From contig JBAIAA010000735.1 of the NCBI GenBank assembly GCA_037893245.1, forward strand, positions 1 through 64,000: a stretch of 64,000 nucleotides of DNA. The letters are read 5' to 3'. Each line of letters starts with the position of its first letter. Position 1 is the stretch's first letter. The position numbers and the translations under genes were made by a program. Positions 1 through 64,000 of the stretch are shown here, piece after piece. The notes under the pieces are model-generated. The model was given only the letters and a program-made list of their open reading frames with translations, did not search any database and was not told the origin of the DNA. Source of the stretch: Crossaster papposus (lineage: Eukaryota; Echinodermata; Asteroidea; Velatida; Solasteridae).

Positions 1-385
1 CTCTGAGTCGAGTACTTCAAGTCATACCAAAAACTTATTAGCAGCAGAACGAGGTTTTGATCCTTGGACCTCTGGGTTATGGGCCCAGCACGCTTCAACT
101 GCGCCACTATGCCTCATGTAAATTTAGAAAATGCAAACAAAATGAAAGCAGACATTCTAAAAACATTCTACAATATTTATTAAATGTGAATAGCAGTGAA
201 GCAAAAATACCTAGTTAGCAAAGCGAGGTTTTGGTCCTCGGACCTCTGGGCTATGGGCCCATAAGCTCCCGCTGCACTACTCTGCGTAACTATTTTTAAT
301 GAAAATGAAATCCCTATCAAATACAAAATTATCCTGAGCAGACCGAGGTTGTGGTCAACCAAACTCTCGGGTACTGACCAAGAAA
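1..385. repeat. Irregular half-unit with C/A hybrid module
   Basis: The window opens in a half-unit of the order C/A hybrid, B, M/M3' hybrid. The first tRNA-like module (42-113) begins as type C (the AGCAGCAGAACG side) and continues as type A after about position 65, so its anticodon is CAT, not the TAT of normal C modules. The third module switches from M3 to M3' sequence inside the identical tract at 328-353. The B copy also has a private change near 262 (ATAAGC for ATCACGC). The half-unit leads directly into module A at p=386. Confidence 0.85.
42..113 (-). pseudogene. C/A hybrid tRNA-iMet-like module
   Basis: The 3' acceptor and T-loop half matches module C and the anticodon, D-arm and 5' acceptor half matches module A. 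The switch lies within about 59-65, inside the T arm. One T-stem base also differs from both parents (CCTTG on the plus strand), breaking a T-stem pair. It looks like an unequal-exchange or conversion product. Confidence 0.75.
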
Positions 386-1180
386 GTGTCTACTTTGTCA
401 CTCCGAGTCGAGTACCTCATGTCATACCAAAAACTTGTTAGCAGAGCGAGGTTTCGATCCTCGGATCTCTGGGTTATGGGCCCAGCACGCTTCAACTGCG
501 CCACTATGCCTCATGTAAATTTAGAAAATGCAAACAAAATGAAAGCAGACATTCTAAAAACATTCTACAATATTTATTAAATGTGAATAGCAGTGAAGCA
601 AAAATACCTAGTTAGCAAAGCGAGGTTTTGGTCCTCGGACCTCTGGGCCCATCACGCTCCCGCTGCACTACTCTGCGTAACTATTTTTAATGAAAATGAA
701 ATCCCTATCAAATACAAAATTATCCTGAGCAGACCGAGGTTGTGATCATCCGAACTCTCGGTTACTGACCAAGAAAGGGTCTACTTTGTCACTCTGAGTC
801 GAGTACTTCAAGTCATACCAAAAACTTATTAGCAGCAGAACGAGGTTTTGATCCTCGGCACTCTGGGTTATAGGCCCAGCAAGCTTCCACTGCGCCACCA
901 TGCCTCATGTAAATTTAGAAAAACAACAAACAAAATAAAAGCAGACATTCTAAAAACATTCTAAAATAATTATTAAATTTGAATAACAGTGAAGCAAAAA
1001 TACCTCTTTAGCAGAGCGAGGTTTCGGTCCTCGGGCCTCTGGGTTATGGGCCCATCACGCTTCCCACTGCACCACTCTGTGTAACTATTTGTAATGAAAA
1101 TGAAATCACTTTCAAGGAAATAATTATCCTGAGCAGACCGAGGTTGTGGTCAACCAAACTCTCGGGTACTGACCAAGAAA
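386..1180. repeat. 795 bp HOR unit with 7 bp deletion in module B
   Basis: Order A-B-M3-C-D-M3'. The unit is 7 bp short because module B (around 645-650) has lost CTATGGG, which is the anticodon loop. The bases on both sides are GGG, so slippage between the two GGG runs explains it. Module A here also has one T-stem-side change (GATCTC at about 464). The D copy has a CpG change (CTGTGTAAC near 1079). Confidence 0.85.
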
Positions 1181-1578
1181 GTGTCTACTTTGTCACTCCG
1201 AGTCGAGTACCTCATGTCATACCAAAAACTTGTTAGCAGAGCGAGGTTTCGATCCTCGGACCTCTGGGTTATGGGCCCAGCACGCTTCAACTGCGCCACT
1301 ATGCCTCATGTAAATTTAGAAAATGCAAACAAAATGAAAGCAGACATTCTAAAAACATTCTACAATATTTATTAAATGTGAATAGCAGTGAAGCAAAAAA
1401 ACCTAGTTAGCAAAGCGAGGTTTTGGTCCTCGGACCTCTGGGCTATGGGCCCATCACGCTCCCGCTGCACTACTCTGCGTAACTATTTTTAATGAAAATG
1501 AAATCCCTATCAAATACAAAATTATCCTGAGCAGACCGAGGTTGTGGTCAACCAAACTCTCGGGTACTGACCAAGAAA
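1181..1578. repeat. 398 bp half-unit (A-B-M3 hybrid only)
   Basis: Modules C and D are absent. Module A and B are followed by a third module that changes from M3 to M3' within an identical 26 bp tract (1521-1546), and the next unit starts at 1579. This is what a crossover between M3 and M3' of misaligned HORs would leave. Confidence 0.85.
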
Positions 1579-2373
1579 GTGTCTACTTTGTCACTCCGAG
1601 TCGAGTACCTCATGTCATACCAAAAACTTGTTAGCAGAGCGAGGTTTCGATCCTCGGACCTCTGGGTTATGGGCCCAGCACGCTTCAACTGCGCCACTAT
1701 GCCTCATGTAAATTTAGAAAATGCAAACAAAATGAAAGCAGACATTCTAAAAACATTCTACAATATTTATTAAATGTGAATAGCAGTGAAGCAAAAATAC
1801 CTAGTTAGCAAAGCGAGGTTTTGGTCCTCGGACCTCTGGGCCCATCACGCTCCCGCTGCACTACTCTGCGTAACTATTTTTAATGAAAATGAAATCCCTA
1901 TCAAATACAAAATTATCCTGAGCAGACCGAGGTTGTGATCATCCGAACTCTCGGTTACTGACCAAGAAAGGGTCTACTTTGTCACTCTGAGTCGAGTACT
2001 TCAAGTCATACCAAAAACTTATTAGCAGCAGAACGAGGTTTTGATCCTCGGCACTCTGGGTTATAGGCCCAGCAAGCTTCCACTGCGCCACCATGCCTCA
2101 TGTAAATTTAGAAAAACAACAAACAAAATAAAAGCAGACATTCTAAAAACATTCTAAAATAATTATTAAATTTGAATAACAGTGAAGCAAAAATACCTCT
2201 TTAGCAGAGCGAGGTTTCGGTCCTCGGGCCTCTGGGTTATGGGCCCATCACGCTTCCCACTGCACCACTCTGCGTAACTATTTGTAATGAAAATGAAATC
2301 ACTTTCAAGGAAATAATTATCCTGAGCAGACCGAGGTTGTGGTCAACCAAACTCTCGGGTACTGACCAAGAAA
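1579..2373. repeat. Second 795 bp unit with the same 7 bp deletion
   Basis: Same order and same seven-base loss (junction at about 1840) as the 386 unit, exactly 1193 bp further on. The two 795 bp units and the half-unit are thus copies of a 1.5-HOR block of 1193 bp duplicated in tandem. Confidence 0.85.
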
Positions 2374-5300
2374 GTGTCTACTTTGTCACTCCGAGTCGAG
2401 TACCTCATGTCATACCAAAAACTTGTTAGCAGAGCGAGGTTTCGATCCTCGGACCTCTGGGTTATGGGCCCAGCACGCTTCAACTGCGCCACTATGCCTC
2501 ATGTAAATTTAGAAAATGCAAACAAAATGAAAGCAGACATTCTAAAAACATTCTACAATATTTATTAAATGTGAATAGCAGTGAAGCAAAAATACCTAGT
2601 TAGCAAAGCGAGGTTTTGGTCTTCGGACCTCTGGGCTATGGGCCCATCACGCTCCCGCTGCACTACTCTGCGTAACTATTTTTAATGAAAATGAAATCCC
2701 TATCAAATACAAAATTATCCTGAGCAGACCGAGGTTGTGATCATCCGTACTCTCGGTTAGTGACCAAGAAAGGGTCTACTTTGTCACTCTGAGTCGAGTA
2801 CTTCAAGTCATACCAAAAACTTATTAGCAGCAGAACGAGGTTTTGATCCTCGGCACTCTGGGTTATAGGCCCAGCAAGCTTCCACTGCGCCACCATGCCT
2901 CATGTAAATTTAGAAAAACAACAAACAAAATAAAAGCAGACATTCTAAAAACATTCTAAAATAATTATTAAATTTGAATAACAGTGAAGCAAAAATACCT
3001 CTTTAGCAGAGCGAGGTTTCGGTCCTCGGGCCTCTGGGTTATGGGCCCATCACGCTTCCCACTGCACCACTCTGCGTAACTATTTGTAATGAAAATGAAA
3101 TCACTTTCAAGGAAATAATTATCATGAGCAGACCGAGGTTGTGGTCAACCAAACTCTCGGGTACTGACCAAGAAAGTGTCTACTTTGTCACTCCGAGTCG
3201 AGTACCTCATGTCATACCAAAAACTTGTTAGCAGAGCGAGGTTTCGATCCTCGGACCTCTGGGTTATGGGCCCAGCACGCTTCAACTGCGCCACTATGCC
3301 TCATGTAAATTTAGAAAATGCAAACAAAATGAAAGCAGACATTCTAAAAACATTCTACAATATTTATAAAATGTGAATAGCAGTGAAGCAAAAATACCTA
3401 GTTAGCAAAGCAAGGTTTTGGTCCTCGGACCTCTGGGCTATGGGCCCATCACGCTCCCGCTGCACTACTCTGCGTAACTATTTTTAATGAAAATGAAATC
3501 CCTATCAAATACAAAATTATCCTGAGCAGACCGAGGTTGTGATCATCCGAACTCTCGGTTACTGACCAAGAAAGGGTCTACTTTGTCACTCTGAGTCGAG
3601 TACTTCAAGTCATACCAAAAACTTATTAGCAGCAGAACGAGGTTTTGATCCTCGGCACTCTGGGTTATAGGCCCAGCAAGCTTCCACTGCGCCACCATGC
3701 CTCATGTAAATTTAGAAAAACAACAAACAAAATAAAAGCAGACATTCTAAAAACATTCTAAAATAATTATTAAATTTGAATAACAGTGAAGCAAAAATAT
3801 CTCTTTAGCAGAGCGAGGTTTCGGTCCTCAAGCCTCTGGGTTATGGGCTCATCACGCTTCCCACTGCACCACTCTGCGTAACTATTTGTAATGAAAATGA
3901 AATCACTTTCAAGGAAATAATTATCCTGAGCAGACCGAGGTTGTGGTCAACCAAACTCTCGGGTACTGACCAAGAAAGTGTCTACTTTGTCACTCCGAGT
4001 CGAGTACCTCATGTCATACCAAAAACTTGTTAGCAGAGCGAGGTTTCGATCCTCGGACCTCTGGGTTATGGGCCCAGCACGCTTCAACTGCGCCACTATG
4101 CCTCATGTAAATTTAGAAAATGCAAACAAAATGAAAGCAGACATTCTAAAAACATTCTACAATATTTATTAAATGTGAATAGCAGTGAAGCAAAAATACC
4201 TAGTTAGCAAAGCAAGGTTTTGGTCCTCGGACCTCTGGGCTATGGGCCCATCACGCTCCCGCTGCACTACTCTGCGTAACTATTTTTAATGAAAATGAAA
4301 TCCCTATCAAATACAAAATTATCCTGAGCAGACCGAGGTTGTGATCATCCGAACTCTCGGTTACTGACCAAGAAAGGGTCTACTTTGTCACTCTGAGTCG
4401 AGTACTTCAAGTCATACCAAAAACTTATTAGCAGCAGAACGAGGTTTTGATCCTCGGCACTCTGGGTTATAGGCCCAGCAAGCTTCCACTGCGCCACCAT
4501 GCCTCATGTAAATTTAGAAAAACAACAAACAAAATAAAAGCAGACATTCTAAAAACATTCTAAAATAATTATTAAATTTGAATAACAGTGAAGCAAAAAT
4601 ACCTCTTTAGCAGAGCGAGGTTTCGGTCCTCGGGCCTCTGGGTTATGGGCCCATCACGCTTCCCACTGCACCACTCTGCGTAACTATTTGTAATGAAAAT
4701 GAAATCACTTTCAAGGAAATAATTATCCTGAGCAGACCGAGGTTGTGGTCAACCAAACTCTCGGGTACTGACCAAGAAAGTGTCTACTTTGTCACTCCGA
4801 GTCGAGTACCTCATGTCATACCAAAAACTTGTTAGCAGAGCGAGGTTTCGATCCTCGGACCTCTGGGTTATGGGCCCAGCACGCTTCAACTGCGCCACTA
4901 TGCCTCATGTAAATTTAGAAAATGCAAACAAAATGAAAGCAGACATTCTAAAAACATTCTACAATATTTATTAAATGTGAATAGCAGTGAAGCAAAAATA
5001 CCTCTTTAGCAGAGCGAGGTTTTGGTCCTCGGACCTCTGGGCTATGGGCCCATCACGCTCCCGCTGCACTACTCTGCGTAACTATTTTTAATGAAAATGA
5101 AATCCCTATCAAATACAAAATTATCCTGAGCAGACCGAGGTTGTGATCATCCGAACTCTCGGTTACTGACCAAGAAAGGGTCTACTTTGTCACTCTGAGT
5201 CGAAAACTTCAAGTCATACCAAAAACTTATTAGCAGCAGAACGAGGTTTTGATCCTCGGCACTCTGGGTTATAGGCCCAGCAAGCTTCCACTGCGCCACC

Positions 5301-8300
5301 ATGCCTCATGTAAATTTAGAAAAACAACAAACAAAATAAAAGCAGACATTCTAAAAACATTCTAGAATAATTATTAAATTTGAATAACAGTGAAGCAAAA
5401 ATACCTCTTTAGCAGAGCGAGGTTTCGGTCCTCGGGCCTCTGGGTTATGGGCCCATCACGCTTCCCACTGCACCACTCTGCGTAACTATTTGTAATGAAA
5501 ATGAAATTACTTTCAAGGAAATAATTATCCTGAGCAGACCGAGGTTGTGGTCAACCAAACTCTCGGGTACTGACCAAGAAAGTGTCTACTTTGTCACTCC
5601 GAGTCGAGTACCTCATGTCATACCAAAAACTTGTTAGCAGAGCGAGGTTTCGATCCTCGGACCTCTGGGTTATGGGCCCAGCACGCTTCAACTGCGCCAC
5701 TATGCCTCATGTAAATTTAGAAAATGCAAACAAAATGAAAGCAGACATTCTAAAAACATTCTACAATATTTATTAAATGTGAATAGCAGTGAAGCAAAAA
5801 TACATAGTTAGCAAAGCGAGGTTTTGGTCCTCGGACCTCTGGGCTATTGGCCCATCACGCTCCCGCTGCACTACTCTGCGTAACTATTTTTAATGAAAAT
5901 GAAATCCCTATCAAATACAAAATTATCCTGAGCAGACCGAGGTTGTGATCATCCGAACTCTCGGTTACTGACCAAGAAAGGGTCTACTTTGTCACTCTGA
6001 GTCGAGTACTTCAAGTCATACCAAAAACTTATTAGCAGCAGAACGAGGTTTTGATCCTCGGCACTCTGGGTTATAGGCCCAGCAAGCTTCCACTGCGCCA
6101 CCATGCCTCATGTAAATTTAGAAAAACAACAAACAAAATAAAAGCAGACATTCTAAAAACATTCTAAAATAATTATTAAATTTGAATAACAGTGAAGCAA
6201 AAATACCTCTTTAGCAGAGCGAGGTTTCGGTCCTCGGGCCTTTGGGTTATGGGCCCATCACGCTTCCCACTGCACCACTCTGCGTAACTATTTGTTATGA
6301 AAATGAAATCACTTTCAAGGAAATAATTATCCTGAGCAGACCGAGGTTGTGGTCAACCAAACTCTCGGGTACTGACCAAGAAAGTGTCTACTTTGTCACT
6401 CCGAGTCGAGTACCTCATGTCATACCAAAAACTTGTTAGCAGAGCGAGGTTTCGATCCTCGGACCTCTGGGTTATGGGCCCAGCACGCTTCAACTGCGCC
6501 ACTATGCCTCATGTAAAGTTAGAAAATGCAAACAAAATGAAAGCAGACATTCTAAAAACATTCTACAATATTTATTAAATGTGAATAGCAGTGAAGCAAA
6601 AATACATAGTTAGCAAAGCGAGGTTTTGGTCCTCGGACCTCTGGGCTATTGGCCCATCACGCTCCCGCTGCACTACTCTGCGTAACTATTTTTAATGAAA
6701 ATGAAATCCCTATCAAATACAAAATTATCCTGAGCAGACCGAGGTTGTGATCATCCGAACTCTCGGTTACTGACCAAGAAAGGGTCTACTTTGTCACTCT
6801 GAGTCGAGTACTTCAAGTCATACCAAAAACTTATTAGCAGCAGAACGAGGTTTTGATCCTCGGCACTCTAGGTTATAGGCCCAGCAAGCTTCCACTGCGC
6901 CACCATGCCTCATGTAAATTTAGAAAAACAACAAACAAAATAAAAGCAGACATTCTAAAAACATTCTAAAATAATTATTAAATTTGAATAACAGTGAAGC
7001 AAAAATACCTCTTAAGCAGAGCGAGGTTTCGGTCCTCGGGCCTCTGGGATATGGGCCCATCACGCTTCCCACTGCACCACTCTGCGTAACTATTTGTAAT
7101 GAAAATGAAATCACTTTCAAGGAAATAATTATCCTGAGCAGACCGAGGTTGTGGTCAACCAAACTCTCGGGTACTGACCAAGAAAGTGTCTACTTTGTCA
7201 CTCCGAGTCGAGTACCTCATGTCATACCAAAAACTTGTTAGCAGAGCGAGGTTTCGATCCTCGGACCTCTGGGATATGGGCCCAGCACGCTTCAACTGCG
7301 CCACTATGCCTCATGTAAATTTAGAAAATGCAAACAAAATGAAAGCAGACATTCTAAAAACATTCTACAATATTTATTAAATGTGAATAGCAGTGAAGCA
7401 AAAATACCTAGTTAGCAAAGCGAGGTTTTGGTCCTCGGACCTCTGGGCTATGGGCCCATCACGCTCCCGCTGCACTACTCTGCGTAACTATTTTTAATGA
7501 AAATGAAATCCCTATCAAATACAAAATTATCCTGAGCAGACCGAGGTTGTGATCATCCGAACTCTCGGTTACTGACCAAGAAAGGGTCTACTTTGTCACT
7601 CTGAGTCGAGTACTTCAAGTCATACCAAAAACTTATTAGCAGCAGAACGAGGTTTTGATCCTCGGCACTCTGGGTTATAGGCCCAGCAAGCTTCCACTGC
7701 GCCACCATGCCTCATGTAAATTTAGAAAAACAACAAACAAAATAAAAGCAGACATTCTAAAAACATTCTAAAATAATTATTAAATTTGAATAACAGTGAA
7801 GCAAAAATACCTCTTTAGCAGAGCGAGGTTTCGGTCCTCGGGCCTCTGGGTTATGGGCCCATCACGCTTCCCACTGCACCACTCTGCGTAACTATTTGTA
7901 ATGAAAATGAAATCACTTTCAAGGAAATAATTATCCTGAGCAGACCGAGGTTGTGGTCAACCAAACTCTCGGGTACTGACCAAGAAAGTGTCTACTTTGT
8001 CACTCCGAGTCGAGTACCTCATGTCATACCAAAAACTTGTTAGCAGAGCGAGGTTTCGATCCTCGGACCTCTGGGTTATGGGCCCAGCACGCTTCAACTG
8101 CGCCACTATGCCTCATGTAAATTTAGAAAATGCAAACAAAATAAAAGCAGACATTCTAAAAACATTCTACAATATTTATTAAATGTGAATAGCAGTGAAG
8201 CAAAAATACCTCTTTAGCAGAGCGAGGTTTTGGTCCTCGGACCTCTGGGCTATGGGCCCATCACGCTCCCGCTGCACTACTCTGCGTAACTATTTTTAAT

Positions 8301-10393
8301 GAAAATGAAATCCCTATCAAATACAAAATTATCCTGAGCAGACCGAGGTTGTGATCATCCGAACTCTCGGTTACTGACCAAGAAAGGGTCTACTTTGTCA
8401 CTCTGAGTCGAAAACTTCAAGTCATACCAAAAACTTATTAGCAGCAGAACGAGGTTTTGATCCTCGGCACTCTGGGTTATAGGCCCAGCAAGCTTCCACT
8501 GCGCCACCATGCCTCATGTAAATTTAGAAAAACAACAAACAAAATAAAAGCAGACATTCTAAAAACATTCTAGAATAATTATTAAATTTGAATAACAGTG
8601 AAGCAAAAATACCTCTTTAGCAGAGCGAGGTTTCGGTCCTCGGGCCTCTGGGTTATGGGCCCATCACGCTTCCCACTGCACCACTCTGCGTAACTATTTG
8701 TAATGAAAATGAAATTACTTTCAAGGAAATAATTATCCTGAGCAGACCGAGGTTGTGGTCAACCAAACTCTCGGGTACTGACCAAGAAAGTGTCTACTTT
8801 GTCACTCCGAGTCGAGTACCTCATGTCATACCAAAAACTTGTTAGCAGAGCGAGGTTTCGATCCTCGGACCTCTGGGTTATGGGCCCAGCACGCTTCAAC
8901 TGCGCCACTATGCCTCATGTAAATTTAGAAAATGCAAACAAAATGAAAGCAGACATTCTAAAAACATTCTACAATATTTATTAAATGTGAATAGCAGTGA
9001 AGCAAAAATACATAGTTAGCAAAGCGAGGTTTTGGTCCTCGGACCTCTGGGCTATTGGCCCATCACGCTCCCGCTGCACTACTCTGCGTAACTATTTTTA
9101 ATGAAAATGAAATCCCTATCAAATACAAAATTATCCTGAGCAGACCGAGGTTGTGATCATCCGAACTCTCGGTTACTGACCAAGAAAGGGTCTACTTTGT
9201 CACTCTGAGTCGAGTACTTCAAGTCATACCAAAAACTTATTAGCAGCAGAACGAGGTTTTGATCCTCGGCACTCTGGGTTATAGGCCCAGCAAGCTTCCA
9301 CTGCGCCACCATGCCTCATGTAAATTTAGAAAAACAACAAACAAAATAAAAGCAGACATTCTAAAAACATTCTAAAATAATTATTAAATTTGAATAACAG
9401 TGAAGCAAAAATACCTCTTTAGCAGAGCGAGGTTTCGGTCCTCGGGCCTTTGGGTTATGGGCCCATCACGCTTCCCACTGCACCACTCTGCGTAACTATT
9501 TGTTATGAAAATGAAATCACTTTCAAGGAAATAATTATCCTGAGCAGACCGAGGTTGTGGTCAACCAAACTCTCGGGTACTGACCAAGAAAGTGTCTACT
9601 TTGTCACTCCGAGTCGAGTACCTCATGTCATACCAAAAACTTGTTAGCAGAGCGAGGTTTCGATCCTCGGACCTCTGGGTTATGGGCCCAGCACGCTTCA
9701 ACTGCGCCACTATGCCTCATGTAAAGTTAGAAAATGCAAACAAAATGAAAGCAGACATTCTAAAAACATTCTACAATATTTATTAAATGTGAATAGCAGT
9801 GAAGCAAAAATACATAGTTAGCAAAGCGAGGTTTTGGTCCTCGGACCTCTGGGCTATTGGCCCATCACGCTCCCGCTGCACTACTCTGCGTAACTATTTT
9901 TAATGAAAATGAAATCCCTATCAAATACAAAATTATCCTGAGCAGACCGAGGTTGTGATCATCCGAACTCTCGGTTACTGACCAAGAAAGGGTCTACTTT
10001 GTCACTCTGAGTCGAGTACTTCAAGTCATACCAAAAACTTATTAGCAGCAGAACGAGGTTTTGATCCTCGGCACTCTAGGTTATAGGCCCAGCAAGCTTC
10101 CACTGCGCCACCATGCCTCATGTAAATTTAGAAAAACAACAAACAAAATAAAAGCAGACATTCTAAAAACATTCTAAAATAATTATTAAATTTGAATAAC
10201 AGTGAAGCAAAAATACCTCTTAAGCAGAGCGAGGTTTCGGTCCTCGGGCCTCTGGGATATGGGCCCATCACGCTTCCCACTGCACCACTCTGCGTAACTA
10301 TTTGTAATGAAAATGAAATCACTTTCAAGGAAATAATTATCCTGAGCAGACCGAGGTTGTGGTCAACCAAACTCTCGGGTACTGACCAAGAAA
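2374..10393. repeat. Ten regular 802 bp units
   Basis: Unit anchors p: 2374, 3176, 3978, 4780, 5582, 6384, 7186, 7988, 8790, 9592. All have the six-module order. Local variants: 2374 has CTTCGG in B (about 2622) and GTTAGTG in M3. Units 3176 and 3978 have CAAGG for CGAGG in the T stem of B (near 3411 and 4213). The 3978 unit is preceded by an altered D (TATCTCTT, CTCAAGCC, GGGCTC around 3799-3850). Units 5582, 6384, 8790 and 9592 have the AAT-anticodon B module. Units 6384 and 9592 carry GTAAAGTTAG in the spacer. 7186 has GATATGGG in the anticodon arm of A. 7988 has AAAATAAAAGC in the spacer. Confidence 0.9.
4981..7188. repeat. Four-unit block duplication, copy 1
   Basis: Shared private variants lie exactly 3208 bp (four HORs) from those of copy 2: CCTCTTTAGC in B at about 5001 and 8209, CGAAAACTTC at 5201 and 8409, TTTGGGTTAT in D at about 6241 and 9449, and AAGCAGAG/GATATGGG in D near 7014-7050 and 10222-10258. 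The left edge lies between about 4215 and 5001. The right edge is after the D at about 7050, before C-D differences near 7770. Confidence 0.85.
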
Positions 10394-10396
10394 GTG
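8189..10396. repeat. Four-unit block duplication, copy 2
   Basis: Copy of the block starting near 4981, shifted by 3208 bp. Changes after the duplication are few: the 7186 unit of copy 1 has GATATGGG in module A while its partner at 10394 has the normal GTTATGGG, and 7988 has one spacer change not in 4780. The block is therefore young relative to HOR formation. Confidence 0.85.
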
Positions 10397-11020
10397 TCTA
10401 CTTTGTCACTCCGAGTCGAGTACCTCATGTCATACCAAAAACTTGTTAGCAGAGCGAGGTTTCGATCCTCGGACCTCTGGGTTATGGGCCCAGCACGCTT
10501 CAACTGCGCCACTATGCCTCATGTAAATTTAGAAAATGCAAACAAAATGAAAGCAGACATTCTAAAAACATTCTACAATATTTATTAAATGTGAATAGCA
10601 GTGAAGCAAAAATACCTAGTTAGCAAAGCGAGGTTTTGGTCCTCGGACCTCTGGGCTATGGGCCCATCACGCTCCCGCTGCACTACTCTGCGTAACTATT
10701 TTTAATGAAAATGAAATCCCTATCAAATACAAAATTATCCTGAGCAGACCGAGGTTGTGATCATCCGAACTCTCGGTTACTGACCAAGAAAGGGTCTACT
10801 TTGTCACTCTGAGTCGAGTACTTCAAGTCATACCAAAAACTTATTAGCAGCAGAACGAGGTTTTGATCCTCGGCACTCTGGGTTATAGGCCCAGCAAGCT
10901 TCCACTGCGCCACCATGCCTCATGTAAATTTAGAAAAACAACAAACAAAATAAAAGCAGACATTCTAAAAACATTCTAAAGTAATTATTAAATTTGAATA
11001 ACAGTGAAGCAAAAATACCT
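9730..11020. repeat. Segment repeated 6190 bp downstream (15920-17210)
   Basis: Marker variants recur together with a constant offset of 6190 bp: CATAGTTAGC in B, CTATTGG (9858, 16048), CTCTAGG in C, TTAAGCAG and GATATGGG in D, and CTAAAGTAATT (10981, 17171). The upstream neighbour differs (GTAAAGTTAG only in the first) and so does the downstream side (contracted unit versus normal D). Most of these markers also occur 3208 bp upstream, so this haplotype appears three times. Confidence 0.8.
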
Positions 11021-11772
11021 CTTTAGCAGAGCGAGGTTTCGATCCTCGGACCTCTGGGTTATGGGCCCAGCACGCTTCAACTGCGCCACTATGCCTCATG
11101 TAAATTTAGAAAATGCAAACAAAATGAAAGCAGACATTCTAAAAACATTCTACAATATTTATTAAATGTGAATAGCAGTGAAGCAAAAATACCTAGTTAG
11201 CAAAGCGAGGTTTTGGTCCTCGGACCTCTGGGCTATGGGCCCATCACGCTCCCGCTGCACTACTCTGCGTAACTATTTTTAATGAAAATGAATTCCCTAT
11301 CAAATACAAAATTATCCTGAGCAGACCGAGGTTGTGATCATCCGAACTCTCGGTTACTGACCAAGAAAGGGTCTACTTTGTCACTCTGAGTCGAGTACTT
11401 CAAGTCATACCAAAAACTTATTAGCAGCAGAACGAGGTTTTGATCCTCGGCACTCTGGGTTATAGGCCCAGCAAGCTTCCACTGCGCCACCATGCCTCAT
11501 GTAAATTTAGAAAAACAACAAACCAAATAAAAGCAGACATTCTAAAAACATTCTAAAATAATTATTAAATTTGAATAACAGTGAAGCAAAAATACCTCTT
11601 TAGCAGAGCGAGGTTTCGGTCCTCGGGCCTCTGGGTTATGGGCCCATCACGCTTCCCACTGCACCACTCTGCGTAACTATTTGTAATGAAAATGAAAACA
11701 CTTTCAAGGAAATAATTATCCTGAGCAGACCGAGGTTGTGGTCAACCAAACTCTCGGGTACTGACCAAGAAA
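10394..11772. repeat. Contracted region: 577 bp truncated unit plus D/A hybrid
   Basis: The unit at 10394 runs A-B-M3-C and then enters D, but within the acceptor/T-arm tract at 11023-11041 (19 bp identical in D and A) it becomes module A. The next modules are B-M3-C-D-M3' before the regular unit at 11773. The spacing between A-type 3' ends is 577 bp instead of 802, a loss of 225 bp. B after the hybrid has AATTCCC (about 11292), a marker also at 18506-18510 and 28129-28133. Confidence 0.88.
11024..11095 (-). pseudogene. D/A hybrid tRNA-iMet-like module
   Basis: The sequence to the left (CCTCTT before TAGCAGAG) is D-type and everything after the T loop is A-type, including the T loop ATCGAAA, the CAT anticodon and the 5' acceptor GGCATAG. 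The module itself is identical to a normal A module because the exchange fell in the shared tract. It keeps the A and B boxes, but its downstream T5 tract is that of D. Confidence 0.8.
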
Positions 11773-14700
11773 GTGTCTACTTTGTCACTCCGAGTCGAGT
11801 ACCTCATGTAATACCAAAAACTTGTTAGCAGAGCGAGGTTTCGATCCTCGGACCTCTGGGTTATGGGCCCAGCACGCTTCAACTGCGCCACTATGCCTCA
11901 TGTAAATTTAGAAAATGCAAACAAAATGAAAGCAGACATTCTAAAAACATTCTACAATATTTATTAAATGTGAATAGCAGTGAAGCAAAAATACCTAGTT
12001 AGCAAAGCGAGGTTTTGGTCCTCGGACCTCTGGGCTATGGGCCCATCACGCTCCCGCTGCACTACTCTGCGTAACTATTTTTAATGAAAATGAAATCCCT
12101 ATCAAATACAAAATTATCCTGAGCAGACCGAGGTTGTGATCATCCGAACTCTCGGTTACTGACCAAGAAAGGGTCTACTTTGTCACTCTGAGTCGAGTAC
12201 TTCAAGTCATACCAAAAACTTATTAGCAGCAGAACGAGGTTTTGATCCTCGGCACTCTGGGTTATAGGCCCAGCAAGCTTCCACTGCGCCACCATGCCTC
12301 ATGTAAATTTAGAAAAACAACAAACCAAATAAAAGCAGACATTCTAAAAACATTCTAAAATAATTATTAAATTTGAATAACAGTGAAGCAAAAATACCTC
12401 TTTAGCAGAGCGAGGTTTCGGTCCTCGGGCCTCTGGGTTATGGGCCCATCACGCTTCCCACTGCACCACTCTGCGTAACTATTTGTAATGAAAATGAAAA
12501 CACTTTCAAGGAAATAATTATCCTGAGCAGACCGAGGTTGTGGTCAACCAAACTCTCGGGTACTGACCAAGAAAGTGTCTACTTTGTCACTCCGAGTCGA
12601 GTACCTCATGTAATACCAAAAACTTGTTAGCAGAGCGAGGTTTCGATCCTCGGACCTCTGGGTTATGGGCCCAGCACGCTTCAACTGCGCCACTATGCCT
12701 CATGTAAATTTAGAAAATGCAAACAAAATGAAAGCAGACATTCTAAAAACATTCTACAATATTTATTAAATGTGAATAGCAGTGAAGCAAAAATACCTAG
12801 TTAGCAAAGCGAGGTTTTGGTCCTCGGACCTCTGGGCTATGGGCCCATCACGCTCCCGCTGCACTACTCTGCGTAACTATTTTTAATGAAAATGAAATCC
12901 CTATCAAATACAAAATTATCCTGAGCAGACCGAGGTTGTGATCATCCGAACTCTCGGTTACTGACCAAGAAAGGGTCTACTTTGTCACTCTGAGTCGAGT
13001 ACTTCAAGTCATACCAAAAACTTATTAGCAGCAGAACGAGGTTTTGATCCTCGGCACTCTGGGTTATAGGCCCAGCAAGCTTCCACTGCGCCACCATGCC
13101 TCATGTAAATTTAGAAAAACAACAAACAAAATAAAAGCAGACATTCTAAAAACATTCTAAAATAATTATTAAATTTGAATAACAGTGAAGCAAAAATACC
13201 TCTTTAGCAGAGCGAGGTTTCGGTCCTCGGGCCTCTGGGTTATGGGCCCATCACGCTTCCCACTGCACCACTCTGCGTAACTATTTGTAATGAAAATGAA
13301 ATCACTTTCAAGGAAATAATTATCCTGAGCAGACCGAGGTTGTGGTCAACCAAACTCTCGGGTACTGACCAAGAAAGTGTCTACTTTGTCACTCCGAGTC
13401 GAGTACCTCATGTCATACCAAAAACTTGTTAGCAGAGCGAGGTTTCGATCCTCGGACCTCTGGGTTATGGGCCCAGCACGCTTCAACTGCGCCACTATGC
13501 CTCATGTAAATTTAGAAAATGCAAACAAAATGAAAGCAGACATTCTAAAAATATTCTACAATATTTATTAAATGTGAATAGCAGTGAAGCAAAAATACCT
13601 AGTTAGCAAAGCGAGGTTTTGGTCCTCGGACCTCTGGGCTATGGGCCCATCACGCTCCCGCTGCACTACTCTGCATAACTATTTTTAATGAAAATGAAAT
13701 CCCTATCAAATACAAAATTATCCTGAGCAGACCGAGGTTGTGATCATCCGAACTCTCGGTTACTGACCAAGAAAGGGTCTACTTTGTCACTCTGAGTCGA
13801 GTACTTCAAGTCATACCAAAAACTTATTAGCAGCAGAACGAGGTTTTGATCCTCGGCACTCTGGGTTATAGGCCCAGCAAGCTTCCACTGCGCCACCATG
13901 CCTCATGTAAATTTAGAAAAACAACAAACAAAATAAAAGCAGACATTCTAAAAACATTCTAAAATAATTATTAAATTTGAATAACAGTGAAGCAAAAATA
14001 CCTCTTTAGCAGAGCGAGGTTTTGGTCCTCGGGCCTCTGGGTTATGGGCCCATCACGCTTCCCACTGCACCACTCTGCGTAACTATTTGTAATGAAAATG
14101 AAATCACTTTCAAGGAAATAATTATCCTGAGCAGACCGAGGTTGTGGTCAACCAAACTCTCGGGTACTGACCAAGAAAGTGTCTACTTTGTCACTCCGAG
14201 TCGAGTACCTCATGTCATACCAAAAACTTGTTAGCAGAGCGAGGTTTCGATCCTCGGACCTCTGGGTTATGGGCCCAGCACGCTTCAACTGCGCCACTAT
14301 GCCTCATGTAAATTTAGAAAATGCAAACAAAATGAAAGCAGACATTCTAAAAACATTCTACAATATTTATTAAATGTGAATAGCAGTGAAGCAAAAATAC
14401 CTAGTTAGCAAAGCAAGGTTTTGGTCCTCGGACCTCTGGGCTATGGGCCCATCACGCTCCCGCTGCACTACTCTGCGTAACTATTTTTAATGAAAATGAA
14501 ATCCCTATCAAATACAAAATTATCCTGAGCAGACCGAGGTTGTGATCATCCGAACTCTCGGTTACTGACCAAGAAAGGGTCTACTTTGTCACTCTGAGTC
14601 GAGTACTTCAAGTCATACCAAAAACTTATTAGCAGCAGAACGAGGTTTTGATCCTCGGCACTCTGGGTTATAGGCCCAGCAAGCTTCCACTGCGCCACCA

Positions 14701-17700
14701 TGCCTCATGTAAATTTAGAAAAACAACAAACAAAATAAAAGCAGACATTCTAAAAACATTCTAAAATAATTATTAAATTTGAATAACAGTGAAGCAAAAA
14801 TACCTCTTTAGCAGAGCGAGGTTTCGGTCCTCGGGCCTCTGGGTTATGGGCCCATCACGCTTCCCACTGCACCACTCTGCGTAACTATTTGTAATGAAAA
14901 TGAAATCACTTTCAAGGAAATAATTATCCTGAGCAGACCGAGGTTGTGGTCAACCAAACTCTCGGGTACTGACCAAGAAAGTGTCTACTTTGTCACTCCG
15001 AGTCGAGTACCTCATGTCATACCAAAAACTTGTTAGCAGAGCGAGGTTTCGATCCTCGGACCTCTGGGTTATGGGCCCAGCACGCTTCAACTGCGCCACT
15101 ATGCCTCATGTAAATTTAGAAAATGCAAACAAATGAAAGCAGACATTCTAAAAACATTCTACAATATTTATTAAATGTGAATAGCAGTGAAGCAAAAATA
15201 CCTAGTTAGCAAAGCGAGGTTTTGGTCCTCGGACCTCTGGGCTATGGGCCCATCACGCTCTCGCTGCACTACTCTGCGTAACTATTTTTAATGAAAATGA
15301 AATCCCTATCAAATACAAAATTATCCTGAGCAGACCGAGGTTGTGATCATCCGAACTCTCGGTTACTGACCAAGAAAGGGTCTACTTTGTCACTCTGAGT
15401 CGAGTACTTCAAGTCATACCAAAAACTTATTAGCAGCAGAACGAGGTTTTGATCCTCGGCACTCTGGGTTATAGGCCCAGCAAGCTTCCACTGCGCCACC
15501 ATGCCTCATGTAAATTTAGAAAAACAACAAACAAAATAAAAGCAGACATTTTAAAAACATTCTAAAATAATTATTAAATTTGAATAACAGTGAAGCAAAA
15601 ATACCTCTTTAGCAGAGCGAGGTTTCGGTCCTCGGGCCTCTGGGTTATGGGCCCATCACGCTTCCCACTGCACCACTCTGCGTAACTATTTGTAATGAAA
15701 ATGAAATCACTTTCAAGGAAATAATTATCCTGAGCAGACCGAGGTTGTGGTCAACCAAACTCTCGGGTACTGACCAAGAAAGTGTCTACTTTGTCACTCC
15801 GAGTCGAGTACCTCATGTCATACCAAAAACTTGTTAGCAGAGCGAGGTTTCGATCCTCGGACCTCTGGGTTATGGGCCCAGCACGCTTCAACTGCGCCAC
15901 TATGCCTCATGTAAATTTAGAAAATGCAAACAAAATGAAAGCAGACATTCTAAAAACATTCTACAATATTTATTAAATGTGAATAGCAGTGAAGCAAAAA
16001 TACATAGTTAGCAAAGCGAGGTTTTGGTCCTCGGACCTCTGGGCTATTGGCCCATCACGCTCCCGCTGCACTACTCTGCGTAACTATTTTTAATGAAAAT
16101 GAAATCCCTATCAAATACAAAATTATCCTGAGCAGACCGAGGTTGTGATCATCCGAACTCTCGGTTACTGACCAAGAAAGGGTCTACTTTGTCACTCTGA
16201 GTCGAGTACTTCAAGTCATACCAAAAACTTATTAGCAGCAGAACGAGGTTTTGATCCTCGGCACTCTAGGTTATAGGCCCAGCAAGCTTCCACTGCGCCA
16301 CCATGCCTCATGTAAATTTAGAAAAACAACAAACAAAATAAAAGCAGACATTCTAAAAACATTCTAAAATAATTATTAAATTTGAATAACAGTGAAGCAA
16401 AAATACCTCTTAAGCAGAGCGAGGTTTCGGTCCTCGGGCCTCTGGGATATGGGCCCATCACGCTTCCCACTGCACCACTCTGCGTAACTATTTGTAATGA
16501 AAATGAAATCACTTTCAAGGAAATAATTATCCTGAGCAGACCGAGGTTGTGGTCAACCAAACTCTCGGGTACTGACCAAGAAAGTGTCTACTTTGTCACT
16601 CCGAGTCGAGTACCTCATGTCATACCAAAAACTTGTTAGCAGAGCGAGGTTTCGATCCTCGGACCTCTGGGTTATGGGCCCAGCACGCTTCAACTGCGCC
16701 ACTATGCCTCATGTAAATTTAGAAAATGCAAACAAAATGAAAGCAGACATTCTAAAAACATTCTACAATATTTATTAAATGTGAATAGCAGTGAAGCAAA
16801 AATACCTAGTTAGCAAAGCGAGGTTTTGGTCCTCGGACCTCTGGGCTATGGGCCCATCACGCTCCCGCTGCACTACTCTGCGTAACTATTTTTAATGAAA
16901 ATGAAATCCCTATCAAATACAAAATTATCCTGAGCAGACCGAGGTTGTGATCATCCGAACTCTCGGTTACTGACCAAGAAAGGGTCTACTTTGTCACTCT
17001 GAGTCGAGTACTTCAAGTCATACCAAAAACTTATTAGCAGCAGAACGAGGTTTTGATCCTCGGCACTCTGGGTTATAGGCCCAGCAAGCTTCCACTGCGC
17101 CACCATGCCTCATGTAAATTTAGAAAAACAACAAACAAAATAAAAGCAGACATTCTAAAAACATTCTAAAGTAATTATTAAATTTGAATAACAGTGAAGC
17201 AAAAATACCTCTTTAGCAGAGCGAGGTTTCGGTCCTCGGGCCTCTGGGTTATGGGCCCATCACGCTTCCCACTGCACCACTCTGCGTAACTATTTGTAAT
17301 GAAAATGAAATCACTTTCAAGGAAATAATTATCCTGAGCAGACCGAGGTTGTGGTCAACCAAACTCTCGGGTACTGACCAAGAAAGTGTCTACTTTGTCA
17401 CTCCGAGTCGAGTACCTCATGTCATACCAAAAACTTGTTAGCAGAGCGAGGTTTCGATCCTCGGACCTCTGGGTTATGGGCCCAGCACGCTTCAACTGCG
17501 CCACTATGCCTCATGTAAATTTAGAAAATGCAAACAAATGAAAGCAGACATTCTAAAAACATTCTACAATATTTATTAAATGTGAATAGCAGTGAAGCAA
17601 AAATACCTAGTTAGCAAAGCGAGGTTTTGGTCCTCGGACCTCTGGGCTATGGGCCCATCACGCTCTCGCTGCACTACTCTGCGTAACTATTTTTAATGAA

Positions 17701-20592
17701 AATGAAATCCCTATCAAATACAAAATTATCCTGAGCAGACCGAGGTTGTGATCATCCGAACTCTCGGTTACTGACCAAGAAAGGGTCTACTTTGTCACTC
17801 TGAGTCGAGTACTTCAAGTCATACCAAAAACTTATTAGCAGCAGAACGAGGTTTTGATCCTCGGCACTCTGGGTTATAGGCCCAGCAAGCTTCCACTGCG
17901 CCACCATGCCTCATGTAAATTTAGAAAAACAACAAACAAAATAAAAGCAGACATTTTAAAAACATTCTAAAATAATTATTAAATTTGAATAACAGTGAAG
18001 CAAAAATACCTCTTTAGCAGAGCGAGGTTTCGGTCCTCGGGCCTCTGGGTTATGGGCCCATCACGCTTCCCACTGCACCACTCTGCGTAACTATTTGTAA
18101 TGAAAATGAAATCACTTTCAAGGAAATAATTATCCTGAGCAGACCGAGGTTGTGGTCAACCAAACTCTCGGGTACTGACCAAGAAAGTGTCTACTTTGTC
18201 ACTCCGAGTCGAGTACCTCATGTCATACCAAAAACTTGTTAGCAGAGCGAGGTTTCGATCCTCGGACCTCTGGGTTATGGGCCCAGCACGCTTCAACTGC
18301 GCCACTATGCCTCATGTAAATTTAGAAAATGCAAACAAAATGAAAGCAGACATTCTAAAAACATTCTACAATATTTATTAAATGTGAATAGCAGTGAAGC
18401 AAAAATACCTAGTTAGCAAAGCGAGGTTTTGGTCCTCGGACCTCTGGGCTATGGGCCCATCACGCTCCCGCTGCACTACTCTGCGTAACTATTTTTAATG
18501 AAAATGAATTCCCTATCAAATACAAAATTATCCTGAGCAGACCGAGGTTGTGATCATCCGAACTCTCGGTTACTGACCAAGAAAGGGTCTACTTTGTCAC
18601 TCTGAGTTGAGTACTTCAAGTCATACCAAAAACTTATTAGCAGCAGAACGAGGTTTTGATCCTCGGCACTCTGGGTTATAGGCCCAGCAAGCTTCCACTG
18701 CGCCACCATGCCTCATGTAAATTTAGAAAAACAACAAACAAAATAAAAGCAGACATTCTAAAAACATTCTAAAATAATTATTAAATTTGAATAACAGTGA
18801 AGCAAAAATACCTCTTTAGCAGAGCGAGGTTTCGGTCCTCGGGCCTCTGGGTTATGGGCCCATCACGCTTCCCACTGCACCACTCTGCGTAACTATTTGT
18901 AATGAAAATGAAATCACTTTCAAGGAAATAATTATCCTGAGCAGACCGAGGTTGTGGTCAACCAAACTCTCGGGTACTGACCAAGAAAGTGTCTACTTTG
19001 TCACTCCGAGTCGAGTACCTCATGTCATACCAAAAACTTGTTAGCAGAGCGAGGTTTCGATCCTCGGACCTCTGGGTTATGGGCCCAGCACGCTTCAACT
19101 GCGCCACTATGCCTCATGTAAATTTAGAAAATGCAAACAAAATGAAAGCAGACATTCTAAAAATATTCTACAATATTTATTAAATGTGAATAGCAGTGAA
19201 GCAAAAATACCTAGTTAGCAAAGCGAGGTTTTGGTCCTCGGACCTCTGGGCTATGGGCCCATCACGCTCCCGCTGCACTACTCTGCGTAACTATTTTTAA
19301 TGAAAATGAAATCCCTATCAAATACAAAATTATCCTGAGCAGACCGAGGTTGTGATCATCCGAACTCTCGGTTACTGACCAAGAAAGGGTCTACTTTGTC
19401 ACTCTGAGTCGAGTACTTCAAGTCATACCAAAAACTTATTAGCAGCAGAACGAGGTTTTGATCCTCGGCACTCTGGGTTATAGGCCCAGCAAGCTTCCAC
19501 TGCGCCACCATGCCTCATGTAAATTTAGAAAAACAACAAACCAAATAAAAGCAGACATTCTAAAAACATTCTAAAATAATTATTAAATTTGAATAACAGT
19601 GAAGCAAAAATACCTCTTTAGCAGAGCGAGGTTTCGGTCCTCGGGCCTCTGGGTTATGGGCCCATCACGCTTCCCACTGCACCACTCTGCGTAACTATTT
19701 GTAATGAAAATGAAATCACTTTCAAGGAAATAATTATCCTGAGCAGACCGAGGTTGTGGTCAACCAAACTCTCGGGTACTGACCAAGAAAGTGTCTACTT
19801 TGTCACTCCGAGTCGAGTACCTCATGTAATACCAAAAACTTGTTAGCAGAGCGAGGTTTCGATCCTCGGACCTCTGGGTTATGGGCCCAGCACGCTTCAA
19901 CTGCGCCACTATGCCTCATGTAAATTTAGAAAATGCAAACAAAATGAAAGCAGACATTCTAAAAACATTCTACAATATTTATTAAATGTGAATAGCAGTG
20001 AAGCAAAAATACCTAGTTAGCAAAGCGAGGTTTTGGTCCTCGGACCTCTGGGCTATGGGCCCATCACGCTCCCGCTGCACTACTCTGCGTAACTATTTTT
20101 AATGAAAATGAAATCCCTATCAAATACAAAATTATCCTGAGCAGACCGAGGTTGTGATCATCCGAACTCTCGGTTACTGACCAAGAAAGGGTCTACTTTG
20201 TCACTCTGAGTCGAGTACTTCAAGTCATACCAAAAACTTATTAGCAGCAGAACGAGGTTTTGATCCTCGGCACTCTGGGTTATAGGCCCAGCAAGCTTCC
20301 ACTGCGCCACCATGCCTCATGTAAATTTAGAAAAACAACAAACAAAATAAAAGCAGACATTCTAAAAACATTCTAAAATAATTATTAAATTTGAATAACA
20401 GTGAAGCAAAAATACCTCTTTAGCAGAGCGAGGTTTTGGTCCTCGGGCCTCTGGGTTATGGGCCCATCATGCTTCCCACTGCACCACTCTGCGTAACTAT
20501 TTGTAATGAAAATGAAATCACTTTCAAGGAAATAATTATCCTGAGCAGACCGAGGTTGTGGTCAACCAAACTCTCGGGTACTGACCAAGAAA
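11773..20592. repeat. Eleven HOR units, two of them 801 bp
   Basis: Anchors p: 11773, 12575, 13377, 14179, 14981, 15782, 16584, 17386, 18187, 18989, 19791. Units 11773, 12575 and 19791 carry GTAATACC between M3' and A (class v) and follow a C spacer with ACCAAAT. Units 13377 and 18989 have AAAATATTC (class i). Units 14981 and 17386 lack one A in the A-B spacer and have CTCTCGCTG in B and ATTTTAAAAAC after C (class delta-t). Unit 18187 has AATTCCC and GAGTTGAG (18608). The unit at 13377 has CTGCATAAC in B. Confidence 0.9.
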
Positions 20593-21394
20593 GTGTCTAC
20601 TTTGTCACTCCGAGTCGAGTACCTCATGTCATACCAAAAACTTGTTAGCAGAGCGAGGTTTCGATCCTCGGACCTCTGGGTTATGGGCCCAGCACGCTTC
20701 AACTGCGCCACTATGCCTCATGTAAATTTAGAAAATGCAAACAAAATGAAAGCAGACATTCTAAAAATATTCTACAATATTTATTAAATGTGAATAGCAG
20801 TGAAGCAAAAATACCTAGTTAGCAAAGCGAGGTTTTGGTCCTCGGACCTCTGGGCTATGGGCCCATCACGCTCCCGCTGCACTACTCTGCATAACTATTT
20901 TTAATGAAAATGAAATCCCTATCAAATACAAAATTATCCTGAGCAGACCGAGGTTGTGATCATCCGAACTCTCGGTTACTGACCAAGAAAGGGTCTACTT
21001 TGTCACTCTGAGTCGAGTACTTCAAGTCATACCAAAAACTTATTAGCAGCAGAACGAGGTTTTGATCCTCGGCACTCTGGGTTATAGGCCCAGCAAGCTT
21101 CCACTGCGCCACCATGCCTCATGTAAATTTAGAAAAACAACAAACAAAATAAAAGCAGACATTCTAAAAACATTCTAAAATAATTATTAAATTTGAATAA
21201 CAGTGAAGCAAAAATACCTCTTTAGCAGAGCGAGGTTTTGGTCCTCGGGCCTCTGGGTTATGGGCCCATCACGCTTCCCACTGCACCACTCTGCGTAACT
21301 ATTTGTAATGAAAATGAAATCACTTTCAAGGAAATAATTATCCTGAGCAGACCGAGGTTGTGGTCAACCAAACTCTCGGGTACTGACCAAGAAA

Positions 21395-23800
21395 GTGTCT
21401 ACTTTGTCACTCCGAGTCGAGTACCTCATGTCATACCAAAAACTTGTTAGCAGAGCGAGGTTTCGATCCTCGGACCTCTGGGTTATGGGCCCAGCACGCT
21501 TCAACTGCGCCACTATGCCTCATGTAAATTTAGAAAATGCAAACAAAATGAAAGCAGACATTCTAAAAATATTCTACAATATTTATTAAATGTGAATAGC
21601 AGTGAAGCAAAAATACCTAGTTAGCAAAGCGAGGTTTTGGTCCTCGGACCTCTGGGCTATGGGCCCATCACGCTCCCGCTGCACTACTCTGCGTAACTAT
21701 TTTTAATGAAAATGAAATCCCTATCAAATACAAAATTATCCTGAGCAGACCGAGGTTGTGATCATTCGAACTCTCGGTTACTGACCAAGAAAGGGTCTAC
21801 TTTGTCACTCTGAGTCGAGTACTTCAAGTCATACCAAAAACTTATTAGCAGCAGAACGAGGTTTTGATCCTCGGCACTCTGGGTTATAGGCCCAGCAAGC
21901 TTCCACTGCGCCACCATGCCTCATGTAAATTTAGAAAAACAACAAACCAAATAAAAGCAGACATTCTAAAAACATTCTAAAATAATTATTAAATTTGAAT
22001 AACAGTGAAGCAAAAATACCTCTTTAGCAGAGCGAGGTTTCGGTCCTCGGGCCTCTGGGTTATGGGCCCATCACGCTTCCCACTGCACCACTCTGCGTAA
22101 CTATTTGTAATGAAAATGAAATCACTTTCAAGGAAATAATTATCCTGAGCAGACCGAGGTTGTGGTCAACCAAACTCTCGGGTACTGACCAAGAAAGTGT
22201 CTACTTTGTCACTCCGAGTCGAGTACCTCATGTAATACCAAAAACTTGTTAGCAGAGCGAGGTTTCGATCCTCGGACCTCTGGGTTATGGGCCCAGCACG
22301 CTTCAACTGCGCCACTATGCCTCATGTAAATTTAGAAAATGCAAACAAAATGAAAGCAGACATTCTAAAAACATTCTACAATATTTATTAAATGTGAATA
22401 GCAGTGAAGCAAAAATACCTAGTTAGCAAAGCGAGGTTTTGGTCCTCGGACCTCTGGGCTATGGGCCCATCACGCTCCCGCTGCACTACTCTGCGTAACT
22501 ATTTTTAATGAAAATGAAATCCCTATCAAATACAAAATTATCCTGAGCGGACCGAGGTTGTGATCATCCGAACTCTCGGTTACTGACCAAGAAAGGGTCT
22601 ACTTTGTCACTCTGAGTCGAGTACTTCAAGTCATACCAAAAACTTATTAGCAGCAGAACGAGGTTTTGATCCTCGGCACTCTGGGTTATAGGCCCAGCAA
22701 GCTTCCACTGCGCCACCATGCCTCATGTAAATTTAGAAAAACAACAAACAAAATAAAAGCAGACATTCTAAAAACATTCTAAAATAATTATTAAATTTGA
22801 ATAACAGTGAAGCAAAAATACCTCTTTAGCAGAGCGAGGTTTTGGTCCTCGGGCCTCTGGGTTATGGGCCCATCACGCTTCCCACTGCACCACTCTGCGT
22901 AACTATTTGTAATGAAAATGAAATCACTTTCAAGGAAATAATTATCCTGAGCAGACCGAGGTTGTGGTCAACCAAACTCTCGGGTACTGACCAAGAAAGT
23001 GTCTACTTTGTCACTCCGAGTCGAGTACCTCATGTCATACCAAAAACTTGTTAGCAGAGCGAGGTTTCGATCCTCGGACCTCTGGGTTATGGGCCCAGCA
23101 CGCTTCAACTGCGCCACTATGCCTCATGTAAATTTAGAAAATGCAAACAAAATGAAAGCAGACATTCTAAAAATATTCTACAATATTTATTAAATGTGAA
23201 TAGCAGTGAAGCAAAAATACCTAGTTAGCAAAGCGAGGTTTTGGTCCTCGGACCTCTGGGCTATGGGCCCATCACGCTCCCGCTGCACTACTCTGCATAA
23301 CTATTTTTAATGAAAATGAAATCCCTATCAAATACAAAATTATCCTGAGCAGACCGAGGTTGTGATCATCCGAACTCTCGGTTACTGACCAAGAAAGGGT
23401 GTACTTTGTCACTCTGAGTCGAGTACTTCAAGTCATACCAAAAACTTATTAGCAGCAGAACGAGGTTTTGATCCTCGGCACTCTGGGTTATAGGCCCAGC
23501 AAGCTTCCACTGCGCCACCATGCCTCATGTAAATTTAGAAAAACAACAAACAAAATAAAAGCAGACATTCTAAAAACATTCTAAAATAATTATTAAATTT
23601 GAATAACAGTGAAGCAAAAATACCTCTTTAGCAGAGCGAGGTTTTGGTCCTCGGGCCTCTGGGTTATGGGCCCATCACGCTTCCCACTGCACCACTCTGC
23701 GTAACTATTTGTAATGAAAATGAAATCACTTTCAAGGAAATAATTATCCTGAGCAGACCGAGGTTGTGGTCAACCAAACTCTCGGGTACTGACCAAGAAA
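21395..23800. repeat. Three-unit block (2406 bp), copy 1
   Basis: Ordered markers: ATTCGAAC in M3 (21764), GTAATACC, GAGCGGACC (22547), CTGCATAAC, GTGTAC (23401). All recur 2406 bp later at 24170, 24953 and 25807. The two copies are adjacent, so this is a direct tandem duplication of three HORs. Confidence 0.9.
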
Positions 23801-26206
23801 GTGTCTACTTTGTCACTCCGAGTCGAGTACCTCATGTCATACCAAAAACTTGTTAGCAGAGCGAGGTTTCGATCCTCGGACCTCTGGGTTATGGGCCCAG
23901 CACGCTTCAACTGCGCCACTATGCCTCATGTAAATTTAGAAAATGCAAACAAAATGAAAGCAGACATTCTAAAAATATTCTACAATATTTATTAAATGTG
24001 AATAGCAGTGAAGCAAAAATACCTAGTTAGCAAAGCGAGGTTTTGGTCCTCGGACCTCTGGGCTATGGGCCCATCACGCTCCCGCTGCACTACTCTGCGT
24101 AACTATTTTTAATGAAAATGAAATCCCTATCAAATACAAAATTATCCTGAGCAGACCGAGGTTGTGATCATTCGAACTCTCGGTTACTGACCAAGAAAGG
24201 GTCTACTTTGTCACTCTGAGTCGAGTACTTCAAGTCATACCAAAAACTTATTAGCAGCAGAACGAGGTTTTGATCCTCGGCACTCTGGGTTATAGGCCCA
24301 GCAAGCTTCCACTGCGCCACCATGCCTCATGTAAATTTAGAAAAACAACAAACCAAATAAAAGCAGACATTCTAAAAACATTCTAAAATAATTATTAAAT
24401 TTGAATAACAGTGAAGCAAAAATACCTCTTTAGCAGAGCGAGGTTTCGGTCCTCGGGCCTCTGGGTTATGGGCCCATCACGCTTCCCACTGCACCACTCT
24501 GCGTAACTATTTGTAATGAAAATGAAATCACTTTCAAGGAAATAATTATCCTGAGCAGACCGAGGTTGTGGTCAACCAAACTCTCGGGTACTGACCAAGA
24601 AAGTGTCTACTTTGTCACTCCGAGTCGAGTACCTCATGTAATACCAAAAACTTGTTAGCAGAGCGAGGTTTCGATCCTCGGACCTCTGGGTTATGGGCCC
24701 AGCACGCTTCAACTGCGCCACTATGCCTCATGTAAATTTAGAAAATGCAAACAAAATGAAAGCAGACATTCTAAAAACATTCTACAATATTTATTAAATG
24801 TGAATAGCAGTGAAGCAAAAATACCTAGTTAGCAAAGCGAGGTTTTGGTCCTCGGACCTCTGGGCTATGGGCCCATCACGCTCCCGCTGCACTACTCTGC
24901 GTAACTATTTTTAATGAAAATGAAATCCCTATCAAATACAAAATTATCCTGAGCGGACCGAGGTTGTGATCATCCGAACTCTCGGTTACTGACCAAGAAA
25001 GGGTCTACTTTGTCACTCTGAGTCGAGTACTTCAAGTCATACCAAAAACTTATTAGCAGCAGAACGAGGTTTTGATCCTCGGCACTCTGGGTTATAGGCC
25101 CAGCAAGCTTCCACTGCGCCACCATGCCTCATGTAAATTTAGAAAAACAACAAACAAAATAAAAGCAGACATTCTAAAAACATTCTAAAATAATTATTAA
25201 ATTTGAATAACAGTGAAGCAAAAATACCTCTTTAGCAGAGCGAGGTTTTGGTCCTCGGGCCTCTGGGTTATGGGCCCATCACGCTTCCCACTGCACCACT
25301 CTGCGTAACTATTTGTAATGAAAATGAAATCACTTTCAAGGAAATAATTATCCTGAGCAGACCGAGGTTGTGGTCAACCAAACTCTCGGGTACTGACCAA
25401 GAAAGTGTCTACTTTGTCACTCCGAGTCGAGTACCTCATGTCATACCAAAAACTTGTTAGCAGAGCGAGGTTTCGATCCTCGGACCTCTGGGTTATGGGC
25501 CCAGCACGCTTCAACTGCGCCACTATGCCTCATGTAAATTTAGAAAATGCAAACAAAATGAAAGCAGACATTCTAAAAATATTCTACAATATTTATTAAA
25601 TGTGAATAGCAGTGAAGCAAAAATACCTAGTTAGCAAAGCGAGGTTTTGGTCCTCGGACCTCTGGGCTATGGGCCCATCACGCTCCCGCTGCACTACTCT
25701 GCATAACTATTTTTAATGAAAATGAAATCCCTATCAAATACAAAATTATCCTGAGCAGACCGAGGTTGTGATCATCCGAACTCTCGGTTACTGACCAAGA
25801 AAGGGTGTACTTTGTCACTCTGAGTCGAGTACTTCAAGTCATACCAAAAACTTATTAGCAGCAGAACGAGGTTTTGATCCTCGGCACTCTGGGTTATAGG
25901 CCCAGCAAGCTTCCACTGCGCCACCATGCCTCATGTAAATTTAGAAAAACAACAAACAAAATAAAAGCAGACATTCTAAAAACATTCTAAAATAATTATT
26001 AAATTTGAATAACAGTGAAGCAAAAATACCTCTTTAGCAGAGCGAGGTTTTGGTCCTCGGGCCTCTGGGTTATGGGCCCATCACGCTTCCCACTGCACCA
26101 CTCTGCGTAACTATTTGTAATGAAAATGAAATCACTTTCAAGGAAATAATTATCCTGAGCAGACCGAGGTTGTGGTCAACCAAACTCTCGGGTACTGACC
26201 AAGAAA
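23801..26206. repeat. Three-unit block (2406 bp), copy 2
   Basis: Tandem copy of 21395-23800 with the same markers in the same order. I saw no substitution separating the two copies at the marker sites, which implies a very recent event. Related cassettes recur at 47055-49460 and 54272-56677, and with one extra unit at 31018-34225. Confidence 0.9.
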
Positions 26207-27007
26207 GTGTCTACTTTGTCACTCCGAGTCGAGTACCTCATGTCATACCAAAAACTTGTTAGCAGAGCGAGGTTTCGATCCTCGGACCTCTGGGTTATGG
26301 GCCCAGCACGCTTCAACTGCGCCACTATGCCTCATGTAAATTTAGAAAATGCAAACAAATGAAAGCAGACATTCTAAAAACATTCTACAATATTTATTAA
26401 ATGTGAATAGCAGTGAAGCAAAAATACCTAGTTAGCAAAGCGAGGTTTTGGTCCTCGGACCTCTGGGCTATGGGCCCATCACGCTCTCGCTGCACTACTC
26501 TGCGTAACTATTTTTAATGAAAATGAAATCCCTATCAAATACAAAATTATCCTGAGCAGACCGAGGTTGTGATCATCCGAACTCTCGGTTACTGACCAAG
26601 AAAGGGTCTACTTTGTCACTCTGAGTCGAGTACTTCAAGTCATACCAAAAACTTATTAGCAGCAGAACGAGGTTTTGATCCTCGGCACTCTGGGTTATAG
26701 GCCCAGCAAGCTTCCACTGCGCCACCATGCCTCATGTAAATTTAGAAAAACAACAAACAAAATAAAAGCAGACATTTTAAAAACATTCTAAAATAATTAT
26801 TAAATTTGAATAACAGTGAAGCAAAAATACCTCTTTAGCAGAGCGAGGTTTCGGTCCTCGGGCCTCTGGGTTATGGGCCCATCACGCTTCCCACTGCACC
26901 ACTCTGCGTAACTATTTGTAATGAAAATGAAATCACTTTCAAGGAAATAATTATCCTGAGCAGACCGAGGTTGTGGTCAACCAAACTCTCGGGTACTGAC
27001 CAAGAAA

Positions 27008-30000
27008 GTGTCTACTTTGTCACTCCGAGTCGAGTACCTCATGTCATACCAAAAACTTGTTAGCAGAGCGAGGTTTCGATCCTCGGACCTCTGGGTTATG
27101 GGCCCAGCACGCTTCAACTGCGCCACTATGCCTCATGTAAATTTAGAAAATGCAAACAAAATGAAAGCAGACATTCTAAAAACATTCTACAATATTTATT
27201 AAATGTGAATAGCAGTGAAGCAAAAATACCTAGTTAGCAAAGCGAGGTTTTGGTCCTCGGACCTCTGGGCTATGGGCCCATCACGCTCCCGCTGCACTAC
27301 TCTGCGTAACTATTTTTAATGAAAATGAAATCCCTATCAAATACAAAATTATCCTGAGCAGACCGAGGTTGTGATCATCCGAACTCTCGGTTACTGACCA
27401 AGAAAGGGTCTACTTTGTCACTCTGAGTCGAGTACTTCAAGTCATACCAAAAACTTATTAGCAGCAGAACGAGGTTTTGATCCTCGGCACTCTGGGTTAT
27501 AGGCCCAGCAAGCTTCCACTGCGCCACCATGCCTCATGTAAATTTAGAAAAACAACAAACAAAATAAAAGCAGACATTTTAAAAACATTCTAAAATAATT
27601 ATTAAATTTGAATAACAGTGAAGCAAAAATACCTCTTTAGCAGAGCGAGGTTTCGGTCCTCGGGCCTCTGGGTTATGGGCCCATCACGCTTCCCACTGCA
27701 CCACTCTGCGTAACTATTTGTAATGAAAATGAAATCACTTTCAAGGAAATAATTATCCTGAGCAGACCGAGGTTGTGGTCAACCAAACTCTCGGGTACTG
27801 ACCAAGAAAGTGTCTACTTTGTCACTCCGAGTCGAGTACCTCATGTCATACCAAAAACTTGTTAGCAGAGCGAGGTTTCGATCCTCGGACCTCTGGGTTA
27901 TGGGCCCAGCACGCTTCAACTGCGCCACTATGCCTCATGTAAATTTAGAAAATGCAAACAAAATGAAAGCAGACATTCTAAAAACATTCTACAATATTTA
28001 TTAAATGTGAATAGCAGTGAAGCAAAAATACCTAGTTAGCAAAGCGAGGTTTTGGTCCTCGGACCTCTGGGCTATGGGCCCATCACGCTCCCGCTGCACT
28101 ACTCTGCGTAACTATTTTTAATGAAAATGAATTCCCTATCAAATACAAAATTATCCTGAGCAGACCGAGGTTGTGATCATCCGAACTCTCGGTTACTGAC
28201 CAAGAAAGGGTCTACTTTGTCACTCTGAGTTGAGTACTTCAAGTCATACCAAAAACTTATTAGCAGCAGAACGAGGTTTTGATCCTCGGCACTCTGGGTT
28301 ATAGGCCCAGCAAGCTTCCACTGCGCCACCATGCCTCATGTAAATTTAGAAAAACAACAAACAAAATAAAAGCAGACATTCTAAAAACATTCTAAAATAA
28401 TTATTAAATTTGAATAACAGTGAAGCAAAAATACCTCTTTAGCAGAGCGAGGTTTCGGTCCTCGGGCCTCTGGGTTATGGGCCCATCACGCTTCCCACTG
28501 CACCACTCTGCGTAACTATTTGTAATGAAAATGAAATCACTTTCAAGGAAATAATTATCCTGAGCAGACCGAGGTTGTGGTCAACCAAACTCTCGGGTAC
28601 TGACCAAGAAAGTGTCTACTTTGTCACTCCGAGTCGAGTACCTCATGTCATACCAAAAACTTGTTAGCAGAGCGAGGTTTCGATCCTCGGACCTCTGGGT
28701 TATGGGCCCAGCACGCTTCAACTGCGCCACTATGCCTCATGTAAATTTAGAAAATGCAAACAAAATGAAAGCAGACATTCTAAAAATATTCTACAATATT
28801 TATTAAATGTGAATAGCAGTGAAGCAAAAATACCTAGTTAGCAAAGCGAGGTTTTGGTCCTCGGACCTCTGGGCTATGGGCCCATCACGCTCCCGCTGCA
28901 CTACTCTGCGTAACTATTTTTAATGAAAATGAAATCCCTATCAAATACAAAATTATCCTGAGCAGACCGAGGTTGTGATCATCCGAACTCTCGGTTACTG
29001 ACCAAGAAAGGGTCTACTTTGTCACTCTGAGTCGAGTACTTCAAGTCATACCAAAAACTTATTAGCAGCAGAACGAGGTTTTGATCCTCGGCACTCTGGG
29101 TTATAGGCCCAGCAAGCTTCCACTGCGCCACCATGCCTCATGTAAATTTAGAAAAACAACAAACCAAATAAAAGCAGACATTCTAAAAACATTCTAAAAT
29201 AATTATTAAATTTGAATAACAGTGAAGCAAAAATACCTCTTTAGCAGAGCGAGGTTTCGGTCCTCGGGCCTCTGGGTTATGGGCCCATCACGCTTCCCAC
29301 TGCACCACTCTGCGTAACTATTTGTAATGAAAATGAAATCACTTTCAAGGAAATAATTATCCTGAGCAGACCGAGGTTGTGGTCAACCAAACTCTCGGGT
29401 ACTGACCAAGAAAGTGTCTACTTTGTCACTCCGAGTCGAGTACCTCATGTAATACCAAAAACTTGTTAGCAGAGCGAGGTTTCGATCCTCGGACCTCTGG
29501 GTTATGGGCCCAGCACGCTTCAACTGCGCCACTATGCCTCATGTAAATTTAGAAAATGCAAACAAAATGAAAGCAGACATTCTAAAAACATTCTACAATA
29601 TTTATTAAATGTGAATAGCAGTGAAGCAAAAATACCTAGTTAGCAAAGCGAGGTTTTGGTCCTCGGACCTCTGGGCTATGGGCCCATCACGCTCCCGCTG
29701 CACTACTCTGCGTAACTATTTTTAATGAAAATGAAATCCCTATCAAATACAAAATTATCCTGAGCAGACCGAGGTTGTGATCATCCGAACTCTCGGTTAC
29801 TGACCAAGAAAGGGTCTACTTTGTCACTCTGAGTCGAGTACTTCAAGTCATACCAAAAACTTATTAGCAGCAGAACGAGGTTTTGATCCTCGGCACTCTG
29901 GGTTATAGGCCCAGCAAGCTTCCACTGCGCCACCATGCCTCATGTAAATTTAGAAAAACAACAAACAAAATAAAAGCAGACATTCTAAAAACATTCTAAA

Positions 30001-33000
30001 ATAATTATTAAATTTGAATAACAGTGAAGCAAAAATACCTCTTTAGCAGAGCGAGGTTTTGGTCCTCGGGCCTCTGGGTTATGGGCCCATCATGCTTCCC
30101 ACTGCACCACTCTGCGTAACTATTTGTAATGAAAATGAAATCACTTTCAAGGAAATAATTATCCTGAGCAGACCGAGGTTGTGGTCAACCAAACTCTCGG
30201 GTACTGACCAAGAAAGTGTCTACTTTGTCACTCCGAGTCGAGTACCTCATGTCATACCAAAAACTTGTTAGCAGAGCGAGGTTTCGATCCTCGGACCTCT
30301 GGGTTATGGGCCCAGCACGCTTCAACTGCGCCACTATGCCTCATGTAAATTTAGAAAATGCAAACAAAATGAAAGCAGACATTCTAAAAATATTCTACAA
30401 TATTTATTAAATGTGAATAGCAGTGAAGCAAAAATACCTAGTTAGCAAAGCGAGGTTTTGGTCCTCGGACCTCTGGGCTATGGGCCCATCACGCTCCCGC
30501 TGCACTACTCTGCATAACTATTTTTAATGAAAATGAAATCCCTATCAAATACAAAATTATCCTGAGCAGACCGAGGTTGTGATCATCCGAACTCTCGGTT
30601 ACTGACCAAGAAAGGGTCTACTTTGTCACTCTGAGTCGAGTACTTCAAGTCATACCAAAAACTTATTAGCAGCAGAACGAGGTTTTGATCCTCGGCACTC
30701 TGGGTTATAGGCCCAGCAAGCTTCCACTGCGCCACCATGCCTCATGTAAATTTAGAAAAACAACAAACAAAATAAAAGCAGACATTCTAAAAACATTCTA
30801 AAATAATTATTAAATTTGAATAACAGTGAAGCAAAAATACCTCTTTAGCAGAGCGAGGTTTTGGTCCTCGGGCCTCTGGGTTATGGGCCCATCACGCTTC
30901 CCACTGCACCACTCTGCGTAACTATTTGTAATGAAAATGAAATCACTTTCAAGGAAATAATTATCCTGAGCAGACCGAGGTTGTGGTCAACCAAACTCTC
31001 GGGTACTGACCAAGAAAGTGTCTACTTTGTCACTCCGAGTCGAGTACCTCATGTCATACCAAAAACTTGTTAGCAGAGCGAGGTTTCGATCCTCGGACCT
31101 CTGGGTTATGGGCCCAGCACGCTTCAACTGCGCCACTATGCCTCATGTAAATTTAGAAAATGCAAACAAAATGAAAGCAGACATTCTAAAAATATTCTAC
31201 AATATTTATTAAATGTGAATAGCAGTGAAGCAAAAATACCTAGTTAGCAAAGCGAGGTTTTGGTCCTCGGACCTCTGGGCTATGGGCCCATCACGCTCCC
31301 GCTGCACTACTCTGCGTAACTATTTTTAATGAAAATGAAATCCCTATCAAATACAAAATTATCCTGAGCAGACCGAGGTTGTGATCATTCGAACTCTCGG
31401 TTACTGACCAAGAAAGGGTCTACTTTGTCACTCTGAGTCGAGTACTTCAAGTCATACCAAAAACTTATTAGCAGCAGAACGAGGTTTTGATCCTCGGCAC
31501 TCTGGGTTATAGGCCCAGCAAGCTTCCACTGCGCCACCATGCCTCATGTAAATTTAGAAAAACAACAAACCAAATAAAAGCAGACATTCTAAAAACATTC
31601 TAAAATAATTATTAAATTTGAATAACAGTGAAGCAAAAATACCTCTTTAGCAGAGCGAGGTTTCGGTCCTCGGGCCTCTGGGTTATGGGCCCATCACGCT
31701 TCCCACTGCACCACTCTGCGTAACTATTTGTAATGAAAATGAAATCACTTTCAAGGAAATAATTATCCTGAGCAGACCGAGGTTGTGGTCAACCAAACTC
31801 TCGGGTACTGACCAAGAAAGTGTCTACTTTGTCACTCCGAGTCGAGTACCTCATGTAATACCAAAAACTTGTTAGCAGAGCGAGGTTTCGATCCTCGGAC
31901 CTCTGGGTTATGGGCCCAGCACGCTTCAACTGCGCCACTATGCCTCATGTAAATTTAGAAAATGCAAACAAAATGAAAGCAGACATTCTAAAAACATTCT
32001 ACAATATTTATTAAATGTGAATAGCAGTGAAGCAAAAATACCTAGTTAGCAAAGCGAGGTTTTGGTCCTCGGACCTCTGGGCTATGGGCCCATCACGCTC
32101 CCGCTGCACTACTCTGCGTAACTATTTTTAATGAAAATGAAATCCCTATCAAATACAAAATTATCCTGAGCAGACCGAGGTTGTGATCATTCGAACTCTC
32201 GGTTACTGACCAAGAAAGGGTCTACTTTGTCACTCTGAGTCGAGTACTTCAAGTCATACCAAAAACTTATTAGCAGCAGAACGAGGTTTTGATCCTCGGC
32301 ACTCTGGGTTATAGGCCCAGCAAGCTTCCACTGCGCCACCATGCCTCATGTAAATTTAGAAAAACAACAAACCAAATAAAAGCAGACATTCTAAAAACAT
32401 TCTAAAATAATTATTAAATTTGAATAACAGTGAAGCAAAAATACCTCTTTAGCAGAGCGAGGTTTCGGTCCTCGGGCCTCTGGGTTATGGGCCCATCACG
32501 CTTCCCACTGCACCACTCTGCGTAACTATTTGTAATGAAAATGAAATCACTTTCAAGGAAATAATTATCCTGAGCAGACCGAGGTTGTGGTCAACCAAAC
32601 TCTCGGGTACTGACCAAGAAAGTGTCTACTTTGTCACTCCGAGTCGAGTACCTCATGTAATACCAAAAACTTGTTAGCAGAGCGAGGTTTCGATCTTCGG
32701 ACCTCTGGGTTATGGGCCCAGCACGCTTCAACTGCGCCACTATGCCTCATGTAAATTTAGAAAATGCAAACAAAATGAAAGCAGACATTCTAAAAACATT
32801 CTACAATATTTATTAAATGTGAATAGCAGTGAAGCAAAAATACCTAGTTAGCAAAGCGAGGTTTTGGTCCTCGGACCTCTGGGCTATGGGCCCATCACGC
32901 TCCCGCTGCACTACTCTGCGTAACTATTTTTAATGAAAATGAAATCCCTATCAAATACAAAATTATCCTGAGCGGACCGAGGTTGTGATCATCCGAACTC

Positions 33001-35027
33001 TCGGTTACTGACCAAGAAAGGGTCTACTTTGTCACTCTGAGTCGAGTACTTCAAGTCATACCAAAAACTTATTAGCAGCAGAACGAGGTTTTGATCCTCG
33101 GCACTCTGGGTTATAGGCCCAGCAAGCTTCCACTGCGCCACCATGCCTCATGTAAATTTAGAAAAACAACAAACAAAATAAAAGCAGACATTCTAAAAAC
33201 ATTCTAAAATAATTATTAAATTTGAATAACAGTGAAGCAAAAATACCTCTTTAGCAGAGCGAGGTTTTGGTCCTCGGGCCTCTGGGTTATGGGCCCATCA
33301 CGCTTCCCACTGCACCACTCTGCGTAACTATTTGTAATGAAAATGAAATCACTTTCAAGGAAATAATTATCCTGAGCAGACCGAGGTTGTGGTCAACCAA
33401 ACTCTCGGGTACTGACCAAGAAAGTGTCTACTTTGTCACTCCGAGTCGAGTACCTCATGTCATACCAAAAACTTGTTAGCAGAGCGAGGTTTCGATCCTC
33501 GGACCTCTGGGTTATGGGCCCAGCACGCTTCAACTGCGCCACTATGCCTCATGTAAATTTAGAAAATGCAAACAAAATGAAAGCAGACATTCTAAAAATA
33601 TTCTACAATATTTATTAAATGTGAATAGCAGTGAAGCAAAAATACCTAGTTAGCAAAGCGAGGTTTTGGTCCTCGGACCTCTGGGCTATGGGCCCATCAC
33701 GCTCCCGCTGCACTACTCTGCATAACTATTTTTAATGAAAATGAAATCCCTATCAAATACAAAATTATCCTGAGCAGACCGAGGTTGTGATCATCCGAAC
33801 TCTCGGTTACTGACCAAGAAAGGGTGTACTTTGTCACTCTGAGTCGAGTACTTCAAGTCATACCAAAAACTTATTAGCAGCAGAACGAGGTTTTGATCCT
33901 CGGCACTCTGGGTTATAGGCCCAGCAAGCTTCCACTGCGCCACCATGCCTCATGTAAATTTAGAAAAACAACAAACAAAATAAAAGCAGACATTCTAAAA
34001 ACATTCTAAAATAATTATTAAATTTGAATAACAGTGAAGCAAAAATACCTCTTTAGCAGAGCGAGGTTTTGGTCCTCGGGCCTCTGGGTTATGGGCCCAT
34101 CACGCTTCCCACTGCACCACTCTGCGTAACTATTTGTAATGAAAATGAAATCACTTTCAAGGAAATAATTATCCTGAGCAGACCGAGGTTGTGGTCAACC
34201 AAACTCTCGGGTACTGACCAAGAAAGTGTCTACTTTGTCACTCCGAGTCGAGTACCTCATGTCATACCAAAAACTTGTTAGCAGAGCGAGGTTTCGATCC
34301 TCGGACCTCTGGGTTATGGGCCCAGCACGCTTCAACTGCGCCACTATGCCTCATGTAAATTTAGAAAATGCAAACAAAATGAAAGCAGACATTCTAAAAA
34401 CATTCTACAATATTTATTAAATGTGAATAGCAGTGAAGCAAAAATACCTAGTTAGCAAAGCGAGGTTTTGGTCCTCGGACCTCTGGGCTATGGGCCCATC
34501 ACGCTCCCGCTGCACTACTCTGCGTAACTATTTTTAATGAAAATGAAATCCCTATCAAATACAAAATTATCCTGAGCAGACCGAGGTTGTGATCATCCGA
34601 ACTCTCGGTTACTGACCAAGAAAGGGTCTACTTTGTCACTCTGAGTCGAGTACTTCAAGTCATACCAAAAACTTATTAGCAGCAGAACGAGGTTTTGATC
34701 CTCGGCACTCTGGGTTATAGGCCCAGCAAGCTTCCACTGCGCCACCATGCCTCATGTAAATTTAGAAAAACAACAAACAAAATAAAAGCAGACATTCTAA
34801 AAACATTCTAAAATAATTATTAAATTTGAATAACAGTGAAGCAAAAATACCTCTTTAGCAGAGCGAGGTTTCGGTCCTCGGGCCTCTGGGTTATGGGCCC
34901 ATCACGCTTCCCACTGCACCACTCTGCGTAACTATTTGTAATGAAAATGAAATCACTTTCAAGGAAATAATTATCCTGAGCTGACCGAGGTTGTGGTCAA
35001 CCAAACTCTCGGGTACTGACCAAGAAA
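27008..35027. repeat. Ten regular HOR units
   Basis: Anchors p: 27008, 27810, 28612 (i), 29414 (v), 30216 (i), 31018 (i), 31820 (v), 32622 (v), 33424 (i), 34226. Units 27810 to about 31820 repeat 18187 to about 22197 with a constant offset of 9623 bp (twelve units, one of 801 bp): AATTCCC at 28129, GAGTTGAG at 28231 and CATCATGC at 30093. Unit 32622 has a private T-stem change (GATCTTCGG, 32696). The unit before 35028 has a private CTGACC in M3' (34982). Confidence 0.88.
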
Positions 35028-38000
35028 GTGTCTACTTTGTCACTCCGAGTCGAGTACCTCATGTCATACCAAAAACTTGTTAGCAGAGCGAGGTTTCGAT
35101 CCTCGGACCTCTGGGTTATGGGCCCAGCACGCTTCAACTGCGCCACTATGCCTCATGTAAATTTAGAAAATGCAAACAAAATGAAAGCAGACATTCTAAA
35201 AACATTCTACAATATTTATTAAATGTGAATAGCAGTGAAGCAAAAATACCTAGTTAGCAAAGCGAGGTTTTGGTCCTCGGACCTCTGGGCTATGGGCCCA
35301 TCACGCTCTCGCTGCACTACTCTGCGTAACTATTTTTAATGAAAATGAAATCCCTATCAAATACAAAATTATCCTGAGCAGACCGAGGTTGTGATCATCC
35401 GAACTCTCGGTTACTGACCAAGAAAGGGTCTACTTTGTCACTCTGAGTCGAGTACTTCAAGTCATACCAAAAACTTATTAGCAGCAGAACGAGGTTTTGA
35501 TCCTCGGCACTCTGGGTTATAGGCCCAGCAAGCTTCCACTGCGCCACCATGCCTCATGTAAATTTAGAAAAACAACAAACAAAATAAAAGCAGACATTCT
35601 AAAAACATTCTAAAATAATTATTAAATTTGAATAACAGTGAAGCAAAAATACCTCTTTAGCAGAGCGAGGTTTTGGTCCTCGGGCCTCTGGGTTATGGGC
35701 CCATCACGCTTCCCACTGCACCACTCTGCGTAACTATTTGTAATGAAAATGAAATCACTTTCAAGGAAATAATTATCCTGAGCAGACCGAGGTTGTGGTC
35801 AACCAAACTCTCGGGTACTGACCAAGAAAGTGTCTACTTTGTCACTCCGAGTCGAGTACCTCATGTCATACCAAAAACTTGTTAGCAGAGCGAGGTTTCG
35901 ATCCTCGGACCTCTGGGTTATGGGCCCAGCACGCTTCAACTGCGCCACTATGCCTCATGTAAATTTAGAAAATGCAAACAAAATGAAAGCAGACATTCTA
36001 AAAATATTCTACAATATTTATTAAATGTGAATAGCAGTGAAGCAAAAATACCTAGTTAGCAAAGCGAGGTTTTGGTCCTCGGACCTCTGGGCTATGGGCC
36101 CATCACGCTCCCGCTGCACTACTCTGCATAACTATTTTTAATGAAAATGAAATCCCTATCAAATACAAAATTATCCTGAGCAGACCGAGGTTGTGATCAT
36201 CCGAACTCTCGGTTACTGACCAAGAAAGGGTCTACTTTGTCACTCTGAGTCGAGTACTTCAAGTCATACCAAAAACTTATTAGCAGCAGAACGAGGTTTT
36301 GATCCTCGGCACTCTGGGTTATAGGCCCAGCAAGCTTCCACTGCGCCACCATGCCTCATGTAAATTTAGAAAAACAACAAACAAAATAAAAGCAGACATT
36401 CTAAAAACATTCTAAAATAATTATTAAATTTGAATAACAGTGAAGCAAAAATACCTCTTTAGCAGAGCGAGGTTTCGGTCCTCGGGCCTCTGGGTTATGG
36501 GCCCATCACGCTTCCCACTGCACCACTCTGCGTAACTATTTGTAATGAAAATGAAATCACTTTCAAGGAAATAATTATCCTGAGCAGACCGAGGTTGTGG
36601 TCAACCAAACTCTCGGGTACTGACCAAGAAAGTGTCTACTTTGTCACTCCGAGTCGAGTACCTCATGTCATACCAAAAACTTGTTAGCAGAGCGAGGTTT
36701 CGATCCTCGGACCTCTGGGTTATGGGCCCAGCACGCTTCAACTGCGCCACTATGCCTCATGTAAATTTAGAAAATGCAAACAAATGAAAGCAGACATTCT
36801 AAAAACATTCTACAATATTTATTAAATGTGAATAGCAGTGAAGCAAAAATACCTAGTTAGCAAAGCGAGGTTTTGGTCCTCGGACCTCTGGGCTATGGGC
36901 CCATCACGCTCTCGCTGCACTACTCTGCGTAACTATTTTTAATGAAAATGAAATCCCTATCAAATACAAAATTATCCTGAGCAGACCGAGGTTGTGATCA
37001 TCCGAACTCTCGGTTACTGACCAAGAAAGGGTCTACTTTGTCACTCTGAGTCGAGTACTTCAAGTCATACCAAAAACTTATTAGCAGCAGAACGAGGTTT
37101 TGATCCTCGGCACTCTGGGTTATAGGCCCAGCAAGCTTCCACTGCGCCACCATGCCTCATGTAAATTTAGAAAAACAACAAACAAAATAAAAGCAGACAT
37201 TCTAAAAACATTCTAAAATAATTATTAAATTTGAATAACAGTGAAGCAAAAATACCTCTTTAGCAGAGCGAGGTTTTGGTCCTCGGGCCTCTGGGTTATG
37301 GGCCCATCACGCTTCCCACTGCACCACTCTGCGTAACTATTTGTAATGAAAATGAAATCACTTTCAAGGAAATAATTATCCTGAGCAGACCGAGGTTGTG
37401 GTCAACCAAACTCTCGGGTACTGACCAAGAAAGTGTCTACTTTGTCACTCCGAGTCGAGTACCTCATGTCATACCAAAAACTTGTTAGCAGAGCGAGGTT
37501 TCGATCCTCGGACCTCTGGGTTATGGGCCCAGCACGCTTCAACTGCGCCACTATGCCTCATGTAAATTTAGAAAATGCAAACAAAATGAAAGCAGACATT
37601 CTAAAAATATTCTACAATATTTATTAAATGTGAATAGCAGTGAAGCAAAAATACCTAGTTAGCAAAGCGAGGTTTTGGTCCTCGGACCTCTGGGCTATGA
37701 GCCCATCACGCTCCCGCTGCACTACTCTGCATAACTATTTTTAATGAAAATGAAATCCCTATCAAATACAAAATTATCCTGAGCAGACCGAGGTTGTGAT
37801 CATCCGAACTCTCGGTTACTGACCAAGAAAGGGTCTACTTTGTCACTCTGAGTCGAGTACTTCAAGTCATACCAAAAACTTATTAGCAGCAGAACGAGGT
37901 TTTGATCCTCGGCACTCTGGGTTATAGGCCCAGCAAGCTTCCACTGCGCCACCATGCCTCATGTAAATTTAGAAAAACAACAAACAAAATAAAAGCAGAC

Positions 38001-41000
38001 ATTCTAAAAACATTCTAAAATAATTATTAAATTTGAATAACAGTGAAGCAAAAATACCTCTTTAGCAGAGCGAGGTTTTGGTCCTCGGGCCTCTGGGTTA
38101 TGGGCCCATCACGCTTCCCACTGCACCACTCTGCGTAACTATTTGTAATGAAAATGAAATCACTTTCAAGGAAATAATTATCCTGAGCAGACCGAGGTTG
38201 TGGTCAACCAAACTCTCGGGTACTGACCAAGAAAGTGTCTACTTTGTCACTCCGAGTCGAGTACCTCATGTCATACCAAAAACTTGTTAGCAGAGCGAGG
38301 TTTCGATCCTCGGACCTCTGGGTTATGGGCCCAGCACGCTTCAACTGCGCCACTATGCCTCATGTAAATTTAGAAAATGCAAACAAAATGAAAGCAGACA
38401 TTCTAAAAACATTCTACAATATTTATTAAATGTGAATAGCAGTGAAGCAAAAATACCTAGTTAGCAAAGCGAGGTTTTGGTCCTCGGACCTCTGGGCTAT
38501 GGGCCCATCACGCTCTCGCTGCACTACTCTGCGTAACTATTTTTAATGAAAATGAAATCCCTATCAAATACAAAATTATCCTGAGCAGACCGAGGTTGTG
38601 ATCATCCGAACTCTCGGTTACTGACCAAGAAAGGGTCTACTTTGTCACTCTGAGTCGAGTACTTCAAGTCATACCAAAAACTTATTAGCAGCAGAACGAG
38701 GTTTTGATCCTCGGCACTCTGGGTTATAGGCCCAGCAAGCTTCCACTGCGCCACCATGCCTCATGTAAATTTAGAAAAACAACAAACAAAATAAAAGCAG
38801 ACATTCTAAAAACATTCTAAAATAATTATTAAATTTGAATAACAGTGAAGCAAAAATACCTCTTTAGCAGAGCGAGGTTTTGGTCCTCGGGCCTCTGGGT
38901 TATGGGCCCATCACGCTTCCCACTGCACCACTCTGCGTAACTATTTGTAATGAAAATGAAATCACTTTCAAGGAAATAATTATCCTGAGCAGACCGAGGT
39001 TGTGGTCAACCAAACTCTCGGGTACTGACCAAGAAAGTGTCTACTTTGTCACTCCGAGTCGAGTACCTCATGTCATACCAAAAACTTGTTAGCAGAGCGA
39101 GGTTTCGATCCTCGGACCTCTGGGTTATGGGCCCAGCACGCTTCAACTGCGCCACTATGCCTCATGTAAATTTAGAAAATGCAAACAAAATGAAAGCAGA
39201 CATTCTAAAAATATTCTACAATATTTATTAAATGTGAATAGCAGTGAAGCAAAAATACCTAGTTAGCAAAGCGAGGTTTTGGTCCTCGGACCTCTGGGCT
39301 ATGGGCCCATCACGCTCCCGCTGCACTACTCTGCATAACTATTTTTAATGAAAATGAAATCCCTATCAAATACAAAATTATCCTGAGCAGACCGAGGTTG
39401 TGATCATCCGAACTCTCGGTTACTGACCAAGAAAGGGTCTACTTTGTCACTCTGAGTCGAGTACTTCAAGTCATACCAAAAACTTATTAGCAGCAGAACG
39501 AGGTTTTGATCCTCGGCACTCTGGGTTATAGGCCCAGCAAGCTTCCACTGCGCCACCATGCCTCATGTAAATTTAGAAAAACAACAAACAAAATAAAAGC
39601 AGACATTCTAAAAACATTCTAAAATAATTATTAAATTTGAATAACAGTGAAGCAAAAATACCTCTTTAGCAGAGCGAGGTTTCGGTCCTCGGGCCTCTGG
39701 GTTATGGGCCCATCACGCTTCCCACTGCACCACTCTGCGTAACTATTTGTAATGAAAATGAAATCACTTTCAAGGAAATAATTATCCTGAGCAGACCGAG
39801 GTTGTGGTCAACCAAACTCTCGGGTACTGACCAAGAAAGTGTCTACTTTGTCACTCCGAGTCGAGTACCTCATGTCATACCAAAAACTTGTTAGCAGAGC
39901 GAGGTTTCGATCCTCGGACCTCTGGGTTATGGGCCCAGCACGCTTCAACTGCGCCACTATGCCTCATGTAAATTTAGAAAATGCAAACAAATGAAAGCAG
40001 ACATTCTAAAAACATTCTACAATATTTATTAAATGTGAATAGCAGTGAAGCAAAAATACCTAGTTAGCAAAGCGAGGTTTTGGTCCTCGGACCTCTGGGC
40101 TATGGGCCCATCACGCTCTCGCTGCACTACTCTGCGTAACTATTTTTAATGAAAATGAAATCCCTATCAAATACAAAATTATCCTGAGCAGACCGAGGTT
40201 GTGATCATCCGAACTCTCGGTTACTGACCAAGAAAGGGTCTACTTTGTCACTCTGAGTCGAGTACTTCAAGTCATACCAAAAACTTATTAGCAGCAGAAC
40301 GAGGTTTTGATCCTCGGCACTCTGGGTTATAGGCCCAGCAAGCTTCCACTGCGCCACCATGCCTCATGTAAATTTAGAAAAACAACAAACAAAATAAAAG
40401 CAGACATTCTAAAAACATTCTAAAATAATTATTAAATTTGAATAACAGTGAAGCAAAAATACCTCTTTAGCAGAGCGAGGTTTTGGTCCTCGGGCCTCTG
40501 GGTTATGGGCCCATCACGCTTCCCACTGCACCACTCTGCGTAACTATTTGTAATGAAAATGAAATCACTTTCAAGGAAATAATTATCCTGAGCAGACCGA
40601 GGTTGTGGTCAACCAAACTCTCGGGTACTGACCAAGAAAGTGTCTACTTTGTCACTCCGAGTCGAGTACCTCATGTCATACCAAAAACTTGTTAGCAGAG
40701 CGAGGTTTCGATCCTCGGACCTCTGGGTTATGGGCCCAGCACGCTTCAACTGCGCCACTATGCCTCATGTAAATTTAGAAAATGCAAACAAAATGAAAGC
40801 AGACATTCTAAAAATATTCTACAATATTTATTAAATGTGAATAGCAGTGAAGCAAAAATACCTAGTTAGCAAAGCGAGGTTTTGGTCCTCGGACCTCTGG
40901 GCTATGGGCCCATCACGCTCCCGCTGCACTACTCTGCATAACTATTTTTAATGAAAATGAAATCCCTATCAAATACAAAATTATCCTGAGCAGACCGAGG

Positions 41001-41441
41001 TTGTGATCATCCGAACTCTCGGTTACTGACCAAGAAAGGGTCTACTTTGTCACTCTGAGTCGAGTACTTCAAGTCATACCAAAAACTTATTAGCAGCAGA
41101 ACGAGGTTTTGATCCTCGGCACTCTGGGTTATAGGCCCAGCAAGCTTCCACTGCGCCACCATGCCTCATGTAAATTTAGAAAAACAACAAACAAAATAAA
41201 AGCAGACATTCTAAAAACATTCTAAAATAATTATTAAATTTGAATAACAGTGAAGCAAAAATACCTCTTTAGCAGAGCGAGGTTTTGGTCCTCGGGCCTC
41301 TGGGTTATGGGCCCATCACGCTTCCCACTGCACCACTCTGCGTAACTATTTGTAATGAAAATGAAATCACTTTCAAGGAAATAATTATCCTGAGCAGACC
41401 GAGGTTGTGGTCAACCAAACTCTCGGGTACTGACCAAGAAA
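35028..41441. repeat. Alternating two-unit superstructure (1603-1604 bp period)
   Basis: Anchors p: 35028 (t), 35830 (i), 36632 (delta-t), 37433 (i), 38235 (t), 39037 (i), 39839 (delta-t), 40640 (i). Units with CTCTCGCTG in B alternate strictly with units carrying AAAATATTC and CTGCATAAC. The one-base deletion is present in every second t unit (36632, 39839), giving a weaker four-unit rhythm as well. One B copy has a private anticodon-loop change (CTATGAG, 37700). Confidence 0.85.
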
Positions 41442-44400
41442 GTGTCTACTTTGTCACTCCGAGTCGAGTACCTCATGTCATACCAAAAACTTGTTAGCAG
41501 AGCGAGGTTTCGATCCTCGGACCTCTGGGTTATGGGCCCAGCACGCTTCAACTGCGCCACTATGCCTCATGTAAATTTAGAAAATGCAAACAAAATGAAA
41601 GCAGACATTCTAAAAACATTCTACAATATTTATTAAATGTGAATAGCAGTGAAGCAAAAATACCTAGTTAGCAAAGCGAGGTTTTGGTCCTCGGACCTCT
41701 GGGCTATGGGCCCATCACGCTCCCGCTGCACTACTCTGCGTAACTATTTTTAATGAAAATGAAATCCCTATCAAATACAAAATTATCCTGAGCAGACCGA
41801 GGTTGTGATCATCCGAACTCTCGGTTACTGACCAAGAAAGGGTCTACTTTGTCACTCTGAGTCGAGTACTTCAAGTCATACCAAAAACTTATTAGCAGCA
41901 GAACGAGGTTTTGATCCTCGGCACTCTGGGTTATAGGCCCAGCAAGCTTCCACTGCGCCACCATGCCTCATGTAAATTTAGAAAAACAACAAACAAAATA
42001 AAAGCAGACATTCTAAAAACATTCTAAAATAATTATTAAATTTGAATAACAGTGAAGCAAAAATACCTCTTTAGCAGAGCGAGGTTTCGGTCCTCGGGCC
42101 TCTGGGTTATGGGCCCATCACGCTTCCCACTGCACCACTCTGCGTAACTATTTGTAATGAAAATGAAATCACTTTCAAGGAAATAATTATCCTGAGCAGA
42201 CCGAGGTTGTGGTCAACCAAACTCTCGGGTACTGACCAAGAAAGTGTCTACTTTGTCACTCCGAGTCGAGTACCTCATGTCATACCAAAAACTTGTTAGC
42301 AGAGCGAGGTTTCGATCCTCGGACCTCTGGGTTATGGGCCCAGCACGCTTCAACTGCGCCACTATGCCTCATGTAAATTTAGAAAATGCAAACAAAATGA
42401 AAGCAGACATTCTAAAAACATTCTACAATATTTATTAAATGTGAATAGCAGTGAAGCAAAAATACCTAGTTAGCAAAGCGAGGTTTTGGTCCTCGGACCT
42501 CTGGGCTATGGGCCCATCACGCTCCCGCTGCACTACTCTGCGTAACTATTTTTAATGAAAATGAAATCCCTATCAAATACAAAATTATCCTGAGCAGACC
42601 GAGGTTGTGATCATCCGAACTCTCGGTTACTGACCAAGAAAGGGTCTACTTTGTCACTCTGAGTCGAGTACTTCAAGTCATACCAAAAACTTATTAGCAG
42701 CAGAACGAGGTTTTGATCCTCGGCACTCTGGGTTATAGGCCCAGCAAGCTTCCACTGCGCCACCATGCCTCATGTAAATTTAGAAAAACAACAAACAAAA
42801 TAAAAGCAGACATTCTAAAAACATTCTAAAATAATTATTAAATTTGAATAACAGTGAAGCAAAAATACCTCTTTAGCAGAGCGAGGTTTCGGTCCTCGGG
42901 CCTCTGGGTTATGGGCCCATCACGCTTCCCACTGCACCACTCTGCGTAACTATTTGTAATGAAAATGAAATCACTTTCAAGGAAATAATTATCCTGAGCA
43001 GACCGAGGTTGTGGTCAACCAAACTCTCGGGTACTGACCAAGAAAGTGTCTACTTTGTCACTCCGAGTCGAGTACCTCATGTCATACCAAAAACTTGTTA
43101 GCAGAGCGAGGTTTCGATCCTCGGACCTCTGGGTTATGGGCCCAGCACGCTTCAACTGCGCCACTATGCCTCATGTAAATTTAGAAAATGCAAACAAATG
43201 AAAGCAGACATTCTAAAAACATTCTACAATATTTATTAAATGTGAATAGCAGTGAAGCAAAAATACCTAGTTAGCAAAGCGAGGTTTTGGTCCTCGGACC
43301 TCTGGGCTATGGGCCCATCACGCTCTCGCTGCACTACTCTGCGTAACTATTTTTAATGAAAATGAAATCCCTATCAAATACAAAATTATCCTGAGCAGAC
43401 CGAGGTTGTGATCATCCGAACTCTCGGTTACTGACCAAGAAAGGGTCTACTTTGTCACTCTGAGTCGAGTACTTCAAGTCATACCAAAAACTTATTAGCA
43501 GCAGAACGAGGTTTTGATCCTCGGCACTCTGGGTTATAGGCCCAGCAAGCTTCCACTGCGCCACCATGCCTCATGTAAATTTAGAAAAACAACAAACAAA
43601 ATAAAAGCAGACATTTTAAAAACATTCTAAAATAATTATTAAATTTGAATAACAGTGAAGCAAAAATACCTCTTTAGCAGAGCGAGGTTTCGGTCCTCGG
43701 GCCTCTGGGTTATGGGCCCATCACGCTTCCCACTGCACCACTCTGCGTAACTATTTGTAATGAAAATGAAATCACTTTCAAGGAAATAATTATCCTGAGC
43801 AGACCGAGGTTGTGGTCAACCAAACTCTCGGGTACTGACCAAGAAAGTGTCTACTTTGTCACTCCGAGTCGAGTACCTCATGTCATACCAAAAACTTGTT
43901 AGCAGAGCGAGGTTTCGATCCTCGGACCTCTGGGTTATGGGCCCAGCACGCTTCAACTGCGCCACTATGCCTCATGTAAATTTAGAAAATGCAAACAAAA
44001 TGAAAGCAGACATTCTAAAAACATTTTACAATATTTATTAAATGTGAATAGCAGTGAAGCAAAAATACCTAGTTAGCAAAGCGAGGTTTTGGTCCTCGGA
44101 CCTCTGGGCTATGGGCCCATCACGCTCCCGCTGCACTACTCTGCGTAACTATTTTTAATGAAAATGAAATCCCTATCAAATACAAAATTATCCTGAGCAG
44201 ACCGAGGTTGTGATCATCCGAACTCTCGGTTACTGACCAAGAAAGGGTCTACTTTGTCACTCGGAGTCGAGTACTTCAAGTCATACCAAAAACTTATTAG
44301 CAGCAGAACGAGGTTTTGATCCTCGGTACTCTGGGTTATAGGCCCAGCAAACTTCCACTGCGCCACCATGCCTCATGTAAATTTAGAAAAACAACAAACA

Positions 44401-46252
44401 AAATAAAAGCAGACATTCTAAAAACATTCTAAAATAATTATTAAATTTGAATAACAGTGAAGCAAAAATACCTCTTTAGCAGAGCGAGGTTTCGGTCCTC
44501 GGGCCTCTGGGTTATGGGCCCATCACGCTTCCCACTGCACCACTCTGCGTAACTATTTGTAATGAAAATGAAATCACTTTCAAGGAAATAATTATCCTGA
44601 GCAGACCGAGGTTGTGGTCAACCAAACTCTCGGGTACTGACCAAGAAAGTGTCTACTTTGTCACTCCGAGTCGAGTACCTCATGTCATACCAAAAACTTG
44701 TTAGCAGAGCGAGGTTTCGATCCTCGGACCTCTGGGTTATGGGCCCAGCACGCTTCAACTGCGCCACTATGCCTCATGTAAATTTAGAAAATGCAAACAA
44801 AATGAAAGCAGACATTCTAAAAATATTCTACAATATTTATTAAATGTGAATAGCAGTGAAGCAAAAATACCTAGTTAGCAAAGCGAGGTTTTGGTCCTCG
44901 GACCTCTGGGCTATGGGCCCATCACGCTCCCGCTGCACTACTCTGCGTAACTATTTTTAATGAAAATGAAATCCCTATCAAATACAAAATTATCCTGAGC
45001 AGACCGAGGTTGTGATCATCCGAACTCTCGGTTACTGACCAAGAAAGGGTCTACTTTGTCACTCTGAGTCGAGTACTTCAAGTCATACCAAAAACTTATT
45101 AGCAGCAGAACGAGGTTTTGATCCTCGGCACTCTGGGTTATAGGCCCAGCAAGCTTCCACTGCGCCACCATGCCTCATGTAAATTTAGAAAAACAACAAA
45201 CCAAATAAAAGCAGACATTCTAAAAACATTCTAAAATAATTATTAAATTTGAATAACAGTGAAGCAAAAATACCTCTTTAGCAGAGCGAGGTTTCGGTCC
45301 TCGGGCCTCTGGGTTATGGGCCCATCACGCTTCCCACTGCACCACTCTGCGTAACTATTTGTAATGAAAATGAAATCACTTTCAAGGAAATAATTATCCT
45401 GAGCAGACCGAGGTTGTGGTCAACCAAACTCTCGGGTACTGACCAAGAAAGTGTCTACTTTGTCACTCCGAGTCGAGTACCTCATGTAATACCAAAAACT
45501 TGTTAGCAGAGCGAGGTTTCGATCCTCGGACCTCTGGGTTATGGGCCCAGCACGCTTCAACTGCGCCACTATGCCTCATGTAAATTTAGAAAATGCAAAC
45601 AAAATGAAAGCAGACATTCTAAAAACATTCTACAATATTTATTAAATGTGAATAGCAGTGAAGCAAAAATACCTAGTTAGCAAAGCGAGGTTTTGGTCCT
45701 CGGACCTCTGGGCTATGGGCCCATCACGCTCCCGCTGCACTACTCTGCGTAACTATTTTTAATGAAAATGAAATCCCTATCAAATACAAAATTATCCTGA
45801 GCAGACCGAGGTTGTGATCATCCGAACTCTCGGTTACTGACCAAGAAAGGGTCTACTTTGTCACTCTGAGTCGAGTACTTCAAGTCATACCAAAAACTTA
45901 TTAGCAGCAGAACGAGGTTTTGATCCTCGGCACTCTGGGTTATAGGCCCAGCAAGCTTCCACTGCGCCACCATGCCTCATGTAAATTTAGAAAAACAACA
46001 AACAAAATAAAAGCAGACATTCTAAAAACATTCTAAAATAATTATTAAATTTGAATAACAGTGAAGCAAAAATACCTCTTTAGCAGAGCGAGGTTTTGGT
46101 CCTCGGGCCTCTGGGTTATGGGCCCATCATGCTTCCCACTGCACCACTCTGCGTAACTATTTGTAATGAAAATGAAATCACTTTCAAGGAAATAATTATC
46201 CTGAGCAGACCGAGGTTGTGGTCAACCAAACTCTCGGGTACTGACCAAGAAA
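41442..46252. repeat. Six HOR units, one carrying several private changes
   Basis: Anchors p: 41442, 42244, 43046 (delta-t, 801 bp), 43847, 44649 (i), 45451 (v). Unit 43847 has four changes seen nowhere else: 44026 (ATTTTAC), 44263 (TCGGAG), 44327 (GGTACT) and 44351 (CAAACTT, in module C). It therefore stands out from the near-identical background. Confidence 0.88.
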
Positions 46253-49200
46253 GTGTCTACTTTGTCACTCCGAGTCGAGTACCTCATGTCATACCAAAAA
46301 CTTGTTAGCAGAGCGAGGTTTCGATCCTCGGACCTCTGGGTTATGGGCCCAGCACGCTTCAACTGCGCCACTATGCCTCATGTAAATTTAGAAAATGCAA
46401 ACAAAATGAAAGCAGACATTCTAAAAATATTCTACAATATTTATTAAATGTGAATAGCAGTGAAGCAAAAATACCTAGTTAGCAAAGCGAGGTTTTGGTC
46501 CTCGGACCTCTGGGCTATGGGCCCATCACGCTCCCGCTGCACTACTCTGCATAACTATTTTTAATGAAAATGAAATCCCTATCAAATACAAAATTATCCT
46601 GAGCAGACCGAGGTTGTGATCATCCGAACTCTCGGTTACTGACCAAGAAAGGGTCTACTTTGTCACTCTGAGTCGAGTACTTCAAGTCATACCAAAAACT
46701 TATTAGCAGCAGAACGAGGTTTTGATCCTCGGCACTCTGGGTTATAGGCCCAGCAAGCTTCCACTGCGCCACCATGCCTCATGTAAATTTAGAAAAACAA
46801 CAAACAAAATAAAAGCAGACATTCTAAAAACATTCTAAAATAATTATTAAATTTGAATAACAGTGAAGCAAAAATACCTCTTTAGCAGAGCGAGGTTTTG
46901 GTCCTCGGGCCTCTGGGTTATGGGCCCATCACGCTTCCCACTGCACCACTCTGCGTAACTATTTGTAATGAAAATGAAATCACTTTCAAGGAAATAATTA
47001 TCCTGAGCAGACCGAGGTTGTGGTCAACCAAACTCTCGGGTACTGACCAAGAAAGTGTCTACTTTGTCACTCCGAGTCGAGTACCTCATGTCATACCAAA
47101 AACTTGTTAGCAGAGCGAGGTTTCGATCCTCGGACCTCTGGGTTATGGGCCCAGCACGCTTCAACTGCGCCACTATGCCTCATGTAAATTTAGAAAATGC
47201 AAACAAAATGAAAGCAGACATTCTAAAAATATTCTACAATATTTATTAAATGTGAATAGCAGTGAAGCAAAAATACCTAGTTAGCAAAGCGAGGTTTTGG
47301 TCCTCGGACCTCTGGGCTATGGGCCCATCACGCTCCCGCTGCACTACTCTGCGTAACTATTTTTAATGAAAATGAAATCCCTATCAAATACAAAATTATC
47401 CTGAGCAGACCGAGGTTGTGATCATTCGAACTCTCGGTTACTGACCAAGAAAGGGTCTACTTTGTCACTCTGAGTCGAGTACTTCAAGTCATACCAAAAA
47501 CTTATTAGCAGCAGAACGAGGTTTTGATCCTCGGCACTCTGGGTTATAGGCCCAGCAAGCTTCCACTGCGCCACCATGCCTCATGTAAATTTAGAAAAAC
47601 AACAAACCAAATAAAAGCAGACATTCTAAAAACATTCTAAAATAATTATTAAATTTGAATAACAGTGAAGCAAAAATACCTCTTTAGCAGAGCGAGGTTT
47701 CGGTCCTCGGGCCTCTGGGTTATGGGCCCATCACGCTTCCCACTGCACCACTCTGCGTAACTATTTGTAATGAAAATGAAATCACTTTCAAGGAAATAAT
47801 TATCCTGAGCAGACCGAGGTTGTGGTCAACCAAACTCTCGGGTACTGACCAAGAAAGTGTCTACTTTGTCACTCCGAGTCGAGTACCTCATGTAATACCA
47901 AAAACTTGTTAGCAGAGCGAGGTTTCGATCCTCGGACCTCTGGGTTATGGGCCCAGCACGCTTCAACTGCGCCACTATGCCTCATGTAAATTTAGAAAAT
48001 GCAAACAAAATGAAAGCAGACATTCTAAAAACATTCTACAATATTTATTAAATGTGAATAGCAGTGAAGCAAAAATACCTAGTTAGCAAAGCGAGGTTTT
48101 GGTCCTCGGACCTCTGGGCTATGGGCCCATCACGCTCCCGCTGCACTACTCTGCGTAACTATTTTTAATGAAAATGAAATCCCTATCAAATACAAAATTA
48201 TCCTGAGCGGACCGAGGTTGAGATCATCCGAACTCTCGGTTACTGACCAAGAAAGGGTCTACTTTGTCACTCTGAGTCGAGTACTTCAAGTCATACCAAA
48301 AACTTATTAGCAGCAGAACGAGGTTTTGATCCTCGGCACTCTGGGTTATAGGCCCAGCAAGCTTCCACTGCGCCACCATGCCTCATGTAAATTTAGAAAA
48401 ACAACAAACAAAATAAAAGCAGACATTCTAAAAACATTCTAAAATAATTATTAAATTTGAATAACAGTGAAGCAAAAATACCTCTTTAGCAGAGCGAGGT
48501 TTTGGTCCTCGGGCCTCTGGGTTATGGGCCCATCACGCTTCCCACTGCACCACTCTGCGTAACTATTTGTAATGAAAATGAAATCACTTTCAAGGAAATA
48601 ATTATCCTGAGCAGACCGAGGTTGTGGTCAACCAAACTCTCGGGTACTGACCAAGAAAGTGTCTACTTTGTCACTCCGAGTCGAGTACCTCATGTCATAC
48701 CAAAAACTTGTTAGCAGAGCGAGGTTTCGATCCTCGGACCTCTGGGTTATGGGCCCAGCACGCTTCAACTGCGCCACTATGCCTCATGTAAATTTAGAAA
48801 ATGCAAACAAAATGAAAGCAGACATTCTAAAAATATTCTACAATATTTATTAAATGTGAATAGCAGTGAAGCAAAAATACCTAGTTAGCAAAGCGAGGTT
48901 TTGGTCCTCGGACCTCTGGGCTATGGGCCCATCACGCTCCCGCTGCACTACTCTGCATAACTATTTTTAATGAAAATGAAATCCCTATCAAATACAAAAT
49001 TATCCTGAGCAGACCGAGGTTGTGATCATCCGAACTCTCGGTTACTGACCAAGAAAGGGTGTACTTTGTCACTCTGAGTCGAGTACTTCAAGTCATACCA
49101 AAAACTTATTAGCAGCAGAACGAGGTTTTGATCCTCGGCACTCTGGGTTATAGGCCCAGCAAGCTTCCACTGCGCCACCATGCCTCATGTAAATTTAGAA

Positions 49201-49503
49201 AAACAACAAACAAAATAAAAGCAGACATTCTAAAAACATTCTAAAATAATTATTAAATTTGAATAACAGTGAAGCAAAAATACCTCTTTAGCAGAGCGAG
49301 GTTTTGGTCCTCGGGCCTCTGGGTTATGGGCCCATCACGCTTCCCACTGCACCACTCTGCGTAACTATTTGTAATGAAAATGAAATCACTTTCAAGGAAA
49401 TAATTATCCTGAGCAGACCGAGGTTGTGGTCAACCAAACTCTCGGGTACTGACCAAGAAAGTGTCTACTTTGTCACTCCGAGTCGAGTACCTCATGTCAT
49501 ACC

Positions 49504-49508
49504 AAAAA
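49504..49508 (-). terminator. T5 Pol III terminator after module A
   Basis: Five T on the minus strand begin six bases past the discriminator base of module A, the usual distance for a Pol III tRNA terminator. The tract is present in every A copy I looked at. Confidence 0.6.
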
Positions 49509-49524
49509 CTTGTTAGCAGAGCGA

Positions 49525-49535
49525 GGTTTCGATCC
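49525..49535 (-). promoter_or_regulatory. B box of module A
   Basis: The minus strand reads GGATCGAAACC. It differs from the general B box GGTTCGANTCC only at the two positions where eukaryotic initiator tRNAs normally carry A (A54 and A60), so it is an intact initiator-type B box. The other modules have lost key bases: C has GGATCAAAACC, D has GGACCGAAACC or GGACCAAAACC, and B has GGACCAAAACC. TFIIIC binding is therefore most likely at module A. Confidence 0.65.
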
Positions 49536-49566
49536 TCGGACCTCTGGGTTATGGGCCCAGCACGCT

Positions 49567-49578
49567 TCAACTGCGCCA
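49567..49578 (-). promoter_or_regulatory. A box of module A
   Basis: The minus strand reads TGGCGCAGTTGA, matching 11 of 12 positions of the Pol III type-2 A box (TRGCNNAGYNGG). Module C has TGGCGCAGTGGA at the equivalent place, also 11 of 12. Modules B (TAGTGCAGCGGG) and D (TGGTGCAGTGGG) have drifted a little further. Confidence 0.65.
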
Positions 49579-49585
49579 CTATGCC

Positions 49586-49687
49586 TCATGTAAATTTAGA
49601 AAATGCAAACAAAATGAAAGCAGACATTCTAAAAACATTCTACAATATTTATTAAATGTGAATAGCAGTGAAGCAAAAATACCTAGT
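49586..49687. other. A-B spacer, AT-rich, 102 bp
   Basis: Non-tRNA sequence upstream of module A and downstream of module B on the minus strand. It contains a direct repeat ACATTCTA at 49624-49631 and 49635-49642 (11 bp period) and the T5 tract of B. The counterpart C-D spacer is 49987-50090 (104 bp) with the same order of motifs. I see no open frame or known promoter element. Recurrent variants here mark families: C to T giving AAAATATTC in 25 units, and one missing A in AAACAAATG in ten units. Confidence 0.7.
49675..49679 (-). terminator. T5 tract after module B
   Basis: Five T on the minus strand downstream of module B. The first half-unit at 1181-1578 has a longer T7 tract here (near 1395-1401). 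Confidence 0.4.
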
Positions 49688-49759
49688 TAGCAAAGCGAGG
49701 TTTTGGTCCTCGGACCTCTGGGCTATGGGCCCATCACGCTCCCGCTGCACTACTCTGCG
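49688..49759 (-). pseudogene. Module B: decayed tRNA-iMet-like sequence
   Basis: A 72 nt minus-strand module. The 5' acceptor strand CGCAGAG pairs with CTTTGCT at six of seven positions (one of them G-U). The anticodon loop is CCCATAG (CAT anticodon), but the first anticodon-stem pair is an A-G mismatch (ATGGG/CCCAG). The T stem CGAGG/CCTCG is intact while the T loop ACCAAAA has lost bases needed for the B box. Some copies change further: five copies (substitution at 5848, 6650, 9056, 9858, 16048) have loop CCAATAG, making the anticodon AAT, and the copies near 647 and 1840 lack the seven-base anticodon loop. A T5 tract lies eight to twelve bases past the 3' end. Best read as a tRNA pseudogene. 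Confidence 0.7.
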
Positions 49760-49808
49760 TAACTATTTTTAATGAAAATGAAATCCCTATCAAATACAAA
49801 ATTATCCT
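49760..49808. other. Short AT-rich spacers between modules
   Basis: The B-M3 spacer (49760-49808) and the D-M3' spacer (50164-50212) are both 49 bp and start alike (TAACTATTT), diverging after about 30 bp. The M3-C spacer (49881-49914) and the M3'-A spacer (50285-50315) are 34 and 31 bp and carry the T5 tracts. Nothing coding is seen. Confidence 0.65.
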
Positions 49809-49880
49809 GAGCAGACCGAGGTTGTGATCATCCGAACTCTCGGTTACTGACCAAGAAAGGGTCTACTTTGTCACTCTGAG
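49809..49880 (-). pseudogene. Module M3: strongly decayed tRNA-iMet-like sequence
   Basis: A third module recognised by colinear alignment to iMet over 72 nt. The 5' part CAGAGTGACAAAGTAGA aligns to CAGAGTGGCGCAGCGGA, the 3' end is GTCTGCTC, and about 60% of the middle matches module B. Only four of seven acceptor pairs remain, the T stem no longer pairs and the anticodon loop position reads CAG. The plus strand instead has a different short inverted repeat, ACCGAG...CTCGGT (49815-49842 region), around a TGATCA centre. It cannot be a working tRNA. It is probably the oldest of the three modules in the half-unit or the fastest decaying. Confidence 0.6.
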
Positions 49881-49901
49881 TCGAGTACTTCAAGTCATAC
49901 C

Positions 49902-49906
49902 AAAAA
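49902..49906 (-). terminator. T5 tract after module C
   Basis: Five T on the minus strand, eight to twelve bases past the 3' end of module C. It is the homologue of the tract after module A. Confidence 0.4.
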
Positions 49907-49914
49907 CTTATTAG

Positions 49915-49986
49915 CAGCAGAACGAGGTTTTGATCCTCGGCACTCTGGGTTATAGGCCCAGCAAGCTTCCACTGCGCCACCATGCC
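49915..49986 (-). pseudogene. Module C: tRNA-iMet-like with anticodon TAT
   Basis: This is the counterpart of A in the second half-unit. The A box TGGCGCAGTGGA is good, and the anticodon stem CTGGG/CCCAG and T stem CGAGG/CCTCG are intact. The anticodon loop is CCTATAA, so CAT has become TAT (plus-strand ata at 49952-49954), which would read the isoleucine codon AUA. The T loop is ATCAAAA (G57 lost). A three-base repeat (AGC twice on the plus strand) lengthens the 3' acceptor end, and pairing with 5' GGCATGG is poor. The change is fixed in almost every unit, so it predates amplification of the 802 bp HOR. Probably a pseudogene. Confidence 0.68.
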
Positions 49987-50077
49987 TCATGTAAATTTAG
50001 AAAAACAACAAACAAAATAAAAGCAGACATTCTAAAAACATTCTAAAATAATTATTAAATTTGAATAACAGTGAAGC

Positions 50078-50082
50078 AAAAA
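50078..50082 (-). terminator. T5 tract after module D
   Basis: Five T on the minus strand, nine to thirteen bases past the 3' end of module D. Confidence 0.4.
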
Positions 50083-50090
50083 TACCTCTT

Positions 50091-50163
50091 TAGCAGAGCG
50101 AGGTTTCGGTCCTCGGGCCTCTGGGTTATGGGCCCATCACGCTTCCCACTGCACCACTCTGCG
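50091..50163 (-). pseudogene. Module D: tRNA-iMet-like with the best acceptor stem
   Basis: A 73 nt module. The acceptor CGCAGAG/CTCTGCT pairs at six of seven positions, failing only at 1:72 (C-U), so the outer stem is nearer canonical iMet than module A. The anticodon loop CCCATAA keeps CAT, but the stem begins with an A-G mismatch and the D loop has one extra G. The T loop is ACCGAAA (T55 changed to C). About thirty D copies from 14022 onward carry a further CpG change to ACCAAAA. Discriminator is A. No module has every arm intact, and functional parts seem split between A (T arm, anticodon arm) and D (acceptor). Confidence 0.68.
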
Positions 50164-50212
50164 TAACTATTTGTAATGAAAATGAAATCACTTTCAAGGA
50201 AATAATTATCCT

Positions 50213-50284
50213 GAGCAGACCGAGGTTGTGGTCAACCAAACTCTCGGGTACTGACCAAGAAAGTGTCTACTTTGTCACTCCGAG
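50213..50284 (-). pseudogene. Module M3': strongly decayed tRNA-iMet-like sequence
   Basis: Counterpart of M3. It shares the first 26 bases of the spacer/acceptor side with M3 and then differs (gtcaacc in place of atcatcc on the plus strand). This creates a small perfect hairpin GGTTG-tggt-CAACC inside the old T-arm position, a structure unrelated to a tRNA. No T4 tract follows its 3' side, unlike the other modules. It runs 22 bases into the next unit as defined here. Confidence 0.58.
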
Positions 50285-53200
50285 TCGAGTACCTCATGTC
50301 ATACCAAAAACTTGTTAGCAGAGCGAGGTTTCGATCCTCGGACCTCTGGGTTATGGGCCCAGCACGCTTCAACTGCGCCACTATGCCTCATGTAAATTTA
50401 GAAAATGCAAACAAAATGAAAGCAGACATTCTAAAAACATTCTACAATATTTATTAAATGTGAATAGCAGTGAAGCAAAAATACCTAGTTAGCAAAGCGA
50501 GGTTTTGGTCCTCGGACCTCTGGGCTATGGGCCCATCACGCTCCCGCTGCACTACTCTGCGTAACTATTTTTAATGAAAATGAAATCCCTATCAAATACA
50601 AAATTATCCTGAGCAGACCGAGGTTGTGATCATCCGAACTCTCGGTTACTGACCAAGAAAGGGTCTACTTTGTCACTCTGAGTCGAGTACTTCAAGTCAT
50701 ACCAAAAACTTATTAGCAGCAGAACGAGGTTTTGATCCTCGGCACTCTGGGTTATAGGCCCAGCAAGCTTCCACTGCGCCACCATGCCTCATGTAAATTT
50801 AGAAAAACAACAAACAAAATAAAAGCAGACATTCTAAAAACATTCTAAAATAATTATTAAATTTGAATAACAGTGAAGCAAAAATACCTCTTTAGCAGAG
50901 CGAGGTTTCGGTCCTCGGGCCTCTGGGTTATGGGCCCATCACGCTTCCCACTGCACCACTCTGCGTAACTATTTGTAATGAAAATGAAATCACTTTCAAG
51001 GAAATAATTATCCTGAGCAGACCGAGGTTGTGGTCAACCAAACTCTCGGGTACTGACCAAGAAAGTGTCTACTTTGTCACTCCGAGTCGAGTACCTCATG
51101 TCATACCAAAAACTTGTTAGCAGAGCGAGGTTTCGATCCTCGGACCTCTGGGTTATGGGCCCAGCACGCTTCAACTGCGCCACTATGCCTCATGTAAATT
51201 TAGAAAATGCAAACAAATGAAAGCAGACATTCTAAAAACATTCTACAATATTTATTAAATGTGAATAGCAGTGAAGCAAAAATACCTAGTTAGCAAAGCG
51301 AGGTTTTGGTCCTCGGACCTCTGGGCTATGGGCCCATCACGCTCTCGCTGCACTACTCTGCGTAACTATTTTTAATGAAAATGAAATCCCTATCAAATAC
51401 AAAATTATCCTGAGCAGACCGAGGTTGTGATCATCCGAACTCTCGGTTACTGACCAAGAAAGGGTCTACTTTGTCACTCTGAGTCGAGTACTTCAAGTCA
51501 TACCAAAAACTTATTAGCAGCAGAACGAGGTTTTGATCCTCGGCACTCTGGGTTATAGGCCCAGCAAGCTTCCACTGCGCCACCATGCCTCATGTAAATT
51601 TAGAAAAACAACAAACAAAATAAAAGCAGACATTCTAAAAACATTCTAAAATAATTATTAAATTTGAATAACAGTGAAGCAAAAATACCTCTTTAGCAGA
51701 GCGAGGTTTTGGTCCTCGGGCCTCTGGGTTATGGGCCCATCACGCTTCCCACTGCACCACTCTGCGTAACTATTTGTAATGAAAATGAAATCACTTTCAA
51801 GGAAATAATTATCCTGAGCAGACCGAGGTTGTGGTCAACCAAACTCTCGGGTACTGACCAAGAAAGTGTCTACTTTGTCACTCCGAGTCGAGTACCTCAT
51901 GTCATACCAAAAACTTGTTAGCAGAGCGAGGTTTCGATCCTCGGACCTCTGGGTTATGGGCCCAGCACGCTTCAACTGCGCCACTATGCCTCATGTAAAT
52001 TTAGAAAATGCAAACAAAATGAAAGCAGACATTCTAAAAATATTCTACAATATTTATTAAATGTGAATAGCAGTGAAGCAAAAATACCTAGTTAGCAAAG
52101 CGAGGTTTTGGTCCTCGGACCTCTGGGCTATGGGCCCATCACGCTCCCGCTGCACTACTCTGCATAACTATTTTTAATGAAAATGAAATCCCTATCAAAT
52201 ACAAAATTATCCTGAGCAGACCGAGGTTGTGATCATCCGAACTCTCGGTTACTGACCAAGAAAGGGTCTACTTTGTCACTCTGAGTCGAGTACTTCAAGT
52301 CATACCAAAAACTTATTAGCAGCAGAACGAGGTTTTGATCCTCGGCACTCTGGGTTATAGGCCCAGCAAGCTTCCACTGCGCCACCATGCCTCATGTAAA
52401 TTTAGAAAAACAACAAACAAAATAAAAGCAGACATTCTAAAAACATTCTAAAATAATTATTAAATTTGAATAACAGTGAAGCAAAAATACCTCTTTAGCA
52501 GAGCGAGGTTTTGGTCCTCGGGCCTCTGGGTTATGGGCCCATCACGCTTCCCACTGCACCACTCTGCGTAACTATTTGTAATGAAAATGAAATCACTTTC
52601 AAGGAAATAATTATCCTGAGCAGACCGAGGTTGTGGTCAACCAAACTCTCGGGTACTGACCAAGAAAGTGTCTACTTTGTCACTCCGAGTCGAGTACCTC
52701 ATGTCATACCAAAAACTTGTTAGCAGAGCGAGGTTTCGATCCTCGGACCTCTGGGTTATGGGCCCAGCACGCTTCAACTGCGCCACTATGCCTCATGTAA
52801 ATTTAGAAAATGCAAACAAAATGAAAGCAGACATTCTAAAAACATTCTACAATATTTATTAAATGTGAATAGCAGTGAAGCAAAAATACCTAGTTAGCAA
52901 AGCGAGGTTTTGGTCCTCGGACCTCTGGGCTATGGGCCCATCACGCTCCCGCTGCACTACTCTGCGTAACTATTTTTAATGAAAATGAAATCCCTATCAA
53001 ATACAAAATTATCCTGAGCAGACCGAGGTTGTGATCATCCGAACTCTCGGTTACTGACCAAGAAAGGGTCTACTTTGTCACTCTGAGTCGAGTACTTCAA
53101 GTCATACCAAAAACTTATTAGCAGCAGAACGAGGTTTTGATCCTCGGCACTCTGGGTTATAGGCCCAGCAAGCTTCCACTGCGCCACCATGCCTCATGTA

Positions 53201-53469
53201 AATTTAGAAAAACAACAAACAAAATAAAAGCAGACATTCTAAAAACATTCTAAAATAATTATTAAATTTGAATAACAGTGAAGCAAAAATACCTCTTTAG
53301 CAGAGCGAGGTTTTGGTCCTCGGGCCTCTGGGTTATGGGCCCATCATGCTTCCCACTGCACCACTCTGCGTAACTATTTGTAATGAAAATGAAATCACTT
53401 TCAAGGAAATAATTATCCTGAGCAGACCGAGGTTGTGGTCAACCAAACTCTCGGGTACTGACCAAGAAA

Positions 53470-56400
53470 GTGTCTACTTTGTCACTCCGAGTCGAGTACC
53501 TCATGTCATACCAAAAACTTGTTAGCAGAGCGAGGTTTCGATCCTCGGACCTCTGGGTTATGGGCCCAGCACGCTTCAACTGCGCCACTATGCCTCATGT
53601 AAATTTAGAAAATGCAAACAAAATGAAAGCAGACATTCTAAAAATATTCTACAATATTTATTAAATGTGAATAGCAGTGAAGCAAAAATACCTAGTTAGC
53701 AAAGCGAGGTTTTGGTCCTCGGACCTCTGGGCTATGGGCCCATCACGCTCCCGCTGCACTACTCTGCATAACTATTTTTAATGAAAATGAAATCCCTATC
53801 AAATACAAAATTATCCTGAGCAGACCGAGGTTGTGATCATCCGAACTCTCGGTTACTGACCAAGAAAGGGTCTACTTTGTCACTCTGAGTCGAGTACTTC
53901 AAGTCATACCAAAAACTTATTAGCAGCAGAACGAGGTTTTGATCCTCGGCACTCTGGGTTATAGGCCCAGCAAGCTTCCACTGCGCCACCATGCCTCATG
54001 TAAATTTAGAAAAACAACAAACAAAATAAAAGCAGACATTCTAAAAACATTCTAAAATAATTATTAAATTTGAATAACAGTGAAGCAAAAATACCTCTTT
54101 AGCAGAGCGAGGTTTTGGTCCTCGGGCCTCTGGGTTATGGGCCCATCACGCTTCCCACTGCACCACTCTGCGTAACTATTTGTAATGAAAATGAAATCAC
54201 TTTCAAGGAAATAATTATCCTGAGCAGACCGAGGTTGTGGTCAACCAAACTCTCGGGTACTGACCAAGAAAGTGTCTACTTTGTCACTCCGAGTCGAGTA
54301 CCTCATGTCATACCAAAAACTTGTTAGCAGAGCGAGGTTTCGATCCTCGGACCTCTGGGTTATGGGCCCAGCACGCTTCAACTGCGCCACTATGCCTCAT
54401 GTAAATTTAGAAAATGCAAACAAAATGAAAGCAGACATTCTAAAAATATTCTACAATATTTATTAAATGTGAATAGCAGTGAAGCAAAAATACCTAGTTA
54501 GCAAAGCGAGGTTTTGGTCCTCGGACCTCTGGGCTATGGGCCCATCACGCTCCCGCTGCACTACTCTGCGTAACTATTTTTAATGAAAATGAAATCCCTA
54601 TCAAATACAAAATTATCCTGAGCAGACCGAGGTTGTGATCATTCGAACTCTCGGTTACTGACCAAGAAAGGGTCTACTTTGTCACTCTGAGTCGAGTACT
54701 TCAAGTCATACCAAAAACTTATTAGCAGCAGAACGAGGTTTTGATCCTCGGCACTCTGGGTTATAGGCCCAGCAAGCTTCCACTGCGCCACCATGCCTCA
54801 TGTAAATTTAGAAAAACAACAAACCAAATAAAAGCAGACATTCTAAAAACATTCTAAAATAATTATTAAATTTGAATAACAGTGAAGCAAAAATACCTCT
54901 TTAGCAGAGCGAGGTTTCGGTCCTCGGGCCTCTGGGTTATGGGCCCATCACGCTTCCCACTGCACCACTCTGCGTAACTATTTGTAATGAAAATGAAATC
55001 ACTTTCAAGGAAATAATTATCCTGAGCAGACCGAGGTTGTGGTCAACCAAACTCTCGGGTACTGACCAAGAAAGTGTCTACTTTGTCACTCCGAGTCGAG
55101 TACCTCATGTAATACCAAAAACTTGTTAGCAGAGCGAGGTTTCGATCCTCGGACCTCTGGGTTATGGGCCCAGCACGCTTCAACTGCGCCACTATGCCTC
55201 ATGTAAATTTAGAAAATGCAAACAAAATGAAAGCAGACATTCTAAAAACATTCTACAATATTTATTAAATGTGAATAGCAGTGAAGCAAAAATACCTAGT
55301 TAGCAAAGCGAGGTTTTGGTCCTCGGACCTCTGGGCTATGGGCCCATCACGCTCCCGCTGCACTACTCTGCGTAACTATTTTTAATGAAAATGAAATCCC
55401 TATCAAATACAAAATTATCCTGAGCGGACCGAGGTTGAGATCATCCGAACTCTCGGTTACTGACCAAGAAAGGGTCTACTTTGTCACTCTGAGTCGAGTA
55501 CTTCAAGTCATACCAAAAACTTATTAGCAGCAGAACGAGGTTTTGATCCTCGGCACTCTGGGTTATAGGCCCAGCAAGCTTCCACTGCGCCACCATGCCT
55601 CATGTAAATTTAGAAAAACAACAAACAAAATAAAAGCAGACATTCTAAAAACATTCTAAAATAATTATTAAATTTGAATAACAGTGAAGCAAAAATACCT
55701 CTTTAGCAGAGCGAGGTTTTGGTCCTCGGGCCTCTGGGTTATGGGCCCATCACGCTTCCCACTGCACCACTCTGCGTAACTATTTGTAATGAAAATGAAA
55801 TCACTTTCAAGGAAATAATTATCCTGAGCAGACCGAGGTTGTGGTCAACCAAACTCTCGGGTACTGACCAAGAAAGTGTCTACTTTGTCACTCCGAGTCG
55901 AGTACCTCATGTCATACCAAAAACTTGTTAGCAGAGCGAGGTTTCGATCCTCGGACCTCTGGGTTATGGGCCCAGCACGCTTCAACTGCGCCACTATGCC
56001 TCATGTAAATTTAGAAAATGCAAACAAAATGAAAGCAGACATTCTAAAAATATTCTACAATATTTATTAAATGTGAATAGCAGTGAAGCAAAAATACCTA
56101 GTTAGCAAAGCGAGGTTTTGGTCCTCGGACCTCTGGGCTATGGGCCCATCACGCTCCCGCTGCACTACTCTGCATAACTATTTTTAATGAAAATGAAATC
56201 CCTATCAAATACAAAATTATCCTGAGCAGACCGAGGTTGTGATCATCCGAACTCTCGGTTACTGACCAAGAAAGGGTGTACTTTGTCACTCTGAGTCGAG
56301 TACTTCAAGTCATACCAAAAACTTATTAGCAGCAGAACGAGGTTTTGATCCTCGGCACTCTGGGTTATAGGCCCAGCAAGCTTCCACTGCGCCACCATGC

Positions 56401-59400
56401 CTCATGTAAATTTAGAAAAACAACAAACAAAATAAAAGCAGACATTCTAAAAACATTCTAAAATAATTATTAAATTTGAATAACAGTGAAGCAAAAATAC
56501 CTCTTTAGCAGAGCGAGGTTTTGGTCCTCGGGCCTCTGGGTTATGGGCCCATCACGCTTCCCACTGCACCACTCTGCGTAACTATTTGTAATGAAAATGA
56601 AATCACTTTCAAGGAAATAATTATCCTGAGCAGACCGAGGTTGTGGTCAACCAAACTCTCGGGTACTGACCAAGAAAGTGTCTACTTTGTCACTCCGAGT
56701 CGAGTACCTCATGTCATACCAAAAACTTGTTAGCAGAGCGAGGTTTCGATCCTCGGACCTCTGGGTTATGGGCCCAGCACGCTTCAACTGCGCCACTATG
56801 CCTCATGTAAATTTAGAAAATGCAAACAAAATGAAAGCAGACATTCTAAAAACATTCTACAATATTTATTAAATGTGAATAGCAGTGAAGCAAAAATACC
56901 TAGTTAGCAAAGCGAGGTTTTGGTCCTCGGACCTCTGGGCTATGGGCCCATCACGCTCCCGCTGCACTACTCTGCGTAACTATTTTTAATGAAAATGAAA
57001 TCCCTATCAAATACAAAATTATCCTGAGCAGACCGAGGTTGTGATCATCCGAACTCTCGGTTACTGACCAAGAAAGGGTCTACTTTGTCACTCTGAGTCG
57101 AGTACTTCAAGTCATACCAAAAACTTATTAGCAGCAGAACGAGGTTTTGATCCTCGGCACTCTGGGTTATAGGCCCAGCAAGCTTCCACTGCGCCACCAT
57201 GCCTCATGTAAATTTAGAAAAACAACAAACAAAATAAAAGCAGACATTCTAAAAACATTCTAAAATAATTATTAAATTTGAATAACAGTGAAGCAAAAAT
57301 ACCTCTTTAGCAGAGCGAGGTTTCGGTCCTCGGGCCTCTGGGTTATGGGCCCATCACGCTTCCCACTGCACCACTCTGCGTAACTATTTGTAATGAAAAT
57401 GAAATCACTTTCAAGGAAATAATTATCCTGAGCAGACCGAGGTTGTGGTCAACCAAACTCTCGGGTACTGACCAAGAAAGTGTCTACTTTGTCACTCCGA
57501 GTCGAGTACCTCATGTCATACCAAAAACTTGTTAGCAGAGCGAGGTTTCGATCCTCGGACCTCTGGGTTATGGGCCCAGCACGCTTCAACTGCGCCACTA
57601 TGCCTCATGTAAATTTAGAAAATGCAAACAAAATGAAAGCAGACATTCTAAAAACATTCTACAATATTTATTAAATGTGAATAGCAGTGAAGCAAAAATA
57701 CCTAGTTAGCAAAGCGAGGTTTTGGTCCTCGGACCTCTGGGCTATGGGCCCATCACGCTCCCGCTGCACTACTCTGCGTAACTATTTTTAATGAAAATGA
57801 AATCCCTATCAAATACAAAATTATCCTGAGCAGACCGAGGTTGTGATCATCCGAACTCTCGGTTACTGACCAAGAAAGGGTCTACTTTGTCACTCTGAGT
57901 CGAGTACTTCAAGTCATACCAAAAACTTATTAGCAGCAGAACGAGGTTTTGATCCTCGGCACTCTGGGTTATAGGCCCAGCAAGCTTCCACTGCGCCACC
58001 ATGCCTCATGTAAATTTAGAAAAACAACAAACAAAATAAAAGCAGACATTCTAAAAACATTCTAAAATAATTATTAAATTTGAATAACAGTGAAGCAAAA
58101 ATACCTCTTTAGCAGAGCGAGGTTTCGGTCCTCGGGCCTCTGGGTTATGGGCCCATCACGCTTCCCACTGCACCACTCTGCGTAACTATTTGTAATGAAA
58201 ATGAAATCACTTTCAAGGAAATAATTATCCTGAGCAGACCGAGGTTGTGGTCAACCAAACTCTCGGGTACTGACCAAGAAAGTGTCTACTTTGTCACTCC
58301 GAGTCGAGTACCTCATGTCATACCAAAAACTTGTTAGCAGAGCGAGGTTTCGATCCTCGGACCTCTGGGTTATGGGCCCAGCACGCTTCAACTGCGCCAC
58401 TATGCCTCATGTAAATTTAGAAAATGCAAACAAATGAAAGCAGACATTCTAAAAACATTCTACAATATTTATTAAATGTGAATAGCAGTGAAGCAAAAAT
58501 ACCTAGTTAGCAAAGCGAGGTTTTGGTCCTCGGACCTCTGGGCTATGGGCCCATCACGCTCTCGCTGCACTACTCTGCGTAACTATTTTTAATGAAAATG
58601 AAATCCCTATCAAATACAAAATTATCCTGAGCAGACCGAGGTTGTGATCATCCGAACTCTCGGTTACTGACCAAGAAAGGGTCTACTTTGTCACTCTGAG
58701 TCGAGTACTTCAAGTCATACCAAAAACTTATTAGCAGCAGAACGAGGTTTTGATCCTCGGCACTCTGGGTTATAGGCCCAGCAAGCTTCCACTGCGCCAC
58801 CATGCCTCATGTAAATTTAGAAAAACAACAAACAAAATAAAAGCAGACATTCTAAAAACATTCTAAAATAATTATTAAATTTGAATAACAGTGAAGCAAA
58901 AATACCTCTTTAGCAGAGCGAGGTTTTGGTCCTCGGGCCTCTGGGTTATGGGCCCATCACGCTTCCCACTGCACCACTCTGCGTAACTATTTGTAATGAA
59001 AATGAAATCACTTTCAAGGAAATAATTATCCTGAGCAGACCGAGGTTGTGGTCAACCAAACTCTCGGGTACTGACCAAGAAAGTGTCTACTTTGTCACTC
59101 CGAGTCGAGTACCTCATGTCATACCAAAAACTTGTTAGCAGAGCGAGGTTTCGATCCTCGGACCTCTGGGTTATGGGCCCAGCACGCTTCAACTGCGCCA
59201 CTATGCCTCATGTAAATTTAGAAAATGCAAACAAAATGAAAGCAGACATTCTAAAAATATTCTACAATATTTATTAAATGTGAATAGCAGTGAAGCAAAA
59301 ATACCTAGTTAGCAAAGCGAGGTTTTGGTCCTCGGACCTCTGGGCTATGGGCCCATCACGCTCCCGCTGCACTACTCTGCATAACTATTTTTAATGAAAA

Positions 59401-60685
59401 TGAAATCCCTATCAAATACAAAATTATCCTGAGCAGACCGAGGTTGTGATCATCCGAACTCTCGGTTACTGACCAAGAAAGGGTCTACTTTGTCACTCTG
59501 AGTCGAGTACTTCAAGTCATACCAAAAACTTATTAGCAGCAGAACGAGGTTTTGATCCTCGGCACTCTGGGTTATAGGCCCAGCAAGCTTCCACTGCGCC
59601 ACCATGCCTCATGTAAATTTAGAAAAACAACAAACAAAATAAAAGCAGACATTCTAAAAACATTCTAAAATAATTATTAAATTTGAATAACAGTGAAGCA
59701 AAAATACCTCTTTAGCAGAGCGAGGTTTCGGTCCTCGGGCCTCTGGGTTATGGGCCCATCACGCTTCCCACTGCACCACTCTGCGTAACTATTTGTAATG
59801 AAAATGAAATCACTTTCAAGGAAATAATTATCCTGAGCAGACCGAGGTTGTGGTCAACCAAACTCTCGGGTACTGACCAAGAAAGTGTCTACTTTGTCAC
59901 TCCGAGTCGAGTACCTCATGTCATACCAAAAACTTGTTAGCAGAGCGAGGTTTCGATCCTCGGACCTCTGGGTTATGGGCCCAGCACGCTTCAACTGCGC
60001 CACTATGCCTCATGTAAATTTAGAAAATGCAAACAAATGAAAGCAGACATTCTAAAAACATTCTACAATATTTATTAAATGTGAATAGCAGTGAAGCAAA
60101 AATACCTAGTTAGCAAAGCGAGGTTTTGGTCCTCGGACCTCTGGGCTATGGGCCCATCACGCTCTCGCTGCACTACTCTGCGTAACTATTTTTAATGAAA
60201 ATGAAATCCCTATCAAATACAAAATTATCCTGAGCAGACCGAGGTTGTGATCATCCGAACTCTCGGTTACTGACCAAGAAAGGGTCTACTTTGTCACTCT
60301 GAGTCGAGTACTTCAAGTCATACCAAAAACTTATTAGCAGCAGAACGAGGTTTTGATCCTCGGCACTCTGGGTTATAGGCCCAGCAAGCTTCCACTGCGC
60401 CACCATGCCTCATGTAAATTTAGAAAAACAACAAACAAAATAAAAGCAGACATTCTAAAAACATTCTAAAATAATTATTAAATTTGAATAACAGTGAAGC
60501 AAAAATACCTCTTTAGCAGAGCGAGGTTTTGGTCCTCGGGCCTCTGGGTTATGGGCCCATCACGCTTCCCACTGCACCACTCTGCGTAACTATTTGTAAT
60601 GAAAATGAAATCACTTTCAAGGAAATAATTATCCTGAGCAGACCGAGGTTGTGGTCAACCAAACTCTCGGGTACTGACCAAGAAA
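53470..60685. repeat. Nine-unit block (7217 bp), copy 2
   Basis: Anchors p: 53470 (i), 54272 (i), 55074 (v), 55876 (i), 56678, 57480, 58282 (delta-t, 801 bp), 59083 (i), 59885 (delta-t, 801 bp). The order of unit classes matches 46253-52667 up to the unit at 59083. After that the copies part: the D before 59885 has TTTCGG where its partner has TTTTGG, and 59885 is class delta-t while 52668 is not. Confidence 0.88.
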
Positions 60686-63600
60686 GTGTCTACTTTGTCA
60701 CTCCGAGTCGAGTACCTCATGTCATACCAAAAACTTGTTAGCAGAGCGAGGTTTCGATCCTCGGACCTCTGGGTTATGGGCCCAGCACGCTTCAACTGCG
60801 CCACTATGCCTCATGTAAATTTAGAAAATGCAAACAAAATGAAAGCAGACATTCTAAAAATATTCTACAATATTTATTAAATGTGAATAGCAGTGAAGCA
60901 AAAATACCTAGTTAGCAAAGCGAGGTTTTGGTCCTCGGACCTCTGGGCTATGGGCCCATCACGCTCCCGCTGCACTACTCTGCATAACTATTTTTAATGA
61001 AAATGAAATCCCTATCAAATACAAAATTATCCTGAGCAGACCGAGGTTGTGATCATCCGAACTCTCGGTTACTGACCAAGAAAGGGTCTACTTTGTCACT
61101 CTGAGTCGAGTACTTCAAGTCATACCAAAAACTTATTAGCAGCAGAACGAGGTTTTGATCCTCGGCACTCTGGGTTATAGGCCCAGCAAGCTTCCACTGC
61201 GCCACCATGCCTCATGTAAATTTAGAAAAACAACAAACAAAATAAAAGCAGACATTCTAAAAACATTCTAAAATAATTATTAAATTTGAATAACAGTGAA
61301 GCAAAAATACCTCTTTAGCAGAGCGAGGTTTTGGTCCTCGGGCCTCTGGGTTATGGGCCCATCACGCTTCCCACTGCACCACTCTGCGTAACTATTTGTA
61401 ATGAAAATGAAATCACTTTCAAGGAAATAATTATCCTGAGCAGACCGAGGTTGTGGTCAACCAAACTCTCGGGTACTGACCAAGAAAGTGTCTACTTTGT
61501 CACTCCGAGTCGAGTACCTCATGTCATACCAAAAACTTGTTAGCAGAGCGAGGTTTCGATCCTCGGACCTCTGGGTTATGGGCCCAGCACGCTTCAACTG
61601 CGCCACTATGCCTCATGTAAATTTAGAAAATGCAAACAAAATGAAAGCAGACATTCTAAAAACATTCTACAATATTTATTAAATGTGAATAGCAGTGAAG
61701 CAAAAATACCTAGTTAGCAAAGCGAGGTTTTGGTCCTCGGACCTCTGGGCTATGGGCCCATCACGCTCCCGCTGCACTACTCTGCGTAACTATTTTTAAT
61801 GAAAATGAAATCCCTATCAAATACAAAATTATCCTGAGCAGACCGAGGTTGTGATCATCCGAACTCTCGGTTACTGACCAAGAAAGGGTCTACTTTGTCA
61901 CTCTGAGTCGAGTACTTCAAGTCATACCAAAAACTTATTAGCAGCAGAACGAGGTTTTGATCCTCGGCACTCTGGGTTATAGGCCCAGCAAGCTTCCACT
62001 GCGCCACCATGCCTCATGTAAATTTAGAAAAACAACAAACAAAATAAAAGCAGACATTCTAAAAACATTCTAAAATAATTATTAAATTTGAATAACAGTG
62101 AAGCAAAAATACCTCTTTAGCAGAGCGAGGTTTCGGTCCTCGGGCCTCTGGGTTATGGGCCCATCACGCTTCCCACTGCACCACTCTGCGTAACTATTTG
62201 TAATGAAAATGAAATCACTTTCAAGGAAATAATTATCCTGAGCAGACCGAGGTTGTGGTCAACCAAACTCTCGGGTACTGACCAAGAAAGTGTCTACTTT
62301 GTCACTCCGAGTCGAGTACCTCATGTCATACCAAAAACTTGTTAGCAGAGCGAGGTTTCGATCCTCGGACCTCTGGGTTATGGGCCCAGCACGCTTCAAC
62401 TGCGCCACTATGCCTCATGTAAATTTAGAAAATGCAAACAAAATGAAAGCAGACATTCTAAAAACATTCTACAATATTTATTAAATGTGAATAGCAGTGA
62501 AGCAAAAATACCTAGTTAGCAAAGCGAGGTTTTGGTCCTCGGACCTCTGGGCTATGGGCCCATCACGCTCCCGCTGCACTACTCTGCGTAACTATTTTTA
62601 ATGAAAATGAAATCCCTATCAAATACAAAATTATCCTGAGCAGACCGAGGTTGTGATCATCCGAACTCTCGGTTACTGACCAAGAAAGGGTCTACTTTGT
62701 CACTCTGAGTCGAGTACTTCAAGTCATACCAAAAACTTATTAGCAGCAGAACGAGGTTTTGATCCTCGGCACTCTGGGTTATAGGCCCAGCAAGCTTCCA
62801 CTGCGCCACCATGCCTCATGTAAATTTAGAAAAACAACAAACAAAATAAAAGCAGACATTCTAAAAACATTCTAAAATAATTATTAAATTTGAATAACAG
62901 TGAAGCAAAAATACCTCTTTAGCAGAGCGAGGTTTCGGTCCTCGGGCCTCTGGGTTATGGGCCCATCACGCTTCCCACTGCACCACTCTGCGTAACTATT
63001 TGTAATGAAAATGAAATCACTTTCAAGGAAATAATTATCCTGAGCAGACCGAGGTTGTGGTCAACCAAACTCTCGGGTACTGACCAAGAAAGTGTCTACT
63101 TTGTCACTCCGAGTCGAGTACCTCATGTCATACCAAAAACTTGTTAGCAGAGCGAGGTTTCGATCCTCGGACCTCTGGGTTATGGGCCCAGCACGCTTCA
63201 ACTGCGCCACTATGCCTCATGTAAATTTAGAAAATGCAAACAAATGAAAGCAGACATTCTAAAAACATTCTACAATATTTATTAAATGTGAATAGCAGTG
63301 AAGCAAAAATACCTAGTTAGCAAAGCGAGGTTTTGGTCCTCGGACCTCTGGGCTATGGGCCCATCACGCTCTCGCTGCACTACTCTGCGTAACTATTTTT
63401 AATGAAAATGAAATCCCTATCAAATACAAAATTATCCTGAGCAGACCGAGGTTGTGATCATCCGAACTCTCGGTTACTGACCAAGAAAGGGTCTACTTTG
63501 TCACTCTGAGTCGAGTACTTCAAGTCATACCAAAAACTTATTAGCAGCAGAACGAGGTTTTGATCCTCGGCACTCTGGGTTATAGGCCCAGCAAGCTTCC

Positions 63601-64000
63601 ACTGCGCCACCATGCCTCATGTAAATTTAGAAAAACAACAAACAAAATAAAAGCAGACATTTTAAAAACATTCTAAAATAATTATTAAATTTGAATAACA
63701 GTGAAGCAAAAATACCTCTTTAGCAGAGCGAGGTTTCGGTCCTCGGGCCTCTGGGTTATGGGCCCATCACGCTTCCCACTGCACCACTCTGCGTAACTAT
63801 TTGTAATGAAAATGAAATCACTTTCAAGGAAATAATTATCCTGAGCAGACCGAGGTTGTGGTCAACCAAACTCTCGGGTACTGACCAAGAAAGTGTCTAC
63901 TTTGTCACTCCGAGTCGAGTACCTCATGTCATACCAAAAACTTGTTAGCAGAGCGAGGTTTCGATCCTCGGACCTCTGGGTTATGGGCCCAGCACGCTTC
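60686..64000. repeat. Last four units and a partial unit
   Basis: Anchors p: 60686 (i), 61488, 62290, 63092 (delta-t, 801 bp), 63893 (partial). The window ends inside module A of the last unit (module would span 63946-64017), so the array continues beyond 64000. Confidence 0.9.

Follow-up and report, generated by a model that had tools for sequence, protein, structure and literature searches.

Primate alpha satellite is built of higher-order repeats (HORs), in which diverged monomers are ordered within a homogenised multi-monomer unit, and its monomer is not derived from a gene. The tRNA gene arrays of Entamoeba consist of tandem units with several isotypes and are taken to be functional. Like the array reported here, three amphibian repeats (Cynops PolIII/TAN, Xenopus OAX/satellite I, and Rana/polIII) carry tRNA-like Pol III sequence in tandem; in the sections of the source drawn on, PolIII/TAN is transcribable in vitro, Rana/polIII makes up as much as 10% of some green-frog genomes, and each unit holds one tRNA-like region, weak in the case of Rana (64% over 64 nt) (PMC10702118). 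The Arabidopsis SYY tRNA-Ser/Tyr cluster is similar in its tandem three-tRNA-gene units grown by tandem duplication but, in the excerpts used, comprises tens of genes (54 clustered tDNA-Tyr) of two isotypes at one chromosomal site, with minor variants, some of them tRNA-like pseudogenes, biased to one unit position and to flanking regions (PMC12308677). The human 1q23.3 tRNA VNTR is likewise a homogeneous, copy-number-variable tandem repeat with tRNA genes, but the portion of the report cited gives 7.3-kb units, 9 to 43 copies per allele, and a suggested boundary function, and its authors regard such an arrangement as uncommon outside Entamoeba (PMC4041453). Fission-yeast centromeric tRNA clusters also place tRNA genes within repeat-rich chromosome regions; as described in part of PMC6538654, they differ in being small groups of intact genes of mixed isotypes, thought to act as boundaries and forming no satellite.

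The window analysed here, the first 64,000 nucleotides of contig JBAIAA010000735.1 (C735) from the sea star Crossaster papposus, lies entirely within a tandem array (Table 1). The host uses the echinoderm mitochondrial code, which, together with ND1/ND2 lying on the opposite strand to COX1, points to a sea star. A preliminary description had proposed a satellite of initiator-tRNA (iMet)-derived modules with a well-defined 802-bp HOR, six minus-strand modules per unit, and about 80 units and 480 modules in all, and this was borne out by ARAGORN, Rfam, and ungapped alignment. Ungapped comparison with canonical iMet identified 478 modules in the window that match it at 37 or more of 72 positions, all on the minus strand. 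The whole 80-kb array contains 599 modules scoring 40 to 69 of 72 by the same measure, compared with best scores of only 32 to 36 in twenty first-order Markov simulations of the 80-kb array. ARAGORN (bacterial code) called 79 tRNA-Met(CAT) in the window, on the minus strand only. Rfam returned 238 window matches at gathering score, and the 150 of these that were listed all belonged to the tRNA family (RF00005) and lay on the minus strand, scoring up to 49.8 bits. Only about half of the 478 modules thus passed the Rfam threshold.

Self-identity of the window was 0.878 at a lag of 802 bp, 0.42 at lags of 398 to 404 bp, and ~0.3 at other short lags. Module starts follow a spacing cycle of 103 + 122 + 176 + 106 + 121 + 174 = 802 bp, and the 79 intervals between the 80 A1-type modules of the window measured 802 bp (66 intervals), 801 bp (9), 795 bp (2), 577 bp (1), and 398 bp (1). 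The 802-bp unit, 54% of which is occupied by the six tRNA modules, consists of two diverged A-C-B trimers. Since the half-units (89.1% identical) are more diverged than whole units are from each other (99.3% identical on average), the unit is a genuine HOR. A single unit runs head to tail throughout the 64-kb window and over ~80 kb of the contig, as in satellite DNA, with 95 of 99 intervals regular and a mean deviation from consensus of 0.33% in this array (array 1); an inverted array lies 29 kb further along C735. The array had been described as uninterrupted, and as far as module spacing shows it contains no foreign DNA, but its regularity is broken by a 225-bp recombination deletion, by an interval of 398 bp close to the left end, and by a 7-bp deletion in two copies of a B module.

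Table 1. Coordinates of the array, an example unit with its six modules, and variant modules (strand is that of the tRNA sense; scores are ungapped matches to canonical iMet)
Feature	Position	Strand	Description
Tandem array of 802-bp HOR	1..64000	-	Continues to its end at ~C735:80,150
One regular 802-bp unit (example)	2499..3300	-	A1-C1-B1-A2-C2-B2 plus spacer, from module spacings; Rfam matches at 3229-3300, 2828-2899, 2601-2672, 3004-3076
Module A1, iMet-like	3229..3300	-	69/72; changed at indices 1, 5, 17 of 72; matches to both the A box and the B box; TTTTT downstream
Module C1, diverged tRNA-like	3126..3197	-	45/72; no B box; position from spacings
Module B1, iMet-like	3004..3076	-	54/72 ungapped owing to an additional base; B box (GGACC) lost; TTTTT downstream
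Module A2	2828..2899	-	62/72; anticodon TAT instead of CAT; matches to both the A box and the B box
Module C2, diverged tRNA-like	2722..2793	-	50/72; position from spacings
Module B2	2601..2672	-	62/72; B box lost; 26.5 bits, under Rfam threshold in this copy
B2 variant	1799..1870; also 606..677	-	7-bp deletion across anticodon arm; score 40, spacing 167; also on several other contigs
A/B chimeric module	11024..11095	-	Upstream flank and body of A type, downstream flank of B type; 225 bp removed, 577-bp interval

In initiator tRNAs the acceptor stem is intact and includes an A1-U72 pair, the D loop carries G18, the anticodon stem has three G-C pairs, the anticodon is CAT, and position 54 is A. 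Module A1 retains the three G-C pairs, the CAT anticodon, and A54, but its three changed indices, which we take to be tRNA positions 1, 5, and 18, leave a G1-U72 pair, a broken 5:68 pair (T5 opposite C68), and a T in place of G18; A2 departs from the initiator pattern in its anticodon. The modules had been called initiator-tRNA copies, which is upheld as to their derivation from iMet but not as to working genes, given the changes in A1 and the greater decay of the other five. C modules could be identified only through ungapped alignment to iMet (44 to 51 of 72 in array 1); in the first 10 kb, none of the 48 Rfam matches fell on a C module, although E values up to 10 were admitted. Among sampled modules, which are related rather than independent copies, the A box was matched in 114/115, the B box in 110/115, and a T5 terminator in 105/115 A modules; the B box was matched in 2/122 B modules, and the A and B boxes in 1/118 and 0/118 C modules, respectively. 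A complete Pol III-type unit (A box, B box, T-run) was therefore present in A modules only. Judging from these motifs, A modules may bind TFIIIC and give short nonfunctional transcripts, or may be silenced; their retention of both boxes could also reflect recency.

Exchange between modules has left junctions in the array. Tandem Repeats Finder (TRF) rows break at 10,849 to 11,250, around the chimeric module of the window, and a total of 17 chimeras (14 A/B and 3 B/A) were found among 1,394 modules, 16 of them outside the window; as these are copies, independent exchanges number fewer than 17. By raw identity, the A1 upstream flank is only 0.55 to 0.57 alike to those of B1 or C1, compared with 0.83 to 0.88 for same-position upstream flanks between halves. 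The chimeric modules indicate unequal crossing-over inside the tRNA sequence.

The family extends well beyond C735. A marker for the trimer matched 23,508 sites (up to 2 mismatches) in the 1.02-Gb assembly, compared with 0 for the reversed pattern, from which the family would amount to ~9.4 Mb, or 0.9% of the assembly. Array sequence was read on 16 contigs, and small samples from six of them showed 99.6% (C13 and C723), 98.7% (C424), 98.6% (C556), 95.3% (C271), and 87.1% (C255, a rearranged copy) identity to the window consensus, a pattern of many loci with concerted evolution. Matches span ~0.73 to 2.62 Mb on C262 and ~2.80 to 6.69 Mb on C146. The assembly may misstate how long the arrays are and may contain both haplotypes. 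Contig C833 repeats an array edge of C735 with 98.1% identity over 580 bp, which makes the presence of both haplotypes probable; since C833:661,001-663,500 had no match among those listed against C735:1-200,000, the pairing depends on this shared edge. The array edges that were read fall at several distinct places in the unit, with no constant element end. Some arrays lie inside contigs and adjoin other DNA, including other tandem repeats. One of these, a 1,715-bp repeat next to the second C735 array, seemed by eye to include further tRNA-like pieces; cmscan (E up to 1; C735:181,500-186,500, ~3 of 7.3 copies) gave tRNA at the array edge only and one weak SCARNA7 match, and a tRNA content is therefore not claimed for it. 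Scattered tRNA-Thr-like copies, which may be SINE heads, also occur in the genome.

Within the arrays, tRNA sequence is not conserved better than spacer. Variation was 0.42% in tRNA modules versus 0.26% in spacers for array 1, and 0.85% versus 0.78% for array 2, and modules showed no excess of preserved stem pairs, broken pairs occurring at random expectation. An apparent conservation of A1 (0.14% versus a mean of 1.4%) in an A1-anchored alignment was biased by the anchor and by irregular units; re-anchoring on C1 gave 0.04% in array 1 and 0.84% in array 2, and selection on A modules is therefore not claimed. On this evidence, the window copies look like pseudogenes evolving as a satellite.

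Related arrays, with a canonical unit of 572 bp, contain 1,281 exact 72-nt iMet copies (control, 0), the perfect-gene branch being found on C146 and C262. Where arrays keep perfect genes, clear protection of the tRNA is still not apparent, diversity across 20 A modules being 0.026 in the tRNA, compared with 0.056 in the upstream and 0.018 in the downstream sequence; B modules in these arrays mix two kinds of upstream flank. Searches with array-type T-arm variants and one vertebrate-type arm found no iMet outside the array family among the 100 of 177 and 100 of 138 matches listed. A genome-wide Rfam tRNA search scored 63 of 213,984 candidates, and eleven Rfam tRNA matches on other contigs were typed by ARAGORN as Thr (8), Pro or Thr (1), Asn (1), and Cys (1), with no Met. 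Fifteen matches had G or T after the tRNA, and all four examined lay within array sequence. Isolated-looking copies on C424 and C556, considered as dispersed iMet genes, were likewise located in array sequence (one C556 place examined). That the array family houses working iMet genes is a serious possibility, to which we give somewhat less than an even chance.

A different reading would make the window itself part of a battery of functional initiator-tRNA genes, amplified for dosage (e.g., for oogenesis) with the window copies expressed too. The boxes and terminators of the A modules, the perfect copies elsewhere, and parallel tRNA-Lys arrays in the same genome (551 exact tRNA-Lys copies) would suit such a battery, but the altered pairs and lost G18 of A1, the changed anticodon of A2, the near absence of the B box from B modules and of both boxes from C modules, and tRNA conserved no better than spacer speak against it. 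With essential tRNA positions changed and no extra conservation, a dosage array of working genes was rejected as the main reading of the window, and we regard expression of the window copies as improbable. A tRNA-headed SINE, rather than tRNA genes, is a still less likely source of the unit: SINE-derived satellites exist in squamates, according to the part of PMC10702118 cited, and the tRNA-Thr-like copies are possible SINE heads, but three different tRNA modules with unlike flanks, T-runs after both A and B, perfect iMet copies in sister arrays, and edges that break at several unit points all argue against it.

A centromeric or pericentromeric satellite, in which TFIIIC on A modules would organise chromatin by analogy with the fission-yeast clusters, is possible but rather doubtful. 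The megabase extents on C262 and C146, the spread over 16 contigs, the HOR hierarchy, concerted evolution, and inverted arrays are consistent with it, whereas some arrays are internal to contigs, next to other DNA and further tandem repeats, and a search of the 802-bp consensus found no primate-type CENP-B box, a motif that is not universal. Inflation of a short tRNA cluster by misassembly could be suspected from a contig that starts within the array and from the edge repeated on C833, but variants, edges, and chimeras differ across the 16 contigs, as do flanks where edges were read, and we consider such an artefact extremely improbable.

We favour an origin of this satellite DNA from three initiator-tRNA genes (A, C, and B) that formed a small cluster. 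A satellite origin with recombination as its mechanism appears very probable, and the account as a whole, in four steps, likely. Going by the anatomy of the unit, a three-iMet-gene cluster with unlike spacers would have become a 398-bp tandem unit, followed by decay of C and loss of the B box in B. Two diverged trimers make up the 802-bp unit, which has been amplified and homogenised to ~99% on several contigs. The junctions show that the tRNA modules, the main sequence common to different positions, serve as recombination sites, with unequal crossing-over inside them adding or removing blocks of 174 to 225 bp. Finally, the decayed 802-bp branch would have spread as a satellite with no visible selection on tRNA structure, while the C146/C262 branch would have retained numerous perfect genes and is the probable source of initiator tRNA. 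A bolder version, which we hold only tentatively and think rather unlikely, is that the satellite alone encodes initiator tRNA: the megabase-scale array family would be the sole home of the working genes (~1,300 perfect copies across the assembly, maintained in much the way of rDNA) and also the source of a decayed higher-order satellite spread to many chromosomes, possibly serving centromeres. If so, one repeat family would unite a structural satellite with a housekeeping gene that is essential, with the tRNA sequence as its recombination register.

Considering that the modules of one genome range from perfect tRNA genes at one end to decayed satellite at the other, and that crossover products show how the unit changes, the passage from gene to satellite becomes directly readable here. 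The family raises the question of whether satellite arrays can be the only location of an essential gene, the initiator tRNA, and it cautions that thousands of near-genes can swell the tRNA counts of genomes of this kind. Among the matches listed from open-access literature on tRNA-derived satellites, echinoderm and sea-star satellites and genomes, and tRNA arrays, there was no description of a satellite with such a hierarchy based on a single initiator tRNA. The earlier suggestion of an undescribed element stands to that extent, but tRNA-like tandem repeats have precedents, and with tRNA-Lys arrays in the same genome the array is better viewed as a striking variant than as an element without relatives. 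Compared with the amphibian repeats, it has six modules of one tRNA per 802-bp unit and perfect copies in sister arrays; compared with SYY, more than 20,000 trimer markers, one isotype, many contigs, and an HOR. The HOR order resembles that of alpha satellite, but the modules are tRNA copies, unequally spaced, and the 802-bp consensus has no primate-type CENP-B box. Tandem tRNA units are shared with Entamoeba, whereas here there is one isotype, mostly decayed in the window. Tandem tRNA-like repeats and tRNA gene arrays were already known, and what may be new is the basis in a single initiator tRNA together with the HOR hierarchy.

Self-identity in the window reaches 0.878 at a lag of 802 bp, and 478 modules resembling the initiator tRNA (iMet) lie in a single orientation, 80 of them of the best-matching type. 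These values agree with the 802-bp period, ~480 one-strand modules, and ~80 units given in the preliminary description. Successive module starts are 103, 122, 176, 106, 121, and 174 bp apart. Scanned for tRNAs, as that description had proposed, the window yielded 79 tRNA-Met(CAT) calls with ARAGORN and 238 Rfam matches at the gathering score, the 150 listed being all tRNA (≤49.8 bits among the matches listed). The window covers positions 1-64,000 of contig C735 (228,430 bp; assembly, 1,023,315,904 bp in 1,841 contigs). Across the whole 80-kb array containing it (array 1), 599 modules matched 40 to 69 of the 72 positions of canonical iMet, the intact sequence used as reference. Simulated sequence was less tRNA-like, with a maximum never above 36/72 in 20 first-order Markov simulations of array 1.

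Read in the tRNA sense, the unit runs A1-C1-B1-A2-C2-B2, that is, two A-C-B halves (401 bp in the consensus) that are 89.1% identical. The tRNA modules account for 53.9% of the unit; their G+C content is 57%, versus 25% in the spacers. Mean unit identity was 99.3% (79 aligned units, irregular ones included). Regular units deviated from their consensus by 0.33% in array 1 (95/99 intervals; 4 irregular intervals excluded) and by 0.81% in array 2, an inverted array further along C735 (35 irregular intervals excluded). The array is a satellite with a higher-order repeat (HOR), in which diverged subunits sit inside a homogenized larger unit, and its A and B modules originate from iMet.

Modules of the 802-bp unit and features of C735 and C13
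Feature	Location	Matches to canonical iMet	Broken stem pairs, observed vs. expected	Remarks
A1	unit consensus	69/72	1 vs. 1.4	
C1	unit consensus	45/72		
B1	unit consensus	54/72		ungapped; one extra base present
A2	unit consensus	62/72	2 vs. 3.7	P = 0.18
C2	unit consensus	50/72	8 vs. 8.8	
B2	unit consensus	62/72	2 vs. 3.1	
Array 1 edge	C735:80,150			B module 3' end
Tandem repeat	C735:99,460-105,460			928-bp unit, 6.5 copies; unrelated; between the two arrays
Array 2 edge	C735:109,200			within C
Array 2	C735:~109,200-181,850			802-bp type; strand opposite to array 1; less regular, 53/88 intervals regular
Array 2 edge	C735:181,850			between C and B
Tandem repeat	C735:181,760-194,590			1,715-bp unit, 7.3 copies, 97% matches; unrelated; follows array 2
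Array edge	C13			3' end of A-type module

Array 1 ends near the edge listed, and ~29 kb of other DNA precedes array 2, whose outermost left A module (70/72) is closer to canonical iMet than the sampled array interior. The edges examined fall at different positions in the unit. One array, on C833 near 691,056, shares its edge with array 1, and the flanks are 98.1% identical over 580 bp (C833:690,488-691,064 versus C735:80,151-80,730), the match stopping there within the 1,056 bp of flank compared. Because of this common edge and flank identity, the two loci suggest that both haplotypes are present in the assembly.

The family is spread genome-wide. A total of 23,508 matches (13,783 + 9,725) to a 26-nt module-C marker, allowing ≤2 mismatches, were found in the assembly (reversed-pattern control, 0), corresponding at ~400 bp per marker to ~9.4 Mb (0.9% of the total assembly length). 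Array sequence was seen on 16 contigs (C13, C60, C79, C146, C255, C262, C271, C424, C463, C556, C648, C723, C735, C784, C833, and C862), with C163 and C216 detected by pattern matches alone. Matches span 0.73 to 2.62 Mb of C262 and 2.80 to 6.69 Mb of C146, these being spans of matches and not sequence inspected throughout. In six small samples, identity to the window unit was 99.6% (C13 and C723), 98.7% (C424), 98.6% (C556), 95.3% (C271), and 87.1% (C255, a rearranged copy). The A-C-B grammar is common to the sampled arrays, with variants such as the 572-bp ACBB units of C146 and C262.

Exact 72-nt canonical iMet occurred 1,281 times (41 + 1,240; control, 0), and the 100 matches listed were all on C146. 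In comparison, A1 of the window unit has 3 differences and A2 has 10, among them the anticodon (TAT). Broken stem pairs were about as numerous as expected from random substitution of equal number and kind, and modules were not less variable than spacers (0.42% versus 0.26% in array 1; 0.85% versus 0.78% in array 2), with C1, one of the six modules, counted with the spacer because it straddled the cut. The preliminary interpretation was partly supported, being right about the satellite, its HOR, and the iMet origin of A and B; the window copies, however, very probably form a pseudogene satellite. Putative working iMet genes might reside in sister arrays. Among 20 A modules of the perfect-gene arrays, diversity was 0.026 for the tRNA itself, 0.056 for the upstream flank, and 0.018 for the downstream flank, values at most suggestive of tRNA conservation. 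Several A modules there carry anticodon-loop changes or a 1-base deletion in the tRNA.

The survey of predicted polymerase III promoter parts covered 21 stretches, in which 115 A, 122 B, 118 C, and 2 unclassed modules (357 in all) were labeled by downstream flank with ≤2 mismatches, a few wrongly (e.g., B-like modules labeled C in stretches L032 and L038). An A-box match was present in 114 A modules, 93 B modules, and 1 C module and a B-box match in 110, 2, and 0, respectively, and TTTTT lay ≤26 nt downstream of 105 A, 119 B, and 2 C modules (TTTT in 61 C), counts that come from related copies and are not independent observations.

iMet outside the array family was sought with patterns built so as to miss array contexts. 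G or T after the tRNA gave 15 matches, and all four inspected lay in arrays. A changed fifth downstream base gave 177; among the 100 listed, 4 on C255 were sites already in the G/T set and the rest were 1- or 2-base variants of the array flank. A changed T-stem base gave 138, of which the 100 listed were all 1- or 2-base variants of the array T arm, and two isolated-looking matches proved on inspection to be array sequence. A vertebrate-type T arm (≤2 mismatches) had 0 matches, and a genome-wide Rfam tRNA search scored 63 of 213,984 candidates. In this nonexhaustive search, none of the pattern matches inspected or listed was an iMet gene lying outside the family.

The best direct evidence on mechanism comes from chimeric modules and the flank comparison. 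Classed by both flanks, 1,394 modules comprised 447 AA, 447 CC, 433 BB, 14 AB, and 3 BA, with one flank unclassed in 50; many chimeras are copies of one another, so events are fewer than chimeric modules. In the crossover chimera at 11,024-11,095 of the window, the flank and body of A1 lead directly into the downstream flank of B1, so that the 225 bp from A1 to B1 are removed and a 577-bp interval is left. The others are 13 AB modules on C146 and C262 and 3 BA modules in array 2. Since the A1 upstream flank is little like those of B1 and C1 (0.55 to 0.57, with no chance level for comparison) while the tRNA parts are common to these positions, exchange most likely took place through the tRNA sequence.

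Other observations concern the host genome. On C1841 (16,330 bp), which carries COX1 among other mitochondrial genes, the conserved COX1 start STNHKDIGTLY is restored when AAA is read as Asn, and AGA/AGG are read through, so the code in use is the echinoderm mitochondrial one. Both ND1 and ND2 are encoded on the strand opposite COX1, as is typical of sea stars. C8 (5.3 Mb) has genes for cytochrome oxidase subunit I whose reading frames are open under the standard code and is probably a bacterial associate assembled along with the animal. Amplification in this genome thus extends to a second tRNA isotype: intact tRNA-Lys(TTT) genes form tandem arrays at C479:19,000-486,000 (572-bp units) and C424:1,269,000-1,376,000 (770-bp units, both strands), and the exact 72-nt sequence occurs 551 times across the assembly (control, 0). 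Varied tRNA-Thr(GGT)-like sequences scattered over several contigs (L047-L053, L056 [Pro or Thr], and L057) are possibly SINE heads.

Tandem repeats resembling tRNA are described in amphibians (PolIII/TAN, OAX, and Rana/polIII, with Hy/polIII of doubtful tRNA origin) in the portion consulted of a paper on squamate SINE-satellites (PMC10702118), and homogeneous tandem tRNA arrays are called uncommon outside Entamoeba in that of the human 1q23.3 paper (PMC4041453). The nearest architecture is the Arabidopsis SYY cluster, likewise built of tRNA trimers in tandem, with variants biased by position, though in the sections consulted it has only tens of copies (PMC12308677). In fission-yeast centromeres, as the sections consulted describe them, the tRNA clusters are intact (PMC6538654). 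As far as these sections go, none of the amphibian, human 1q23.3, Arabidopsis SYY, and fission-yeast systems unites a single initiator tRNA, an HOR, a share of ~1% of the genome, and sister arrays with perfect genes. We place this array family in a known kind, the tRNA-derived satellites, and in no new category.
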